From contig NZ_JAMRXH010000003.1 of NCBI RefSeq assembly GCF_023740735.1, positions 124,001 to 188,000 on the forward strand: DNA of 64,000 nt, given 5' to 3'. The notes below the pieces were generated by a model. It was not told the origin of the DNA. It saw nothing but the letters and a program-made list of their open reading frames with translations, and did not search any database. The position numbers and the translations under genes are program-made. The first letter of the stretch is position 1; every line of letters starts with the position of its first letter. This stretch comes from Nocardia sp. CDC159 (GTDB taxonomy: Bacteria > Actinomycetota > Actinomycetes > Mycobacteriales > Mycobacteriaceae). Below are positions 1 through 64,000 of this stretch, in pieces.

Positions 1-589
1 TCTCGATGCCCACCGACCGCAGCCGCCCCTCGGCCACCGGCCCGATCCCCCACAGCTTGCGCACCGGCAGCGCGGCCAGCAACTCCTGCTGTTCGGCGGG
101 CGAAACGACCCGCACACCATCGGGTTTGGCCAGACCGGAGGCGATCTTGGCGAGCTGTTTGCCGGTGCCCGCCCCGACCGAGGCCACCAGCCCGGTGCGC
201 TCGCGCACCAGCGTCCGCAGCTGTTCGCAGAAGTGGAGCACCTGCCGCGCGGTGGCCCCGGCCAGCTCGTTCGGCTCGCCGAACGCCTCGTCGAACGACA
301 GCGTCTCCAGCACCGGAATGCGCGAGCGCAGCGTGTCGAACACCTGCCCGCTGACCTCGCCGTAAACCACCCCGCGCGGCGGCACCACCACCGCGGTGAC
401 CCCGACCAGCCGCCGCGCCATATGCATGGGCATGGCCGAGCGCGCGCCGAACATCCGCGCCTCGTAGCTCGCCCCCGCCACCACGCCGCGCGCCCCCGTG
501 CCGCCGACCAGCACCGGACGCCCACGCAGCGTCGGCCGGGTGAGCTGCTCGACCGAGGCGAAGAAGGCGTCCATATCGATGTGCAGCAC
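1..589 (-). CDS. dinB: DNA polymerase IV (Y-family), 3' end cut off by window edge
   Basis: Error-prone translesion DNA polymerase. The reverse strand reads [16 protein letters not shown] near the start (the DMDAFF metal-binding motif of Y-family polymerases), then [16 protein letters not shown] (nucleotide-binding finger) and LSFDEAF, the catalytic Asp-Glu motif. A helix-hairpin-helix-like stretch, [19 protein letters not shown], follows as the gene runs off the left edge. The start is uncertain. GTG at 589 puts nine residues before [12 protein letters not shown] at 574 would begin at MDAFF; the frame stays open further upstream. About 196 codons of an expected 350-450 are present. It is divergent from galU. 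In M. tuberculosis dinX neighbours ileS; here ileS lies 9 kb away with other genes between. Confidence 0.9.
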
Positions 590-843
590 CCAGCGCCGGG
601 CCGCGACGTCCAGACCGCTACCCCCGACCCCCGGATCCTGACGAATTGCTACGGAATAGCTGTTGAATTCCTGACGATCCGAACCCGCTCGCCCCGATGC
701 GCCGCTACCCTGCCCTACCCCCACGAATGCCCTCTGACCAGGCCAAAACCGTGGCGTAGCCGGGGCGGGATCGCGGTTCATGCTCCGCAATCTACGCCCG
801 CCTACCGACAATTCCTGGCGAGCGAGTATGTGATGATCTGACC
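590..843. promoter_or_regulatory. dinB-galU divergent intergenic region
   Basis: These 254 bases separate two divergently transcribed genes and must hold both promoters. I see no convincing operator palindrome, LexA-type SOS box or strong Shine-Dalgarno sequence. No small gene is supported. Confidence 0.35.
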
Positions 844-1743
844 ATGACTATCCGCAAGGCCGTGATCCCCGCCGCTGGCATCGGTTCTCGCCTGCTGCCG
901 CTGACCAAGGCCATCCCCAAGGAGATGCTGCCGGTCGGCGACAAGCCGGTCATCGAGCACACCGTCCGCGAGCTGGTGGCCTCGGGTATCACCGACATCA
1001 CGATCGTGGTCAGTGCCGGCAAGTCCCTGATCCAGGACCACTTCCGGCCGAATCCGGCGCTGGTGGCGCAGCTGCGCTCCGACGGCAAGACCGCCTACGC
1101 CGACGCGGTCGAGGAGGTCGGTGAACTGGGCCGCCTGGGCCATATCACCTATCTGGACCAGCACGGTCCCTACGGCAACGGCACGCCGGTGCTCAATGCC
1201 GCCCGCAATCTGGGCGACGAACCCATGCTGGTGCTCTGGCCCGACGACGTCTTCGTCGCCGAGGTCCCGCGCGCCCAGCAGCTCATCGACGCCTACAACA
1301 AGACCAAGGCCCCGGTGCTGGCCCTGATGCCGATGGACCCGGCCGATTCCAAGCGCTACGGCGTGCCGGTGGTGCGCGAAACCCTGGAAGACGGACTGCT
1401 GCGCATCGGCGGCCTGCGCGAGAAGCCGAAGCCGGAGGACGCGCCCTCGGCCTACGCCGCTATCGGCGGCTACGTGGTCACCCCGGGCATCATCGAGGAG
1501 CTGCGCAAGCAGGTGGCCGACTGGTACACCCACCGCACCGGTGAGGTGTATCTGACCGACGCCATCAACACCTTCGCCGCCTCGAATGCCGTGTACGGAC
1601 AGGTGATTCGTGGCCGCTGGTACGACACCGGCAATCCGGGCGACTACCTGGTGGCCCAGTTCGCCACGGCGCTGGCGCATCCGGAGTACGGCCCGTTGCT
1701 GCGGCAGCTGGTCGCCGGTCAGGAGTCGTCGGGCGCGTTGTAA
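844..1743 (+). CDS. galU: UTP-glucose-1-phosphate uridylyltransferase
   Basis: Makes UDP-glucose from UTP and glucose-1-phosphate, feeding glucan, trehalose and cell-envelope polysaccharide synthesis in the cytoplasm. At 299 aa it has the usual GalU length. The N-terminus carries the nucleotidyltransferase signature [20 protein letters not shown] (residues about 10-29). VLWPDDV near residue 123 is the metal-binding region. [10 protein letters not shown] and the final [14 protein letters not shown] stretch are typical of bacterial GalU. The start ATG at 844 gives the standard N-terminus [12 protein letters not shown]. The last 25 bases overlap the 3' end of the convergent MarR gene, so the two transcripts are antisense to each other at their ends. 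Confidence 0.97.
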
Positions 1744-2153
1744 CGCACCAGATATTCGGCGAGCCGGGCGATATCGCGATCGTCCCAGTCGCGAAATCGC
1801 TCGGTGAACGCCCGCCCGCGGGCGCGCTCGGCCGCGCGCGCCACCTTCTTCCCCGCGGCGGTGGCGCGCAGGATGTGGTTGCGACGGTTGGCGGGATCGA
1901 CCTCGCGGGTCAGATAGCCGTCCCGCTCCAGCGCGGCGACCTGGCGGCTGACCGTCGACTTGTCGAGCAGGAAATGCTCGGCCAGCCCGCTGGCCAGGCA
2001 GCCGTCGCGATCGATGACCAGATCGAGGATGCTCGCCGCGACCAGTGACAGTTCCGGATGCAGCTCGGCGGCGCGACCCCGCGCGCGCCGGGCGAAGGCC
2101 GTCAGCTCCCGCTGAATGGTCTGGATCGCCGCGTCACGAGCCGTGGGGGTCAT
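1719..2153 (-). CDS. MarR-family transcriptional regulator
   Basis: A 144-aa winged helix-turn-helix repressor. The DNA-binding core spans about residues 35-105, with recognition-helix region LLDKSTVSRQVAALERDGYL followed by the wing containing DPANRRNH. ATG at 2153 (protein begins MTPTARDAAIQ) is preferred over longer in-frame starts because those would run through the operator array. The gene is divergent from an ABC-2-like membrane protein. Three copies of an imperfect palindrome fill the 76 bases between them, the first starting 2 bases from the start codon. This suggests autorepression and control of the neighbouring membrane protein. The inducer cannot be read from sequence. Confidence 0.9.
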   Translation of the reverse strand: MTPTARDAAIQTIQRELTAFARRARGRAAELHPELSLVAASILDLVIDRDGCLASGLAEHFLLDKSTVSRQVAALERDGYLTREVDPANRRNHILRATAAGKKVARAAERARGRAFTERFRDWDDRDIARLAEYLVRYNAPDDS

Positions 2154-2154
2154 A

Positions 2155-2213
2155 GTTGCATAGTACAACGATCCAGTTGTAGAGTACAACCATCGATAGT
2201 TGTATTTACCAAC
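2155..2213. promoter_or_regulatory. Triple MarR-type operator
   Basis: Three 15-bp inverted repeats of form GTTG-N7-CAAC lie at 2155-2169 (GTTGCATAGTACAAC), 2176-2190 (GTTGTAGAGTACAAC, a perfect 6-3-6 palindrome) and 2199-2213 (GTTGTATTTACCAAC). Their starts are 21 and 23 bp apart, about two helical turns, so bound dimers would sit on one face of the DNA. The array occupies most of the intergenic gap and covers the presumed promoter of the downstream membrane protein. Binding by the adjacent MarR protein is inferred from position and symmetry. Confidence 0.8.
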
Positions 2214-2229
2214 TTTTGGAGTGGATTGC

Positions 2230-3276
2230 ATGGTCTCCCACCAGCTTCGGCATGTCGCCAGACATCTGCTGACCCCGCTGCTGATGTGCGTCGGTATGGC
2301 GCTGGCGTATCTGGGCGCGTTCCATCAGCCGGAGCCCAATCATCTGAAGGTGGCGGTCGTGGGTGCGGACGCGCAGGTGAAGGTGCTGGCGCAGACGATG
2401 AAGGACACCGCGGGCGATCGGCTCGAGGTCGTCACCCTGCCCGACCGCGAGGCCGCGGTGCGCGGGCTGCGCGACCGCGATCTGGCCGGAGCCTACGTGC
2501 CCGCCGCGAAGCAGCCGGAACTGCTTGTGGCGAAGGCGAATTCGGATACCACGGCGATGGCCGTGCAGACGGTGTTCGGCCGCGTCACCGCCGCGCAGAA
2601 CGTACCGCTGCGGACCACCGACATCACCACCCTGCCCGCCGGGGATCCGACCGGCCAGGGGCTGTTCTTCCTGCTGGTGGCGTTGAGCATCGGCTCCTAC
2701 GGCAGCGTCGCCGCGATCGGCGCGGCCGGGGCCGGGCTGAGCATGGGGATGCGGGCGCTGTGCGGGCTGGTGACCTCGCTGCTGGTCGGCACCATCGGAA
2801 TCGTCATGGCGGGGCCGGTATTCGGCGTCGTCGACCACGATTACGCCCAGATCTGGGCGATGGGCTGGCTGTACTCGGCGGGCATCCTGCTGATCGGCAT
2901 CGGGGCGCACACCTTCCTGCAGCGGTGGACCACGCTGGCGATGATGGCGCTGTTCGTGATGTTGAACTTCACCAGCGCCGGGGGCGTCTACCGGCCGGAG
3001 CTGCAGAACGACTTCTTCGGGGTGCTGCACGGGTTCTGGAACGGGGCCGGATTCGTCGAGGGGGCGCGCAGCCTGCTGTACTTCGACGGCGCGGCCGGAT
3101 TCGACGGCCGAATCGTGAGTCTGGTGCTGTGGTTCGCGGCCGGGGTGGCGCTGGTGGTCGTCGCGGCGGCGGCCGAACGCCGCCGGGCCGCGGCGGCGGT
3201 TCCCGCGGCCCACGGTCGGCACGCGGTCGAGTCGAGCCCGGCCGAGGAGGAGATGGAGGAGGCCGTGGGCGTGTAG
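2230..3276 (+). CDS. ABC-2-like / YhgE-Pip-like integral membrane protein
   Basis: A 348-aa membrane protein. A first transmembrane segment (about residues 13-32) is followed by a hydrophilic domain of roughly 110 residues, then five or six hydrophobic segments (VALSIGSYGSVAAIGAA onward) and a charged C-terminal tail ending EEEMEEAVGV. This layout is typical of the ABC-2 permease / YhgE-Pip / DUF3533 group, often paired with TetR or MarR repressors and sometimes linked to export or drug tolerance. No ATPase gene is adjacent. ATG at 2230 is chosen because GGAG at 2218-2221 stands 8 bases before it; GTG at 2221 is possible. Transport substrate unknown. Confidence 0.8.
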   Translation: MVSHQLRHVARHLLTPLLMCVGMALAYLGAFHQPEPNHLKVAVVGADAQVKVLAQTMKDTAGDRLEVVTLPDREAAVRGLRDRDLAGAYVPAAKQPELLVAKANSDTTAMAVQTVFGRVTAAQNVPLRTTDITTLPAGDPTGQGLFFLLVALSIGSYGSVAAIGAAGAGLSMGMRALCGLVTSLLVGTIGIVMAGPVFGVVDHDYAQIWAMGWLYSAGILLIGIGAHTFLQRWTTLAMMALFVMLNFTSAGGVYRPELQNDFFGVLHGFWNGAGFVEGARSLLYFDGAAGFDGRIVSLVLWFAAGVALVVVAAAAERRRAAAAVPAAHGRHAVESSPAEEEMEEAVGV

Positions 3277-3288
3277 GTTTCGCGCGTT

Positions 3289-3312
3289 CCGCCGGTTCAG
3301 AAGAACCGGCGG
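3289..3312. terminator. Bidirectional terminator hairpin between convergent genes
   Basis: Perfect 10-bp inverted repeat CCGCCGGTTC / GAACCGGCGG with loop AGAA. It lies 12 bases past the stop of the membrane protein and overlaps the last codons and stop of the convergent NlpC/P60 gene, so it could serve both strands. There is no U-tract, as is common in actinobacteria. Confidence 0.65.
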
Positions 3313-3830
3313 ATCGCGTAGATGTGGAACTGGTTCAGCGGCGTGAGCACCACGCCCACCCCGTCGCTGTGGGCATTGAGCAGCATCCCGCCCCCGGCGT
3401 AGATGCCCACATGCGAGCCGTCCGGATTCACCACGACCACGTCGCCGGGCATCATCGCGAAGAACGGCACCGGACTACCCGCCCGGGCCTGCTGCCAGGT
3501 CGTCCGCGGCACATTGATGCCGACGTGCCGAAAAGACCACTGCACCAGGCCCGAACAGTCGAAACCCCCCGGGTCGGTGCCACCCCAGACGTAGGGTCGG
3601 CCGATCTGCCAGAGCGCCACCTGCAGCGCGCCCAGGGCGCGCGGGCTGGCCGCTGGCAGATTCGCCAGGCCGTCCGCGCTCAGTGAGGCCGACCCCGTTC
3701 CGGAGCCGGAGCTGCTACCGCTGATGAAGTGCGTATCGGCCGCCGCCGGGGCGGCCCAGATGGAGCCGATCAGAAATCCTGTCAGCGCGGCCCGTAGGAG
3801 CCGGGCATGTCCGCCGTGCAGTGTTGTCAC
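3297..3830 (-). CDS. Secreted NlpC/P60 peptidoglycan hydrolase
   Basis: A 177-aa exported cell-wall peptidase, presumably cutting the D-Glu/meso-DAP bond of stem peptides. An N-terminal signal peptide (hydrophobic LLRAALTGFLIGSIWAAPAAA, cleavage near AAA-DTH at about residue 32) precedes a Ser/Gly-rich linker and the NlpC/P60 domain (about residues 65-177). The catalytic Cys is in GGFDCSGLVQWSF and the His in DGSHVGIYAG; a third polar residue is probably LLNAHSDG. The size matches short RipA/RipD-like enzymes consisting of the catalytic domain only. It stands alone, convergent with the membrane protein gene and separated from pruB by a long repeat-rich gap. Confidence 0.92.
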   Translation of the reverse strand: MTTLHGGHARLLRAALTGFLIGSIWAAPAAADTHFISGSSSGSGTGSASLSADGLANLPAASPRALGALQVALWQIGRPYVWGGTDPGGFDCSGLVQWSFRHVGINVPRTTWQQARAGSPVPFFAMMPGDVVVVNPDGSHVGIYAGGGMLLNAHSDGVGVVLTPLNQFHIYAIRRFF

Positions 3831-4083
3831 TCTTCGCTCGCCCTCCGGTCGGCATACACCACCGCGGACAAGCCCGGCTAACGCTCAACACCTCCGGGCC
3901 CTGCCGGGTGGTGCGGTTGTCTCAGCTGGGTCGATCGGTACAACACAAAGCTCAACTAGACAGTGATAGTTGCTGAGCATAACTCCTGAACGGAGCGAAG
4001 TACGGCAAAATGCGCCATTCGGAAACTTGCGCCCGACCAGTCTGAAACGCCGGAGTACGGCAGCGTCACGTCCCCGGCAGACC

Positions 4084-4225
4084 ACGAAGGCCCGGCCAAC
4101 AAGGCGCGACCCGCAGGATCAAAGGCCCGACCAGCCCATCCGGAGGTCTGACCAGCCCCGTTCGAAGGCCGGGCCAGCCCTATTTCGAAGGCCAGGCCAG
4201 GCCCTATTTCGAAGGCCCGACGAAG
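4084..4225. repeat. Degenerate tandem array, period about 22-24 bp
   Basis: About six imperfect units built round TTCGAAGGCCxGGCCAGcCC, clearest in 4156-4225, where CCTATTTCGAAGGCC occurs twice 24 bases apart. Units decay toward the low-coordinate end. It resembles the other short arrays of this window but has the weakest conservation. Confidence 0.65.
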
Positions 4226-4238
4226 GGGGGCTCACCGT

Positions 4239-4521
4239 GCTCGGCGGACACGACCAGGTGGCGTCACTGTTGGGCGTCGCGCCCGCCGAGCATCGGTTTC
4301 GCATTCCCGGAACCATGGCCCCGGGAAGTGGGCGACAGTGATCGAGCTCCCCTCTCGCGAGAGCGGGCCGCGGGAGTGGGCCCGATCACTGCCATGGCGG
4401 TAACAGTACCACCATTTGCCGCTGAACAACGGCACGTTAGATAACGGTCCGATGTATTTTGCCGCGCTCGACGAGAATGACCGGGTGGCGTCACGAAAGG
4501 GGCACGCCCGTCGAGCGTCGG
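4239..4521. repeat. Pair of about 56-bp imperfect direct repeats
   Basis: 4239-4296 and 4466-4521 align over nearly their whole length, sharing GCTCG, GGTGGCGTCAC, GCCCG and GAGCxTCGG blocks in the same order. The second copy ends 1 base from the stop codon of pruB. About 170 bases lie between the copies. They may come from a local duplication of the pruB 3' flank. Confidence 0.65.
4336..4391. terminator. Nested palindrome downstream of pruB
   Basis: Outer arms CAGTGATCG (4336-4344) and CGATCACTG (4383-4391) are a perfect 9-bp inverted repeat. Inside them is the perfect 12-bp palindrome CTCTCGCGAGAG (4352-4363). It lies about 130 bases beyond the pruB stop. It could be a terminator or a protein-binding site; there is no U-tract. 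Confidence 0.4.
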
Positions 4522-4522
4522 C

Positions 4523-5494
4523 TCACCTCCCCGGCGCGGCCGACCGGAGGAAGAACATGAGGTTGGCCGGGCGCTCGGCGAGTCTCCGGACGAAGTAGCC
4601 ATACCATTCGTCGCCGAAGGGCACATACACGCGCAGGTGCTGCCCCATGCCCACCAGCCGATCCTGCTCGGCGGGCCGGATGCCGTAGAGCATCTGATAT
4701 TCGAAGTCCTCACGCCCGCGCGGCACCGACGTCGCCAGCAGCGCGGCCGCCTCGATCATAGCCGGATCGTGCGTAGCGACCATCGGATATCCCTTGCCGC
4801 CCATGAGGATTCGCAGGCAGCGCAGATACGAGGCGTCCACATCGCGCTTGCGCCGGAACGCCACCGTCTCCGGCTCGTTGTAGGCGCCCTTGCACAGCCG
4901 GATGCGTGCGCCCTCCTCGGCGAAGGCCCGGCAGTCGTCCTCGGTACGACGCAGATACGCCTGTAGCACGGTGCCGACCGTCTCCGGATGATCGCGGCGT
5001 AGCTCGCGCACGATCGACAGGGTGGAATCGGTCGTGGTGTGGTCCTCGGCGTCGAAAGTGACCCAGACGCCGGCGTTCTCGGCCGCCTCGACCACCTTGC
5101 GCGCATTGTTCAGTGCCACCGTGTGGCCGTCCCCGGGCAGCGCCTGCCCGAACGCCGACAGTTTGACCGAAACCTCCAGCGCCCGCGCCCGTTTCGGCTC
5201 GAACCCGACCGGCAGCTGGGCCAGCGCATCGATCAGCGCGAGGTACTCGTCCACCACGTGCTGGGCCTGCGCCGGATCGACGGTGCCCTCGCCCAGATAG
5301 TCGATGGTGACGAACCTGTTGTGCGCCAGGAGGTCTCGGATAGCGCCCAGTGCCGCCTCCCGGGTCTCCCCCGCCACGAAGCGGTCGACGATGCGCTTGG
5401 TGACCGGCATGCGGGTGAGGCTGCGCTCGGCGCGGGGTGAGCGGGAGGCGGCCAGCAGCGCGGGCCGCAGGGGGTTGGTGAGAACCGTGCTCAT
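4523..5494 (-). CDS. pruB: Proline dehydrogenase
   Basis: FAD-dependent oxidation of L-proline to pyrroline-5-carboxylate, the first step of proline catabolism, passing electrons to the respiratory chain. At 323 aa it is a standard monofunctional bacterial ProDH. The TIM-barrel core carries VSVKLSAFGQ (about residue 108), ENAGVWVTFDAEDHTTTDST (about 138-158) and IRLCKGAYNEPETVAF near residue 198. The C-terminal substrate-binding motif is YVPFGDEWYGYFVRRLAERP, in which the paired arginines bind the proline carboxylate. The ATG at 5494 is adjacent to the last base of the pruA stop at 5495, so the two are almost certainly one transcript with coupled translation. The order pruA-pruB with a divergent pruC matches M. 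tuberculosis Rv1186c-Rv1188. Confidence 0.96.
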   Translation of the reverse strand: MSTVLTNPLRPALLAASRSPRAERSLTRMPVTKRIVDRFVAGETREAALGAIRDLLAHNRFVTIDYLGEGTVDPAQAQHVVDEYLALIDALAQLPVGFEPKRARALEVSVKLSAFGQALPGDGHTVALNNARKVVEAAENAGVWVTFDAEDHTTTDSTLSIVRELRRDHPETVGTVLQAYLRRTEDDCRAFAEEGARIRLCKGAYNEPETVAFRRKRDVDASYLRCLRILMGGKGYPMVATHDPAMIEAAALLATSVPRGREDFEYQMLYGIRPAEQDRLVGMGQHLRVYVPFGDEWYGYFVRRLAERPANLMFFLRSAAPGR

Positions 5495-7138
<1,644 letters not shown>

Positions 7139-7218
7139 AGGCAGGAATAAACAGCATTCGGACATTCCGGGCCGTTGTCCGGCAGGACGAATTGCGTCCG
7201 TGATTTTCGTCCGATTGA
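7139..7218. promoter_or_regulatory. pruA-pruC divergent promoter with inverted repeats
   Basis: The 80 bases contain two inverted repeats: CGGACA (7159-7164) / TGTCCG (7176-7181), and GGACG-AATTG-CGTCC (7185-7199, perfect 5-5-5). Both share the half-site GGAC, which may be the PruC-binding element. An AT-rich stretch GATTTTCGTCCGATTGAATG precedes pruC. Regulation by PruC is inferred from the orthologous mycobacterial locus. Confidence 0.55.
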
Positions 7219-8868
7219 ATGAAGAGTGTGAACCGGTTCATACCGCTGTCGGAGCTGCTATCCGCCCTGACCAGCGCCGTTGCCACGCTGCTGGACGCGC
7301 CCGCGGGCGAGGACGTGATCGTGGATTCGGTCGCGTTCATGGATGTGGACGACCTGAACATGGATATGCCGCCGGGACGGGCGCTGCCGGAGGTGTATCT
7401 GCAAGTAGGGGTTGACGACTCCGACGCCACCCGGTGGCTGCACGATCTGGGTGAGCGGTGCCCGCCCGAGCATCGGCCGCGGGTGGTGTTCTCCAAGGGC
7501 GCCTCGCCGCGGCTGCGGGCCGCGGCCCTCGACGCCGGGATCGCGGTGGTGGCGGTGCATCCGCATGCGCGGTGGGAGATGGTGCATTCGCTGATCGGGC
7601 GGATCATCGGCGACGGGGCGGGGCCGCGGGCGGTGGAGTCGATGCCCGCGGTGGACACCGATCTGTTCGGGTTGGCGCATTCGGTGGCGGAGTCGACGCA
7701 CGGACTGGTGAGCATCGAGGACGATCAGTCGCGGCTGCTGGCCTATTCGGCGGACAGCACGGCCTCGGCCGATGTGGTGCGACGGGCGTCGGTGCTGGGG
7801 CGGCAGGGTCCGGCCGGGTATCTGCACTGGTTGCAGCGCGAGGGGGTGTTCGATCGGCTGCGCAATACCGGTGACGTGGTGGAGGTTCCGGCGCAGTCGG
7901 AGTGGGAGACGCGGCGGCGCATCGCGATCGGCATCCGGGAGCCGGGGCGGCGCGGCGGGCGGGGGCGCACGTGGCTCGGCACCATCTGGGTGCAGGAGGG
8001 CGACGCACCGCTGGACGCCGACAGCGCGCGGGTGCTGCGGGGCGCGGCTTCCATTGCCGCACGGGTGATCTGGCGGACCCGCCACGCCCCCACCTCGGAC
8101 GCGCTGCTCATTCAGCGGTTGTTCGGCGCGCACGGCGGCGAGGTGGACATCCCGACCTTCGCCGAAACCTTCGCCGTGCCCGCCGACGGCCGCGCGGCGG
8201 TGGTCGGCTTCGCCCCGCATACCGCGGGCGAGCCTGACGACGACGCGCTGCGCCGAGGCACGGTCACACTTCGCCTGCACGCCAGCGCGTTTCGGCAGGA
8301 TTGTGTGACGACCCGGATCGGCGATCGGCTGTATGTGCTGTTCCCCGAACATCATTCGGTCGACCGGGTAGCGTCGTGGACCCGCCAGGTGATCGGCCAG
8401 CTCGCCGACCGCTCCGGACTGGACCTGCGCGCCGCCATCGCCGCGCCCGTGGACGGGCTGGCCGATATCGCCCGCGCCCGCGCCGAGGTGGACCGGGTAC
8501 TCGGCCGCACCGCCACCCTGCCCGACGCCGATCGGGTCACCACGCTCGCCAGCTCCCGCACCACCGTCCTGCTCGCCGAGATCCTCACTCTCGTCGGCGA
8601 GCACCCCGAACTGCGCGACCCGCGCCTGCACACCCTCATCGACTACGACGAGAAATACTCCGCCGAACTACGCCTGAGCCTGGAGTCCTACCTCACCCAC
8701 CGCGGCGACGTCCGCACCGCCGCAACCCATCTCCGCATCCACCCCAACACCCTCCGCTACCGTATCCGCCGAGCGACCCAGCTCATGGGCATCGATATGG
8801 ACAACCCCGCCGACCGCCTCCTGCTGGAAATTCAGCTCGCGGTCCATCGCCAATCCACCGACTCCTGA
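7219..8868 (+). CDS. pruC: PucR-family activator of proline catabolism
   Basis: A 549-aa cytoplasmic regulator. The N-terminal 150 residues form a PucR-type sensory domain, followed by a GAF-like middle (about 150-290), a GGDEF-like/CdaR middle segment (about 300-430) and the C-terminal PucR helix-turn-helix. That last region reads YLTHRGDVRTAATHLRIHPN then TLRYRIRRATQLMGID. The divergent position next to pruA-pruB matches Rv1186c (PruC) of M. tuberculosis, which activates the operon in response to proline. The start at 7219 follows GAATGAAGA with a weak ribosome-binding site. Its last 37 bases overlap the 3' end of the convergent exonuclease gene. Confidence 0.88.
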   Translation: MKSVNRFIPLSELLSALTSAVATLLDAPAGEDVIVDSVAFMDVDDLNMDMPPGRALPEVYLQVGVDDSDATRWLHDLGERCPPEHRPRVVFSKGASPRLRAAALDAGIAVVAVHPHARWEMVHSLIGRIIGDGAGPRAVESMPAVDTDLFGLAHSVAESTHGLVSIEDDQSRLLAYSADSTASADVVRRASVLGRQGPAGYLHWLQREGVFDRLRNTGDVVEVPAQSEWETRRRIAIGIREPGRRGGRGRTWLGTIWVQEGDAPLDADSARVLRGAASIAARVIWRTRHAPTSDALLIQRLFGAHGGEVDIPTFAETFAVPADGRAAVVGFAPHTAGEPDDDALRRGTVTLRLHASAFRQDCVTTRIGDRLYVLFPEHHSVDRVASWTRQVIGQLADRSGLDLRAAIAAPVDGLADIARARAEVDRVLGRTATLPDADRVTTLASSRTTVLLAEILTLVGEHPELRDPRLHTLIDYDEKYSAELRLSLESYLTHRGDVRTAATHLRIHPNTLRYRIRRATQLMGIDMDNPADRLLLEIQLAVHRQSTDS

Positions 8869-9446
8869 TCCGGCCAGGCACCGCGACGAATCGTGTCGAC
8901 AACGAGATTCGCGATATTCCAGGCATCATCTCCCCCGCGATGATGAGTCCCCTCGAGCGCCATCTCCCGAACCCGCAGCGCCTCGGCCATACCGTAACGC
9001 TTTGCGGTCCCGAGTGATTCGGAAAACACTCGTTTGGCATTGATATGCCGCACACCGAACGGGTACGGCACACCCGTTGCCGCACATTGCCTTTCGAACT
9101 GCCTCCGATCGTCATCTCTCCAGCTCGCCCAGGCCCGCGCCGCGGCGCCATGCTCACTACGCAACAACTCACACGCGGCCGCGAACTCCGCCCCCGAATC
9201 CACCTGCTCCTGCGTCAAAGTCGTAAGCTCCGTACAGAATTCACTCACCACCGACCGCACAGGCCGCACCACAATACTGCGCCTGCCCACCCGCTCGAGC
9301 GCCTGCAGGTCCACCACACACAGCCCGATCTCGATGATCTCACTCACCTGCCCAGGCGGAACCGCCCCCTCCCAACAGGTCGCCTCCACATCGACTACGT
9401 TGAGGTAGCGCTCGTCCATTGCCATGACGGTAGGCGCCGAAGTCAT
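8832..9446 (-). CDS. DEDDh 3'-5' exonuclease (KapD/ERI-like)
   Basis: A 204-aa (or shorter) RNase T-like exonuclease. Motif I is YLNVVDVEATCWEG (Asp and Glu metal ligands). IIEIGLCVVDL forms the first strands, SWRDDDRRQFERQC carries motif II, and THHRGGDDAWNIANLV has the His-x4-Asp pair of a DEDDh enzyme. Possible starts are ATG 9446 (MTSAPTVMAMDERY), 9425 and 9419; the catalytic domain begins right after the last, so all keep it whole. Substrate unknown; relatives trim structured RNA or histone-stem-like RNA in eukaryotes. Convergent with pruC (37-base overlap) and downstream of ileS beyond an array flanked by hairpins. Confidence 0.85.
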   Translation of the reverse strand: MTSAPTVMAMDERYLNVVDVEATCWEGAVPPGQVSEIIEIGLCVVDLQALERVGRRSIVVRPVRSVVSEFCTELTTLTQEQVDSGAEFAAACELLRSEHGAAARAWASWRDDDRRQFERQCAATGVPYPFGVRHINAKRVFSESLGTAKRYGMAEALRVREMALEGTHHRGGDDAWNIANLVVDTIRRGAWPDQESVDWRWTAS

Positions 9447-9477
9447 AGGGGGCCAATCATTTACGTGGCCGTTTGGT

Positions 9478-9511
9478 CCCCGCATCCGGCGCTGGGGCGC
9501 CGGATGCGGGG
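9478..9511. terminator. Perfect 14-bp hairpin flanking the 21-bp array
   Basis: CCCCGCATCCGGCG (9478-9491) and CGCCGGATGCGGGG (9498-9511) are fully complementary with loop CTGGGG. It lies upstream of the exonuclease start and at the low-coordinate end of the array, so ileS transcripts that read through the first hairpin would meet this one. Confidence 0.6.
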
Positions 9512-9676
9512 AAACAAGAAGACGGACGCTGGGGAAACAAGAAGACGGACGCTGGGGCACAAGGCGGACCGCCGGGGAAACACGGCGGACCGCCGGGGAA
9601 ACACGGTGGACCGCTGGGGAAACACGGTGGACCGCTGGGGAAACAAGACGGACCGCTGGGGAAACAGGGTGGACCG
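9508..9676. repeat. Tandem array of eight 20-23-bp units
   Basis: Units follow GGGGAAACAxGGxGGACCGCT. The first two are 23 bp with an AAGAAGAC variant, and the rest are about 21 bp. The array begins inside the right arm of the hairpin at 9478-9511 and ends 15 bases before the hairpin at 9692-9724. The unit core CGCCGGGGAAACACGG resembles that second hairpin's arm, CGCCGGGCAACAGGG. No gene is claimed here, although plus-strand reading gives a collagen-like Gly-Pro-Leu-Gly-Lys pattern. Confidence 0.85.
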
Positions 9677-9691
9677 CAGCGGCCGGCCCGT

Positions 9692-9724
9692 CCCTGTTGC
9701 CCGGCGTAGCGCCGGGCAACAGGG
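9692..9724 (-). terminator. Terminator hairpin of ileS
   Basis: Perfect 15-bp stem CCCTGTTGCCCGGCG / CGCCGGGCAACAGGG with a 3-base loop, 6 bases beyond the ileS stop codon. It is the strongest simple hairpin in the first 15 kb. There is no U-tract, so it would be an I-shaped actinobacterial terminator. Confidence 0.75.
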
Positions 9725-9730
9725 GGTGGG

Positions 9731-12700
9731 TCAGACCTTCGTGATCGACGCTCGAACGCCGCCGACCAGGTCGGCCGGGTTCGCGGTGGCCTCGCCGAAG
9801 GTGAGGGTCGTGGCGAGGACCTCGCCCGCGATCAGGTCGCGGTGGGTTCGGGCCCAGGCGAGCTTGTCGGCGGGGACCTCCAGGACGAGCGAGATCCGGT
9901 CGGAGACGTCCAGGCCCAGGGACTTGCGGGTTTCCTGGAGGTCGCGGATGAGGTCGCGGGCCCAGCCCTCGGCCTCGAGATCCTCGGTGACCTCCGAATT
10001 CAGCACGACCAGGCCCGCGTTGCCGGGCAGGGCCGCGGTGGATTCGGGTTCGGCGGCCACCAGGCGCTGGGTGTACTCCTCCGGCAGCAGGTCGATCCCT
10101 GCGGCGGAGACCACGCCCTCGGGGCTCTCGGTCCACTCCCCGGCCTTGACCGCCTTGATCACCGTCTGGACGTCCTTGCCCAGGCGCGGGCCCGCGGCGC
10201 GGGCGTTCACGACCAGCTCGAAGCGGCCGTGCGCGGCGACGTCGGTGGTCAGATCGACCTTCTTGACGTTGATCTCGTCGGCGACCAGATCCACGAAGGG
10301 GGCCAGCCGGTCGGCGTCGGGGGCGGCGATGGTCACCTCCGACAGCGGCAGGCGCACCCGCAGGTTCTGGGCCTTGCGCAGGCTCAAGGCCGTCGAGCAG
10401 ACCGCGCGCACCTCGTCCATCGCCGACACCAGCTCCGGATCCTTCGGCAGTTCGTTCGCGGCGGGCCAGTCGGTCAGATGCACCGAGCGGCCGCCGGTCA
10501 GACCGCGCCAGATCACCTCGGTGATCAGCGGCAGCAGCGGTGCGGCCAGGCGGGTGGTCACCTCGAGCACCGTGTGCAGGGTGTCGATGGCGTCGCGGTC
10601 CTCGTCCCAGAAGCGCGAACGCGACCGGCGTACATACCAATTGGTGAGCGCGTCGGCGAAGGTGCGCAGCTGCTCACAGGCGGCGTTGATGTCGTAGACC
10701 TCGAGTGCCTCGGTCATCGCGTCGCGCGTGGCCGCCAGCTTCGCCAGGATGTAGCGATCCAGCACATGCTGCGAATCCGTCCGCCACTCGCCGGGTTTCG
10801 ACGCGTACAGCTGCAGGAACGTCCACGCGTTCCACAGTGGCCGCAGCGCATGGCCGACGCCCTCACGGATGCCGCGCTCGGTGACGATGAGGTTGCCGCC
10901 GCGCAGGATCGGCGAGGCCATCAGGAACCAACGCATGGCATCGGAGCCGTCGCGGTCGAAGACCTCGTTCACGTCCGGATAGTTGCGCTTGGACTTCGAC
11001 ATCTTCTGCCCGTCGTCGCCGAGCACGATGCCGTGCGCGACCACGGATTTGAACGCGGGCCGATCGAACAGCGCGGTCGAGAGCACATGCAGGTTGTAGA
11101 ACCAGCCGCGCGTCTGCCCGTTGAACTCGACGATGAAATCGCCTGGGCTGTGCGCGGCAACGTCCTGCGTGCCCTCGAACCACTCCTTGTTCTCGAACGG
11201 GTAATGCACCTGCGCATAGGGCATCGACCCGGACTCGAACCAGCAGTCCAGCACCTCCGGCACCCGCCGCATCATCGACTTGCCGGTCGGATCATCGGGA
11301 TTGGGCCGCACCAACTCGTCGATCCCCGGGCGGTGCAGATCGCTCGGCCGCACGCCGAAATCGCGCTCCAACTGATCCAGCGAACCGTACACATCGACGC
11401 GCGGGTACTCCGGATTGTCCGACACCCACACCGGGATCGGCGCACCCCAGTAGCGATTACGGCTGATGTTCCAGTCGCGCGCGTTCTCGAGCCACTTCCC
11501 GAACTGTCCGTCGCGGATGTGCTCGGGCACCCAGGTGATCTGCTTGTTCAGCTCCACCATCCGGTCGCGGAACTTGGTCACCGCGACGAACCACGACGGC
11601 ACGGCCATGTAGATCAGCGGCTGGCCCGAACGCCAGCTGTGCGGATAGGAGTGCTCGATGGTCTCGTGCCGCAGCAGCTTCCCGGCCGCCTTGAGGTCCT
11701 TGATGATCACCGGGTTGGCATCGAAGACCATCAGGCCCTCGTACGGCGGCACCATCGAGGTGAACTTGCCGCCCGGATCCAGCGGCTGCACGATCTCGAT
11801 ACCGTTGGCCGCGGCGACGTCCATGTCCTCCTCACCGAACGCCGGTGCGAGGTGCACGACGCCGGTGCCGGAGTCGGTGGTCACGTAGTCGGCCTCGAGC
11901 ACGCGGTGCGAGTTCGGGTGGCCGAGGAAGAAGTCGAACGGCGGGCGGTAGCTCAGCCCGACCAGCGCCGCACCCACATGCTCCGACAGGATCTGCGGCT
12001 CGTCACCCAGTTCGCGGGCGTAATGCGAGACGCGTTCGGCGGCCAGCAGGTAGCGCTTGCCGTCCTTGCCCCGCACGTGCACATAGGTGATGTCCGGATG
12101 CACGGCGATGGCCAGATTGGACGGCAGGGTCCAGGGCGTGGTGGTCCAGATCAGCGCGTTCGCGCCGTCGAGCTCGCGCAGCGGATGATCCTCGGGCACT
12201 CCGAGCACCATGTCCACGGTGACCGCCGGGTCCTGACGCATCCGATAGGCGTCGTCCAGGCGCGCCTCCTGGTTGGACAGCGGCGTCTGCTCGTACCAGC
12301 TGTAGGGCAGCACCCGGAAGCCCTGATAGATCAGCCCCTTGTCGTACAGCGACTTGAAGGCCCACATCACCGATTCCATGAAGCTGGGATCGAGGGTCTT
12401 GTAGTCGTTGTCGAAGTCCACCCAGCGGGCCTGACGGGTCACATACGCGCGCCACTCATTGGTGTAGCGCAACACCGACGATTTGCACTTGGCATTGAAT
12501 TCCGCCAGGCCCATCGCGTCGATCTGTGATTTGTCCGTGATACCGAGCTGCTTCTCCGCTTCGATTTCCGCGGGCAGGCCGTGGGTGTCCCAGCCGAATC
12601 GGCGCTCGACCTTCTTACCGCGCATCGTCTGGAAACGCGGGATCAAATCCTTGACGTATCCGGTGAGCAGGTGTCCGTAATGGGGCAATCCATTGGCGAA

Positions 12701-12955
12701 GGGGGGACCGTCGTAGAAGACGAACTCCTCGGCGCCGGAACGGTTCTCGATGCTGGCCCGGAAGGTGTCGTCGGCGGCCCAGTAGTCCAGGACACGCCGC
12801 TCCAGCTCCGGAAACGACACCTGGCCGCCGGTACCCAGATCCACGCGTGGGTAGGCGGGAGCGACGCGATGGGACTCGCGAGCCTGCGTAACCATGGAGG
12901 GAGCCGCGGACGCCTCAGTGGGCACAGAGTTGCGGGTGGCTGCTTCGTCCGCCAT
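9731..12955 (-). CDS. ileS: Isoleucyl-tRNA synthetase (eukaryotic-like type)
   Basis: Charges tRNA-Ile in the cytoplasm. The protein is 1074 aa. The class I HIGH motif appears as [13 protein letters not shown] (about residues 85-97) and [11 protein letters not shown] lies near residue 650. These variants and the length belong to the type 2, eukaryotic-like IleRS found in mycobacteria and nocardiae, generally associated with low sensitivity to mupirocin. Editing-domain sequence lies between the two motifs, and the anticodon-binding domain fills the C-terminal third. ATG at 12955 ([10 protein letters not shown]) is chosen because earlier in-frame starts fall inside the T-box leader. A strong hairpin ends the gene. 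Confidence 0.97.
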
Positions 12956-13190
12956 GTCGGGCAGTGGTCTCCTCGTGCCAGTGCGCCTGCGGCGCATCCC
13001 GGTGGGCACGGGGACGACCTCGGCGCCGGTGCGCCGAAACCGCGGTACCACCCCGCTTGTCCGAATGCGGACCTCTCGTTCGTGAGCTGTGACGGGCTCA
13101 CCCGTTCGGTTCTACTGAGCGTCGGGGCCGACGCCGTTCTTCCGAAGGCTCCCCGGTGATGGCCGGATCGATGCCGTTGCTTCGTGTTTG
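12956..13190 (-). promoter_or_regulatory. ileS T-box riboswitch, ultrashort stem I translational type
   Basis: Read on the minus strand, the leader contains GATCCGGCC-ATC-ACCGGGGA, a short stem I with isoleucine specifier ATC at 13160-13158. GGAAGAACGG and CAGTAGAACCG follow, then a stem II/pseudoknot region with CGGGTGAGCCCG, a stem III hairpin GTCCGCATTCGGAC, and the T-box antisequestrator GGGTGGTACCGCGG (motif at 13052-13040). A GAGGAG Shine-Dalgarno sequence lies upstream of the ileS ATG. Uncharged tRNA-Ile should expose this site. The layout matches the N. farcinica ileS T-box whose complex with tRNA has been solved. Confidence 0.93.
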
Positions 13191-13212
13191 ATTGTAGCCG
13201 TGCCGGGCAAAC

Positions 13213-13722
13213 CTATTCTCGGCCCCGGCGTTCGCCGGGGAAATGAGAGGAATCGCCTGGATAACGAGTGGCTTTACCCGGGTACCGAGTGGCTTCACCC
13301 GGGTACCGAGTGGCTTCGTCCGGGTAACCAGTTGCTTCGTCCGGGTACCGAGTGGCTTCGTCCGGGTACGGAGTAGCTTCATCCGGGTATCGGGCCGAAG
13401 CGCCTGGGTATCGGGATGAATCAGCCGGGTACCGAGCGGAATCGCCCGAGTGCCGAGGAGCCGTGTCGCCCGAGTGTCGAGGAGCCGAATCGCCCGGATA
13501 TCCCCGCCGCGCGGGCGGCGCCGCGCGTTTGGCGTGACGAGCGGGACGGGACTGCGTATCGTCCTCGGCGTCGCGCATCGACAGCGCGCTCACCAGCAGC
13601 AGCACCGCACCGATGACGCACACGACAATGCACCCCCAGGCCCACATCACCGATCCGGTGGTCAACGCGGTCACCAGGAGGGCGAAGCCGATCGCGGCCA
13701 GGACGAGCGTCAGGACGAGCAT
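13213..13722 (-). CDS. Small membrane protein with heptad-repeat cytoplasmic tail
   Basis: A 169-aa protein with two hydrophobic segments (about residues 2-20 and 27-46, WGCIVVCVIGAVLLLVSAL), a short basic linker and a tail of about a dozen seven-residue repeats of form RYP(D/G)EAT. The tail degenerates toward SAPRHSGD at its start and ends HFPGERRGRE. ATG at 13722 has AGGGGG five bases upstream and is preferred to GTG at 13728. The membrane part looks like small actinobacterial membrane proteins found between ileS and wag31. The tail is encoded by a 21-bp tandem array, and a CCCCGGCG hairpin covers the last codons. Function unknown. Confidence 0.72.
   Translation of the reverse strand: MLVLTLVLAAIGFALLVTALTTGSVMWAWGCIVVCVIGAVLLLVSALSMRDAEDDTQSRPARHAKRAAPPARRGYPGDSAPRHSGDTAPRHSGDSARYPADSSRYPGASARYPDEATPYPDEATRYPDEATGYPDEATRYPGEATRYPGKATRYPGDSSHFPGERRGRE
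13223..13240 (-). terminator. Hairpin within the last codons of the repeat-tail gene
   Basis: CCCCGGCG (13223-13230) / CGCCGGGG (13233-13240), a perfect 8-bp inverted repeat with a 2-base centre. It is read on the minus strand just before the stop at 13215-13213 and encodes part of FPGERRG. Its arm resembles the array unit that precedes it. Confidence 0.5.
13249..13500. repeat. 21-bp tandem array encoding the RYPDEAT heptads
   Basis: On the plus strand the unit is CGGGTACCGAGTGGCTTCxTC, with about eight well-kept copies (13270-13420) and further decayed copies to about 13500. The period is a multiple of three, so the frame is kept. It resembles the non-coding arrays elsewhere in the window. 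Confidence 0.85.
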
Positions 13723-13835
13723 GGTCACCCCCTAGACGGGCCAGGTGGCTCGACGGACTTCCGACCACACATCCGCGCTGCCGCACGAGATCGCGTGGCG
13801 GGCGCGCCGATATTCGAGAGTACGTGCCTACGAGA

Positions 13836-14672
13836 CTACTTGCCGCCCTTGGCGAAGGAGGCCGGGGCGTGGTTGTGGCCCGCACCAGCGCCCTCGAACG
13901 CGTCGCCACCGTCGACCGGCACGGCCGAACCGCGGTTTTCCAGCTCCTCGAGCTGCGACTCCAGGTAGGACTTGAGCCGCACCCGGTACTCGCGCTCGAA
14001 GGTCTTCAGCTGCTCGATCCGGCTCTCCAGCACGCTGCGCTGCTGGGTGATGGTCGCCATGATCTCGGTGTGCTTACGCTCGGCGTCGGCCTGCAGGGCG
14101 TCGGCCTTCTCCTTGGCCTGACGCAGCTGGCTGTCGGACCGGGACTGCGCATCCGACAGCATGGCCTCGGCCTTCTGCCGGGCCTCGGCGATCATGCCCT
14201 CGGAACGGGTGCGGGCGTCGCTGACCAGACGCTCGGAGTTGGCGCGCGCGTTGGCGAGCAGCTGCTCGGCCTCGGTCTTGGCATCGCTGGTGAGCCGGTC
14301 GGCCATCTCCTGGGCCAGGCTGAGCACCTTGGCGGCCTGTAGGTTCGCGTCCGCTCCGGCCGGATCCTTGGGCGCGGGCGGGGCGGCGGGCATCGGGGCG
14401 GGCGGCGCCACGGGCTGCGGCTTGGGCGGTTCGGGCTGCGGTGGAGCCGGTTTCACCGCCTGCGGGGCCGGGCGCGCCTTCTTCGCATCGGCCAGTTCGG
14501 CGTCGAGCTCGGCAACCCGCTGGCGCAGATCGGCATTCTCCTCGATGAGGCGTGAGAGTTCCTGCTCGACCAGGTCGAGGAAGGCGTCGACTTCATCCTC
14601 GTTGTAGCCGCGCTTCCCGATCGGCGGTTTGCTGAACGCGACGTTGTGCACATCGGCTGGGGTCAGCGGCAT
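13836..14672 (-). CDS. wag31: Polar growth scaffold DivIVA/Wag31
   Basis: A coiled-coil scaffold that marks cell poles and directs tip growth by recruiting cell-wall enzymes. It is 278 aa. The conserved DivIVA N-terminus is [20 protein letters not shown], with the membrane-inserting region and [19 protein letters not shown] (about residues 21-39). A Pro/Ala-rich linker follows (about 66-105), then a long coiled coil rich in Ala, Glu, Lys and Arg (about 110-245). The linker carries no clear Thr-rich PknA site that I could match with confidence. It is the last gene of the division cluster (Rv2145c position), downstream of yggT. Confidence 0.96.
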
Positions 14673-14700
14673 GGAAGGATCCCTTCACGCTTCGTACGGA

Positions 14701-14718
14701 GATCTAGCACTAGATCTA
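14701..14718. promoter_or_regulatory. Palindrome upstream of wag31
   Basis: GATCTAG-CA-CTAGATC (14701-14716) is a 7-bp inverted repeat overlapping a second palindrome, TAGATCTA (14711-14718), 29 bases before the wag31 start. It is the only AT-rich island in the area and may be a promoter or operator of wag31. Confidence 0.45.
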
Positions 14719-14745
14719 GCAAGCTATTCTTCACGGCCCATTCTG

Positions 14746-15048
14746 TCACACCGGGCCTACCGGCTGCCCGAGCCTGCTCGTGATCGTCATCAAGATGAAG
14801 ACGATGAAAAGCAGCACCATAATCGACAGATCGAGGCGAATTCCACCCAAGTTCACGGGAGGTATCAATCGCCTCAGGAGTTTCACCGGAGGGTCGGTGA
14901 TCGTGAAGATCACCTCGAGGATCACGACGACGACGCCCCGCGGATGCCAGTCGCGGGCGAAGCTCCGGATGAACTCGACGATGACTCGGCTGATCAGCAA
15001 CAGCCAGAAGAGGAATAGGAGCACATACAGCACCTTGAACAAGGCCAC
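14746..15048 (-). CDS. yggT: YggT-family membrane protein
   Basis: A 100-aa integral membrane protein with two hydrophobic regions (FKVLYVLLFLFWLLLISRVI near the N-terminus and LSIMVLLFIVFILMTI near the C-terminus). Between them is FARDWHPRGVVVVILEVIFT and DPPVKLLRRLIPPVNLGGIR, the YggT signature. GTG at 15048 gives the usual start VALFKVLYVLL. Family members are found with sepF and wag31 in actinobacteria and cyanobacteria and are linked to osmotic stress, nucleoid positioning or division. Matches Rv2146c in position. Confidence 0.93.
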   Translation of the reverse strand: MALFKVLYVLLFLFWLLLISRVIVEFIRSFARDWHPRGVVVVILEVIFTITDPPVKLLRRLIPPVNLGGIRLDLSIMVLLFIVFILMTITSRLGQPVGPV

Positions 15049-15174
15049 GGGTCCACTCTGCCTCAGATTCGGTGTCCTGCAAACTCCCCGCGCCGTCTCG
15101 CACGGCATGACTCCCCCCGCTCACGGCGTGTCGACCGGTCGGACGACCAGACACGCGACCCCCGGTGAAACGTC

Positions 15175-15954
15175 CTATTTCTGGTTGTAGAAACCGTTTT
15201 CGGCAATGCGCCGACGTTCCTCCGCCGATACGTCGACATCCGCCGGTGAGAGCAGGAACACCTTGGTCGCGACCTTGTCGAACGAGCCGCGCAGCGCGAA
15301 CGCCAGGCCCGCGGCGAAGTCGACCAGCCGACGCGCGTCGGCATTGCTCATCTCCACCAGATCCATGATCACCGGGGTGCCGTCGCGGAAGCGCTCGCCG
15401 ATGATGGCGGCCTCGGCATAGGTGCGCGGACGCAGCGTCGTGATCTTGGACAAGGGCCCTCCGTCCTCGAAGACCGGCGCGCGCCGCGGCGCCGGCTCGA
15501 AGCGGGCCCGCTCCTCCACCCGCCGTTCTTCCAATCTGCGCTCGACCTCGGGGTCCATCGCCAGTGCGCCATGCGTGGTGCCGCGGACCATCGGGGGCGT
15601 GCCCAGCCCGCGCGAGCGGCCCGAGGGGGCCGATTCGATGCGGGTGGGGCGGCGCGGGGGCTCGTAGCGGTCGTCGACGTAGGCCTCGTCGCCGTAGTCC
15701 TCGCGCCGGGCGACGGTGTAACCGGGCTGATAGGGCGCCTTGTAGGTGGGCTCGGGATAGCCGGGCTCGTCGTCGTAGCGATCGTCGGCGAAACGGGACC
15801 GACCGGTGGGCTCGTAACGCGGCTCGGCGTAGTCCCGAGGCCGGTGCGAACGATCCTCCACACCCCGCGGTCCGCGATCGTCGACGTAGTCGTCTTCGTA
15901 TTCCTCGAGCGGAACCATGCCGAAGTACGCCTTGAACCTGTGCAGCGTGCTCAT
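15175..15954 (-). CDS. sepF: Cell division protein SepF
   Basis: A membrane-binding FtsZ anchor needed for septum assembly in actinobacteria lacking FtsA and ZipA. It is 259 aa. The N-terminal amphipathic helix is [21 protein letters not shown] long charged, Tyr/Arg/Pro-rich linker follows (about residues 20-165), then the C-terminal SepF fold ([53 protein letters not shown]). ATG at 15954 is chosen because it starts exactly at the helix. Position matches Rv2147c. Confidence 0.96.
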
Positions 15955-16062
15955 CCTGGTCGACCTTCCTACGGCACCCGGCTGGCCTGGGGTGTTGAAG
16001 TCCTGCTCAGTCCTCGTCCGCCACAAGCATATGTTTCGAATGTGACTGATGAGGTTTGTTTG

Positions 16063-16812
16063 CTATCCCGAGGTTATCGGTCGAGCGCCCATCAAGGCAG
16101 TACCGACACGCACGCAGGTGGAACCGTGTCGAATTGCCGCCTCCAAATCTCCCGACATACCGGCCGAAAGCTCCCTCGCCTGCGGATGATCGGCCAGCAG
16201 CCGGGCGTGCAGCTGGGCCAGGCGCGCGAATTCGGGCTCCGGATCGACGTCCAGCGGCGGGATAGCCATCAGGCCTGCCAGCTGCAGATTCTCCGAGGCG
16301 GCGACCCGTTCGGCGAGGCCCGGCAGATCGGCCGGGGCGACACCGCCGCGGCCGGGGTCGCGATCCAGGCTGACCTGCAACAAGATTCGCAACGGCGTGT
16401 CGCGCTCTCCGGCCGCGCGCGCCGCGCCGACTCCGGCGTCGAGGGCGGTTGCCAAACGTTCACTATCGACCGAATGGACGGTATGCGCCCACCGGGCGAC
16501 CGACTTGGCCTTGTTGCGTTGCAACCGCCCGATCATGTGCCAGCGTATGTGGGACAGGTGTCCCAAAGTGGCCACCTTCCCCGCGGCCTCCTGATCACGC
16601 GATTCGCCGAATTCCCGGCGGCCCAATTCATAGAGAATCTGGATATCCGACGCGGGAAAAAATTTCGTGACCGGAAGCAACCGTACGTCGGCGGGATCGC
16701 GTCCGGCGGCCCGGCAGGCGGCCTCGATCCGGGACAACAGACCGGTCAGCGCGCTGGACAGTTCCGCGGTGCGAGTGGATACCGCGGCGGCGGTGCCGGA
16801 TTCGGCGGTCAT
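16063..16812 (-). CDS. yggS: PLP homeostasis protein (YggS/PLPBP)
   Basis: A 249-aa single-domain protein with the alanine-racemase-like barrel that binds pyridoxal phosphate without known catalysis and keeps free PLP in balance. The Lys that forms the Schiff base is in RLLPVTKFFPASDI (about residue 50). FGESRDQEAAGK, IRWHMIGRLQRNK and the phosphate-binding end STCVRVGTALMGAR match the family. It lies between sepF and pgeF, as in M. tuberculosis (Rv2148c). Confidence 0.94.
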   Translation of the reverse strand: MTAESGTAAAVSTRTAELSSALTGLLSRIEAACRAAGRDPADVRLLPVTKFFPASDIQILYELGRREFGESRDQEAAGKVATLGHLSHIRWHMIGRLQRNKAKSVARWAHTVHSVDSERLATALDAGVGAARAAGERDTPLRILLQVSLDRDPGRGGVAPADLPGLAERVAASENLQLAGLMAIPPLDVDPEPEFARLAQLHARLLADHPQARELSAGMSGDLEAAIRHGSTCVRVGTALMGARPITSG

Positions 16813-16930
16813 AGAAGATCTCCCTGAAATGCGAAACTCATCACGAATGCACCTGAATGCGCCGATTCGGCGAATTGCCCGCGCTTAACCGGAACCTCGA
16901 CGGCGGACAAGCCCGAGGAATTCGTGGCGC

Positions 16931-17665
16931 TCACTCGGCCGATCCCGCGGTGTCCATCCAGATCACCCCGGCGAGCCGGCCGGTCGGCGCGCCCCGCCGA
17001 TGGCTGAACAACGTCTCGTCCTCGATCGTGCAGCGCGGATCCACGGCCACCGCACCCACCCCGGCCTCCTCGAGCTGACGCGCGATCCCGGCCCGCAGAT
17101 CCAGCCCGGGCGTGCCCTTGGCGGTGGTGGTCGCGCTGCCCGGCAGGTGCTCCTCCACATCCGCGCGCATGGCCGCGGGCACCTCGTACCGCCGTCCGCT
17201 CGCGGCCGGTCCCAGGAAGGCGCCGATGCGCTCGGGCCGCGCGCCGACGGAGACCATCGCCTCCAGCACCCGCGGCACGATGCCGATGCGCGCGCCCACC
17301 CGCCCGGCGTGCACGGCCGCGATCACGCCCGCCTCGTCGTCGGAGAGCAGGATCGGCACACAGTCCGCGGTCAGCACCACCAGCGCCAGATCCGGCACGG
17401 TGGTGACGAGCGCGTCGGTCACCGGAACCGGTTCCGCGCGCGGCCCGTCCACGACGGCCACATTGCGACTGTGCACCTGCTCCATCCACACCAGCCGCTC
17501 CGGCGCCAGCCCGATCCCCTCGGCCAGCCGTACCCTGTTGCGCCGCACGGCCTCCGGATCGTCCCCGACGTGATCGCCGAGATTGAACGAGTCGTAGGGC
17601 GGCTTGGAGAACCCACCCGCCCGCGTCGTCGTGACCCGCCGCACCCGAACCGAAGTAGTCGTCAT
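16931..17665 (-). CDS. pgeF: Peptidoglycan editing factor / multicopper polyphenol oxidase fold (PgeF/YfiH)
   Basis: A 244-aa member of the DUF152/YfiH family. E. coli YfiH removes wrongly incorporated amino acids (Ser for Ala) from UDP-MurNAc precursors; other members show purine nucleoside phosphorylase activity. Visible motifs are WMEQVHSRNVAVV, VLTADCVPILL (metal-binding Cys) and AVHAGRVGARIGIV. The more common HAGWRG is HAGRVG here. Near the C-terminus is VDPRCTIEDETLFSHRRG. ATG at 17665 (MTTTSVRVRR) is chosen. The neighbourhood (ftsZ upstream, yggS downstream) matches Rv2149c. Confidence 0.9.
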   Translation of the reverse strand: MTTTSVRVRRVTTTRAGGFSKPPYDSFNLGDHVGDDPEAVRRNRVRLAEGIGLAPERLVWMEQVHSRNVAVVDGPRAEPVPVTDALVTTVPDLALVVLTADCVPILLSDDEAGVIAAVHAGRVGARIGIVPRVLEAMVSVGARPERIGAFLGPAASGRRYEVPAAMRADVEEHLPGSATTTAKGTPGLDLRAGIARQLEEAGVGAVAVDPRCTIEDETLFSHRRGAPTGRLAGVIWMDTAGSAE

Positions 17666-17900
17666 GACCCCGAGATTAGTAGCCACCATGGGGCGACCCA
17701 CCGCCCTCGCCGCGCGACCGGTCCCGACCACTGCCCACGCACCCTTTCCGGCCCCTCGGACGGCCCGCAGGCGGTCATACCCCGCGCGGGTGATCGGAAA
17801 CCGGCGGGCCGGATTCCGGGCGGCGAGAAAAGGTGTGAGGGTTCGGGAAACGCCAAAGCCCCCGCCTCGCCGAGGGCGGGGCGGGGGCCGAGGGGGTCGG
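17666..17900. other. ftsZ-pgeF spacer
   Basis: 235 bases hold the ftsZ terminator and the promoter of pgeF. CGCACCCTTTCC near 17739 and GAGAAAAGGTGTGAGG near 17825 form a loose inverted pair like the inner stems of the palindrome at 55388-55509. No gene seen. Confidence 0.4.
17858..17888 (-). terminator. Intrinsic terminator of ftsZ
   Basis: On the minus strand, GCCCCCGCCCCGCC and GGCGAGGCGGGGGC pair over 14 bp (one G-U) with a 3-base loop, 12 bases past the ftsZ stop. TTTGGCGTTT follows, giving a modest U-rich tail. This is the most canonical terminator in the window. Confidence 0.85.
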
Positions 17901-19130
17901 TCAGCGGCGCATGAAGGACGGGACGTCGACGTCGTCGTCGGAGTCCTCGTCGGGGGGCTGGATGTGGGAGCGGCTGTTGCCCGCGACCGTCGGGTCGGGG
18001 GAGGTGCGCGGGTGGCCGTAGTTGGGAGCCGGGCCGCGCTCGATCGAGCTCGACGGGGTGCTGGAGGGGGCCGGGTCGGCGGTGCGGGGCTCGGCGGTCG
18101 GAGTGGTCGCGCCCCGGCTCAGTTCGCCCGCGCGGGCGGTGATGGTGTGTGGGCGGGCCGTGGTCTCGATGCGGCGGGCGGGGGTGCCGCCGTCGAATCC
18201 GGCCGCGATCACCGTGACCCGCACCTCGTCACCGAGCGAATCGTCGATGACCGTGCCGAAGATGATGTTGGCCTCGATGTGCGCGGCCTCCTGCACCAGC
18301 GAGGCGGCCTCGTTGATCTCGAACAGGCCCAGGTCCGAACCGCCCGCGATGGACAGCAGCACCCCGTGCGCGCCGTCCATGGACGCCTCGAGCAGCGGCG
18401 AGTTGATCGCCGCCTCGGCGGCCTTCACCGAACGGCCCTCGCCGCGCGCCGAGCCGATGCCCATGAGCGCGGAGCCCGCACCGGACATGACGCTCTTGAC
18501 GTCGGCGAAGTCGACGTTGATCAGACCGGGGGTGGTGATCAGGTCGGTGATGCCCTGGACACCGTTGAGCAGCACCTCGTCCGCGGACCGGAAGGCGTCC
18601 ATCAGGCTCACCGCCGCGTCGCCGAGCTGCAGCAGCCGGTCGTTGGGGATCACGATGAGGGTGTCGCAGGATTCGCGCAGCGCCTGGATGCCCGCCTCGG
18701 CCTGGTTGGAGCGCCGCTTGCCCTCGAAGGAGAACGGCCGGGTCACCACGCCGATGGTCAGCGCGCCCAGCTTGCGGGCGATGCTGGCGACCACGGGCGC
18801 GCCACCGGTGCCGGTGCCGCCGCCCTCACCGGCGGTCACGAAGACCATGTCGGCGCCCTTGAGCACCTCCTCGATCTCGTCCTTGTGGTCCTCGGCGGCC
18901 TTGCGACCCACCTCGGGGTCGGCACCGGCGCCGAGGCCGCGGGTGAGCTCACGGCCGACGTCGAGCTTGACGTCCGCGTCACTCATCAGCAGCGCCTGCG
19001 CGTCGGTATTGACCGCGATGAACTCGACTCCCTTGAGTCCCTGTTCGATCATCCGGTTGACGGCGTTCACGCCGCCGCCGCCGATACCGACGACCTTGAT
19101 CACTGCAAGGTAGTTGTGCGGGGGCGTCAT
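17901..19130 (-). CDS. ftsZ: Cell division GTPase FtsZ
   Basis: Tubulin homologue that forms the Z ring. It is 409 aa. The N-terminus [20 protein letters not shown] leads into the nucleotide-binding domain. [10 protein letters not shown] is the tubulin signature loop (about residues 103-112), and [13 protein letters not shown] (about 205) carries the T7 synergy loop region. A variable linker of about 75 residues ends in [11 protein letters not shown], the C-terminal peptide that binds SepF and FtsW. ATG at 19130 is chosen over an upstream in-frame ATG that would add an atypical 32-residue extension. Its own leader separates it from ftsQ. Confidence 0.98.
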
Positions 19131-19473
19131 GGGCTCTCGCCTTCCTTCGATCCAAGCCTGTCGTTTTCGGATTCTCGGCAGAGCGCCTGGCAGGGGTGGG
19201 GCAAATCCGGGCTTTCGCCCGGACAAACCCTAAACCTCAACCATAGGGTTAGCGTTATGTCAAGTATCCGACTGTTGCGGAACGCTATTCGCACCGGCCG
19301 CAATAGGCGCGCAGGCGCGCCGAAACGAGGGACAGAATCTTGGTGTGATCCGTCTCGTCCGAGCCCGCCCCGCATCGTATCGCGAACGGCCGTCCCCGGT
19401 GCGGGGAATCGCTCCTCGTACCCGCCGTCGATTCGGTGAGCACCGAAAACTCCGTGGGCACAACATGTGTCAC
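19131..19473. promoter_or_regulatory. ftsQ-ftsZ intergenic region with ftsZ promoter
   Basis: 343 bases without a gene. The minus strand has TTGACA at 19264-19259 (a -35-like hexamer) followed by an inverted repeat with arms TAGGGTT (19244-19250) and AACCCTA (19226-19232), gap 11. I could not find a well-spaced -10. The high-coordinate half shows nothing clear. An independent ftsZ promoter would allow its higher expression relative to the mur genes. Confidence 0.55.
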
Positions 19474-20289
19474 TTACTTTACCGTCACCAGATCGGGACT
19501 CGAAACGTCGAATACCGTTCCGGGGCGCGACAGCACCGGTAGCACCACCGCCGCCTTGCGTTCGGAGTCGCCCGGACCGCCCCACAGCACGGTCCGCCCG
19601 TCGGTCAGATTCAGCGCGATATCCGAAACAGACCGCGCCACAACCTCTCCCACCTGGGCTCGCAGGCCCGGCGGCGCGGCGTCCAGCACCGCCACGGCGG
19701 CGCGGGTAACCGGATCGCTACCGCCCGGATGTTCGGTGGTGAGTTTCGGCACGCCGGGTGGCGGTGGCTCGATGGCGAATTCCGTGCTATCGCCGTCGAG
19801 CAGGTGTGTGCCCTCGGGTCCGTCGAAGAACAGCACCGGCATCCGCTCGTCGACGGTCACCCGCACCGTCGCCGGGAACACCCGCTGCACCCGCGCCGAG
19901 CGCATCTTCGGCAGCGCCGCCACCCGCCGCGCCACCGCATCGGTATCGATACGCAGCATCGAGATGCCCTCCGGAATCCGCAGCACCTCGCGCACCTGCT
20001 CCTCCGGCACCGACTTCAGCCCTCGGATCTCGACCGTGCGCACCGACAGCGCGGGGGTGAACCACGCCACGCCCGCCAGCACCCCCAGCATCGCCACAAC
20101 GGCCAACGACCACAGCGCGATTCGCCGCCGCGACAGCTCCGGAAGCGACCGCCCGGCACGCCGCAATCGCGCCCGGCGCAACCGCTCCCGCGCCCCACCG
20201 GGCACCGGATCGGAGGCATCGTCGAATTCGTCGATCTCGGCATCGATCGGCTCGTCGGCCCGAGACCCTTGTCCCGCACGACTTCTCAT
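19474..20289 (-). CDS. ftsQ: Cell division protein FtsQ
   Basis: Bitopic divisome scaffold protein that joins FtsL and FtsB-like partners. It is 271 aa. An acidic/basic cytoplasmic N-terminus (about 65 residues) precedes one transmembrane helix (ALWSLAVVAMLGVLAGVAW, about 68-86) and the extracellular POTRA domain (VRTVEIRGLKSVPEEQVREV, about 94-113). The FtsQ/DivIB beta domain ends the protein. ATG at 20289 is chosen as it begins a typical cytoplasmic segment. It follows murC by 67 bases. Confidence 0.95.
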   Translation of the reverse strand: MRSRAGQGSRADEPIDAEIDEFDDASDPVPGGARERLRRARLRRAGRSLPELSRRRIALWSLAVVAMLGVLAGVAWFTPALSVRTVEIRGLKSVPEEQVREVLRIPEGISMLRIDTDAVARRVAALPKMRSARVQRVFPATVRVTVDERMPVLFFDGPEGTHLLDGDSTEFAIEPPPPGVPKLTTEHPGGSDPVTRAAVAVLDAAPPGLRAQVGEVVARSVSDIALNLTDGRTVLWGGPGDSERKAAVVLPVLSRPGTVFDVSSPDLVTVK

Positions 20290-20356
20290 AGGTCCCCCAC
20301 TTCCGTGGCGGTCGGTTTTCGATGGGGCGTCAAGGCGACGACTGATCGGGTGCCTG

Positions 20357-21865
20357 TCACCGCCCGACCGGCGGACGCACCCGCAGGCCGTCGAGGATCT
20401 GGCCGCCGAGCATCGTGACATCGCCCGCGCCCATGATGATCACCACATCCCCCGGCCGGGCCAGGCTCGCGACCTGGCGGCCGACCCGGGACATATCCGG
20501 TTGGTAGTGCACGGGTTTGGTGACCGACTGGGCCACCAGCGCGCCGTTGACACCCGGCAGCGGCTTCTCCCGAGCGCCGTAGACGTCGAGCACCACGACC
20601 TCGTCGGCCAGCGACAGCGAGGTGCCGAACTCCTGCGCGAAAGCGGCTGTGCGGCTGTACAGATGTGGCTGGAACACCACGATCACCCGCCCCTGACGCG
20701 AGCGCGCCCCGTCGGCCGCCTCCTGGCGGACCAGTTCGGCGGCGGCCCCGAGCACCGCGGCCACCTCGGTCGGATGGTGGGCGTAGTCGTCGAACACCCG
20801 CACGCCGTTCTCCCGCCCGACGAACTGGAACCGGCGATGTACCCCGCCGAAACCCTCCAGGCCCTGCAGGATCTCGTCCAGATCGGCCCCGGTGTCGCGC
20901 GCAGCCAGCAGCGCGCCCAGCGCGTTGAGCGCCATATGCCGGCCCGGCACCGACAGCCGCAGCGTACGCGGCGCGGGCTCGTCGCTCAGCTGCAGCGTGG
21001 CCACGCCGCCGACATCGCGCGGCTCCCAGGCCAGCAGCCGCACCCCGACCGGAACCGGCGCATCGGCCAGTTCGCCCGAGCCGTAGCCCAGGACGCGAAT
21101 ATTCAGTTCCCCGGTCGCGATTCGATCCGCCACCCGCTGCGCCAGCGCCAGCGAGCCCGGATCGTCCAGGCACACCACCAGCAGCCCACCCGGCACCAGC
21201 CGCGCGGCGAAATCGTCGAACACCCGCACATAGGCCTCCACGGAACCGTAGAAGTCCAGGTGATCGGATTCGATATTGGTGACGACCGCGACGTCCGGTT
21301 CGTATTGCAGCAGCGAGCCGTCGGATTCATCGGCCTCGGCGACGAAGAAGCCGCCGGTGCCGTGATGGGCGTTGGTGCCCGCCTCGTTCAGCTCACCGCC
21401 CACCGCGAACGACGGATCGAAGCCGCAGTGCTGCAGCGAGACCACCAGCATCGAGGTGGTCGAGGTCTTGCCGTGCGTGCCCGAGACCAGCAGCGTGCGA
21501 TGGCCGCGCATGAGCTCGGCCAGCACCGCCGGGCGCAGCAGCACCGGCACCCCGCGCCGGTTGGCCTCCACCAATTCGGGATTGGTCTTGGGAATGGCGG
21601 CATAGGTGGTCACCACGGCGGTCGGCCCGCCGGGCAGGAGATCCAACGCGGAGGCGTCGTGCCCGATGCGCACCTCGGCCCCGCGCGCCCGCAGCGCCAG
21701 CACCCCGCGGCTCTCCTTGGCATCGGAACCGGAGACCGCGCCGCCGCGGGAGAGCAGGATGCGGGCGATACCCGACATCCCGGCCCCGCCGATGCCGATC
21801 ATGTGCACCCGCCGCAGCAGCGGCGGCAGCTCGGACGATCCCAGAGCCTCGTTCGTCCCGGTCAT
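20357..21865 (-). CDS. murC: UDP-N-acetylmuramate-L-alanine ligase
   Basis: ATP-dependent addition of L-Ala to UDP-MurNAc, the first step of stem-peptide assembly. It is 502 aa. The UDP-binding N-terminus is [19 protein letters not shown], the P-loop is [13 protein letters not shown] (about residue 118), and the domain carries [10 protein letters not shown]. The C-terminal domain begins near [11 protein letters not shown], a strong MurC motif. The ATG at 21865 overlaps the murG stop by four bases (ATGA), so translation is likely coupled. Confidence 0.97.
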
Positions 21866-23034
21866 CGACCCGCCACCTCCACCACGATCCGCGCCACCTC
21901 GTCGGCGGCATCCCGATGCCCCGCACCCGCCGCCGCCACCGCCATGGACGACAAGCGCGCTGGGTCGGTGAGCAGCGGAATCACCTCGTCGATCACATAC
22001 TTCGGAGTCAACTCCGCATCCGGCACGATTCTGCCACCGCCCTTGGCCACGATCGGGCGGGCATTGAGCTCCTGCTCGCCGTTGCCGTGCGGCAGCGGCA
22101 CGTAGAAGGCGGGCAGGCCGACCGCGGACACCTCGGCCACGGTCATCGCGCCCGAACGGCACACCGCGGCATCGGCGGCGGCATAGGCCAGATCCATGCG
22201 CGACAGATACGGCACCGCCACATACTTCGCCGGACCGTCCGGATCGACGCCGGAGATCTCGATGGTGTTCTTGGGCCCGTGCGCGTGCAGTACGGATATC
22301 CCGGCGGCGGTCAGCTGGGTCGCGGCCGCCGACACCGCCTCGTTGAGCCGCCGCGCACCCTGGGAGCCGCCGAATACCAGCAGCACCGGCCCGTCCGCGG
22401 GCAGGCCGAAGTGTTCGCGCGCCCGCGCCCGCAGCCCCGCCCGGTCCAGCGTCGAGATGGCCTCGCGCACCGGAATTCCCACGAGCTCGGCCTCGCCGCG
22501 CCCGCGCGCGTGCACGCCGGAGTCCGGCACCGCCGCCAGCACCCGCGCGGCCCGGCGCGCGCCGATCTTGTTCGCGATCCCGGCCTTGGCATTCGCCTCG
22601 TGCACCACCACGGGCACCCGGCGCCGCCGCCGCAGTCCGCCCCCCGCCGCGAGGTAGGCGGGCAGCGCGACATAACCGCCGAAGCCCACGATCACATCGG
22701 CCTCGACCGCATCGATGACCGCCCGCGCCTTCGCCACCGACGCCCGCACCCGACCGGGCAGGCGCAGCAGATCGCCGGAGAGCTTGCGGGGCAGCGGCAC
22801 CGGCGGGATCAGCTCGAGCGGATAACCCCGCTCGGGAATCAGCGTGGTCTCCAGGCCGCGCTGGGTACCCAGTGCGGTGATCCGAATGGACGGATCGAGC
22901 CGGCGCAGCGCATCGGCGACCGCCATGGCCGGTTCGATGTGCCCGGCCGTGCCGCCACCCGCGACGATCACCGAAAGCGTCCGTCCCCCGGCCTGTTCCG
23001 TGCCTCCGGACCTGCCGCTTCCGCCGCTCGTCAC
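21862..23034 (-). CDS. murG: UDP-GlcNAc:undecaprenyl-PP-MurNAc-pentapeptide GlcNAc transferase
   Basis: Converts lipid I to lipid II on the inner face of the membrane. It is 390 aa, GT-B fold, family GT28. [20 protein letters not shown] is the N-terminal glycine-rich loop binding lipid [17 protein letters not shown] follows, and [17 protein letters not shown] plus the [20 protein letters not shown] region bind UDP-GlcNAc. The protein is preceded by a Gly/Ser-rich leader of about 18 residues. It shares 4-base overlaps with ftsW upstream and murC downstream. Confidence 0.97.
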
Positions 23035-24548
23035 CTCGAATTACCCCGTTCTCTCGCATGGTTGATCGGATACGTCGGCTCCCACGCCCGCGTGGTGCGC
23101 CACGACATCGTGCTGCGGCTCTCGCCGCGGCCGGGATCGCCGCGCCCGGCCGAACCGGCGCGCCGCCGCGCCGAATCCGAATCTATCGACCGTCGCGGCG
23201 GCGCGTCGGCGCCACCCCGCCGCCGCGCGGGCGGCAGTTCCCGCCGCGGGGGCGCGGCGCGCAGGCCGCCGCGGGCGCGCGCGGCCTGGGCCCGGCTCGG
23301 CGAGTAGACCTCCGGCTTGGGCAGCCGCAGCAATCGGCTGAACCGCCCGTCCTGGCCCGCGTGCAGCGCGGCGACCGCCTCCGGTTCGTGCCGCGCGGCG
23401 CTGGCGATGAGCCCGAACATGAACAGCGTGATGGCCAGCGACGAACCGCCCGCCGACACCAGCGGCAGCTGCAGCCCGGTCACCGGCAGCAACCCCACCA
23501 CATAGCCCATGTTGATCAGCGCCTGTCCGGTGATCCACACCGTCGCGGTCGCGGACATCAGGCGCAGGAACGGATCCACCGAACGACTCGCGATGCGCAG
23601 CCCGGTATAGACGAACAGCGCGAAAAGCCCCAGCACCAGCGCGCATCCGAGGAAACCGAGCTCCTCGCCGATGATGGCGAAGATGAAGTCGTTGTGCGCG
23701 TTGGGCAGATAGCTCCACTTGGCCCGGCTCTGTCCGAGGCCGCGGCCCCAGATGCCGCCGTCGGCCAGGGAGAACAGCGCCTGGCGCGCCTGATAGCCGA
23801 TGCCCTGCGGATCCTCGCTGGAATTCAGGAACGCGCGCATGCGGTCGGAGCGGTAGCCCGCGGTCATCGCCAGAATGACCGCGGCCACGACGCCGGAGAC
23901 CCCGATCGTCACGAACAGCCGCACCGGCAGCCCGCCGAACCACAGCAGCGCCGCCAGCACCAGACCGACCGCGATCGTGGTGGACAGATTGGGCTCCAAC
24001 ACGATCAGCAGGCACACCAGCAGTCCGGCGGGCACCAGCGGCATGAGGATCTCCCTGTAGGAGGACCGCTCCGAACGCCGCGCCGCCAGCAGATGCGCGC
24101 CCCAGACGATCAGGGTGACCTTCACGATCTCCGACGGCTGCACCGACACGAATCCCAGATCGAACCACCGCCGCGAGCCCTGCACCCGGGAACCGATGCC
24201 CGGAATCAGCACCAGCGCCAACGCCAGCACCGAGGCCGCGAACACCGGGAACGACAGCCGCCGCAGCACGCGCAGCGGAATCCGCAGCGCCACATAGAAC
24301 GCCACCACACCCAGCACCGCGAACGCCGCCTGCTGGATGAACAGCGAATATGCCGAGCCATCGGCCGAATACGCCTCGACGCTCGACGCCGAGAGCACCA
24401 TCACCAGCCCCAGCATGGTGAGCAGGGTGGCGATGGTGACCACCAGGTGGAAGTCCGCGAACGGGCGCGCCAGCCAGGCACCGAACCAGGTACCGGAGGA
24501 CTTGCGCGCTGTGCCCGATCCCGCCCTACTCCCACCCGCTGTTGTCAC
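23031..24548 (-). CDS. ftsW: Septal peptidoglycan polymerase FtsW
   Basis: SEDS-family glycosyltransferase that polymerises lipid II at the septum with PbpB. It is 505 aa with about ten transmembrane segments between residues 35 and 400. The conserved SEDS sequences include [53 protein letters not shown] and [11 protein letters not shown] basic Arg/Ala/Pro-rich cytoplasmic tail of about 100 residues follows, as in mycobacteria where the tail binds FtsZ. The start overlaps the murD stop by four bases. Confidence 0.97.
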
Positions 24549-26035
24549 TGCGGGCTCCCGATATCTCCCTCGTCGAGCGCCTGCACCGCCGCGACGAAAC
24601 TGCGTCCCCGGTGGGTGTAGTCGGCGAACATGTCCAGTGAGGCCGCCGACGGCGCCAGCAGCACCGTGTCACCGCGGCGGGCGTATCCGGCGGCGATGCG
24701 GACCGCGCGGGCCATCACCGCGTCCGCACTGTCGAATTCGGACGTGAATTCCGCACCCATCACAGCATCGTCACCCGAAGCGAGCTCGACCACGGGGACA
24801 TCGGGCGCGTGTCGCGCCAACGCGGCCGCGAAAATCGGGGCGTCCTGGCCCAGCAGCACGGCGGCCACGAGCCGGTCGGCGACCTCCTCGACCAGATCGT
24901 CGATATGCGCGCCCTTGAGCTGACCGCCCGCGATCCAGACCACCTGTTGATGGGCCAGGATCGAGGTCCGGGTGGCGTGCGGGTTGGTGGCCTTGGAGTC
25001 GTCCACGAATTCGACACCGGCCAGTTCGCGCACGAACGCGGCGCGATGCGGGCCCACCTTGTGCTCCTGCAGGCCCTCCTTGACGAATTGCGGTGCCACG
25101 TCGATGGATCGGGTCAGCGCGGCCGCGGCGAGGGCATCGGCGACACCGGCCGGGCCGGGCGGGCTGATATCACCCACCTCGGCCAGGATGGCGGCCTTGG
25201 TGAAGGCACGATCGAGCAGTTTGCCGTCGACCACGCCGAGTTCGCCGTCGGCGGGCACACCGACCCGGAAGCCGACCGTGCGGCGCGCCTTGGACTTTCG
25301 CGCCAGCGCCGCCGCCACCGGATCGTCCAGGCCGACCACGCCGACCCGGCCGGTCAGCGCGCGCGCCTTGGCGGCGGCGTAGGCGTCCAGCCCGCCGTGC
25401 CAATCCAGGTGATCCTCGGCCACATTGAGCACCACACCGGCCTCCGGACGCACCGACGGCGCCCAGTGCAGCTGGAACGACGACAGCTCCACGGCCAGAA
25501 TCTGCGGACCGGGATTACGCCGCAGCGCATCCAGAATCGGCAGTCCGATATTGCCGCAGGCCACGCTGGCGATGCCCGCCGCGCGCAGGATGGCGTGGGT
25601 CATCTGGGTGGTGGTGGTCTTGCCGTTGGTGCCGGTGATCACCAGCCACTTGCGCACCGGCCCGTACAGCCGCGCCTGATCCACCCACCAGGCGAATTCC
25701 ACATCGCCCCAGACCGGAATGCCCTCGGTGACGGCCGAGACCAGCACCGGCGAATCCGGCCGCCAGCCCGGACTGGTGATGACCAGCGCGAAGCGGTCCA
25801 GTGCGCCGGGCTCGAGCAGTTCGTCACCGGCGGCGGTGGCCAGGCCCAGTTCGGCCGCCTCGGCCATCGCCTTCTCACCGGCGTCGGTGACCACCGGACG
25901 GGCGCCGATGTCGCGCAGTGGCTCCACCAGCGAGCGGCCCGACACCCCCCATCCCGCGACGAGAACGTCACGGCCACGCAAGAATTCGAGCATGGGCCCC
26001 GGAGATCGCAAGGCCCGCGGATTGTGTTCGACCAT
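24545..26035 (-). CDS. murD: UDP-N-acetylmuramoylalanine-D-glutamate ligase
   Basis: Adds D-Glu to UDP-MurNAc-L-Ala in the cytoplasm. It is 496 aa. The N-terminal UDP-binding domain begins FLRGRDVLVAGWGVSGRSLV, the P-loop is VITGTNGKTTTTQMT (about residue 130), and ELSSFQLHW and NVAEDHLDWHG belong to the central ATPase domain. FVDDSKATNPHATRTSI is the signature of the C-terminal domain. ATG at 26035 (MVEHNPRALR) lies 8 bases after the mraY stop and is preferred to longer starts that overlap mraY. Confidence 0.97.
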   Translation of the reverse strand: MVEHNPRALRSPGPMLEFLRGRDVLVAGWGVSGRSLVEPLRDIGARPVVTDAGEKAMAEAAELGLATAAGDELLEPGALDRFALVITSPGWRPDSPVLVSAVTEGIPVWGDVEFAWWVDQARLYGPVRKWLVITGTNGKTTTTQMTHAILRAAGIASVACGNIGLPILDALRRNPGPQILAVELSSFQLHWAPSVRPEAGVVLNVAEDHLDWHGGLDAYAAAKARALTGRVGVVGLDDPVAAALARKSKARRTVGFRVGVPADGELGVVDGKLLDRAFTKAAILAEVGDISPPGPAGVADALAAAALTRSIDVAPQFVKEGLQEHKVGPHRAAFVRELAGVEFVDDSKATNPHATRTSILAHQQVVWIAGGQLKGAHIDDLVEEVADRLVAAVLLGQDAPIFAAALARHAPDVPVVELASGDDAVMGAEFTSEFDSADAVMARAVRIAAGYARRGDTVLLAPSAASLDMFADYTHRGRSFVAAVQALDEGDIGSPQ

Positions 26036-26043
26036 CGCTGCTG

Positions 26044-27120
26044 TTACCCGACCTGAGAGAGGTATTCGCTGTAGAACAAGCCCAGTCCGACCGCCGAGGC
26101 GATACCGGCCAGCAACCAGAACCGAATGATGACCGTGGTCTCGGCCCATTTGCTGAGTTCGAAATGATGGTGGAAGGGCGCCATCTTGAACAATCGATTG
26201 CGTGTGGTCCGGAAGACCGCCACCTGCAACACCACCGATGCGGCCTCGGCGACGAACAGCGCGCCGATCACGACCATCAGCAGTTCGGTGCGGGTGGTGA
26301 TGGACAGTCCGGCGATCAGGCCACCGAGGGCCAGTGAACCGGTGTCACCCATGAAGATCTTCGCGGGAGCCGCGTTCCACCACAGGAATCCGATGCACGC
26401 GGCCGCGCCCGCCGCGCAGACCAGCGCCAGATCCAGTGGATCGCGCACGTTGTAGCAGCCCGCCTCGGCCTTGACCTCGCAGGCGTGGTAGTACTGCCAG
26501 AAGGTGATGATCACGTAGGCGCCCAGCACCAGGCTCATCGAACCGGCGGCCAGGCCGTCGAGTCCGTCGGTCAGATTCACCGCGTTCGACCAGGCGACCA
26601 CCACCAGGCAGACGAAGGCCAGAAAGATGATCACGCCCATGGACACGGTGTTGATATCGCGGACATAGGACAGGTGGCGGCTGGCCGGGGTGCGCCCGCT
26701 CGCGCCCGGGAACTGCAGCGCCAGCACGCCGAAGACGATCGCCGCGGTCAGCTGGCCGATGTATTTGCCCGCGGCCGTGAGGCCCAGATTGCGCTGTTTG
26801 CGGATCTTGATGAAGTCGTCGACGAAGCCGACCATGCCCAGTGCGGTGGCCAGGCCGAGCACCAGCAGCGCCGAGGTCGTCGGGCCCTCGGCGCGATAGC
26901 CGATGCCGATCAGGTGCGAACCCCAGTATCCGGCCCACATGCCGATCAGGATGGCGACGCCGCCCATGGTCGGAGTGCCGCGCTTGGCCTTGTGGCTCTC
27001 CGGGCCGTCGATGCGGATCTCCTGGCCGAAGCCGCGGCGGGCGAACATGCGGATCAGCAACGGGGTCAACAGGATCGACACCGCCAGTGCGATGCCCGCG
27101 GCGAACAGGATCTGTCTCAT
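26044..27120 (-). CDS. mraY: Phospho-N-acetylmuramoyl-pentapeptide transferase (MraY/MurX)
   Basis: Transfers phospho-MurNAc-pentapeptide to polyprenyl phosphate, forming lipid I. It is 358 aa with ten transmembrane segments. The cytoplasmic loops carry [26 protein letters not shown] (catalytic Asp pair), [27 protein letters not shown] and PFHHHFE, all standard MraY motifs. ATG at 27120 overlaps the murF stop by four bases, which fixes the start. Confidence 0.98.
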
Positions 27121-28724
27121 CGGGCCGCCTCCGTTTCGGTCAGGTGCTGCGCGACCGCCCACAGACCGACGGAGTTCGAGGCCTTGACCAGCACCACGTC
27201 ACCCGCCGCGAGCTCGTCGTCCAGCAGTGCGATCGCGGATTCGATATCGGGCACGAGCACCGACTCCTCACCCCACGAGCCCTCCTGGACCGCGCCCTGA
27301 TGCATGCCGCGCGAGGGGCGGCCGGTGCCGACCACGACCAGCCGATCGACGTCCAGGCGCACGGCGAGTCGGCCGATGCGGTCGTGCTCGACCACCGATT
27401 CCTCGCCCAGCTCGGCCATTTCGCCGAGCACCGCCCAGCTCCGCCGCGGTCGCTCGCCCGCCTTGGACATGGTGACCAGGGCCTTGAGTGCGGCCCGCAT
27501 GGAATCCGGGTTGGCGTTGTAGGAATCGTTGATCACGGTGACGCCATCGGCGCGCGTGCGCACGTCCATGCGGTGCGCCGAGGCCACAGTCGCGCCGGAT
27601 AGCGCGCGGGCGACGGTGTCGAGATCCGCGCCGCATTCCAGCGCCACCGCCGCCGCCGACAACGCGTTGCCGACCTGGTGCTCGCCGTGCACGGCCAATC
27701 GCACCTCGACGCTGGAACCCTTGGCCGACAGGGTGAATCGGGCGCGAGCGGCCTCGTCGAGGACGACGTCCGTGGCCCGTACCTCGGCGCTCTCGGCCTG
27801 CCCGACGCGCACCACCCGGGCCGCGGTGCGCGCGGCCATCGCCACGACGTTCGAGTCGTCGGCATTGAGCACCGCGACGCCATCCGCCGGAAGCGCCTCC
27901 ACCAGTTCACCCTTGGCCTGCGCGATCGCCTCTCGGCTGCCGAACTCGCCCAGATGCGCCGTCCCGACATTGAGCACCACCCCGATCCTCGGCGGGGCGA
28001 TCTCGGTCAGCGCCTTGATATGTCCGTGCCCCCGCGCCGACAACTCGAGCACCAGGAACTTGGTCTCGGTGGTCGCGCGCAACGCAGTCCACGGATGCCC
28101 GATCTCGTTGTTGAACGAACCGGGCGGCGCCACAACCGATCCCAGCGGCGCCAGCACGCCCGCCAACAAATCCTTGGTCGAGGTCTTCCCCGACGACCCG
28201 GTGATCCCGACAACGGTCAGCCCGTTCTCCGCCACCAGCCGATCCACCACCACCCGAGCCAGTCTGCCCAGCGCGGCCAGCACCGCCGCCCCCGAACCAT
28301 CCGCGTCGTGCGCCAGCGCATACGCCGTGCCGGTGGGCGCGTCTTTCGACTCCCCAGCACGCGCACCCCTCGACTCCCCGGCACGCGCATCCCTCGACTC
28401 CCCGGCACGCGCATCCCTCGACTCCCCGGCACGCGCATCCCTCGACTCCCCGGCACGCTTTTCGCCGGGGAGCGGCTCGACGACGATCGCGGGCACGCCC
28501 ACCGGCCGCGCGGCCAGTACCGCTACCGCGCCCGCCGCGACTGCCGCGGCGGCGAAGTCGTGGCCGTCGACTCGTTCGCCCGGCAGGGCCAGGAACAGGC
28601 CGCCGGGTTCGATTCGGCGCGAATCGAATTCGACCGCGCCGGTCACCGTCACCGCGGGGTCGGGCACATCGTGCAGCGTCCCGCCGACGACGTCCGCGAT
28701 CTCCCGCAGGGTCATCTCGATCAT
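27117..28724 (-). CDS. murF: UDP-MurNAc-tripeptide D-alanyl-D-alanine ligase with in-frame repeat insertion
   Basis: Adds D-Ala-D-Ala to complete the pentapeptide. It is 535 aa. The N-terminal domain (residues 1-83) has [23 protein letters not shown]. The P-loop is [16 protein letters not shown] (about residue 172), [12 protein letters not shown] marks the C-terminal domain. Residues about 86-131 are an insertion of five to six copies of AGESRDAR, encoded by a 24-bp array, in the linker between the N-terminal and ATPase domains. All catalytic motifs are intact, so the enzyme is probably active; the insert is likely a disordered, charged loop. The start overlaps murE by four bases. Confidence 0.95.
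28342..28470. repeat. 24-bp tandem array inside murF, with hairpin
   Basis: Plus-strand unit CGACTCCCCGGCACGCGCAT + CCCT, three near-identical copies with a variant copy at each end. At its high-coordinate edge CCCCGGC (28448-28454) and GCCGGGG (28464-28470) form a hairpin with a 9-base loop. The 12-mer CGACTCCCCGGC is also the core of the array at 49920-50060, which links the two sites. The period is a multiple of three, so the murF frame is preserved. Confidence 0.9.
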
Positions 28725-30358
28725 GAAACCGTCAGGTCCTTCGTTTTCCGAGAGAGGGCCTCCGCCAGCACCTCGCGGTCGTCGAACGGATACTTCACAC
28801 CCGCTATCTCCTGCCCCGTCTCGTGTCCCTTGCCCGCCACCAGCACCACATCGCCGGACTGGGCCCAGTCGACGGCGGCGGCGATGGCCGCGGCGCGATC
28901 GCCGATCTCGGTGACCTCGCCGCGCTCGGCCTCCGCGATGCCCTCCGCACCCGCGCGCACCGCCGCCCGGATGGCCGCCGGTTCCTCGCTGCGCGGATTG
29001 TCGTCGGTAATGATCAGCAGGTCCGCGCCGCGCGCGGCGGCCGCACCCATGAGCGGGCGCTTGCCGGAATCCCGGTCACCGCCGGCGCCCACCACCACGG
29101 CCAAGCGACCGCCCGTCTCCTTCAGGTGCGCGCGCAACGTGGCGATCACCGATTCGACGGCCTCCGGCTTGTGCGCGTAGTCGACCACCGCCAGGAAATC
29201 CTGACCGCGATCCACCCGCTGCATCCGACCCGGCACATCGACCTCGGCCAATGCGGCCGCCGCGGTCTCGGCGGATACCCCCGCCGCCGCGCATACGGCC
29301 ACCGCGAGCAGCCCGTTGGCGACGTTGTAGTCCCCCGGGAGCCGCAGGCGCACATCGACTTTCGCATCCGGCCCGGTAGCGGTGAACTCCTGGCCGCCGC
29401 CCGGCAGCGAGGCGACCTCGCCGACCGACCAGTCGGGCTCGGCCTCACCGGTCGGGCTCGGCTTGGTCGCCGCGGTGATCACGGAGGTCCGCCCGCCGAT
29501 CTCGCGAACCAGGCGCTTACCCCAGGGGTTGTCGATACACACCACGCTGGTGCTCGCCGCGACCGGCGACTCCGGTTCGAACAGCCGCCGCTTGGCCGCG
29601 AAGTAGTCCTCGAAGTCGGCGTGGAAGTCCAGATGGTCCTGGGAGAGATTGGTGAACGCGCCGACCGCGAACCGCACCCCGTCCACCCGGCCCAGCGCCA
29701 GCGCGTGACTGGACACCTCCATCACCACCGCCTGCACGCCCCGCTCGACCATGAGCGCGAACATGGCGTGCAACTGCGGCGCCTCGGGCGTGGTCAGCGC
29801 GCTCGGCACCCGCTGCCCGCCGATGCGGGTCTCGATGGTGCCGATCAGTGCCGTCGACAGCCCGCCCGCCGCCAGGCCCGCCTCGATCAGATAGGAGGTG
29901 GTGGTCTTACCGGAGGTACCGGTGATGCCGATCACTCGCAGCCGCTCGGACGGATCGCCGTAGATGGTCGCCGAGATCTCCCCCAGCACCGCGCGCGGTT
30001 CGTCGTGGACCAGCACCGGAACATCGATCTCGCCGATCAGCTCCGCCCCGGCCGGGTCGGTGAGCACGGCCACCGCGCCCCGCTCGACGGCATCGCGCGC
30101 GAAGCGCGCGCCGTGCGCGTGCGCCCCGGCCAGACCGGCGAACAGGTCCCCGGGCTGCACGGCATTGGAACGCTGCTCGATACCGGTGACGGCGAGGTCG
30201 CCGATTTCGCCTGCGCTCGGGCGAATGCCCGTGCGCTCGGCGAGGGTCCGCAGGGCTGTGGTCGGCGGCACGGCCGGACGCAGCACCTGCGGGCTGGGCT
30301 GCACGGGCACGAAGCTCCTTTCGATGGACGACGGTTCCGGGTTCAGCGGTTCCGGCAA
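28721..30358 (-). CDS. murE: UDP-MurNAc-L-Ala-D-Glu:meso-diaminopimelate ligase
   Basis: Adds the third stem-peptide residue. It is 545 aa. The P-loop is VIGITGTSGKTTTSYLIEAG (about residue 146), and NLSQDHLDFHADFEDYFAAK carries the carbamylated-Lys region. The amino-acid selecting loop reads TDDNPRSEEP; DNPR is the signature for meso-diaminopimelate rather than lysine. That fits the A1-gamma wall of mycolic-acid actinomycetes. The start at ATG 30358 gives an N-terminal extension of about 40 residues, common in actinobacteria; a later start is possible. Confidence 0.96.
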   Translation of the reverse strand: MPEPLNPEPSSIERSFVPVQPSPQVLRPAVPPTTALRTLAERTGIRPSAGEIGDLAVTGIEQRSNAVQPGDLFAGLAGAHAHGARFARDAVERGAVAVLTDPAGAELIGEIDVPVLVHDEPRAVLGEISATIYGDPSERLRVIGITGTSGKTTTSYLIEAGLAAGGLSTALIGTIETRIGGQRVPSALTTPEAPQLHAMFALMVERGVQAVVMEVSSHALALGRVDGVRFAVGAFTNLSQDHLDFHADFEDYFAAKRRLFEPESPVAASTSVVCIDNPWGKRLVREIGGRTSVITAATKPSPTGEAEPDWSVGEVASLPGGGQEFTATGPDAKVDVRLRLPGDYNVANGLLAVAVCAAAGVSAETAAAALAEVDVPGRMQRVDRGQDFLAVVDYAHKPEAVESVIATLRAHLKETGGRLAVVVGAGGDRDSGKRPLMGAAAARGADLLIITDDNPRSEEPAAIRAAVRAGAEGIAEAERGEVTEIGDRAAAIAAAVDWAQSGDVVLVAGKGHETGQEIAGVKYPFDDREVLAEALSRKTKDLTVS

Positions 30359-30465
30359 AATCGGATTCGGATCGACGAGTCAGGTTACCGACGACCGATC
30401 ACGGCCGGGCAACGCGGCTCGGAGAATTCGCGTCGGCACCGATCGGGCCTGATGGTCGCACCCGT

Positions 30466-32358
30466 TCAATCGGCCTGCAACACCAGGCGCGGAGCGGGCG
30501 GCGAGGGCGGCACCCGATCGCGCTGCAGGGCCCACGACGCGATGCTGTGGAACAGCGGCGCGGCCGACTGCCCGCCGCTGCCGTCGGAGCTGCGGATCGG
30601 GGCGTTCATCATGATGCCGATGACGTAGCGGGGATTGTCCGCGGGCGCGATCCCGGCGAAGGTGATCCAGTAGCGATCGTTGGAGTAGCAACGGCATGAT
30701 TTGTCGATCTGCTGGGCGGTACCGGTCTTACCGGCGATCTGGTAGCCCTCGACCGCGGCCGAGGGACCGGTGCCGGTCTGGGCGGAATTCATCGGATCGC
30801 GCTGGGTGACCGACTGGAACATGGTGCGCAGCGTGCGGGCGGTCTGCGGGCCGACCACCCGGACCCCCTCGGGCTGCGGCTCCTCGGTGCGCGGGCCGTC
30901 CTTGGGCGCGACGGTGGCCTTGACGATGCGCGGCGGAATGCGCACGCCGTCGTTGGCGATCGCCTGGTACATACCGGTCATCTGCAGCAGGGTCATCGAA
31001 AGGCCCTGTCCGATGGGCAGATTGGCAAAGGTGGAGCCGGACCACTGATCCCGGGGCGGCACGATGCCCGCGCTCTCGCCGGGCAGGCCCACGCCGGTGC
31101 GCTGGCCGAGCCCGAATCGCCTCAGCATGTCGGCGTAGCGGTCCTCGCCCACCCGCTGGGCCAGCATGAGGGTGCCGACGTTGGAGGAGTGGCCGAAGAT
31201 GCCGGTCGTGGTGAACGGCACCGTGCCGTGCTGCCACGCATCGCTGACGTTCACTCCGCCCATGTGAATGCTGCCCGGCACCTGCAGCACCTCGTTCGGG
31301 TTGGTCAGGCCGTACTCGAGGGCCGCGGCGGCGGTCACGATCTTGTTGACCGAACCGGGTTCGAAGGTGTCGGTGACCGAGCGGTTGCCCATCTGGTTCG
31401 GATCCCAATGCTTGGGTCCCAGATCGGGATTGAAGGTGTTGTCGTTGGCCATGGCCAGCACCTGGGCGGTGCGCGCGTCGAGCACCACCGCCGACACGTC
31501 CTCCGCGCCGGAGGCCTGCTTGGCCTGCTGCACCTGCTGCTGAACCTCGTACTGCAGGTCGGCGTCCAGGGTCAGTTCCACCTGGGAGCCGTCCACGGCG
31601 GGCTGGCGATCGCGCTCGCTGCCCGGAATGACCGCACCGTCGGAGCCCTTGTCGTAGGTGTGGGAGCCGTCGGTACCGGCCAGCACCGAGTCGAGCGTGG
31701 ACTCCAGCCCGAGCTGCCCGTGCCCGTCCCAGCCGGTGGCCCCGATGACATTGGCGGCCAGCGATCCGCCCGGATGCACCCGCGAGGGCTCGTCGTCCGC
31801 GCCGACCTCCGGGAACTTCTCGCGAATCTCACCGGCCACCCGCGCGTCCACATTGCGCGCCAGATAGACGAATCCCTCGTCTCCGCGCAGCTTGGCCAGC
31901 AGCTCGGCCTCCGACGGCCCGTCCTTGCCGAGCTTCTGATGAATCGTCTTGGCGATGGCCTGTAACCGCTCGTCGGGATCGGGCGCCTTGGCGCTCTTGG
32001 CGCGCGCCTCCGCGAGCTGTATGCGCACGATCACCGGCTGGAATCCCAGCGACTTCGTCGCGATGCTGAAGGCGAACGGCTTGCCGTTGCGATCCGTGAT
32101 CGCCCCCCGCAGCGCATGATCGGCCTGCCGCACGGTCCGCTGATTCGCGGCCTCCGCCGACAACCTCGGCGCGGAAACCGTCTGAATCCACAACAACTGC
32201 GCCGCCACCACCACCAGCGCCACCAACATCACCACCCGCCCCACCCCGAACCGCAGAACCCCCTCGGCCCCCCGCCGCCGAGCCCTCCCCCGCACCCGCG
32301 GCCGCCTTGCCGTCGCCCCCCGCCGCCCCCGCTGTTGCACCCCACCACGCCCCGCCAT
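30466..32358 (-). CDS. pbpB: Septal transpeptidase PbpB (class B PBP, FtsI)
   Basis: Cross-links septal peptidoglycan together with FtsW. It is 630 aa. A basic cytoplasmic N-terminus and one transmembrane helix (VVMLVALVVVAAQLLW, about residues 44-60) precede the dimerisation/pedestal domain and the transpeptidase domain. The active-site motifs are SVNK (Ser336), SSN in GHSSNVGTLM and KTGTA in IAGKTGTAQQI. ATG at 32358 (MAGRGGVQQR) is chosen; an earlier in-frame start at 32385 also exists. A repeat-rich 424-base gap separates it from ftsL. Confidence 0.96.
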   Translation of the reverse strand: MAGRGGVQQRGRRGATARRPRVRGRARRRGAEGVLRFGVGRVVMLVALVVVAAQLLWIQTVSAPRLSAEAANQRTVRQADHALRGAITDRNGKPFAFSIATKSLGFQPVIVRIQLAEARAKSAKAPDPDERLQAIAKTIHQKLGKDGPSEAELLAKLRGDEGFVYLARNVDARVAGEIREKFPEVGADDEPSRVHPGGSLAANVIGATGWDGHGQLGLESTLDSVLAGTDGSHTYDKGSDGAVIPGSERDRQPAVDGSQVELTLDADLQYEVQQQVQQAKQASGAEDVSAVVLDARTAQVLAMANDNTFNPDLGPKHWDPNQMGNRSVTDTFEPGSVNKIVTAAAALEYGLTNPNEVLQVPGSIHMGGVNVSDAWQHGTVPFTTTGIFGHSSNVGTLMLAQRVGEDRYADMLRRFGLGQRTGVGLPGESAGIVPPRDQWSGSTFANLPIGQGLSMTLLQMTGMYQAIANDGVRIPPRIVKATVAPKDGPRTEEPQPEGVRVVGPQTARTLRTMFQSVTQRDPMNSAQTGTGPSAAVEGYQIAGKTGTAQQIDKSCRCYSNDRYWITFAGIAPADNPRYVIGIMMNAPIRSSDGSGGQSAAPLFHSIASWALQRDRVPPSPPAPRLVLQAD

Positions 32359-32782
32359 CACCAACCGCCCCCAACTACATCCCACACCTGGGCACCGAAC
32401 CCGGCTGTACTCGTGACCCCTGCACCAAACCTCGCAGCACCCCTGTCCCGGACACCGAACCGCGCTGCCTCCCTCGCCTCGGCACCGAAACTCACCGCAC
32501 CCCTCACCTGGGCAGCGGACCTGGCTGCATCCCTCTCCTCAGCACAGAAACTCGCCGCATTCCTTGCCATCGCACCCAACACCGCCGCGCACCGCCCGAT
32601 ACGAGCCGACCCGGTCATCGCGCGTTCGGAATTTCGTGTGCCGGTGATCCGCCGCGCGGGGCCGGACCACGCCGAGCGAATATCGACGGGGACCGGCGCG
32701 TGGCCGACGGCGCTCGCGGACCGGCCCGTGGGCACCGGCGTGGCCTTTCGTCGCGGTTGCGACATGCCGCACCGGCTCGCCG
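32359..32782. other. ftsL-pbpB spacer with repeat array
   Basis: 424 bases where mycobacteria have adjacent genes. The pbpB-proximal half is the 30-bp array described separately; the ftsL-proximal half (about 32595-32782) shows no clear gene, hairpin or promoter. Frames open through the array give repetitive peptides without homology that I recognise. Confidence 0.5.
32392..32590. repeat. 30-bp degenerate tandem array between ftsL and pbpB
   Basis: Six to seven units on the pattern GGCACCGAAxCTCGCxGCA + CCCCTCxCCTC, clearest from 32450 to 32570. Divergence between copies is 20-40 percent by eye. The period allows open frames on both strands (for example ten-residue units like AEAREAARFG on the minus strand), but no start or ribosome-binding site supports a gene. 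No hairpin is obvious at its edges. Confidence 0.8.
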
Positions 32783-33652
32783 TCATCGGGCGGCTCCGGC
32801 GGCGGCGTCGGGTACGGGCTGGCCGGGGGCCGGGGTCACCGTGTCGAGCGGGGTGGGGGCGGACGCGGGGCTTGGCGGGGCCGCGGTTTCGCCGGGAGTC
32901 GCTGCGCCGGTGGATAATTCGGGGGATGGGGCGGGGCCCGCGGCGGGCTGCGGGGCCGCGGCGGCGGGAACCTGACCGGGGGCGGGTGGGGCCGCGGCGT
33001 TCAGGCTTGGCTGCGGGACGTTCTGGGTGGGGTTGGGCGGGGTCGTCGACGGAACCGGGACCACGCGTTCGCCCTGGGCCTGAACCAGTTTCGGGGGCGG
33101 GGCGGCCGGGGATGCCGGGGCGGTGTTCAGCGGCGGGGCCGGGGTGCCCTCGGCGGGGGTCTCCTTGCCGATGACCGTGACCGAGCCGTCGGGGGCGACG
33201 AGCAGGCGGACCGGATCCTTGGCGGGGATCATGCCGAGTTCGCGTGCGCGATTGGCCAATTCGGGGGCCGAATCGGCGGCCTCGACCTCGCGCTGCAGGG
33301 CGGCGCGCTCGTCGAGGAGCTGACGGTTCAGGCGGCGGGCGTCGCCGAGTTGGTAGCTGTCCTCGGCGGCGCGGGTGGTGAGCAGCAGGGTCAGGGCCAG
33401 ACCACAACCGAGCAGCGCGATGATGCCCGCCACGAACGGGAGCCGACCGGCCATGGCCGACGCGGCCCGGCCGGGCAGCGGCCCGAGTTCACCGCGCGTC
33501 TGGGTCCGGCTGCGCCGACGGGCGTAGGCCCGTTGCGCCGCACCGGATTTCACCCGATCCGCGGATTCGGCCCGCCGCGGCGCGGCCTTGGCCGGTGGCG
33601 CGGACCGCCGCGCACCCCGATCCGGGGCGTCCACCCGTGTGCGCACGCTCAT
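32783..33652 (-). CDS. ftsL: FtsL-like septum protein with proline-rich extension
   Basis: A bitopic divisome protein of 289 aa. A basic cytoplasmic region (about 65 residues) is followed by a transmembrane helix (LPFVAGIIALLGCGLALTLL, about 72-91) and a short coiled coil (LNRQLLDERAALQREVEAAD). The motif ANRARELGMIPAKDPVRLLV is typical of actinobacterial FtsL. The last 150 residues are an Ala/Pro-rich extracellular tail, as in Rv2164c. ATG at 33652 has GGGAGG upstream. It sits between rsmH and pbpB, the standard dcw position. Confidence 0.88.
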   Translation of the reverse strand: MSVRTRVDAPDRGARRSAPPAKAAPRRAESADRVKSGAAQRAYARRRSRTQTRGELGPLPGRAASAMAGRLPFVAGIIALLGCGLALTLLLTTRAAEDSYQLGDARRLNRQLLDERAALQREVEAADSAPELANRARELGMIPAKDPVRLLVAPDGSVTVIGKETPAEGTPAPPLNTAPASPAAPPPKLVQAQGERVVPVPSTTPPNPTQNVPQPSLNAAAPPAPGQVPAAAAPQPAAGPAPSPELSTGAATPGETAAPPSPASAPTPLDTVTPAPGQPVPDAAAGAAR

Positions 33653-33773
33653 CGTCTCGCCTCCCCTACTCTCACCGACCCCGCTTCCCTGGCGCTGCCT
33701 CCACCGCGCTGACGCTCGGCCCCCGGCATTACCGCGAAAACGGCTGTGTCCACTCCCGATTCGACGCGCGCGC

Positions 33774-34745
33774 TCATTCGCCCGCCTCGATTCGCTCGGC
33801 CGCGCGCATGCGCACGGGCGCGGCGCGCGGATTCTCGGCGATCTCCTCCTCGGTCGCCTTTTCCGCGCCACGGGTCAAGATCTTGAATTCTGGGCCCATA
33901 CCGGGCAGTTCGACCGGCAGGCCGACCGGGGTCCGGGAGGCCGACCGCTGCGCGAGCAGCTGTTTGACCAGCTTGTCCTCCAGCGACTGATACGACATCA
34001 CCACGATCCTGCCGCCGACCTCGAGCGCGTCCAGCGCCGCGGGCAGCGCGGCCTCGAGCGATTCCAGCTCGCGGTTGACCTCGATGCGCAACGCCTGGAA
34101 CGTGCGCTTGGCCGGATGACCGCCGGTGCGCCGGGTGGCCGCCGGGATGGTGTCGTAGAGCAGCTCCACCAATTCGCCGCTGGTGGTGAACGGTCGACGC
34201 TCGCGGCGCTTGACGATCGCGCTCGCGATGCGCCCGGCGAAACGCTCCTCGCCATAGTTCTTGAGAATCCGGGCCAGATCGCCGTGCGCATAGGTGTTGA
34301 GCACATCGGCCGCGGTCAGGCCGCTCGTTGGATCCATCCGCATATCCAGCGGCGCGTCCACCGAATACGCGAAACCGCGCTCGGCCTCGTCCAACTGCAT
34401 CGACGACACCCCTAGATCCATCAGGATCGCGCGCACCGAATTCGTCGGCGACAGCTCGGCCTCGCGCAGCGCGTCGGCGATGCCGTCGTAGCGGGTGTGC
34501 ACCAGGGTGATCCGATCGGCGAACGGCGCCAGCCGCGCACCGGCCAGTTTCAGCGCCTCGGTATCGCGGTCCAGACCGACCAGCCGGGTATCCGGATAGG
34601 TACGCAGGAAATGTTCGGCATGTCCGCCGAGCCCCAGCGTCGCATCGACCAGCACACCGCCGGAAGTCAGTGCGGGGCCGAGTATTTCATCGGCTCGCCG
34701 GAGCAGAACTGGCACATGGCGGGGGCCGGGGTCTTCATGGTTCAC
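33774..34745 (-). CDS. rsmH: 16S rRNA (cytosine1402-N4)-methyltransferase
   Basis: SAM-dependent methylation of C1402 in 16S rRNA (also called MraW). It is 323 aa. N-terminal [13 protein letters not shown] precedes the SAM loop [19 protein letters not shown] (about residue 33). [20 protein letters not shown] and the C-terminal [18 protein letters not shown] are family signatures. The start is GTG at 34745, supported by GGAGG five bases upstream; the nearby ATG is out of frame. Second gene of the dcw cluster, 149 bases after mraZ. Confidence 0.96.
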
Positions 34746-34894
34746 CTCGACCTCCCGGATCCTGGGCGATTGGACTCTCACGTCGGTGGTGAATGCCCCG
34801 TGGTCTCTGACCGAGCGACGGCACCTGGCGTTGGGGAAGTACGTCAGGGTCCGCCGTCGGGCAGAGGCCGCAGGGCACTCGCCTCGCTCGGGGG

Positions 34895-35326
34895 CTAGAA
34901 GATTCCGCCCAGCGACTCGTCTCTGGCCAGCGAGTAATCCTCCTCGTGTTCGGCGAGGTAGGACTCCCACGCCTGCTTGTCCCAAATCTCGAGGAAGTCG
35001 ACCGAGCCGATCACCACGCAATCCTTCGACAGGTTCGCGTAGCGGCGGTGTTCGGCCGACAACGTGATCCGGCCCTGCGCGTCCGGACGCTGCTCGTCCG
35101 TGGAGGCGGCCAGGGCCCGGACGAAAGCCCTTGCCTGCGGATTGCTTCGCGACGCCGCGGCGGCCCGCCGCGCCAGGGCGGCGAACTCCTCCTTGGGATA
35201 CACGGAAAGGCTGTGGTCCTGACCTTTCGTGACCATCAACCCTCCCGCCAACTCGTCGCGAAACTTCGCAGGCAACGTCAGTCGCCCCTTGTCGTCCAGC
35301 CGGGGCGTGTAGGTACCGAGAAACAC
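34895..35326 (-). CDS. mraZ: Transcriptional regulator MraZ
   Basis: A 143-aa DNA-binding ring-forming protein with two swapped-hairpin AbrB domains: [20 protein letters not shown] (residues 1-20) and [20 protein letters not shown] (about 80-98). It is the first gene of the dcw cluster and, by analogy with E. coli and Mycoplasma, binds repeats in its own promoter. Such repeats are present immediately upstream. Confidence 0.97.
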
Positions 35327-35380
35327 GTCTCGACACCTCCCGCTCGATCACCCCGTCTGGTCGGCCTCCTCAGTGCGCGC

Positions 35381-35405
35381 TCCACATTACCCCACTTTCC
35401 CCCAC
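35381..35405 (-). promoter_or_regulatory. MraZ boxes
   Basis: On the minus strand GTGGG (35405-35401), GTGGG (35395-35391) and GTGGA (35385-35381) recur with exact 10-bp spacing, 55-79 bases before the mraZ start. The pattern equals the TGGGN-N5 repeats bound by MraZ in other bacteria and probably mediates autoregulation of the dcw operon. Confidence 0.85.
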
Positions 35406-35477
35406 TTTCAATCGAAAGCCGCGGTGATCTCGATCCCCGCGTGGCGGATTTCGCAGGTCACACCAGCTATCACCAGG

Positions 35478-35628
35478 GTGGGGAGATTTCGCCGAGTTCC
35501 CCCGACACGCACCCCCGGCACCGCTATCGACCCGACAACCGCCAGCAAACCCGCAGGACACGACCGGTCAGGGTGCGCGGTGGGGGCCGGTGGGGGAACC
35601 GCGTGGGGAGATGTGGGGTGTGTTGGGG
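35478..35628 (+). promoter_or_regulatory. Opposite-strand cluster of GTGGGG motifs
   Basis: On the plus strand GTGGGG occurs at 35478, 35580, 35590, 35603 and 35613, with TTGGGG at 35623; the last five are 10, 13, 10 and 10 bp apart. GTGGGGAGAT is repeated exactly at 35478 and 35603. The cluster lies between mraZ and DUF3040, facing away from mraZ. It could be a second MraZ-binding site, a G-quadruplex-prone tract, or both. Confidence 0.5.
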
Positions 35629-35729
35629 CGGGGCGGAAAGGGCCCCGAAAACAGAACGACACGCCGTGCATCACACGGCGTGTCGCCTAGAATTCGATCT
35701 TGTTCGCCCGCCCGGCCGACGGGCGTGGT

Positions 35730-36146
35730 TCAGCCGCCCTCTTCGAACCGACGCCGGAACCGGTCCTCCATGCGGGCGGAGAATCCACCCGACTTGCGCT
35801 GCTTCCCGCGGCTGGCGGTCGCGCCGCCGCCCGGGGCCGCCTCGCCGCGACGGGCCGACCCCGGCGCGGCCGGACCACCCATCAGCAGCAGCACGCCCGC
35901 ACCGAACATCACGATGAACCCGAGCAGGCTGATGACTGGGAACCCACCCGGCTTCACCGGCAGGGCGATACCCGCGACGAGAAGTACGAGGCCGAGGACG
36001 AACAGGGCCGCGGATTGCAGCCTGCGTCTACCGCTGGCCGAACGTAGCCGTCCACCGCGCACGGTCGAAGCGAATTTGGGGTCCTCAGCATAGAGCGCGC
36101 TCTCGATCTGTTCGAGCATGCGCTGCTCGTGCTCGGAGAGTGGCAC
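35730..36146 (-). CDS. DUF3040 membrane protein
   Basis: A 138-aa protein starting MPLSEHEQRMLEQIESALYA, the DUF3040 signature. A basic stretch and two transmembrane helices (AALFVLGLVLLVAGIALPV and FPVISLLGFIVMFGAGVLLL) follow, then a basic C-terminal tail. Orthologues (Rv2169c) sit next to mraZ throughout mycolic-acid actinomycetes; function unknown. ATG at 36146 is fixed by the family motif. Confidence 0.93.
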   Translation of the reverse strand: MPLSEHEQRMLEQIESALYAEDPKFASTVRGGRLRSASGRRRLQSAALFVLGLVLLVAGIALPVKPGGFPVISLLGFIVMFGAGVLLLMGGPAAPGSARRGEAAPGGGATASRGKQRKSGGFSARMEDRFRRRFEEGG

Positions 36147-36271
36147 GGTACCTCCCCCGGCACTAGGTCGTGGTGGTCGCCTCCGGGTAGGCGACTAGTA
36201 GCCGACCTTGGCGGCTACCTGCCACCAATGATACGAGTTCGATCAGCGTGCTACCACCTACTCCACGATGT

Positions 36272-36712
36272 TCAGGCCGTGCCGTCGGCAACCCACCCGG
36301 GGATCGGCCGCAGGCGGGCCGCCGCGCTGACCAGATCCTCCACGTCGTGCAGGAATGCCCCTACGCGCGAAGCGAACTCGTCGGCCCGCGCGGCGTCGAC
36401 CGGACGATCGAGCCCCGCCTCCAGCGCCGCGCGGGTCTCGGAGTGGGCGCTGAAGTAGTCCGACCACATCACGAATTCGGGCGCGGCCTGCTGCATCAGC
36501 ACCCAGGCGTTGCGCGAACGCGCCCGCGGCGCGCGGTCGGCGCCCGTGAGCGCCAGCACAGCCCCCGCACCCCGCAGCGCCGCCAGATAGGCGGTACGGA
36601 AACGTTCGCGCGGATCGGGCTCGGCCGCGGCCTGCAGCAGCAGACCGTCGGCACGATCGAGCAAATTCCCGGCCCGCCCGGAACGCCCCGGATGCTTCAT
36701 CCGATCAGCCAT
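36272..36712 (-). CDS. SAV_6107-family HEPN protein
   Basis: A 146-aa all-alpha protein. NLLDRADGLLLQAAAE, FRTAYLAALRGAGAVLALTG and RSRNAWVLMQQAAPEFVMWS match the actinobacterial SAV_6107 HEPN family as I recall it. HEPN folds bind nucleotides or act as RNases in some systems, but I see no clear catalytic R-x4-6-H motif. ATG at 36712 (MADRMKHPG) begins 1 base inside a divergent spacer with the GNAT gene. Role unknown. Confidence 0.75.
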   Translation of the reverse strand: MADRMKHPGRSGRAGNLLDRADGLLLQAAAEPDPRERFRTAYLAALRGAGAVLALTGADRAPRARSRNAWVLMQQAAPEFVMWSDYFSAHSETRAALEAGLDRPVDAARADEFASRVGAFLHDVEDLVSAAARLRPIPGWVADGTA

Positions 36713-36830
36713 GGCGGTTACCTCCACACCCCTCGCATACCGAACAGGTATTCGAATGTCGTTCAGGTGTGAATATAGAGAGGACCACCGACAACTTTTT
36801 CGCGTCGAACGAGAGCCGCGCCGCCGAGAC
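36713..36830. promoter_or_regulatory. Divergent promoter region, HEPN gene / GNAT gene
   Basis: 118 bases, AT-richer than the surroundings, with GAACAGGTATTCGAATG and GTTCAGGTGTGAATATAGAG. GTTCAGGTG-like and GAACAGGT sequences suggest facing half-sites, but symmetry is weak. Confidence 0.4.
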
Positions 36831-37457
36831 ATGACCGTCGTCAGACCCCACCACGCCCCCGCCCCCGTCGTCGTCGACCTCTCGGCCGCCACTCTGCGCG
36901 CCCGCCTGCACGACGCCCTGTCGGTATACGTCGCGGCCATGGGCTATCCCCGCGGCACCGAACATCACCGCGCCCCCATGTGGACCGAGCACACCACCCG
37001 CCCGGGCTGGCAGGCCGTCGGGGCCGTACTGCCCGACGACAGCGGGGAATTCGATCTGCGCACCGCACCGCTGGTCGCGGTCGCCTACGGCTATCGCGGC
37101 GCGCCGCATCAGTGGTGGCATCAGCAGGTGCACAGCGGCATGCGCCGCTCCGGCTGGCCCGAGCACTCGACCCGGGATCTGCTGTCGGACTATTTCGAAC
37201 TCACCGAACTGCACGTGCATCCGAGCGCGCAGGGCCGCGGCATCGGCGAGACGCTGCTGGTGCGACTGCTGCGCAACCGTCCCGAACGGGCGGCGCTGCT
37301 GTCCACCCCCGAGGTGGACCGGGAGGACAATCGGGCCTGGCGGCTGTATCGGCGGCAGGGATTCACCGATGTGGTGCGACATTTCGTGTTCTCCGGTGAC
37401 ACCCGCCGCTTCGCCGTGCTGGGTCGGCGGCTGCCGCTGGACGCGTCGCGATCATGA
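36831..37457 (+). CDS. GNAT-family N-acetyltransferase
   Basis: A 208-aa acetyltransferase. The acetyl-CoA motif A is LTELHVHPSAQGRGIGETLLVRLL (split here: LHVHPSAQGRGIGETLL, about residues 125-141), followed by DREDNRAWRLYRRQGFTDVV (motif B). N-terminal GYPRGTEHHRAPMW and GYRGAPHQWWHQQV match actinobacterial Rv2170-like proteins. ATG at 36831 is chosen. The stop overlaps the crtO-like start by four bases, so the two are co-transcribed. Substrate unknown; M. tuberculosis Rv2170 has been reported as an enzyme acting on metabolites or drugs. Confidence 0.88.
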   Translation: MTVVRPHHAPAPVVVDLSAATLRARLHDALSVYVAAMGYPRGTEHHRAPMWTEHTTRPGWQAVGAVLPDDSGEFDLRTAPLVAVAYGYRGAPHQWWHQQVHSGMRRSGWPEHSTRDLLSDYFELTELHVHPSAQGRGIGETLLVRLLRNRPERAALLSTPEVDREDNRAWRLYRRQGFTDVVRHFVFSGDTRRFAVLGRRLPLDASRS

Positions 37458-39022
37458 CCGTGCTGATTCTCGGTTCCGGCCACAACGCGCTGGTCGCGGC
37501 CTGTTATCTGGCGCGGGCGGGCGAGCGGGTGGAGGTGCTCGAGCGCGACGAGGTGCTCGGTGGCGCGGTGTCGACCGTCGAGCGCTTTCCGGGACATCGG
37601 GTCGATCGCGGCTCCTCGGCGCACATCATGGTCCGCCACACCGGCATCGTGGAGGAGCTCGACCTGGAGCGCTTCGGGCTGCGCTATATAGACTGCGATC
37701 CCTGGGCTTTCGCCCCCGCCCCGGCGGGCAGCGATGCCGCGCCCCTGGTGTTCCATCGCGATCTGGATCGCACCTGCGCCTCGATCGCCGCCGCGTGCGG
37801 CGCCCGCGATGCCGATGCGTATCGGCGGTTCGTGCGGGTGTGGGGGCCGCGGGCGCAGCGGGTGATGCGGGCGTTTTCCGGGGCGCCCGGGCCGGGGCGA
37901 TTCGTGCGCTCGTTCTGGGGGCTGGACGCGCGCGGCGGCGGCAGCGTGCTGTCGCGGGAGTTCCTCCAGTCCGGGGACGCGCTGCTGGACGGGTATTTCG
38001 ACGATGAGCGGCTCAAGGCGGCGCTGGCCTGGTTCGGCGCGCAGTCCGGGCCGCCGATGTCCGAACCCGGCACCGCGCCGATGGTCGGCTTCGCGGCGCT
38101 CATGCATACGCTGCCGCCGGGGCGGGCGGTCGGCGGCAGCGGGGCGCTGACAACGGCACTAGCGGCCCGGCTGCGCGCCGACGGCGGCGTGATCTCGGCC
38201 GGTGACGCGGTGACCGAGCTGCGCCGCATGGATGCGGGCTGGCGGGTGCGCACCGAGTCGGGCCGGGAACTGTTCGCGCACACGGTGATCGCGGGGACCC
38301 ACGTCCTGACCACGCTGGAATTGTTGCGGCGCGGCGGATTCGACGCCCGCCTGCTCGACGAGTGGCGGCGACGCATCCGGGTCGGGCCCGGTATCGGCAT
38401 GGTGGTGCGCGCCGCCACCACCGCGCTGCCCGCCTACCCCGGTGCCGCGCAGGATATTTCGGCGAGGGGCCTGCAGTTGCTGGTATCGGATCGGCGGCAG
38501 CTGTGGTCGGCGCACGGCGCGGCGCTGGCGGGGCAGCTGCCGCCCCGGCCGGTGGTGCTGGCCATGAGCTTCAGTGCGCTGGACCCCTCGATCGCTCCGG
38601 CCGGGGAGCATCAGCTGTCGCTGTGGGCGCAGTGGCACCCCTATCGACTGGCCGACGGCGACTGGGCCGGGCAGGCGGAGCGGGAAGGTGATCGGATCAT
38701 CGCCGAATTGGACGCGCTCGCACCGGGTTTCGCGGGCTCGGTGCGGCAGCGACTGGTGCAGACGCCGGTCGATCTGGAGCGCGAACTGGGCCTGCTGGGC
38801 GGCAATGTGATGCATGTGGAGATGTCGCTGGACCAGATGTTCTTCTGGCGGCCGCTGCCGGAGCTGTCGGGACAGCGGGTGCCGGGAGCGCCCGGACTGT
38901 ATCTGACCGGCGCGTCCACCCATCCCGGCGGTGGCGTGTCGGGCGCGAGCGGGCGGACGGCGGCGCGGCTGGTGCTGCGCGACTCGCGGCGCGGTCGGTT
39001 GCCGCGATTCGGGCGCCGATGA
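37454..39022 (+). CDS. crtO: CrtO-like FAD-dependent carotenoid oxygenase/ketolase
   Basis: A 522-aa CrtI/CrtO superfamily flavoprotein. The N-terminal dinucleotide fold is VLILGSGHNALVAACYLARA. GGAVSTVERFPGHRVDRGSS and LRYIDCDPWAFAP follow, as in the Rhodococcus CrtO beta-carotene ketolase group; PYROXD2-like oxidoreductases are the alternative. The C-terminal flavin motif is GLYLTGASTHPGGGVSGASG. Together with cruF, cruG, crtI and crtB nearby it suggests synthesis of an oxidised, glycosylated carotenoid. Start ATG overlaps the GNAT stop (ATGA). Confidence 0.8.
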   Translation: MTVLILGSGHNALVAACYLARAGERVEVLERDEVLGGAVSTVERFPGHRVDRGSSAHIMVRHTGIVEELDLERFGLRYIDCDPWAFAPAPAGSDAAPLVFHRDLDRTCASIAAACGARDADAYRRFVRVWGPRAQRVMRAFSGAPGPGRFVRSFWGLDARGGGSVLSREFLQSGDALLDGYFDDERLKAALAWFGAQSGPPMSEPGTAPMVGFAALMHTLPPGRAVGGSGALTTALAARLRADGGVISAGDAVTELRRMDAGWRVRTESGRELFAHTVIAGTHVLTTLELLRRGGFDARLLDEWRRRIRVGPGIGMVVRAATTALPAYPGAAQDISARGLQLLVSDRRQLWSAHGAALAGQLPPRPVVLAMSFSALDPSIAPAGEHQLSLWAQWHPYRLADGDWAGQAEREGDRIIAELDALAPGFAGSVRQRLVQTPVDLERELGLLGGNVMHVEMSLDQMFFWRPLPELSGQRVPGAPGLYLTGASTHPGGGVSGASGRTAARLVLRDSRRGRLPRFGRR

Positions 39023-39227
39023 CGAGGCCGCGTGGGCGCCCCGCCGCTAATCGATGGGCGAACGAGCGCCGCGGACGAGCATGCCGAATTCCGCTGACGC
39101 TGCGGGACGGCTGCGATGACGGAACGGCCCGTGATCCGGAAAGGCGGGCGATCAATACCGCGGCGGTGAGGAGGAGACGGCCCGTACTCGTACGAACGGC
39201 GTCGATCATCACTGCGCGCACTACGGG

Positions 39228-40064
39228 ATGGTGCGCACGGGAGGGGTGGCGTTGATTACCGCCGTTCGCTCGGCGAGGACGACGCTGCCCGCAGCCGCGG
39301 CGCTCGCGTGGGTCGTGGCGCAGATCTGCTACCCGCTGACCGTCGGCGCGGCGCGGGATCGGGTGACGGTCGCGGTGGTGTTGCTCTCGGTGACGATCGC
39401 GCTGACGCATGCGTTGGCCGAGCGGGGGCCGCGCTACGCGGTGGGCTATCTGCTGATCGTGGCCGGAATCGGGTTCGCCGCCGAGATGATCGGGACCGCA
39501 TCGGGATTTCCGTTCGGCTGCTACGTGTACGCCGAGGGTCGGCTCGGTCCAGCCGTGGCGGAGGTCCCGCTGGTGATCCCGCTGGCGTGGGCGGGCGGGT
39601 TGTATCCGGTGTGGGTGGTGACCGGGTTGCTGTTTCGCCGCGCGTACGTGCGGATTGCGATGACGGCGGTGGGCGCGGTGGGGTGGGATCTGTTCCTGGA
39701 TCCGCAGATGGTCGCCGATCGGCAGTGGTCGTGGTGTTCGGATCTGCCGGGGCTGCCGGGGATCTCGGAGATTCCGTATACCAATTTCCTGGGCTGGCTC
39801 GCGGTGGCGTCGCTGATGGCCGTGCTGCTGCACCTGCTCGAGCATGCCCAGCCCGCCCGCGGCGCGTCGCCGGTCGTACCGGTCGCGGTGTTCCTGTGGA
39901 CCTGGCTCGGTTCGACGTTCGCCCATGCCGTATTCCTCGGCCTGCCCGCCTCCGCGGGTTACGGATTCGTCGGTCTCGGCGTGCTCGGTATCCCGTCGCT
40001 GGCGTGGATCGGCCGACGGGCCCGTCGCGTGCGGCTTCGCTCGGCGTGTCATGGCACGATGTGA
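39228..40064 (+). CDS. cruF: CruF-family carotenoid hydratase (DUF422)
   Basis: A membrane protein of up to 278 aa with seven or eight transmembrane segments. AERGPRYAVGYLLIVAGIGF, ASGFPFGCYVYAEGRLGP and VGWDLFLDPQMVADRQWSW (acidic/basic membrane-face residues) match the CruF / bisanhydrobacterioruberin hydratase family that adds water at C-1',2' of the carotenoid end group. Start uncertain: ATG at 39228, or TTG at 39252, which has GGGAGG at 39239-39244 ideally spaced. Four bases before lppM; likely one unit with the carotenoid genes. Confidence 0.83.
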   Translation: MVRTGGVALITAVRSARTTLPAAAALAWVVAQICYPLTVGAARDRVTVAVVLLSVTIALTHALAERGPRYAVGYLLIVAGIGFAAEMIGTASGFPFGCYVYAEGRLGPAVAEVPLVIPLAWAGGLYPVWVVTGLLFRRAYVRIAMTAVGAVGWDLFLDPQMVADRQWSWCSDLPGLPGISEIPYTNFLGWLAVASLMAVLLHLLEHAQPARGASPVVPVAVFLWTWLGSTFAHAVFLGLPASAGYGFVGLGVLGIPSLAWIGRRARRVRLRSACHGTM

Positions 40065-40067
40065 GCC

Positions 40068-40793
40068 GTGCAGCCGAGTCCGACGCCATCGACAACCGAC
40101 GTGAGCCATTCGAGGGCACCGCGTCGCAACCGCCATCGCGCCTGGTCCATCGCCTTTTTGGCGGCATTGCTGCTGCCGCTGCTGGCCGGGTGCCTGCGGG
40201 TGCAGGTGTCGATGGGGGTGTCGTCCAACGATCGCGTGTCGGGCCGGATCGTGGCCGCCGCGGTACCGGCCAACGACAAGGACAAGGGGCCGGTGCTGAA
40301 GGCGCCGGAGTCGCTGGTGGCCAAGGTGCGCGTGGAGCCGTACGCCCAGGACGGTTACGTGGGCAGCCAGGTGTACTTCGACGATCTCACCTTCGGCGAG
40401 GTGCAGCAGCTGAGCGGGCTGTCGGATCAGACCCAGGGCATGTTCAATCTGCAGTTCACCCGCTCCGGTGATCGGGTCGCCCTGAAGGGTCGCGTCGACC
40501 TGAAAACCGTTCCGCCCCAGGGCTCGGACGTGCAGTTCACCGTCGCCTTCCCCGCCCGCGTATCCACCACCAACGGCACCCGCGAGGGCGATTCGATCGT
40601 CTCCTGGAAGCTCCCGCCCGGCGAGGTCACCCCCGTCCGCGCCGAGGTCAGCTACGCCGACCCCAACACCCGCTCGTTCGCGGGCTGGGCAGGCATCGTC
40701 GGCGGTATCACGCTGGCGGTCGCCGCCCTGGTAGCCGTGCTGGCCTACATGAGCCGCAACCCCGCCCCACCCTGGACCCGCGACCACGGCTGA
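40068..40793 (+). CDS. lppM: LppM-like lipoprotein (DUF3153)
   Basis: A 241-aa lipoprotein. After about 25 polar residues comes a signal helix ending in the lipobox LLAGC (Cys at about residue 42). A beta-rich domain follows (about 42-205), then a C-terminal transmembrane helix (GWAGIVGGITLAVAALVAVL) and a short tail. This matches LppM of M. tuberculosis (Rv2171), a lipoprotein associated with lipoglycan effects on phagosomes. Start is GTG at 40068, 3 bases after the cruF stop. The position before metF-idsA2-mptA equals Rv2171-Rv2174. Confidence 0.9.
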   Translation: MQPSPTPSTTDVSHSRAPRRNRHRAWSIAFLAALLLPLLAGCLRVQVSMGVSSNDRVSGRIVAAAVPANDKDKGPVLKAPESLVAKVRVEPYAQDGYVGSQVYFDDLTFGEVQQLSGLSDQTQGMFNLQFTRSGDRVALKGRVDLKTVPPQGSDVQFTVAFPARVSTTNGTREGDSIVSWKLPPGEVTPVRAEVSYADPNTRSFAGWAGIVGGITLAVAALVAVLAYMSRNPAPPWTRDHG

Positions 40794-40826
40794 CGCCCTC
40801 GCGCTTGCCCCGGCGCTGGCCCCTCG

Positions 40827-40860
40827 CCCTTGCCCCGGCGCTGGCGCGCCGGGGCAAGGG
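40827..40860 (+). terminator. Terminator hairpin after lppM
   Basis: CCCTTGCCCCGGCG (40827-40840) / CGCCGGGGCAAGGG (40847-40860): perfect 14-bp stem, 6-base loop, 33 bases past the lppM stop. The left arm is a second copy of TTGCCCCGGCGCTGGC, which also occurs 25 bases earlier (about 40805-40820). Confidence 0.75.
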
Positions 40861-41165
40861 AACAGGAGGATGCCCGCGGCATGGAACGAGAGCGCGCCCG
40901 GGGCCGAGGGAGCAAGAGCACGCCCGCGGCAACAGAAAAGAGCGCACCCAGAGTAAGAGAACAAGAGAATGCCCGTGGCTGGGGAACATGAGCTCGCCCG
41001 GAGCAAGAGAACAAGAGCTCGCCCGGAGCACAGTGGGAGAGGGCGCTAGGCCAAGGGAACGAGGGGCACCGGGGTCAGGGAACTAGAGGGCGCCCGAAGC
41101 ACAGAAACGCGAGCACGCCCGGGCAAAGGAACGAAAGCAGGCCTGGGGCAGTGGTACGGGAGAGT
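40851..41165. repeat. 24-25-bp tandem array of about twelve decayed units
   Basis: Unit consensus GAACAAGAGCxCGCCCGGxG + CAAGG. It begins as the right arm of the hairpin (CGGGGCAAGGGAACAGGAGG) and continues downstream with growing divergence; 40985-41035 holds the two best copies. The period equals the 25-bp spacing of the two left-arm copies before the hairpin. Confidence 0.85.
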
Positions 41166-41270
41166 GGCCGGGCGGGGAGCGGGCGATGGAACGTGGGTGT
41201 TGAGGGCTTCGGTGGCGCGGTAGCGTCGGGGGCGACAGGCGGTAACTGGGTGTGGGAGGCTGGACTTCGC

Positions 41271-42449
41271 ATGGATACGGTTACGGCTCGGGGTGTGGTG
41301 GCCGCCGCCGCGGTGGTGTCGGGGGCGGGGTGTGTCGTGGCGGCGTTCAATCGGTTGACCGTGCGGCAGTTGGGGGCCGTGGCAACCTCGGTGATCGAGC
41401 CGGTGACCGTGTGTGTGCCCGCGCGCGACGAAGCCGAACGGCTGCCCGCGTTGATCGGGGATCTGCGGGCGCAGCGCGGTGTGCCGCGGATGCGGGTGCT
41501 GATTCTGGACGATCAATCGGAGGACGGGACGCATCAGGCCGCGGTGGCGGCGGTCGAGGGTGACGATCGGTTCACCGTGATCACCGCCGAGGCCGCACCC
41601 GCGCCGGGCTGGACCGGTAAGTCGGCGGCCTGCGCCCGGTTGGCCGAGATCGCCGGTGTCACAGCGGGTTCGGAGTCGCCGCGGGGAGTGTTGATCTTCC
41701 TGGACGCCGATGTGCGTCTGGGTCCGGGCGCGATCGCGGCGGCGGTCGACGAGCTGCGCCGCTCGGGTGCGGCGCTGGTGACGCCGTGGCCGTATCAGCG
41801 GGCCGAATCGGTGGCCGAGGCGATCGTGCAGCCGCTGCTGTGCTGGTCGTGGGCCACGACGCTGCCGGTGCGCCTGACCAACCACAGCCTGCGGCCCTCG
41901 ACGGCGGTGTCGTGCGGGCAGTTCCTGGCCTTCGATGCGGCGGCCTACCGGGCGGTGGGCGGCCACGTCGCGGTGGCCGAGGACGTCACCGAGGATCTCG
42001 CGCTGGCGCGTGCGCTGCGCCGCGCGGGCCGCCGCAGCGTACTGGTCGCCGCGGGAAAGGTGGCGAGTACCCGGATGTACCGCAGCGCAGCGGATCTCGA
42101 CGCGGGCTACACCCGCTGGCTGTGGTCGGCCTACGGCTCCGCCGCCGCGGGCGCGGCCGTCGGCGCGACCGCCGCCCTCGCCTACTGGACCCCGCCCCTG
42201 GCCGCACTCCTCGGCCGCGGCGCCCTGCGCCGAATCGGCCTCGCGGGCTACGCCGCCGCCGTCACCGCGCGCCTGCTCGCCCGCTCCCTGGAGTCCGGCG
42301 GCCTGCCCGCTCCCGCCGATCTCCTTGCCGCCCTTGGCCATCCCCTGTCGATCGCCGCCTACCTGCGCCTGTCCATCCGCTCCCACCGCCTGCACCGCGC
42401 GGGCCAACTCACCTGGAAGGGCCGCCCCCTCGCCGCACGCGCGGGTTGA
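41271..42449 (+). CDS. cruG: CruG-like carotenoid glycosyltransferase (GT2)
   Basis: A 392-aa membrane-associated family 2 glycosyltransferase. An N-terminal hydrophobic segment is followed by the GT-A domain: VTVCVPARDEAERLPALIGD, VLILDDQSEDGTHQ (nucleotide-binding Asp pair), FLDADVRLGPGAI (DxD-like) and VAEDVTEDLALARALRRAG (ED motif). C-terminal hydrophobic segments follow. Such enzymes (CruG, CrtX-like) transfer sugar to the hydroxyl made by CruF. ATG at 41271 is chosen; in-frame sequence before it is array-derived. Its stop abuts the convergent secreted-protein gene. Confidence 0.82.
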   Translation: MDTVTARGVVAAAAVVSGAGCVVAAFNRLTVRQLGAVATSVIEPVTVCVPARDEAERLPALIGDLRAQRGVPRMRVLILDDQSEDGTHQAAVAAVEGDDRFTVITAEAAPAPGWTGKSAACARLAEIAGVTAGSESPRGVLIFLDADVRLGPGAIAAAVDELRRSGAALVTPWPYQRAESVAEAIVQPLLCWSWATTLPVRLTNHSLRPSTAVSCGQFLAFDAAAYRAVGGHVAVAEDVTEDLALARALRRAGRRSVLVAAGKVASTRMYRSAADLDAGYTRWLWSAYGSAAAGAAVGATAALAYWTPPLAALLGRGALRRIGLAGYAAAVTARLLARSLESGGLPAPADLLAALGHPLSIAAYLRLSIRSHRLHRAGQLTWKGRPLAARAG

Positions 42450-43160
42450 TCACGGCACGCTGACGATCCCGACCGTCGGCAGGAAGAAACAGGTCTTCAC
42501 TCCATTGCGGACGGTGCCGAACATCACCGCCAGCACGGTCCCCGAGCCGGTGTCGACCGGGGCCACCCGCACCCCGCCGAAGGGCAACATCCGGGTGATG
42601 AGGTTGCGCACGATCAATTCCGCCAGGGGCCGGGCGGATGCGGGGACCTCGGGTGGAACCAGAACTCTGACCAGGTCCGACAGGGGGCCCATCGGGACGA
42701 AACCGCTCTTGCCCGTACTGACGTTGAGCCAGGCCAGCTGCATACCCGAGGTGTCGGGGCCGTCGGGCCACAGGCCGAACGGCACGAAGGCGAACAGGGT
42801 CTGCCCGGCCTTGACCCCCGACAGCTCCAGCCCCGGAATCGCGATGGTGTGCTTGGGCCACGGTCCGGGAATCGCCCCCGCCACGGCTGGCGCTATGCCG
42901 CCGTAATCGGGATCGAAATCGCTGCACATCGGCGAGATGGACGGCCACAGGAACGGCTGCAACCCCAGCCGCTGCAACCGCTGCATCGAATCGTCGTAGT
43001 CGGCGAAGACGTCGGGCGATACCGAAGCCCGGTCGGCCCGGGCGATGGCGGCGGCCGGATCGGGTTCGGCGGCCGCGGTGGGACCGGTCCAGGCTCCGGT
43101 GAGCACGGCCGCACCGGCCACGACCGCGGCGAGACGAACGAGCGAAAGCGTTACGGCCAT
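42450..43160 (-). CDS. Secreted protein of unknown function
   Basis: A 236-aa exported protein. The signal peptide is MAVTLSLVRLAAVVAGAAVL, with cleavage near AAAEPDP (about residue 32). The mature part begins DPAAAIARADRAS and has Trp/Pro-rich motifs (FLWPSISPMCSDF, PGPWPKHTIAIPG, FVPFGLWPDG) and a single Cys pair candidate (CSDF and KTCFFLPT). It resembles a group of nocardial exported proteins without assigned function. ATG at 43160 has GGAG seven bases upstream. It is convergent and directly adjacent to cruG. Confidence 0.75.
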   Translation of the reverse strand: MAVTLSLVRLAAVVAGAAVLTGAWTGPTAAAEPDPAAAIARADRASVSPDVFADYDDSMQRLQRLGLQPFLWPSISPMCSDFDPDYGGIAPAVAGAIPGPWPKHTIAIPGLELSGVKAGQTLFAFVPFGLWPDGPDTSGMQLAWLNVSTGKSGFVPMGPLSDLVRVLVPPEVPASARPLAELIVRNLITRMLPFGGVRVAPVDTGSGTVLAVMFGTVRNGVKTCFFLPTVGIVSVP

Positions 43161-43258
43161 CGGCATTCTCCTCGTCGGAGGCATTCGACGTCAGCGACGA
43201 CGTGACGCTACCCCGGCCGGTCGTCGAAAAGCCGCTACCGCGGCACGAAACGCCGAAG

Positions 43259-44257
43259 TCAGGCGCTGACCGGGGCCGCGGACACCGTATAGCCGAGGTT
43301 GGTCAGCACCTCGCTGGTGGCCTTGGCGAAATTGAGCGTGATGAAGTGCAGGCACGGGGCGCCCTCATCGATCAGCCGCTGGCCGATCTCGGTGGCGATC
43401 TCGATGCCGACCGCCCGCACCGCCTCGCGATTGCGCTCCGGATCGTTGCCCGCCGCCCGATGCAGCCGCTCCAGCAGCGGCGCGGGCAGCGGCCGCCCCG
43501 ACAGCTCCTCGGCCCGCTCCACCGTGCGCAGCGAGGTGATCGGCATCAGCTCCGGGATGATCGGCTTGGCGCCCTCGACCGGATCGCACGCCACCACCCG
43601 GTCGCGCAACCGCAGATAGTGGTCCACGTCGAAGAACATCTGGGTGATCGAATATTCCGCTCCCGCACGCAGTTTCGCGCACAGATAGCGGGTGTCGTGG
43701 TCGAGGTCGGGCGAGCGGTGATGCCCCTGCGGGAACGACGCCACGCCGACGTGGAAATCGCCGAGCCCGCGCACCATCCGCACCAGTTCCTCGGCGTATT
43801 CCAGGCCCTCGGGATGTTTGCGCCACTCCCCCAGCGGATCGCCGGGCGGATCGCCGCGCAGCACCAGCAGGTTGCGAATACCGGAATCGGCGTAGGTACC
43901 CATGATCGAGCGCAGTTCGGCCACGCTCTGCTCGACGGCGGTGAGGTGGGCCACAGTCAGCAGCGTGGTCTCGCGGGCGAGCTGTCCGGTCACCCGCGCC
44001 GTGCGGTCGCGGGTGGAGCCGCCCGCGCCGTAGGTCATCGATACGAACGCCGGATGCATGCGCTCGAATTCGCGTGCGGCGCGCCACAATCGGGCCTCGG
44101 CCGCGGCATCGCGCGGTGGATTGAACTCCACCGAGAACGGGATGGTCCCATCCGCGCGCCTGCGCAGCGCGTCCACGACGGACGGAGTTCCGGAAACCTG
44201 CGGCGTCCGGGCGGGGCGACCGGCGCTCGGCAGGCCCCGTACGTTGTCAGAACTCAC
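43259..44257 (-). CDS. metF: Methylenetetrahydrofolate reductase-like protein
   Basis: A 332-aa FAD-binding TIM-barrel protein of the MTHFR family. IPFSVEFNPPRD contains the catalytic Glu; FVSMTYGAGGSTRDRTARVT, LVLRGDPPGDP, AGAEYSITQMFFD and PELMPITS follow the family pattern. The reaction would be reduction of 5,10-methylene- to 5-methyl-tetrahydrofolate. The orthologous position is Rv2172c, reported as an unusual mycobacterial MTHFR. GTG at 44257 is chosen; there is no strong Shine-Dalgarno sequence. Divergent from idsA2. Confidence 0.9.
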   Translation of the reverse strand: MSSDNVRGLPSAGRPARTPQVSGTPSVVDALRRRADGTIPFSVEFNPPRDAAAEARLWRAAREFERMHPAFVSMTYGAGGSTRDRTARVTGQLARETTLLTVAHLTAVEQSVAELRSIMGTYADSGIRNLLVLRGDPPGDPLGEWRKHPEGLEYAEELVRMVRGLGDFHVGVASFPQGHHRSPDLDHDTRYLCAKLRAGAEYSITQMFFDVDHYLRLRDRVVACDPVEGAKPIIPELMPITSLRTVERAEELSGRPLPAPLLERLHRAAGNDPERNREAVRAVGIEIATEIGQRLIDEGAPCLHFITLNFAKATSEVLTNLGYTVSAAPVSA

Positions 44258-44405
44258 CGGTTCAGTGTAATTGGCGGCCCGGCACGACCCCCGGCCTCGG
44301 GCCTGCCGGCGGGCGGGCGGCGGTTCGGTCGGTCGGTTACGGCAGTATCGTTTCAGCGGGCACATTCGCGTGCCCGATGGGCCGAGTCACCTTGGGAGGT
44401 TCGCG

Positions 44406-45518
44406 TTGTCCGCAGGCCGGGGTAGTGCGACACGTCCGGCACCGACGGACACCGTGACGCTCGTCACGGCGGTGCGGGACGCGCTGACCGAATTCTTCGA
44501 CACGCGCCGCGAACTCGTCGACGAGCTCGGACCGGTCTTCGTCACCGCCGCCGACGCGCTGCGGGATTTCGTGCTGCGCGGCGGCAAGCGCACCCGCCCG
44601 GCCTTCGCCTGGACCGGCTGGCTGGGCGCGGGCGGCGATCCGGACGGCCCCGAGGCCGTCGCCGTGCTGCAGGCGTGCTCGGCGCTGGAGCTCGTGCAGG
44701 CGTGCGCGCTGGTGCACGACGACATCATCGACTCCTCCCGCACCCGGCGCGGATTCCCCACGGTGCACGTCGATTTCGAGCGCCGCCATCGCGAGCGCGG
44801 CTGGGGCGGCGATTCGGCGCATTTCGGGACCAGCGTCGCCATCCTGATCGGCGATCTGGCGCTGGCCTGGGCCGACGACATGGTCGCGGCCGCGGGCCTG
44901 AACCCCGCCGCATATGCCCGATTCGCCCCGGTCTGGGCGGCCATGCGGACCGAGGTGCTGGGCGGGCAGTTGCTCGACATCCACGGCGAGGCGGGCGCGG
45001 ACGATTCGGTCGAGGCCGCGCTGCGCATCAACCGCTACAAGACCGCCGCCTACACCATCGAGCGGCCGCTGCACCTGGGCGCGGCGCTGGCCGACGCGGA
45101 CGCGGAACTCATCGCCGCCTACCGCGAATTCGGCACCGACATCGGCATCGCCTTCCAGCTGCGCGACGATCTGCTCGGCGTCTTCGGCGATCCGGCGGTC
45201 ACCGGCAAGCCCTCCGGTGACGATCTGCGCGAGGGCAAGCGCACGGTGCTGATCGCCGAGGCCCTGCGCCTGGCCGACGCGAGCGATCCGACCGCGGCCA
45301 AGCTGATTCGCAGCAGCCTCGGCACCGACCTCAGCACGGACGAGGTGGCCGGGCTGCGCGCGGTCATCACCGAACTGGGCGCGGTCGCGGAGGTCGAGCG
45401 GCGGATCACCGATCTGACCGAGCGCGGGCTGGCCGCCCTGGAGGGCAGTTCGGCGGCCGAGCCGGCCAAGCGTCGACTGCACGCCATGGCCGTCGCGGCG
45501 ACCGCCCGCGTCGCATGA
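44406..45518 (+). CDS. idsA2: Polyprenyl (geranylgeranyl-type) diphosphate synthase
   Basis: Condenses allylic diphosphates with isopentenyl diphosphate, supplying C20 for carotenoids or longer chains for polyprenyl carriers. It is 370 aa. RGGKRTRPAFAW and the first Asp-rich motif ALVHDDIIDSSRTRRG, then FQLRDDLLGVFGDPAVTGKP (second Asp-rich motif), are diagnostic. The start is TTG at 44406, preceded by GGGAGG at six bases; earlier starts overlap the metF promoter. Position equals Rv2173 (idsA2), and it lies upstream of crtI and crtB, so here it may serve as CrtE. Confidence 0.92.
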   Translation: MSAGRGSATRPAPTDTVTLVTAVRDALTEFFDTRRELVDELGPVFVTAADALRDFVLRGGKRTRPAFAWTGWLGAGGDPDGPEAVAVLQACSALELVQACALVHDDIIDSSRTRRGFPTVHVDFERRHRERGWGGDSAHFGTSVAILIGDLALAWADDMVAAAGLNPAAYARFAPVWAAMRTEVLGGQLLDIHGEAGADDSVEAALRINRYKTAAYTIERPLHLGAALADADAELIAAYREFGTDIGIAFQLRDDLLGVFGDPAVTGKPSGDDLREGKRTVLIAEALRLADASDPTAAKLIRSSLGTDLSTDEVAGLRAVITELGAVAEVERRITDLTERGLAALEGSSAAEPAKRRLHAMAVAATARVA

Positions 45519-45613
45519 ACGACGCCCGAGCCGGTCACGGGCCGGGCCCGCGTCACGGGAGACGGCATCGCGGCGGCGCGGCGCATCGCCGGGGCGGGCG
45601 CGCTGTGCACCGG

Positions 45614-45635
45614 CCGACGCGCGTTATCGCGTCGG
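45614..45635 (+). terminator. Hairpin between idsA2 and crtI
   Basis: CCGACGCG (45614-45621) / CGCGTCGG (45628-45635), perfect 8-bp stem, 6-base loop, about 60 bases before crtI. GGGCCGGC...CGGCC follows. It could attenuate read-through into crtI. Confidence 0.45.
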
Positions 45636-45695
45636 GACGGGCCGGCACCTCACCGGCCAACCACTCGGCACCGACCGCATAGGAGCCGTCGAGTC

Positions 45696-47264
45696 ATGAA
45701 AACTGTTGCCGGACCGACGGATCGCATCATCGTGGTCGGCGCGGGTCTCGCCGGACTGTCGGCGGCACTGCATCTGACCGGGGCGGGACGAGCCGTGACG
45801 GTGCTCGAGCGCGCGGATCACCCAGGCGGGCGAGTAGGGGTGTATCGCGGACCGGACTACGAAATCGACTGCGGCGCGACGATTCTCACCGTGCCCGATC
45901 TGATCGACGAGGCGTTGGGAGCGGTCGGCACCGACGCGCGGACCCAGGGCCTGCGCATCCGCCGTCTCGACCCCGGCTACCGCGCCCGCTTCGCCGACGG
46001 CTCCACGATCGCGGTGTTCTCCGATCCCGAGCGAATGGCCGCGGAGGTCGAGCGCGCCTGCGGTCCCGCCGCGGCGGGGCGCTATCGCGAGCTGCGAAAG
46101 TGGTTGGGGCGCATCTACGAAGCCGCCTTCGACGAGTTCATGGACACCAACTTCGATTCGCCGCTGGATATGGTCCGCATCCCGGCCAAGCGCGCGGCGC
46201 TGGCGGATCTGGTGCGGCTGGGCGCATTCGGCCGCCTCGGGCCGAAGGTGGGCCGCCTCCTGCGCGAGCCGAGGCTCGCGCGGCTGTTCTCCTTCCAGGC
46301 GCTGTTCGCGGGTTTGGCCCCCGCACAGGCGCTGGCGGTGTACGGGGCCATTCCGCATATGGACACCTCACTGGGCGTGTACTTCCCCGAGGGCGGCATG
46401 CGCGAGGTCACCGCGACCCTCGCCCGCGCCCTCGTCGCCGCGGGCGGGCGGCTCGAGCTGAACACCGAGGCGACCGGCATCGACTACACCGGCGGCCGGG
46501 CGCGGCGGGTGCGCTGCGCCGACGGGCGGGCCTTCGACTGCGATGCCGTCGTCCTCACCGCCGACCTCGGCGCGCTGGAGCGCTTCGGCGTCCGTCCGCG
46601 ACGGCTGCGCGCGGCCCCCTCGGCGGTCGTCGCGCACGGCACGATTCCGGCCGAGGTGGCCGCCGCCTGGCCGGTCCAGGCGCATCACACCATCGACTTC
46701 GGTGCCGCCTGGGATCGCACGTTCGCCGAGATCGCGGGCCGTCGCGGCCGGTTGATGAGCGATCCGTCGCTACTGCTCACCCGCCCGGCGCTCACCGATC
46801 CCGGGCTGTTCGTCGACCGTGCCGACGGCCGTCACGAACCCCTGTCGCTGCTGGCCCCCTGTCCGAATCTCGATGCGGCGCCGCTGGATTGGGTTCGGCT
46901 CGGACCGGCGTATCTGCGCGAACTGCTCGCGGTGCTCGAGGCGCGCGGTTATCGGGGGATCGCCGCGCGTTTCACCGTCGACCACCTGGACACCCCTCGA
47001 ACATGGCGGGACCGGGGCATGCTGGCGGGCACACCGTTCTCGGCGGCGCACCTGTTCGGCCAGACCGGTCCCTTCCGCACCCGTAATCTGCCGCTCGCCG
47101 CCGCCAATGTCGTGCTGGCGGGCTGCGGCACCACACCCGGCGTCGGCGTACCGACTACGCTGCTGTCGGGAAAGCTGGCCGCCCAGCGCATCACCGGCGA
47201 CCCGCGGCCCACCGGAACGCTCCCCGGACGAACCGGCGCGCTAATGTTCCCGGCGGACTACTAA
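45696..47264 (+). CDS. crtI: Phytoene desaturase
   Basis: FAD-dependent desaturation of phytoene toward lycopene. It is 522 aa. The N-terminal dinucleotide fold is IIVVGAGLAGLSAALHLTGA; then GGRVGVYRGPDYEIDCGATI, IPHMDTSLGVYFPEGGMREV and GQTGPFRTRNLPLAAANVVL. The C-terminal signature is LAGCGTTPGVGVPTTLLSGK, the bacterial-type phytoene desaturase motif. ATG at 45696 with GGAG upstream. Downstream 67 bases is mptA and then crtB, so desaturase and phytoene synthase flank a lipomannan gene. Confidence 0.93.
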   Translation: MKTVAGPTDRIIVVGAGLAGLSAALHLTGAGRAVTVLERADHPGGRVGVYRGPDYEIDCGATILTVPDLIDEALGAVGTDARTQGLRIRRLDPGYRARFADGSTIAVFSDPERMAAEVERACGPAAAGRYRELRKWLGRIYEAAFDEFMDTNFDSPLDMVRIPAKRAALADLVRLGAFGRLGPKVGRLLREPRLARLFSFQALFAGLAPAQALAVYGAIPHMDTSLGVYFPEGGMREVTATLARALVAAGGRLELNTEATGIDYTGGRARRVRCADGRAFDCDAVVLTADLGALERFGVRPRRLRAAPSAVVAHGTIPAEVAAAWPVQAHHTIDFGAAWDRTFAEIAGRRGRLMSDPSLLLTRPALTDPGLFVDRADGRHEPLSLLAPCPNLDAAPLDWVRLGPAYLRELLAVLEARGYRGIAARFTVDHLDTPRTWRDRGMLAGTPFSAAHLFGQTGPFRTRNLPLAAANVVLAGCGTTPGVGVPTTLLSGKLAAQRITGDPRPTGTLPGRTGALMFPADY

Positions 47265-47331
47265 ACTGTCCGGCGACCTATCAATCGCGGTCGGGAGACC
47301 GCACCGACTTTCCGGGGGGAAACGACGACCT

Positions 47332-48933
47332 ATGCCGACCCCCGAACCGGATACCGCCACCGCGGCCCCCACGGTGACCCCCGAGTCGCTGCCCCTGGGC
47401 CCCGCGACGGTATCGCACACCCAGAGCTGGCGCACCCGCGTCGGCGATTTCCTGCGCAGCCCCGAGGGGCATGCCGCCCTGCTCGGCTTCTGGGGCGCGC
47501 TGATGATCACCTTCGGCGGTCTCGGGGCGGGCGCGGTGCGCCGCAGCGATCCGCTGCTCGAGCAGGCGCACCTGTCCTGGCTGCGGTTCGGCCACGGGTA
47601 CGCGCTCGCGACGATCGTCGTCTGGCTGGGCGTGCTGGCCATGATCCTGGCGTGGGTCCGGTTGGGGCGCATCACGATCGGGACCGGCGGGCACGCGGGC
47701 ACCGTCACGCTCAACGAGCTGCGGGCGATCGTGGGCATCTGGATCTTCCCGCTGCTGTTCGCGGTGCCGATGTTCAGCCAGGACGTCTACTCCTATCTGG
47801 CGCAGGGCACGCTGCTGCGCGACGGCTTCGACCCGTACCGGGTGAGCCCGGTGCAGGGGCTGCAGTCGGGTGTGCTGCTGGACAATGTGAGCCGGGTCTG
47901 GCTCGACACCACCGCGCCGTACGGGCCGATCTTCCTGCTGCTCGGGCGGGTGATCACCACCGTGACCCACGACAACGTGGTGGCCGGGACGATCGCCATG
48001 CGGCTGGTCATGCTGCCGGGTCTGGCGCTGATGATGTGGGCCATTCCGCATCTGACCAAACATCTGGGCGGTAAGCCGACGATCGCGCTGTGGCTGGCGG
48101 TCCTCAATCCACTGGTGCTGATCCATCTGATCGGCGGCGTGCACAACGAGATGCTGATGGTCGGGCTCATGGCCGCGGGCATCGCGCTGGTACTCGAGCA
48201 TCGGCATGTGGCCGGGATCGTGGTGATCGCGATCGGGGTGGCCATCAAGGCGACCGCGGGCGTGGCGCTGCCATTCCTGGTGTGGATCTGGATGATTCAC
48301 GAACGCGAGCGCCGGGCCGCGAAGAACGAGGGCCCGCTGCCGCATCCGCTGTGGACGTTCTTCAAGATCGGCGGGCTGGGGCTGGCCGTGTTCGCGGCCG
48401 TCTTCGCCGCCGCCTCGGCGACCGCGGGGGTCGGCATCGGCTGGCTCACGGCGCTGTCGGGCTCGAAGAAGATCATCAACTGGCTGTCGCTGCCGACCGT
48501 GCTGGCCTACGCGGTCACCTGGGTGACGCCGCTGCGCTTCGAGACGGTGCTGCCGGTGACCCGGGCGCTGTGCGCGCTGGCGCTGGTGGCGATCCTGGTG
48601 TGGACGTGGTGGCGGTTCAAGCACAGCGAGCGCGAGGCGGTGCTGGGCATCCTGATCGCCTTCGTCGCGATCGTCATCCTGTCCCCGGCCGCGCTGCCCT
48701 GGTACTACTCGTGGCCGCTGGCACTGGCGGCGGGCTTCGCGCTGTCGACGCCCACGCTCATGGTGCTGGTGGGGCTGTGTACATGGTTGATGCTGGTGTT
48801 CCAGCCCGGCGGATCGATCGGGTTGTACAACTTCTGGCATGTCGCGGCGGCCACCTGCGTCGCGGTGCTGGCGGCGGTCTCGCTGCGCACGGTGGATCCG
48901 CTGCGGCTACGCGCCGACAAACCCAAGCAATGA
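47332..48933 (+). CDS. mptA: Alpha-(1->6)-mannopyranosyltransferase (GT-C)
   Basis: An integral membrane polyprenyl-phosphate-mannose-dependent mannosyltransferase that extends the lipomannan backbone outside the membrane. It is 533 aa with 11-13 transmembrane helices. The first periplasmic loop carries PMFSQDVYSYLAQGTLLRDG with the conserved acidic residue of GT-C enzymes; DPYRVSPVQGL and NPLVLIHLIGGVHNEMLMVG follow. The order idsA2-(crtI)-mptA matches Rv2173-Rv2174 apart from inserted crtI. The stop overlaps crtB by four bases. Confidence 0.93.
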   Translation: MPTPEPDTATAAPTVTPESLPLGPATVSHTQSWRTRVGDFLRSPEGHAALLGFWGALMITFGGLGAGAVRRSDPLLEQAHLSWLRFGHGYALATIVVWLGVLAMILAWVRLGRITIGTGGHAGTVTLNELRAIVGIWIFPLLFAVPMFSQDVYSYLAQGTLLRDGFDPYRVSPVQGLQSGVLLDNVSRVWLDTTAPYGPIFLLLGRVITTVTHDNVVAGTIAMRLVMLPGLALMMWAIPHLTKHLGGKPTIALWLAVLNPLVLIHLIGGVHNEMLMVGLMAAGIALVLEHRHVAGIVVIAIGVAIKATAGVALPFLVWIWMIHERERRAAKNEGPLPHPLWTFFKIGGLGLAVFAAVFAAASATAGVGIGWLTALSGSKKIINWLSLPTVLAYAVTWVTPLRFETVLPVTRALCALALVAILVWTWWRFKHSEREAVLGILIAFVAIVILSPAALPWYYSWPLALAAGFALSTPTLMVLVGLCTWLMLVFQPGGSIGLYNFWHVAAATCVAVLAAVSLRTVDPLRLRADKPKQ

Positions 48934-49877
48934 ATCGTGCCGACGCGGGTGGCGAGCCGGCGGCCTATCGGCGCTGCGCACGAATCGCCGCTGCCCACGG
49001 CCGCACCTACTTCCTCGCGGCCCGGCTGCTCTCCCCCGAACGCCGCCGGGCCATGCACGCGCTGTACGCCTTCGCCCGCACGGTGGACGACATCGTGGAC
49101 GGGCAGGCCGAAGACGCTGCGGCGCAACTGGATCGGATCGAGAAGGACCTGGACGAGCGACTGGTCGCCGGAGATCCGGGCGAGCCGGACGATCCGGTGC
49201 TGTTCGCGGTGAGCGACACCATCCTGCGCTACGAGATCGCGCGCGAACACTTCCGCACCTTCCTCGACGCCATGCGCATGGACGTCCCCGGCTCCCCGCT
49301 GTTCCGCAACCGCTACGCCACCATGTCCGAACTGCGCGAGTACATGCGAGGCTCCGCCGCCGCCATCGGCCTGCAACTACTCCCGGTCCTGGGGACGGTG
49401 GTCCCCATCCCCACCGCCGAACCCGCGGCCGCCGCCCTCGGCGAGGCCTTCCAACTGACGAACTTCCTGCGCGACATCGCCGAAGACCTCGACCGCGACC
49501 GCATCTACCTCCCCACCGAGGCCCTCACCGCCTTCGGCGTCGACGAGCCCCTCCTCCACCACTGCCACCGCACCGCCCACACCGATCCCCGCCTCCGCCG
49601 CGCCCTGGCTCACCTGATCGCCCTCAACCGCGACCTCTACCGCACCGCGGTCCCGGGCATCGACCTCCTGCACCCCCGGGTCCGCCCGGCCATCCGCACC
49701 GCGGCGCTCCTCTACGGGGAAATCCTGCACGAGATCGAGCACTCGGGGTACGCGGTGTTCGATCGCCGCGCGGTGGTACCGGGCCACCGGCGATTGTGGG
49801 TGGCCGCGAGGGAGTTCGCGGGGGCGCGCAGTCCCCGTCGCTCCGGCCTGGGGGCCGTCACGACGGGGAACAAGTAG
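48930..49877 (+). CDS. crtB: Phytoene synthase
   Basis: Condenses two geranylgeranyl diphosphates to phytoene, the first committed carotenoid step. It is 315 aa. HALYAFARTVDDIVDG holds the first Asp-rich motif (about residues 52-56), NFLRDIAEDLDRDRIYLP the second, and MSELREYMRGSAAAIGLQLL lies between. ATG at 48930 overlaps the mptA stop (ATGA), indicating translational coupling with a mannan-synthesis gene. Codon use changes along the gene: the 3' half is unusually rich in CCC, CTC and CGC. Confidence 0.95.
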   Translation: MNRADAGGEPAAYRRCARIAAAHGRTYFLAARLLSPERRRAMHALYAFARTVDDIVDGQAEDAAAQLDRIEKDLDERLVAGDPGEPDDPVLFAVSDTILRYEIAREHFRTFLDAMRMDVPGSPLFRNRYATMSELREYMRGSAAAIGLQLLPVLGTVVPIPTAEPAAAALGEAFQLTNFLRDIAEDLDRDRIYLPTEALTAFGVDEPLLHHCHRTAHTDPRLRRALAHLIALNRDLYRTAVPGIDLLHPRVRPAIRTAALLYGEILHEIEHSGYAVFDRRAVVPGHRRLWVAAREFAGARSPRRSGLGAVTTGNK

Positions 49878-49893
49878 AAACTCCAGCCCCCGC

Positions 49894-50092
49894 GCCGGGG
49901 AACGGCGGATCCCCGCAGGGCGGCCATTCCCGACTCCCCGGCCGTGCCCGATCCCCTACGGTTGCTTCCCGACTCCCCGGCCGTGCCCGATCCCCTACGG
50001 TTGCTTCCCGACTCCCCGGCCGTGCCCGATCCCCTGCGGTTCCTTCCCGACTCCCCGAGGCTCCTTACCGATTCCCCGAGCGAAGCGAGGGG
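49894..50092. repeat. 39-bp tandem array ending in a hairpin at the Rv2175c-like gene
   Basis: Three units of CTTCCCGACTCCCCGGCCGT + GCCCGATCCCCTACGGTTG, with half-unit similarity (about 20 bp), plus decayed copies to 50060. GCCGGGGA (49894-49901) pairs with TCCCCGGC (49935-49942) at the low end. At the high end CCCCGAGC-GAA-GCGAGGGG (50074-50092) forms a hairpin with tandem G-A mismatches that abuts the stop codon at 50093. The core CGACTCCCCGGC equals that of the murF array. Confidence 0.85.
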
Positions 50093-50467
50093 TTAGAACG
50101 GATCCGCAGCAGCCCTGCGCAGCACCTCCCTGGCGAGGGGGCCGTGGATGGCGTCCACCGGGCGGCCCGGCAGCGTTTCGTCCTCGGTGTAGATCCACTC
50201 CAGGATTTCTTCGTCGGTGTACTTTGCGTCGCGCATCACAGTGATCAGGCCGGGGAGGGGTTTGACCACGGCTCCGGTGGAGTCGAAGAAATCCTTGGGT
50301 ACCCCGGCTATGCCATCGCGGCGGACCGCGAGGAGCTGATGATCGCGCAGCATCTGATGGACCCTGGTCACGGGGATGCCGAGCTGTTCGGCCACATCCG
50401 GGAGCGGGAGCAGGGTCACCGCTTCCGGAAGAACATCGTCGCTGCATGGAAATGCACTCACGTCCAT
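50093..50467 (-). CDS. Rv2175c-like DNA-binding protein
   Basis: A 124-aa protein with a helix-turn-helix core (TLLPLPDVAEQLGIPVTRVH then QMLRDHQLLAVRRDGIAGVP, about residues 24-63) and a C-terminal helical domain (YTDEEILEWIYTEDETLPG and AIHGPLAREVLRRAAADPF). It is divergent from pknL, as Rv2175c is in M. tuberculosis, where PknL phosphorylates it and thereby prevents DNA binding. Start ATG 50467 (MDVSAFPCSD). Confidence 0.9.
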   Translation of the reverse strand: MDVSAFPCSDDVLPEAVTLLPLPDVAEQLGIPVTRVHQMLRDHQLLAVRRDGIAGVPKDFFDSTGAVVKPLPGLITVMRDAKYTDEEILEWIYTEDETLPGRPVDAIHGPLAREVLRRAAADPF

Positions 50468-50590
50468 AACGGTAGTAGGTCGCGCCGGGCCCGTCGTGAG
50501 ACACCCTGACCGATTCGGCCGATACCATCGGGTGAGCCGCCACGGGGGCGGCATCCGCTTGTCGCACCCGAAGCGAGAGGTGAGAGCTTT
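50468..50590. promoter_or_regulatory. Divergent promoter region, Rv2175c-like gene / pknL
   Basis: 123 bases. AGCGAGAGGTGAGAG with GAGAGGTGAGAG gives the pknL ribosome-binding site. CGTAACGGTAGTAGG-type sequence sits next to the Rv2175c-like start. No clear palindrome. A self-binding site for the Rv2175c-like protein would be expected here. Confidence 0.35.
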
Positions 50591-52591
50591 GTGAAAGTCG
50601 GAGGACAGCAGTTGATCGGCCAGATGCTGGACGGGCGCTACCGCATCGACGCGCCGATCGCGCGGGGCGGTATGTCGATGGTGTTTCGGGGGGTCGACAC
50701 CAGACTGGACCGGCCGGTCGCCATCAAGGTGATGGATCCGAAGTTCGCCGGAGATCCGCAATTCCTGACGCGGTTCGAATTCGAGGCCCGCTCGGTGGCC
50801 AAGCTCAAGCATCCATCCCTGGTCGCGGTCTACGACCAGGGTATCGACGGCGACTACCCGTTCCTGATCATGGAACTGGTCGAGGGCGGCACGCTGCGCG
50901 AACTGCTGCGCGAACGCGGCCCGATGCCCCCGCACGCGGTCCGTGCGGTCGCCGAGCCGGTGCTCGACGCGATCGGCGTCGCCCATCGCGCGGGGCTGAT
51001 CCATCGCGACATCAAGCCGGAGAATGTGCTCATCTCCGATTCGGGCGAGGTGAAGATCGCCGACTTCGGCCTGGTCCGCGCGGTCGCCGGATCGAATATG
51101 ACCTCGGCCAGCGTCATCCTCGGCACCGCCCACTACCTCTCGCCCGAGCAGGTCACCGACGGCACCGCCGATGAGCGCAGCGACGTCTACTCCTTCGGCA
51201 TCCTCATCTTCGAAATGCTCACCGGCCGAACCCCGTTCACCGGCGACAACTCGTTGTCGATCGCCTATCAGCGGGTGGAGAAGGATGTGCCCAGTCCCGG
51301 CCGCCTCATCGCCGGGGTGCCGCCGCAATTCGACGAACTGGTCGCCCGCGCCACCGCGCGCGAGCCCGCGCACCGCTTCGCCGACGCCGACGAGATGGCC
51401 GCCGAACTGCGCCGCGTCGCCGCTGAACTGCGACTACCCGATTACCGCGTGCCCGCGCCGAAGGAATCGGCCGAACATCTGTCGACCCGCTATCGCGCCG
51501 TTCCCGCCACCCCGGCCCCGCCGCCGCGCCCGGCCCCACCGGTCGCCACGCCCGACGCGACCACGCGACTACCCGAACAGCGCCCGCCCATGCCCCAGCC
51601 GACCCGGGTGCTGACCGCGACGCAACATCTCCCGGAGTCCAACGGCCGCACCGCGATCGCCGAACCCCCGCCCCCGCCGCAGCGCCCGGCCTACGCCGGT
51701 GACGATCGCGGTCGCTCGCGCCGTCGCGTGCTGATCTGGACGGGCATCGTGGTGGCCCTGGCGCTCCTGCTGGGCATCGGCGGCTGGTACCTCGGGGTGG
51801 CGCGCTATTCGGCGGTGCCACCGATCGCCGGAATGGATGCCCCCCAGGCCACCACGGCCCTGCGGAATGCCGGATTCGACACCACGGTGCGCAACCGTGC
51901 CTCCGACATCATTCCGGTCGGGGGCGTGGTGGGCACCGATCCGCCCGCGGGCACGCGGGTCGTGAAGGGTTCGACCGTGGCGATCCTGGTGTCCAGCGGC
52001 AAACCGCAGGTGCCGCAGTTCCAGCCCGGCCAGGACGTGAAGACCGTCGAGCAACTCATCCGCGACGCGGGTCTGCGCCCGGTCGACGGCGGCGAGACGG
52101 CCAATACCGCTCCCAAGGGCACGGTGGCGCAACTGGATCCGAAACCCGGCACCGTCCTGCCCACGGGGGCCTCGGTGAAGGTGGTGCGCAGCAAGGGGTC
52201 TCAGCCGGTGAAGGTGCCCGATGTGCGCGGCAAGACCGTCGAGGAGGCGACCGCCGCGCTGCAGAAGGCGGGATTCACCGTGGGCGACACCAGAACCGAG
52301 TTCGATTCGAAGATCAAGACCGGTCAGGTGATCGGCACCGATCCGGCCGCGGGCCAGAGCGTGCTGTCCGGCGGAAATATCGCGCTGATCGTCTCCGATG
52401 CCGTGAAGATCCCCGACGTCACCGGCATGACCGCCGACTCCGCCCGCGCCCAGTTGGAGGGCATGGGGCTGAAGGTGGTGTTGAACAGCGTCTTCGCGGG
52501 CGATCACGGCACCGTCCGGGTGCAGACCCCGTTCGCCGGATCGTCCGTCGAGCCGGGCGCGACCGTCACGCTGACGGTGCTGCCGTTCTAA
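50591..52591 (+). CDS. pknL: Serine/threonine protein kinase PknL with four PASTA domains
   Basis: A membrane receptor-type kinase of 666 aa. Kinase domain residues about 17-275: ATP-binding ARGGMSMVF, Lys46 in VAIK, catalytic HRDIKPEN (138-145), DFG at 158-160, GTAHYLSPEQ in the P+1 loop. A Pro-rich juxtamembrane segment (about 300-370) leads to a transmembrane helix (VLIWTGIVVALALLLGIGGW, about 380-399). Four extracellular PASTA repeats (about 407-666), each with VxGTDPxAG-like spacing, may sense muropeptides. GTG start at 50591. Neighbour and probable substrate is the divergent DNA-binding gene. Confidence 0.96.
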   Translation: MKVGGQQLIGQMLDGRYRIDAPIARGGMSMVFRGVDTRLDRPVAIKVMDPKFAGDPQFLTRFEFEARSVAKLKHPSLVAVYDQGIDGDYPFLIMELVEGGTLRELLRERGPMPPHAVRAVAEPVLDAIGVAHRAGLIHRDIKPENVLISDSGEVKIADFGLVRAVAGSNMTSASVILGTAHYLSPEQVTDGTADERSDVYSFGILIFEMLTGRTPFTGDNSLSIAYQRVEKDVPSPGRLIAGVPPQFDELVARATAREPAHRFADADEMAAELRRVAAELRLPDYRVPAPKESAEHLSTRYRAVPATPAPPPRPAPPVATPDATTRLPEQRPPMPQPTRVLTATQHLPESNGRTAIAEPPPPPQRPAYAGDDRGRSRRRVLIWTGIVVALALLLGIGGWYLGVARYSAVPPIAGMDAPQATTALRNAGFDTTVRNRASDIIPVGGVVGTDPPAGTRVVKGSTVAILVSSGKPQVPQFQPGQDVKTVEQLIRDAGLRPVDGGETANTAPKGTVAQLDPKPGTVLPTGASVKVVRSKGSQPVKVPDVRGKTVEEATAALQKAGFTVGDTRTEFDSKIKTGQVIGTDPAAGQSVLSGGNIALIVSDAVKIPDVTGMTADSARAQLEGMGLKVVLNSVFAGDHGTVRVQTPFAGSSVEPGATVTLTVLPF

Positions 52592-52905
52592 CCGGCCGCC
52601 AGCCCCACGCTGGCGCCGCCCAGCAATTCGGCCTCGCTGATTCCCAGTCGCGACGAGCAGAGCTCGAGCGCCTGCCGCAGCACCGCGCTGGCGCTCGCGC
52701 CGACGACCTGCGACTGCTCGAGCCGGCCCGGACCGCGCAGCACCTTGACGCGACAGCGCCAGGCGATACCGGCCAGGTCGACCTCGGGGCGTTCGATCAC
52801 CACCGACACCGGCACGCCGTCCTGCTCGAACTCATGTCGCGCCAACGGCGTCGCGCGCCGTTCGGGAGCCACTCGCAATTCCCCGGCTACCGATACCCTT
52901 TTCAT
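52588..52905 (-). CDS. Small conserved protein of unknown function
   Basis: A 105-aa protein, MKRVSVAGELRVAPERRATP..., with mixed beta/alpha content (VPVSVVIERPEVDLAGIAWR, CRVKVLRGPGRLEQSQVVGA) and a C-terminal helix LRQALELCSSRLGISEAEL. ATG at 52905 has GGGAGG at five bases, so translation is well supported. I do not recognise the family. Convergent with pknL, their stop codons overlapping by 4 bases. Confidence 0.65.
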   Translation of the reverse strand: MKRVSVAGELRVAPERRATPLARHEFEQDGVPVSVVIERPEVDLAGIAWRCRVKVLRGPGRLEQSQVVGASASAVLRQALELCSSRLGISEAELLGGASVGLAAG

Positions 52906-53028
52906 CAGGCCTCCCAGAACTGGTCCCGCATGGTGCCCATTGCGTAAAGAACGGGACACGAACGAATCTAGTTCAGGTGACCAGAATCAGCAATCCTTCA
53001 GCAAACTTTTTACTATGCCCATACGCCG

Positions 53029-53328
53029 CTAGGCCACCGCGAGCAGCGGCGCACCCGTCTCCGGATCGTTGATCGCCACCACCGCGGACGTGCTGAACAC
53101 GTCCACGGGCGCACCACCCACCGCCGGGCTGATATTCGTGGTGACCTGCGCCGATACGGCCGCCGGATCGTAGCCCCAGGAGATGTTGAAGATCAGCAGG
53201 CGGCTGCCGTCGCGCAGCACGACCTCCGACGGGATTCCGTCGCGGTCGCGATCGCGCAGCAACCGAAGGATCGTGCGGTCCGCCGGGCCGACCCGGCGGG
53301 TTCCGCCTCCGCGAAAGACGACGTTCAC
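53029..53328 (-). CDS. Small protein downstream of aroG, unknown function
   Basis: A 99-aa protein beginning GTG AAC GTC GTC (MNVVFRGGGTRRVGP). The first half is basic (ADRTILRLLRDRDRDGIPSE), the second beta-rich with IFNISWGYDPAAVSAQVTTN and DVFSTSAVVAINDPETGAPL. It starts 10 bases after the aroG stop and is probably co-transcribed with it. It is not a chorismate mutase by any motif I can see. Family unknown. Confidence 0.6.
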   Translation of the reverse strand: MNVVFRGGGTRRVGPADRTILRLLRDRDRDGIPSEVVLRDGSRLLIFNISWGYDPAAVSAQVTTNISPAVGGAPVDVFSTSAVVAINDPETGAPLLAVA

Positions 53329-53338
53329 GCGTCGCCCG

Positions 53339-54793
<1,455 letters not shown>

Positions 54794-54868
54794 TCAGGTG
54801 GTCCGTAGGCTCGAATCGACCGTTGCCGGTGCCGCCCACCGGACCGACCGCACACGAGGAGTAGAACG

Positions 54869-55372
54869 ATCGCGCTTCGATATTTTTACGACTGCGAATT
54901 CATCGAGGACGGGACGGTCATCGACCTGGTCTCGATCGGTGTGGTCTGCGAGGACGGGCGAGAATACTACGCGGTCTCAACGGAATTCGATGCCGACAAG
55001 GCGGGCCCGTGGGTGCGGCGCAATGTCCTGCCCAAACTCCCCTCCCCCGCCTCACCGCTGTGGCGCGGCCGCGACCAGATCCGCGACGAGCTGTATCGCT
55101 TCTTCCTGCCGCGGCAGAGCGTGGAGCCGGAGCTGTGGGCCTGGGTGGGCGCTTACGACCATGTGGCGCTGTGCCAGCTGTGGGGTTCGATGGTCGACCT
55201 GCCGACCGCCATGCCGCGCTACACCAACGAACTGCGTCAGTACTGGGAAATGTCCGGCCGCCCACCACTTCCCCCCGTGCCGGCCGACGCCCACGACGCG
55301 CTCGCCGACGCCCGGCACAACCTGGCCAAGTTCGAGGCCATCGAAGCATACCGACGCCGCCAAGCGTCCTAG
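54869..55372 (+). CDS. 3'-5' exoribonuclease AS (Rv2179c-like), probable AUC start
   Basis: An RNase T-like DEDDh exoribonuclease. The frame reads ALRYFYDCEFIEDGTVIDLV, where Asp and Glu of motif I sit in YDCEF; AWVGAYDHVALCQLWG is motif II and PPVPADAHDALADARHNLAK carries the His-Asp pair of motif III. No ATG, GTG or TTG lies upstream of motif I after the last stop. The codon spaced 7 bases from a clean AGGAG (54857-54861) is ATC at 54869. The first canonical start, GTG 54941, would remove motif I. Predicted length 167 aa, near the mycobacterial protein. See findings for the alternatives. Confidence 0.75.
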   Translation: MALRYFYDCEFIEDGTVIDLVSIGVVCEDGREYYAVSTEFDADKAGPWVRRNVLPKLPSPASPLWRGRDQIRDELYRFFLPRQSVEPELWAWVGAYDHVALCQLWGSMVDLPTAMPRYTNELRQYWEMSGRPPLPPVPADAHDALADARHNLAKFEAIEAYRRRQAS

Positions 55373-55387
55373 CCCAACCGACCCAAC

Positions 55388-55509
55388 CTACCGGCCGGCA
55401 GAGCACCTAACAGCCGCACCCTTTCCGTGTCTTCGCACCCCTTGTGGACGCCCGTAAAGGGTGCGAGGGCCTGGAAAAGGTGCGAACCTGTGGCTCTGCC
55501 GGCCGGTAG
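55388..55509. repeat. 122-bp nested palindrome between convergent genes
   Basis: Outer arms CTACCGGCCGGCAGAGC (55388-55404) and GCTCTGCCGGCCGGTAG (55493-55509) match over 17 bp without error. Inner stems: GCACCCTTTCC (55416-55426) with GGAAAAGGTGC (55472-55482), one mismatch, and GCACCCCTT (about 55435-55443) with AAAGGGTGC (55456-55464), one mismatch. The two halves align almost end to end. It sits between the exoribonuclease and plsC 3' ends and would fold into a long rod-like RNA from either strand. Confidence 0.85.
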
Positions 55510-55542
55510 ACGGACCGGCGGAGCCACAGCGTCCAGGAAACC

Positions 55543-56268
55543 TCAGCTCGCGATCGTCTCCGGAATGCGCTCGGCATCGGGGCGGGCGCCGGCGGGGACG
55601 CCCTTCTTCAGGCTCGCGGCGTAGACGTCGACGTACTCCTGGCCCGACATCCGCATGAGCTCGTACATGATCTCGTCGGTGACGGCGCGCTCGACGAAGC
55701 GGTTGCCGCCCATGCCCTCGTAGCGCGAGAAGTCGATGGGCTTACCGAATTTCACCGTGACCTGCTGGCGACGCCAGCGGAACGGGCCGGGCGGGCAGAC
55801 CTCGTAGGTGCCGATCAGCGCCACCGGGATCACCGGAACCCCGGTCTCCAGCGCGAGGCGCGCGACACCGGTCTTGCCCTTGTACAACCGGCCGTCGGGC
55901 GAGCGGGTGCCCTCCGGGTACAGCCCGACCAGGCGGCCCTCCTTCAGCAGCTTGCGCGCGGTCTCGAGGGCGTCCTCGGCGGCCGAGGCGCCGCTGCGAT
56001 CGATCGGGTACTGCCCGGTGCCGGAGAAGAAGAACTTCTGCAGCCGACCCTTGAGGCCCGGGGTGGTGAAGTATTCGGCCTTGGCCAGGTAGGTGATTCG
56101 GCGCGGACTCATCAGGGGGGTGAACAACCAGTCGGTGAACGAGAGGTGGTTACCGGCGAGGATGGCTGCGCCCTCGGCCGGGATGTTCTCCACCCCTTCG
56201 ACCTTGGGTCGGTTGTAGAGATGCATGAAGGGTCCGACCAGCACGTACTTCAGCAGCCAGTAGAACAT
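55543..56268 (-). CDS. 1-acyl-sn-glycerol-3-phosphate acyltransferase (PlsC family)
   Basis: A 241-aa membrane-associated acyltransferase for phosphatidic acid synthesis. MFYWLLKYVLVGPFMHLYN is a hydrophobic N-terminus. ILAGNHLSFTDWLF contains the catalytic H-x4-D (about residues 40-45), and VGLYPEGTRSPDGRLYKGKT the PEGTRS motif. VPVIPVALIGTYEV is the fourth block. Position equals Rv2182c. ATG 56268 is chosen because it starts the amphipathic segment. Upstream lies the ROK kinase gene on the same strand. Confidence 0.93.
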   Translation of the reverse strand: MFYWLLKYVLVGPFMHLYNRPKVEGVENIPAEGAAILAGNHLSFTDWLFTPLMSPRRITYLAKAEYFTTPGLKGRLQKFFFSGTGQYPIDRSGASAAEDALETARKLLKEGRLVGLYPEGTRSPDGRLYKGKTGVARLALETGVPVIPVALIGTYEVCPPGPFRWRRQQVTVKFGKPIDFSRYEGMGGNRFVERAVTDEIMYELMRMSGQEYVDVYAASLKKGVPAGARPDAERIPETIAS

Positions 56269-56404
56269 CGCGTCCTTTCCCCTGTGAGATTCCCGGGACC
56301 GGCCTCTTTGCGCGGGCACCACCGTCCGTTGCCGACTTTACCGCTGCTACCGAGTTGTGACCAATCCCGCACATGGATTTCACACCGGCCACGGAACACA
56401 CCCG

Positions 56405-57496
56405 TCAGCGGCGCGCACCCGCCTTGCCGTCCGGGCTCGCCGCGGCCTTCGCCGGACGCCGCGCCCCCGCCGTCGCCCGGCGGCCCGGCGCGGCCTCGCC
56501 GTCGCGTCGGCCCTCGGATCGCTCCGGCGCCAACGCCGCTCGCGCCAGCTCCGCCGCGCCGATCATCCCGGCCGCCTCGCCCAGTTGCGTGGTGCGGATG
56601 CGGGCCAGCGGCCGATGCCGCGCCCCGGTGATCGCGGACGCGTAGTGCTCGCGCGCCTCGTCGAGGAACAGTGCCGCCGAGGAGCTCACCCCGCCCGCGA
56701 TCACGATCAGATCCGGATCGAAGATATCGCTCACGAACGCCAACCCGAGCCCCAGCCAGCGAGCGAAATCGGCCATCACCCGCAGCGCGACCTCGTCGCC
56801 GTCCTGGGCCGCCCCGGCCACCCGCCGACCGGTCAGCGAGCCCGGATCGCGAAACACCTCGCGCGCGAGGATGGTCGAGCGCACCGGATCGGTGGCCAAC
56901 ATCTCGATGGCCGTGTCGACCAGAGCCGTTCCGCTGCAATAGCGTTCCCAGCAGCCGCGTTTGCCGCACGGGCAGGCGCGGCCGTGCGGCACCACCTGCA
57001 GATGTCCCAGTTCGGGCGCCACACCGTAGCTTCCGCGGTACAGCTCGCCGCCGACCAGCAGCGCCGCGCCGATGCCGGTGCCGATCGCGACCAGCACGCC
57101 GTTGCGCGCACCGGCCGCCGCGCCGAAGCGGTACTCCGCCCACATCGCGGCATTGGCGTCGTGTTCCAGGATCACCGGCAGCCGCAGCCGCTCGCCCAGC
57201 CGCAGCGCGACCGGGGTGTCCTCCCACGGCAGGTGCGGGGCGAACCGCACCGAGGACCGCGTCTCGTCGACGAATCCGGCCACCGCCAGCCCGACCGCGC
57301 CGATCTCGTGGCGGGCGCACAGCTCACGCACCGCGCGCTCGAGACCGTCCTCGAGCGCCTGCTCGGAATGCGGGGTGGGCGCCTGCACGGTGTCGAGCAC
57401 CTCACCCGCGCCGTCGACCACCGACGCGCGAATATTGGTGCCGCCCACATCGATTCCGACGGTCAGCGGGGCCTCCCGCCCGATCCGCGTCGTCAT
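56405..57496 (-). CDS. ROK-family glucokinase
   Basis: ATP- or polyphosphate-dependent glucose phosphorylation. It is 363 aa. The ATP motif LTVGIDVGGTNIRASVVDGA is at residues 11-30, EHDANAAMWAEYRFG and IGTGIGAALLVGGELYRG follow, and the ROK zinc site reads HGRACPCGKRGCWERYCSG (about residues 168-186). The last 50 residues are a basic Ala/Arg/Gly tail absent from typical glucokinases. The start overlaps the stop of the Rv2183c-like gene by four bases. Confidence 0.93.
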   Translation of the reverse strand: MTTRIGREAPLTVGIDVGGTNIRASVVDGAGEVLDTVQAPTPHSEQALEDGLERAVRELCARHEIGAVGLAVAGFVDETRSSVRFAPHLPWEDTPVALRLGERLRLPVILEHDANAAMWAEYRFGAAAGARNGVLVAIGTGIGAALLVGGELYRGSYGVAPELGHLQVVPHGRACPCGKRGCWERYCSGTALVDTAIEMLATDPVRSTILAREVFRDPGSLTGRRVAGAAQDGDEVALRVMADFARWLGLGLAFVSDIFDPDLIVIAGGVSSSAALFLDEAREHYASAITGARHRPLARIRTTQLGEAAGMIGAAELARAALAPERSEGRRDGEAAPGRRATAGARRPAKAAASPDGKAGARR

Positions 57497-58137
57497 CGGT
57501 TGATCTGCACCGGAATCGGGACGTATCCCGAGCGGCCGCTCGATCGATCCTTACGTATGTGCTCGCCCGGTCGCTGACCGTTCGGTTCCGGCCGGGAATC
57601 ACGGGCCGGGGCGGTCGCGGCCCGCCCGGCCAGGGCGCCGAGCAGCGTCGCACCGAGTGAGGGCTTACCACCGGCGCGATTCGATGCGCCGCGGCGGCCC
57701 GCGGCGGCGGAGTTGTCGGAGGCGTCGGACACTCGGCCCATCGTGCCATCGGGCTCGGCGGGCACATCATCCGCATCACCCGAGCGCACCTCGTCGCCGC
57801 TGGTCTCCGGCGAATTGTCTTGGGGCGCATCATGATCGAATTCGGGCGGCATCACCGGATCGACCGGAACCCCGGCCAGCGCCTCGCGCAGCACGGTGAC
57901 GATGGCGGTGCCGTTCTCGGCGATCGCGGCCACCACGTCGTGATGTTCGCCGCGGACCAGCGCGGCCGCCGCGCACACCGGGCACCAGCTGCAGCTCTCC
58001 CAGTCGGTGCGGCCCTCGGCGGCCGCCCGGCGCAGCACCGGTTCGACCCGTTCCAGCACGGCCTCGGCAAGCAGCCGCAGCTCCTCGGCGAATTCGGCGA
58101 AGTGGTCCTCGTGCGGGTCGGAGTCGGTGGAGGTCAT
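57493..58137 (-). CDS. Rv2183c-like protein with CxxC motif
   Basis: A 214-aa protein. The N-terminal half is helical and acidic (DHFAEFAEELRLLAEAVLER), followed by WESCSWCPVCAAAALVRGEH, a Cys cluster that could bind metal, and IAENGTAIVTVLREALAG. The C-terminal half is disordered, acidic then basic. Overlaps by four bases with both the ArsA-like gene upstream and the ROK gene downstream, so all three are coupled. Function unknown; the position next to the ArsA-like ATPase is conserved in mycobacteria. Confidence 0.85.
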   Translation of the reverse strand: MTSTDSDPHEDHFAEFAEELRLLAEAVLERVEPVLRRAAAEGRTDWESCSWCPVCAAAALVRGEHHDVVAAIAENGTAIVTVLREALAGVPVDPVMPPEFDHDAPQDNSPETSGDEVRSGDADDVPAEPDGTMGRVSDASDNSAAAGRRGASNRAGGKPSLGATLLGALAGRAATAPARDSRPEPNGQRPGEHIRKDRSSGRSGYVPIPVQINR

Positions 58138-59366
58138 CGCGGCCACACCTCCGGATCGGGGCGGAAGCGCACGACCAGCCGTTCGCCGTCGAGTTCGGCG
58201 CCATCGACCGTGCATCGCCGCAACACCGGTGCCAGCGGCAGGCGGCGCCGGACCCCGTCCGCTCCCACGATCAAATCGTCCTCCACTCGTCCCAGTCGCA
58301 GCGTCGCCGGGTCGACCACGGGTAGCCGCATCGACAGGGTGAACACCGAGTGCAGGCCGGTGCCCGATTCCAGACGTACGCTCGTTTCGTCGCCAAGCAT
58401 AGGGTCTGCCTCGGGTACTACCCGGTTACCGCGCGAATCCACCAGGCGCGCCAGGGCATCCAGCGCGTCGGGACCGATCGGCTCCGGGCCGCTGTGCGGG
58501 GCGACCAGGACCGGCACATCGGGCAGGCGGCGGCGCAGGTCGGCGACGACCTCGAGCTGTTCGGCGCGGCGATCGAGATACCAGCGCAGCGCGGGGTGCG
58601 CGCCGTCGCCCTCTGGGACCGGGGGCAGCACCTTGTTCACCAGCACATCGGCCAGGCGCAGCCCGAGCAGCGCCGCGGCCGAACGCACCCGGGCGGATTC
58701 GGCGACGGCCACCCGCTCGGGTCCGGTGATCAGATGTGCGCTGGTGCGCTCGGGATCGGCGAGCAGGTCGCGCACCGACCGCACGGCCGCGGCGATCCGT
58801 TCGACGGTGGTGGCCAGCACCGCCCGGCGCAGATCCGGTCCGGCCAGGCTCAGCGCGCGGGAGTGCGCGGGCCAGATCCGGTCCAGATAGCCCAGCAGGG
58901 TGTCCGGGGCGGTGATGATGCGCAACATATCCGCCGAGGGCGGGCAGTCCACGACGAGGACGTCCCAGTCGTCCTCGTCGGCGAAATCGGCGATCTCGGT
59001 GAGCATCAGCAGTTCCTGGACGCCGGGCAGTCCGGTCAGCTCGGCCGGGTCCAGGGCGGCCAGGTCGATCCCGTGCTCGTGGCCCGCACCGGCGAACATC
59101 CGCACGGCCTCGCGGAAGCGATCCTCCAGCAGCGCAAGGGAATCGATCTCGATCACGTCGAGTCCCGGCCGCACCGAGGTGATTCCGGGGACGGTGCCCG
59201 CATCGTGCGGGAAGCGGAAGCCGAGGGCGTCGCCGAGGGAGTGGGCCTGATCCATCGAGGCGATCAGCACTCGTTGTCCGGAGCGGGCGTAGGACATGGC
59301 CGTGGCGCAGGCCAGGGTCGTCTTACCCACCCCGCCCTTGCCTATGAACAGCTCCAGACGCGTCAG
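58134..59366 (-). CDS. ArsA/GET3-like ATPase (Rv2184c-like), probable CUG start
   Basis: A deviant Walker A ATPase of the ArsA/anion-pump/Get3 group, about 410 aa. The frame reads LTRLELFIGKGGVGKTTLAC, giving the P-loop GKGGVGKTT, then VLIASMDQAHSLGDALG (switch I) and WDVLVVDCPPSADMLRII (switch II). The only canonical start, GTG 59330, falls inside the P-loop. CTG at 59366 overlaps the TGA stop of the SRPBCC gene as CTGA, imitating the usual ATGA overlaps of this operon, so a CUG start is proposed. Role unknown; partners are the SRPBCC and Rv2183c-like genes. Confidence 0.82.
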   Translation of the reverse strand: MTRLELFIGKGGVGKTTLACATAMSYARSGQRVLIASMDQAHSLGDALGFRFPHDAGTVPGITSVRPGLDVIEIDSLALLEDRFREAVRMFAGAGHEHGIDLAALDPAELTGLPGVQELLMLTEIADFADEDDWDVLVVDCPPSADMLRIITAPDTLLGYLDRIWPAHSRALSLAGPDLRRAVLATTVERIAAAVRSVRDLLADPERTSAHLITGPERVAVAESARVRSAAALLGLRLADVLVNKVLPPVPEGDGAHPALRWYLDRRAEQLEVVADLRRRLPDVPVLVAPHSGPEPIGPDALDALARLVDSRGNRVVPEADPMLGDETSVRLESGTGLHSVFTLSMRLPVVDPATLRLGRVEDDLIVGADGVRRRLPLAPVLRRCTVDGAELDGERLVVRFRPDPEVWPR

Positions 59367-59800
59367 CCTTCGACCCGTTTCTTGAGTTCCTTGAGGGCCG
59401 TGTCGGTGATGACCTTCTCGGCCTTGCGCTTGAACATGCCGATCATCGGGATCGTCAGGTCGACGGTCAGTTCGTAGCTCACCTGGGTGGTGCCGTCGGG
59501 CTGGTCGAACAGCTCGTAGGTGCCGTCCTGCGCCTTCTGTAAATCACCGCTGACCAGCTGCCAGGTGACGGCCTTGCCGTCGGGACGCCAGGTGTAGGAC
59601 AGCACGTAGGTGTCCTTGACCACCCCGGCGTCCAGGATGAAGCGCGCCGTGCGGGCCCGGCCGTCGGGGAATTTGTCGAGCACCTCCACCGAGCGCGCGG
59701 CCGACACCCACTCCGGGTACGACTCCAGGTCGGCGATGACGGCCATCACCCGATCCGACGGGGCGTCGATGATGATCGACCTCTGGGTCCGGTCGGCCAT
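59363..59800 (-). CDS. SRPBCC-family protein (Rv2185c / TB16.3-like)
   Basis: A 145-aa START/Bet v1-fold protein: MADRTQRSIIIDAPSDRVMA, then DLESYPEWVSAARSVEVLDK, VVKDTYVLSYTWRPDGKAVT, and a long C-terminal helix KAEKVITDTALKELKKRVEG. Such proteins bind hydrophobic ligands. Position equals Rv2185c. It is co-directional with a second SRPBCC gene 56 bases upstream and overlaps the ArsA-like gene by four bases. Confidence 0.92.
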   Translation of the reverse strand: MADRTQRSIIIDAPSDRVMAVIADLESYPEWVSAARSVEVLDKFPDGRARTARFILDAGVVKDTYVLSYTWRPDGKAVTWQLVSGDLQKAQDGTYELFDQPDGTTQVSYELTVDLTIPMIGMFKRKAEKVITDTALKELKKRVEG

Positions 59801-59856
59801 GGCGGGAAGCGTTTCCTTTCCGGCTGCGAGACAACGGTTTCCGGCGAGTGCCGGAA

Positions 59857-60246
59857 CTAGGGCACGGGCACGGGGCTGACGCCCGCCGGTCGCCCGGCCT
59901 CGAGGCGCGCCTTCACCTCGAACGACATCCGCTTACCGGCCACCCGCCGCTGCCGATTGGCGGCCAGCAGCGCCCGGGGCGTCAGGCGCGCGGCGTTCCA
60001 TGGTTCGGCGTGCAGGAAGTAGTGCAGGATCACCCCGTCCAGGCTGGGCTCGAGCCATACCTCCATGGTGCCGGTCAGCGGGCCCGCGACGGTCCAGCGA
60101 ATTCCCTTCTCGGCCCGGTCTTCTCGAACCTCGAGCGCCAGATCCGGCCACCAGCGCCGCCAGCTGTCGCGATCGGCCAGCACCGCCGCGACGGCACTGC
60201 CCGGGGCGGCGACGAACGTCTGGTCGGCAACCTGGATCGAACTCAT
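59857..60246 (-). CDS. SRPBCC-family protein (Rv2186c-like)
   Basis: A 129-aa ligand-binding fold protein: MSSIQVADQTFVAAPGSAVA, DRDSWRRWWPDLALEVREDR, and the strand-helix end AARLTPRALLAANRQRRVAG. ATG at 60246 is chosen since it begins the conserved first strand. Lies 10 bases after pimB' and before its paralogue, probably one transcript with both. Confidence 0.88.
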   Translation of the reverse strand: MSSIQVADQTFVAAPGSAVAAVLADRDSWRRWWPDLALEVREDRAEKGIRWTVAGPLTGTMEVWLEPSLDGVILHYFLHAEPWNAARLTPRALLAANRQRRVAGKRMSFEVKARLEAGRPAGVSPVPVP

Positions 60247-60256
60247 GCGCCCGAGC

Positions 60257-61420
60257 CTAGCTCGAGACGCCGCCGTGGCTCGATCGCACAGTTCCGTCGA
60301 GCAGTTCGCGCAGGCGGGCGGCGAGCACATCCCAGCGCCAGTGCTCGCTCACCCAGTCCCGGCCCGCGGCGCCCATGGCCGCGGCGGTGTCCGGATCGGA
60401 CAGCAGGGTGACGATGGCATCGGTGAGCTGCTGCTGGGAGCGGCCGTCGACGACGGTGCCGGTGCGGCCCTCCCGCACGGTCTCCGGTGCGCCGCCGGAG
60501 TTGCCCGCGACCACCGGGACGCCGGTGGCGGAGGCCTCGAGGAACACGATGCCCAGGCCCTCGACGTCCAGTCCGGCGCCGCGGGTGCGGCAGGGCATGG
60601 CGAAGACATCGGCGATGGTGTGGTGGGCGGCCAGTTCGGCGGCGGGGACGCGGCCGGTGAAGATCACGTCGTCGGCCAGGTCGAGGGCGGCGGCCAGGCC
60701 GCGCAGCTTGTCCTCGTAGGGCCCGCTGCCCGCGATCACCAGGACCGCGCCGGGGACGCGCTTGCGGATCTCGGGCATGGCCAGGATGAGCATGTCCTGG
60801 CCCTTGCGCGGGACCAGCCGGGACAGGCACAGCACGGTCGGCCGCTCCCCCAGCCCGTAGCGGGCGCGCAGTTCGGCGCGCGCCGCCGGATCGGGACGGA
60901 ACACCTCGGTATCGACGCCGGGCGGCAGATACTCCAGCCCCGCCTGCGGTCCGAAGGCGGCCGCGAATCGCCTGCGGGTGTATTTGCTGACGTAGGTGAC
61001 CGCATCGGTGTGATCGCCGATCACCCGCAGCGCCTGCCGCGCCGCGGGCAGCATCGACCAGCCGACCTCGTGCCCGTGCGTACTCGCCACGATCCGCTCG
61101 GCCCCCGCCCCCCGCAGCAGCGGCGACAGCAGCGCCAGCGGCGCCGCCGCCCCGAACCACACGGTGTCGCACCGCTCGTCCCGTAACAACTTCGCCGCCC
61201 GCCGCCACACCAGCGGCGTCGGCACCATCAGCGTCGTCGGATGCCGCACCACCTGAAACGGCTGCTCGGCATCGAATTTCAAATGGCTGTCCCCCCGCCA
61301 CCGCGGCGCATACACCACCAACTCATTCGCGGGCAACCGCACGGCCAGCGAATGCAGATACGACTGAATCCCCCCCGGCCGCGGCGGAAAGTCGTTGGTA
61401 ACCAGCAGGGTGCGCGCCAT
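60257..61420 (-). CDS. pimB: PIM alpha-(1->6)-mannosyltransferase PimB'
   Basis: GDP-mannose-dependent GT4 enzyme adding the second mannose to phosphatidylinositol monomannoside on the cytoplasmic face. It is 387 aa. MARTLLVTNDFPPRPGGIQS and THGHEVGWSMLPAARQALRV are N-domain signatures; LEYLPPGVDTEVFRPDP, SRLVPRKGQDMLI, and the C-domain E-x7-E region EGLGIVFLEASATGVPVVAG follow. Position equals Rv2188c; fadD15 (Rv2187), which separates it from the SRPBCC genes in mycobacteria, is absent. Functionally linked with mptA in lipoglycan synthesis. Confidence 0.95.
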   Translation of the reverse strand: MARTLLVTNDFPPRPGGIQSYLHSLAVRLPANELVVYAPRWRGDSHLKFDAEQPFQVVRHPTTLMVPTPLVWRRAAKLLRDERCDTVWFGAAAPLALLSPLLRGAGAERIVASTHGHEVGWSMLPAARQALRVIGDHTDAVTYVSKYTRRRFAAAFGPQAGLEYLPPGVDTEVFRPDPAARAELRARYGLGERPTVLCLSRLVPRKGQDMLILAMPEIRKRVPGAVLVIAGSGPYEDKLRGLAAALDLADDVIFTGRVPAAELAAHHTIADVFAMPCRTRGAGLDVEGLGIVFLEASATGVPVVAGNSGGAPETVREGRTGTVVDGRSQQQLTDAIVTLLSDPDTAAAMGAAGRDWVSEHWRWDVLAARLRELLDGTVRSSHGGVSS

Positions 61421-61653
61421 GCGCAGAGTCTATTGCCGCCCCACCGGCACCCCATTCCCGCCCCACACCGCCTTGAAACCGCTTGCGCCCCAAGGTCCTG
61501 ATGGCCCTGGCCTCGGCGCTGCGCGCCGAGGCCAGGAATGCGAGGAGCGGCGCGGCGCGGCCCCGCTGGATCCCTTCCCGGCGCGGCCCCGCTCGATCCC
61601 TTCCCGGGGTGGCCCAGCTCGATTCCCTTGTCCGGACGGAGTCCGGACAAGGG
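61421..61653. repeat. Hairpin-array-hairpin element downstream of the metallopeptidase gene
   Basis: CCTGGCCTCGGCG (61506-61518) / CGCCGAGGCCAGG (61524-61536) is a 13-bp perfect hairpin, loop 5. CCCTTGTCCGGA (61625-61636) / TCCGGACAAGGG (61642-61653) is a 12-bp perfect hairpin, loop 5, that abuts the stop at 61654. Between them three units near CCCTTCCCGGCGCGGCCCCG + CTCGAT (26 bp) begin with a version of the second hairpin's arm. The part at 61421-61505 holds the pimB' promoter. Confidence 0.85.
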
Positions 61654-62661
61654 TCAGTCGGTGCGGTCTCTGATCCAGTCTCGCCAGCGGGAGATGAAGG
61701 TGGAGTGGCCGATTCCCAGGGTGTCCTGGAGGGCGTCGTCTACGGCTGGTTGGTCTTGGGGGCCGGTGGCGAGGCGGTGGTAGAGATCAACCAGGCGGGG
61801 TTCGCCGAATTGGTGGGCGGTGAAGGCGTTGGCGGACCAGGCCTGTTCGTAGGCGAGGGCGGCGTTGTTGCCGGGGGTGGGGGCGAAGTCGGCGTCGGCG
61901 GGGAGGTCGGTGGGCAGGACTCCGGCGCGGGCGCGGGCGGTGAGGGTGGGGGCCAGTTGGGCGAAGCCGATCTGTTCGCCGCGGTGGGCGGAGTATTCGG
62001 CGAAGCCCTCGAGGACCCACTGGGGGGAGCCGTCCATGGTCCGCGCGCGGGCGGCGATGTGGGTGAGCTCGTGGCGCAACGTATCGCGCAGGCCGTCGGT
62101 GCCCAGACGGCGGCCCGCGTCTGCGGCGAAGACCACCCGCTGACCCGTGGGCCGGGAACCTGGCAGGAACGGATCCGATACCGAGGCCGCGGCCACCTCG
62201 CTCGACACCGGGCCGGTCGCATGGGTGAGCGCCGCGAATTCCGCGGCCGACGACGTCACCGCGACCACGGCCGCCCGCGACCAGTCCCGCCCCCACAGCG
62301 CGGTGACCGAGTCGATGGACGGGCCGATTTCCCGCGCGAGGATATCCACATCCCCGCGCTGATACGGATGCCCGAACACCACCGACAGCTGCCCCTCCTC
62401 ACCCGAAACCTGCTGAGCGACAACGGGGCCGTAGGACTCCATGATCCGCCGCACCTCCGCCAGCTGCGGATCGGCGGGTAGCAGCGGCGCCGCGAACTGC
62501 GCGGCCGCCGGTTCGGGCCGCACCTTGGGCAGCGCCGACTTCGGTAGCAACACCAATGCACCGGTGATGGCGGTCAATGCGATCACCGTGGCGACGGTGG
62601 CGACGAATTCGAAACGCCGCCGTGCCGTCAACCAAGTCCGGACCCGCTCCAGCGCGTTCAT
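61654..62661 (-). CDS. Membrane-anchored gluzincin-type metallopeptidase
   Basis: A 335-aa protein. After about 20 basic residues comes a transmembrane segment (FVATVATVIALTAITGALVL, about 20-39), then an extracellular domain. RDTLRHELTHIAAR has the zinc motif HExxH variant HELTH (about residue 200), and QWVLEGFAEYSAHRG, 20 residues on, supplies the Glu ligand of a gluzincin (peptidase MA-like). The C-terminal helix RDWIRDRTD ends it. ATG 62661 with GAGG five bases upstream. It is 16 bases past the ripC stop, so the two form a unit acting at the wall; substrate unknown. Confidence 0.85.
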   Translation of the reverse strand: MNALERVRTWLTARRRFEFVATVATVIALTAITGALVLLPKSALPKVRPEPAAAQFAAPLLPADPQLAEVRRIMESYGPVVAQQVSGEEGQLSVVFGHPYQRGDVDILAREIGPSIDSVTALWGRDWSRAAVVAVTSSAAEFAALTHATGPVSSEVAAASVSDPFLPGSRPTGQRVVFAADAGRRLGTDGLRDTLRHELTHIAARARTMDGSPQWVLEGFAEYSAHRGEQIGFAQLAPTLTARARAGVLPTDLPADADFAPTPGNNAALAYEQAWSANAFTAHQFGEPRLVDLYHRLATGPQDQPAVDDALQDTLGIGHSTFISRWRDWIRDRTD

Positions 62662-62677
62662 CCTCACCTCGGTTGTG

Positions 62678-63754
62678 TTACGGCATACCGATCCAATAGC
62701 GACGCGCCGAGTGGTACGGGGTCGAGCCCATCGGAGCCACCTGGACCGGGATACCGAAGGTCGAGGCGTGCAGGATCAGGCCGTTGCCCGCATAGATTCC
62801 CACATGCGAAGCGTCGGAGTAGAAGAAGACCACATCTCCGGGTTGTAAATCGTTCTTGTCGACCGGTGTACCCACCGCCGACTGGGCTTGGCTGGTGCGC
62901 GGCAGATCGATGCCGACCTTCCGAAATGCCCACTGCACCAAGCCCGAACAGTCGAACTGATCCGGACCGGTCGCACCCCACACATAGGGATCGCCGACTC
63001 GGGTCAGCCCGGCCGCCAGTGCACTGGTCCCACTGCCCGGGACCAGCCCGCGCAGCAGAGTATCGCGATCGAAGCCGGGCGGAAAGAGCGCACCGGCCAA
63101 TGAAGCCTTATCGCCCGCCGACAGCGAGCCCCACGCCTGGATGACCTGAGCGATCGAGCCCTGCAGATCGGCGCGCTTGCGTTCCAACTCCGCGCGCACC
63201 TGATCGGCCTTCTGCGAGGCCGCGCGGGCCGCGTCGTCGGCGGTGCGGGCGGAGGTCTGCGCCGTGGTGGCGGCGTCGGTGGCCTTCTTGTACTGCGCCA
63301 GCTGATCCTGGGTCTGGGTGGCCAGCACGTCCAGGGTGGACATCTGATCCAGCAGCTGCTGCGGGGAATCGCTCACCAGTACCGAGAACAACCGATTGGT
63401 ACGCGCGCCCTGATAGGCGGCGACGGCCGTACGGTCCACGGCCGGTTGATATTTGCGGATCTCGGCCTGCGCGGCGTCGACGGCCGCGGTGGCGGCGGCA
63501 AGCTTGGCATCGGCGTCGCGGGCCACGGCCTGTTTGGCGTCGAGATCTTCCTGCGCGGCGAGGGCCTGCTGATTGAGCTGCTCGGACTGGTGGGACAGGT
63601 CGATCAGTTTCTGCACCGCGTCGCTCGCGCTGTTCGGCACGGCCACCGGCTCGGCGCCGACGCCGCCGACCGGGCCCCCGAACATCAGGACGCCCACGGC
63701 CAACGATCCGCCGATCAGGCGTCTGGTTCTGTCGATGCGACGCTGAGCTGTCAC
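62678..63754 (-). CDS. ripC: Secreted NlpC/P60 peptidoglycan endopeptidase RipC-like
   Basis: A 358-aa exported cell-wall hydrolase. Signal peptide RLIGGSLAVGVLMFGGPVGG, cleavage near AEPVAV (about residue 35). A coiled-coil domain (about 40-210, rich in Ala, Gln and Asp) precedes the NlpC/P60 domain (about 235-358), with Cys in DQFDCSGLVQWAF and His in DASHVGIYAG. The coiled coil matches RipC (Rv2190c), which is regulated by FtsEX in mycobacteria. The start is taken as GTG 63754; the upstream Arg-rich frame is less likely translated. Confidence 0.9.
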   Translation of the reverse strand: MTAQRRIDRTRRLIGGSLAVGVLMFGGPVGGVGAEPVAVPNSASDAVQKLIDLSHQSEQLNQQALAAQEDLDAKQAVARDADAKLAAATAAVDAAQAEIRKYQPAVDRTAVAAYQGARTNRLFSVLVSDSPQQLLDQMSTLDVLATQTQDQLAQYKKATDAATTAQTSARTADDAARAASQKADQVRAELERKRADLQGSIAQVIQAWGSLSAGDKASLAGALFPPGFDRDTLLRGLVPGSGTSALAAGLTRVGDPYVWGATGPDQFDCSGLVQWAFRKVGIDLPRTSQAQSAVGTPVDKNDLQPGDVVFFYSDASHVGIYAGNGLILHASTFGIPVQVAPMGSTPYHSARRYWIGMP

Positions 63755-63889
63755 TGCCTGCCGTGCCCCGTTTCCGCGGTGTCCGAGCTGGGTACTCCTG
63801 AAGGTCTCGATCAGGTTACGGAACGGCGACCGTCTGTGTCCAGCAGGCCACAAAATGATCACGACCGCCGTCCCGTATGACCGAAATTT

Positions 63890-64000
63890 TCAGTAGCGGC
63901 GGGCTCCCGCGATCGGCATCGAGGACATGGCCGCGATAGCCACCGGCTTGCCAGCGGTCGAGGCATGGATGACATTACCGTCGCCCACGTACAGCCCGGA
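63890..64000 (-). CDS. NlpC/P60 hydrolase, N-terminal part beyond window
   Basis: Only the last 36 residues are visible, reading SGLYVGDGNVIHASTAGKPV then AIAAMSSMPIAGARRY and stop. VGDGNVIHAST is the end of an NlpC/P60 domain (after the catalytic His), similar to but different from RipC. It lies upstream of ripC on the same strand, giving a tandem pair of wall hydrolases as in Rv2190c-Rv2191 neighbourhoods of other actinobacteria. Confidence 0.8.
   Translation of the reverse strand, partial: SGLYVGDGNVIHASTAGKPVAIAAMSSMPIAGARRY

Follow-up and report, generated by a model that had tools for sequence, protein, structure and literature searches.

The window analysed here is a 64-kb stretch of the genome of Nocardia sp. 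CDC159 (genome G000 in our set), in which eight short tandem arrays had been claimed. Tandem Repeats Finder confirmed every one of them within some tens of bases of the predicted positions, with intervals at 4161-4217, 9523-9677, 13265-13496, 28346-28458, 32378-32564, 40844-41033, 49921-50077 and 61553-61629. Six of the eight touch a GC-rich hairpin, in agreement with the claim that six adjoin or are bracketed by inverted repeats, and two lie between perfect hairpins, also as predicted. The features are the following:

4084-4225, unstranded: array, 24 bp; no hairpin; excluded from the class
9477-9512, plus strand: hairpin, perfect 16-bp stem, TGG-type loop; heads the array on its right
9513-9677, plus strand: array, period about 21-23 bp; unit is the 3′ arm and tail of hairpin 9477-9512, the unit alignment beginning 4 nt after its loop
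9692-9724, minus strand: hairpin, perfect 15-bp stem, 6 nt past the ileS stop (ileS ORF 9731-13051, minus strand); faces hairpin 9477-9512; heads no array in the window
13223-13240, plus strand: smaller hairpin, CCCCGGCGTTCGCCGGGG; by eye, the first unit of the array is its 3′ arm and tail
13241-13500, plus strand: array, period 21 and then 24 bp; diverged units
27117-28724, minus strand: murF, with an in-frame insertion at about residues 85-131
28346-28445, minus strand: array, GTGCCGGGGAGTCGAGGGATGCGC, 24 bp, in frame; encodes RAGESRDA repeats
28446-28472, minus strand: smaller, REP-like hairpin, CTCCCCGGCGAAAAGCGTGCCGGGGAG, within murF
32378-32590, unstranded: array, 30/60 bp; no hairpin; inside ORF 32358-33407 (minus strand), beside ftsI
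40827-40860, plus strand: hairpin, perfect 15-bp stem, TGGC loop; a partial additional 5′ arm lies ahead of it at 40804-40816
40861-41165, plus strand: array, period about 25 (50) bp; unit runs from near the loop end through the 3′ arm and tail
49832-49869, plus strand: hairpin, imperfect 17-nt stem (82%), tail GGGGAACAAG; faces the array; heads no clear array
49921-50073, minus strand: array, 39-bp units (about 18 + 21 bp); adjoins hairpin 50074-50092
50074-50092, minus strand: smaller, imperfect hairpin, CCCCTCGCTTCGCTCGGGG, directly 3′ of the stop of gene 50093-51373 (minus strand)
61506-61536, plus strand: hairpin, perfect 14-bp stem; faces the array; heads no clear array
61553-61624, minus strand: array, 26 bp; unit can be aligned with the 3′ arm and tail of hairpin 61625-61653, the alignment beginning 2 nt after its loop
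61625-61653, minus strand: hairpin, perfect 13-bp stem, directly 3′ of the stop of ORF 61654-62667 (minus strand)

The arrays at 4084 and 32392 have no hairpin and are not members of the class, so the proposed hairpin-anchored family is not supported for these two; the one at 32378-32590 is probably a coding linker. The window hairpins fold strongly as predicted RNA (-39.3 kcal/mol and a z of -6.9 for 9477-9512), and an Rfam search returned the mraW RNA as its single match.

The array unit had been proposed to resemble an arm of the neighbouring hairpin. Using 72 swapped hairpin/array pairs as a control (maximum score 30), three of the nine window hairpins showed clear arm-unit matches: 9477(+), 28446(-) and 40827(+), with scores of 46, 62 and 42, respectively. 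Hairpin 61625(-) was above every swapped pair in one control (score 18) and below the maximum in the other (28). The unit at 50074(-) aligned in register with a score of 24, which is not above the swapped pairs, and at 13223(+) the register is visible by eye with a weak automatic alignment (score 16). Regarding 9692(-), 49832(+) and 61506(+), they head no clear array and scored 12, 18 and 14.

We then considered 1.2 Mb of the window's genome. Of its 27 intergenic arrays (score of at least 70, period 15-50), 13 had a strong hairpin at an end, compared with a mean of 3.35 and a maximum of 5 in 20 random placements, so that a hairpin at the array end is about four times commoner than for random segments. 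An arm-versus-unit score of at least 18 was reached by 7 of the 14 arrays having any end hairpin and by none of 182 swapped pairs, in a comparison that is slightly favourable to the real arrays because the observed value is the best over candidate hairpins and the swapped value a single one. Among perfect stems of at least 10 bp, 7 of 210 seeds reached a score of 22, with 1.0 expected. Searching without gaps for arrays headed by a hairpin proved overly strict, with 5 matches in 1.2 Mb, and array-first tests took its place. The tail motif GGGAANNNGAG had 16 intergenic matches against 5 for the reversed motif, which is suggestive only. The original prediction had named, as the outcome that would count against it, units no closer to the adjacent arm than to random sequence; since arm-unit similarity lies above that of swapped pairs, the opposite was found for the class, although within the window the resemblance is clear for three arrays only. 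One could argue that these are ordinary VNTR loci that happen to lie near gene-end hairpins, given that two of the eight window arrays have no hairpin and that three of the six hairpin arrays give no clear result above the swapped pairs. The position and sequence controls, together with the one-sidedness described below, refute chance for the class as a whole, if not for each array, and make it an extremely improbable explanation.

The murF hairpin is an exact member of a dispersed family of REP-like palindromes, CCGGCSAAAAGCRYGCCGG. Of 150 Nocardia genomes, 27 hold exact copies, up to 685 per genome, and the reversed pattern gave none, which supports the involvement of a dispersed family of palindromes. 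Copy number is patchy inside this one genus (0 to 685), and the exact sequence was absent from 244 sampled genomes of other genera within the order. The C variant of the palindrome is present 676 times as an exact match in genome G145 (control 0). The palindrome, with its AAAAGC loop, has an asymmetric loop of 9 nt and thus a direction. Column counts for the flanks of 83 copies gave mainly G-A-T-C before the core and G-A-(T/C)-C-A after it, with no GTAG. An apparent strand bias of the palindrome in G145, seen among the places listed, was ruled out, with 5 on the plus and 7 on the minus strand when both strands were counted (80 kb). Among neighbouring copies less than 80 bp apart in this genome, 9 of 11 form -/+ pairs with their tails outward, and many outward -/+ pairs were also present among the places listed for G066 and G086.

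The TGG-type core was rejected as a counted family in the window's genome, where its exact pattern occurs at 12 places and the reversed control at 31. Allowing one mismatch, G150 was the one genome of 12 in which it was commoner than the reversed pattern (30 vs 12); in G000 the counts were 12 vs 13. As these counts are not above the control save in G150, a single family with the REP-like palindrome is not shown, and the other GC-rich gene-end hairpins of the window may or may not be related to it. In G150, TGG-type inverted pairs have their tails inward and arrays in between.

The array nearly always lies on one side of the palindrome. In a survey of 65 copies from 480 kb of G145, 34 had an array on the 3′ side, and the 5′ side was scored in two, both within close pairs. 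Among the 43 unpaired copies, 21 arrays were on the 3′ side and none on the 5′ side; restricted to the 20 unpaired copies that are inside a called gene or whose 5′ flank is free of called gene ends for 60 nt, the counts were 9 and 0. Seven other genomes gave 17 arrays on the 3′ side and none on the 5′ side (35 copies). About half of the REP copies examined have no array. In 3 of the 9 close -/+ pairs of G145 both members bear outward arrays, and arrays accompany copies in sense context (12 of 21 copies immediately past a stop) as well as in antisense context (7 of 17). Hence, the side cannot be set by fork direction alone or by sense transcription alone, and sense transcription as the sole cause is rejected by the antisense arrays.

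The unit also has a preferred start. In G145, 31 of the 34 arrays were measurable; 26 of these have units that begin in the loop and 5 have units that begin in the 3′ stem, most commonly at AAAA|GC (12 arrays). For the other genomes, 12 of 16 measurable arrays (17 in total) start in the loop and 4 in the 3′ stem. Pooling both sets, 38 of 47 arrays have a loop start, and the 5′ stem is never reached (0/47). Beyond the 3′ half, the unit takes in roughly 8-18 bp of adjoining sequence. In the window, the units of two hairpins with a TGG or otherwise short loop start 2-4 nt within the arm and not in the loop. The proposal that the unit is a hairpin arm therefore needs amending: the arm is part of a unit that takes in the hairpin's 3′ half, in most cases beginning in the loop, and about 8-18 bp of flank, on one side. 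The tails vary from locus to locus yet recur inside each array, which indicates that the arrays arise in situ. Units within one array carry like tails, point differences aside, so these are not CRISPR arrays, which would have differing spacers.

Comparison with relatives bears on the same question. The MurF array is present in G000, G150 and G145 with an identical hairpin core and different tails, and at 49832-50092 G000, G109 and G150 have similar hairpins and different array units. At the ileS end of G150 a large array sits on the opposite hairpin (the 9692-9724 side). The G109 counterpart of hairpin 40827-40860 keeps the loop-proximal core, with a distal stem that is altered and still complementary. 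In G150, G145, G109, G051 and G120, 10 of 20 bracketed sites had a tandem score of at least 50, and arrays of their own occupy some of the sites in G051, G120 and G145. The site orthologous to array 13241-13500 had no array in all eight congeners where it could be bracketed. For five window sites in five more distant congeners, 0 of 15 bracketed comparisons had an array and 3 of 15 a hairpin (strength score of at least 20). Duplication followed by decay, as first proposed, thus oversimplifies the history: some shared sites have kept the hairpin between species while the array sequence was replaced. The near absence of both from the distant congeners, and the inverted pairs with tails outward (REP) or inward with arrays between (G150 TGG type), would suit a composite mobile element, MITE- or BIME-like, in which hairpin and array travel jointly and arrays are inserted ready-made. 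But array tails are locus-specific, matching the sequence directly beside their own hairpin, and the core persists while the array changes, so that this very unlikely scenario is largely refuted for the arrays and could survive for the bare hairpin.

Three copies of the palindrome were identified within genes (murF, lspA and a prolyl oligopeptidase), and two of them, in murF and lspA, have an array that stays open in frame. Of the 54 intergenic copies in G145, 21 have a hairpin that begins no more than 20 nt from a sense stop (mirror position, 2), and divergent regions hold 1 of the 54 against a background of 54 of 231 regions, both counts resting on crude gene calls. The hairpins may plausibly act as RNA 3′-end structures. 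The term 'terminator arm' used in the original prediction names a putative role. By inspection, the tails of the window hairpins, such as GGGGAAACAAGAAG and AGGGAACAGGAGG, lack the T run of an intrinsic terminator, and some arrays are antisense or inside genes. Selection of the arrays themselves, with repeated 3′ arms acting as back-up terminators or protecting RNA 3′ ends, might be read from the closeness to sense stops and the near avoidance of divergent regions, but this placement speaks for the hairpin and not for the array. Considering also that arrays occur antisense and within called genes, and are lost or replaced between close species, we regard such selection as highly improbable.

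Taken together, three of the eight window arrays consist of the 3′ half of the adjacent hairpin plus flank, three more do so with less certainty, and they likely arose by in-place re-copying that restarts in or near the loop, a reading that we moderately favour and for which our confidence rests on the REP family. In such a process, a DNA end would arise roughly 8-18 bp past the hairpin foot and would re-anneal by short homology within the loop, or be joined to the loop, whereby the 3′ arm and the tail would be copied again. Ordinary unequal slippage could then enlarge and homogenise the array. Finished arrays, the only form in which the process is seen, do not discriminate between slippage, loop nicking and flap ligation; one-sidedness relative to the loop is not predicted by simple palindrome-driven slippage alone. 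Because direction follows the loop of the element and not its surroundings, the break point is probably set by the element's own sequence, that is, by the loop or by a protein that reads it.

A rival explanation invokes a sequence-specific enzyme, a hairpin-loop nuclease or putative REP-processing transposase, that would cut the loop, with the 3′ half re-joined downstream and the arrays as by-products rather than the outcome of passive polymerase slippage. It would account for the loop starts with their mode at AAAA|GC, for a one-sidedness independent of the surroundings and for the patchy copy numbers. However, not all units start in the loop (the smaller share begins in the 3′ stem), and there is no candidate: a search for PF01797, the REP-type Y1 transposase, was negative in G000, G150, G145, G109, G120, G011 and G001, each with exact copies of the palindrome, and the single positive among the 12 genomes searched was G155, itself without the palindrome. 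RAYT mobilisation is accordingly rejected for the genomes tested, and we consider the enzyme possible but rather unlikely. It is doubtful that Nocardia encodes an activity that recognises which way the palindrome points, opens the loop and lays down the 3′ half and tail in tandem, in effect a system for writing minisatellites that is coupled to a mobile palindrome and could extend even essential proteins such as MurF in frame. In-place re-copying remains our preferred reading, and recurrent polar re-copying of a half-palindrome is best read as a novel form of REP biology.

In order to contextualize these results, we compared the elements with known systems. GTAG REPs, REPINs and BIMEs, with their RAYT transposases, are dispersed gene-end palindromes that occur in pairs and clusters, and the Nocardia palindromes are likewise dispersed, at gene ends, paired and clustered. 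They differ from GTAG REPs in having no Y1 transposase in the element-bearing genomes tested and no GTAG tag at the foot, and from BIMEs in that the 5′ half of the palindrome is left out of the tandem unit in all 47 measurable arrays. Rickettsia palindromic elements are in-frame palindrome insertions in coding genes; the Nocardia copies in murF, lspA and the prolyl oligopeptidase resemble them as in-frame palindromes in housekeeping proteins, with the difference that two of the three have grown an in-frame array. Mycobacterial MIRU/VNTR loci are short intergenic tandem arrays in an actinobacterium, whereas the Nocardia unit is about 19-30 bp and derived from the adjacent hairpin. The RNIE paper reportedly describes TRIT, a terminator motif of M. 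tuberculosis, as a repeated hairpin near gene ends, which the Nocardia hairpins also are; we know of no tandem half-copies of TRIT. The motif is also mentioned in PMC3526491.

The CGTC-tagged REP superfamily is described, in the portion of Di Nocera et al. (2013, PMC3733652) used here, as short, polar, high-copy palindromes with a loop of 4-5 nt, forming inverted pairs with outward tags, located mostly 3′ of genes and in some cases within them, and without a dedicated transposase. One end of the stem is flanked by a CGTC (or TGTC/CCTC) tag and the other by an unpaired CCA tail. The same article names the Rickettsia palindromic elements; its main text has neither 'Nocardia' nor 'Actinobacteria'. 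Going by this description, the Nocardia palindrome is similarly short, polar and high-copy, with outward pairs, a location mostly 3′ of genes and sometimes inside them, and no Y1/RAYT transposase found in the element-bearing genomes tested, but its loop is 9 nt instead of 4-5, and half-REP arrays are not described there for CGTC-REPs. A strict CGTC tag beside the stem was present in 5/6 cases in G134, 4/5 in G011, 3/4 in G120, 5/65 in G145, 1/6 in G150, 0/4 in G109 and 0/8 in G000, and TGG (=CCA) near the 5′ foot in 5/6, 2/5, 2/4, 10/65, 0/6, 0/4 and 1/8, respectively. As the strict tag is missing in the window's genome, the window copy is not assigned to this superfamily. We found no account of half-palindrome arrays or of a Nocardia REP family in the titles and abstract openings of open-licence PMC papers.

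Little is understood of how tandem arrays are born from unique sequence, since an old array no longer shows where it began. The palindromes described here provide hundreds of near-identical directional hairpins at many sites; roughly half of the copies surveyed have a locally made array, mostly with the same start region. They amount to a replicated natural experiment on minisatellite birth, in which array-free hairpins, array-free sites and replaced arrays serve as controls. The arrays are candidate typing loci for Nocardia. If they were repeatedly written in place, as is likely, these hairpins would preserve a natural record of the way in which minisatellites arise in bacteria.

Tandem Repeats Finder recovered all eight of the tandem arrays originally predicted in the window (C23:124001-188000 of G000, the 7.86-Mb genome of Nocardia sp. 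CDC159), and GC hairpins were confirmed at six of them, the number originally claimed. The arrays at 4084 and 32392 showed no hairpin. The latter is probably a coding linker, since it lies in an ORF beside ftsI and, near this gene, several other Nocardia likewise show repeats with periods that are multiples of three. Features of this region are:

32378-32590, 30/60-bp array in ORF 32358-33407 beside ftsI, without hairpin
34781-34886 (-), mraW RNA (RF01746), upstream of rsmH

RNA folding of eight window hairpins gave stable structures in all cases (z -3.0 to -6.9), and three window hairpins sit 0-6 nt past ORF stop codons. By gapped alignment, the array unit maps onto the 3' half of the hairpin plus bases past its foot at 9477(+), 28446(-), 40827(+), 50074(-) and 61625(-), named by start and strand. 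We scored the arms of nine window hairpins against the units, using as a control 72 swapped pairs (one hairpin's arm against another array's unit), with a maximum score of 30. Hairpins 28446, 9477 and 40827 were clearly above this value (62, 46 and 42, respectively), while 61625 (28) and 50074 (24) did not exceed it; at 13223 (16) the match is by eye only, and 49832 (18), 61506 (14) and 9692 (12) head no clear array by this scoring. Hence, the proposed resemblance between unit and adjacent arm stands clearly above this control for only three window arrays.

Further arrays are also present outside the window. Among the 27 intergenic arrays above threshold in 1.2 Mb of G000, 13 had a strong hairpin at their end, compared to 3.35 expected. 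In seven of the 14 arrays with any hairpin, including 61625, arm and tail matched at a score reached by none of 182 swapped pairs. On contig C44 of this genome, two distant 72-73 bp tandem arrays (C44:231464-231648 and C44:280230-280409) have in common a palindromic core, GTCCGGC.GG.ACGGCCGGA flanked by GCCGCAAT and GCAG, and are possibly a second dispersed palindromic repeat. A small ORF at C44:338468-338615 (-), starting MNILKSGVRPDA, carries repeated K-S-G-V-R-P-D-A units and looks like a multicore peptide precursor.

The murF hairpin (28446-28472, -) is a member of a dispersed palindrome family, which is directional because of its AAAAGC loop. Allowing one mismatch, its core CCGGCGAAAAGCGTGCCGG gave 23 copies in G000, 103 in G150, 39 in G109 and 695 in G145, the single genome from which most counts of the element come; the reversed pattern gave 0-1 across 12 genomes. 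Exact CCGGCSAAAAGCRYGCCGG was present in 27 of 150 Nocardia genomes (reversed control, 0 in all 150) and in two of 249 sampled genomes of the order, G000 and G134, both Nocardia (reversed control, one match). Distal stem bases differ among copies and are often still complementary; 69% of copies, versus 19% of swapped controls, form 4 or more extra pairs.

Of the systems described before, the CGTC-REP superfamily (PMC3733652) comes closest. The abstract of that paper and its sections on CGTC families and dimers mention no half-palindrome arrays, and ‘Nocardia’ and ‘Actinobacteria’ are absent from the main text. We found the CGTC tag on most examined copies in G134, G011 and G120, on 5 of 65 in G145 and on 0 of 8 in G000. 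The window (murF) copy tested negative for the tag, so we term it REP-like. None of the element-bearing genomes searched yielded a RAYT-type Y1 transposase.

The TGG-type hairpins of the window are not established as one family with the REP. In G150, TGG-type hairpins form facing pairs about 300-650 bp apart, and arrays fill most of the space between them in the two pairs read (C3 and C18):

C3:53081-53742, facing pair
C4:143510-143849, facing pair
C16:530348-530673, facing pair
C17:284888-285552, facing pair
C18:332327-332857, facing pair

Regarding genomic setting, crude scripted gene calls in G145 placed a sense stop codon within 20 nt of the element start in 21 of 54 intergenic copies, versus a stop in the mirror position in 2; one copy lay between divergent genes, and 11 more were inside called genes. 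This gene-end placement is like that of REPs and terminators. Within genes, murF carries an in-frame element in G000, G150 and G145, with a common hairpin core and different tails; the 24-bp array period is common to the first two. Only a CCCCGGCGGGAAGC stretch is left at this site in G109, which had the highest nucleotide identity (87%) among five genomes compared. For murF of other Nocardia (150 searched), alignments among the matches listed end by residue 99 or start past the insertion, those of G014 and G039 being too scant to judge, and the insertion was found in 0 of 54 aligned relatives of a separate set. In lspA of G000, REP and arrays are part of an N-terminal extension. Coordinates for lspA and for a further gene with the core are:

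C23:114636-115733 (L018:14636-15733) of G000 (-), LspA (signal peptidase II); provided that its start is called correctly, an N-terminal extension of about 200 residues holds several 27-48 bp arrays along with the REP core
L358:507-2654, G000 C5 (-), prolyl oligopeptidase, REP core in frame (PGEKRAG), without array

At some shared sites, arrays turn over between species. At 49832-50092, a similar gene-end hairpin persists in G000, G109 and G150 beside arrays that differ; at the 40827 site, G109 shares the loop-proximal core but has another array, and its distal stem, although altered, is still complementary; and the ileS end in G150 has a large array on the opposite hairpin compared to G000. 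Tandem arrays scoring at least 50 occurred at 10 of 20 bracketed sites in G150, G145, G109, G051 and G120, with hairpins checked for some only. Five more distant congeners gave no arrays at the 15 sites bracketed in them, and a hairpin at three.

Arrays beside the AAAAGC-loop element are also one-sided. Among 65 element copies in 480 kb of G145, arm and tail were repeated on the 3' side in 34 and on the 5' side in 2, both of the latter being members of close pairs with the neighbour copy on that side. Unpaired copies gave 21 versus 0 (n=43), those without a called gene end within 60 nt 5' or lying within a called gene 9 versus 0 (n=20), and those whose flanks were free for 60 nt in either direction 5 versus 0 (n=9). 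A second set of 35 copies, whose origins were checked, came from seven other genomes (G000, G001, G011, G109, G120, G134 and G150) and gave 17 versus 0; a mixed first set of 83 copies, overlapping both, gave 45 versus 2, where the swapped null was 7%. The main rival, a loop-cutting enzyme that makes the arrays, would explain this one-sidedness more directly than the re-copying that we favor. In three of nine close -/+ pairs of G145 both members have arrays, pointing apart, and 7 of 17 copies in antisense context have arrays. Therefore, array direction goes with the element, not with the fork or the transcript.

Of the 34 G145 arrays, 31 had a measurable first unit; its start lay in the loop for 26 arrays and in the 3' stem for 5, but never in the 5' stem. 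In 12 of the 31 it fell between AAAA and GC, and 28 had periods of 21-26. In the second set (16 measurable of 17), the counts for loop, 3' stem and 5' stem were 12, 4 and 0. Array tails are locus-specific, yet copied through each array, so the arrays were made after the palindrome was in place. For the class, these tails and the controls contradict two other explanations, namely that array and hairpin adjoin by chance and that they form a composite mobile element. Repeated local re-copying fits the pattern best, with intermediate steps that we infer: a DNA end about 8-18 bp past the hairpin foot would restart in or near the loop, each restart would add the 3' arm and tail once more, and later growth would proceed by ordinary slippage and homogenisation.
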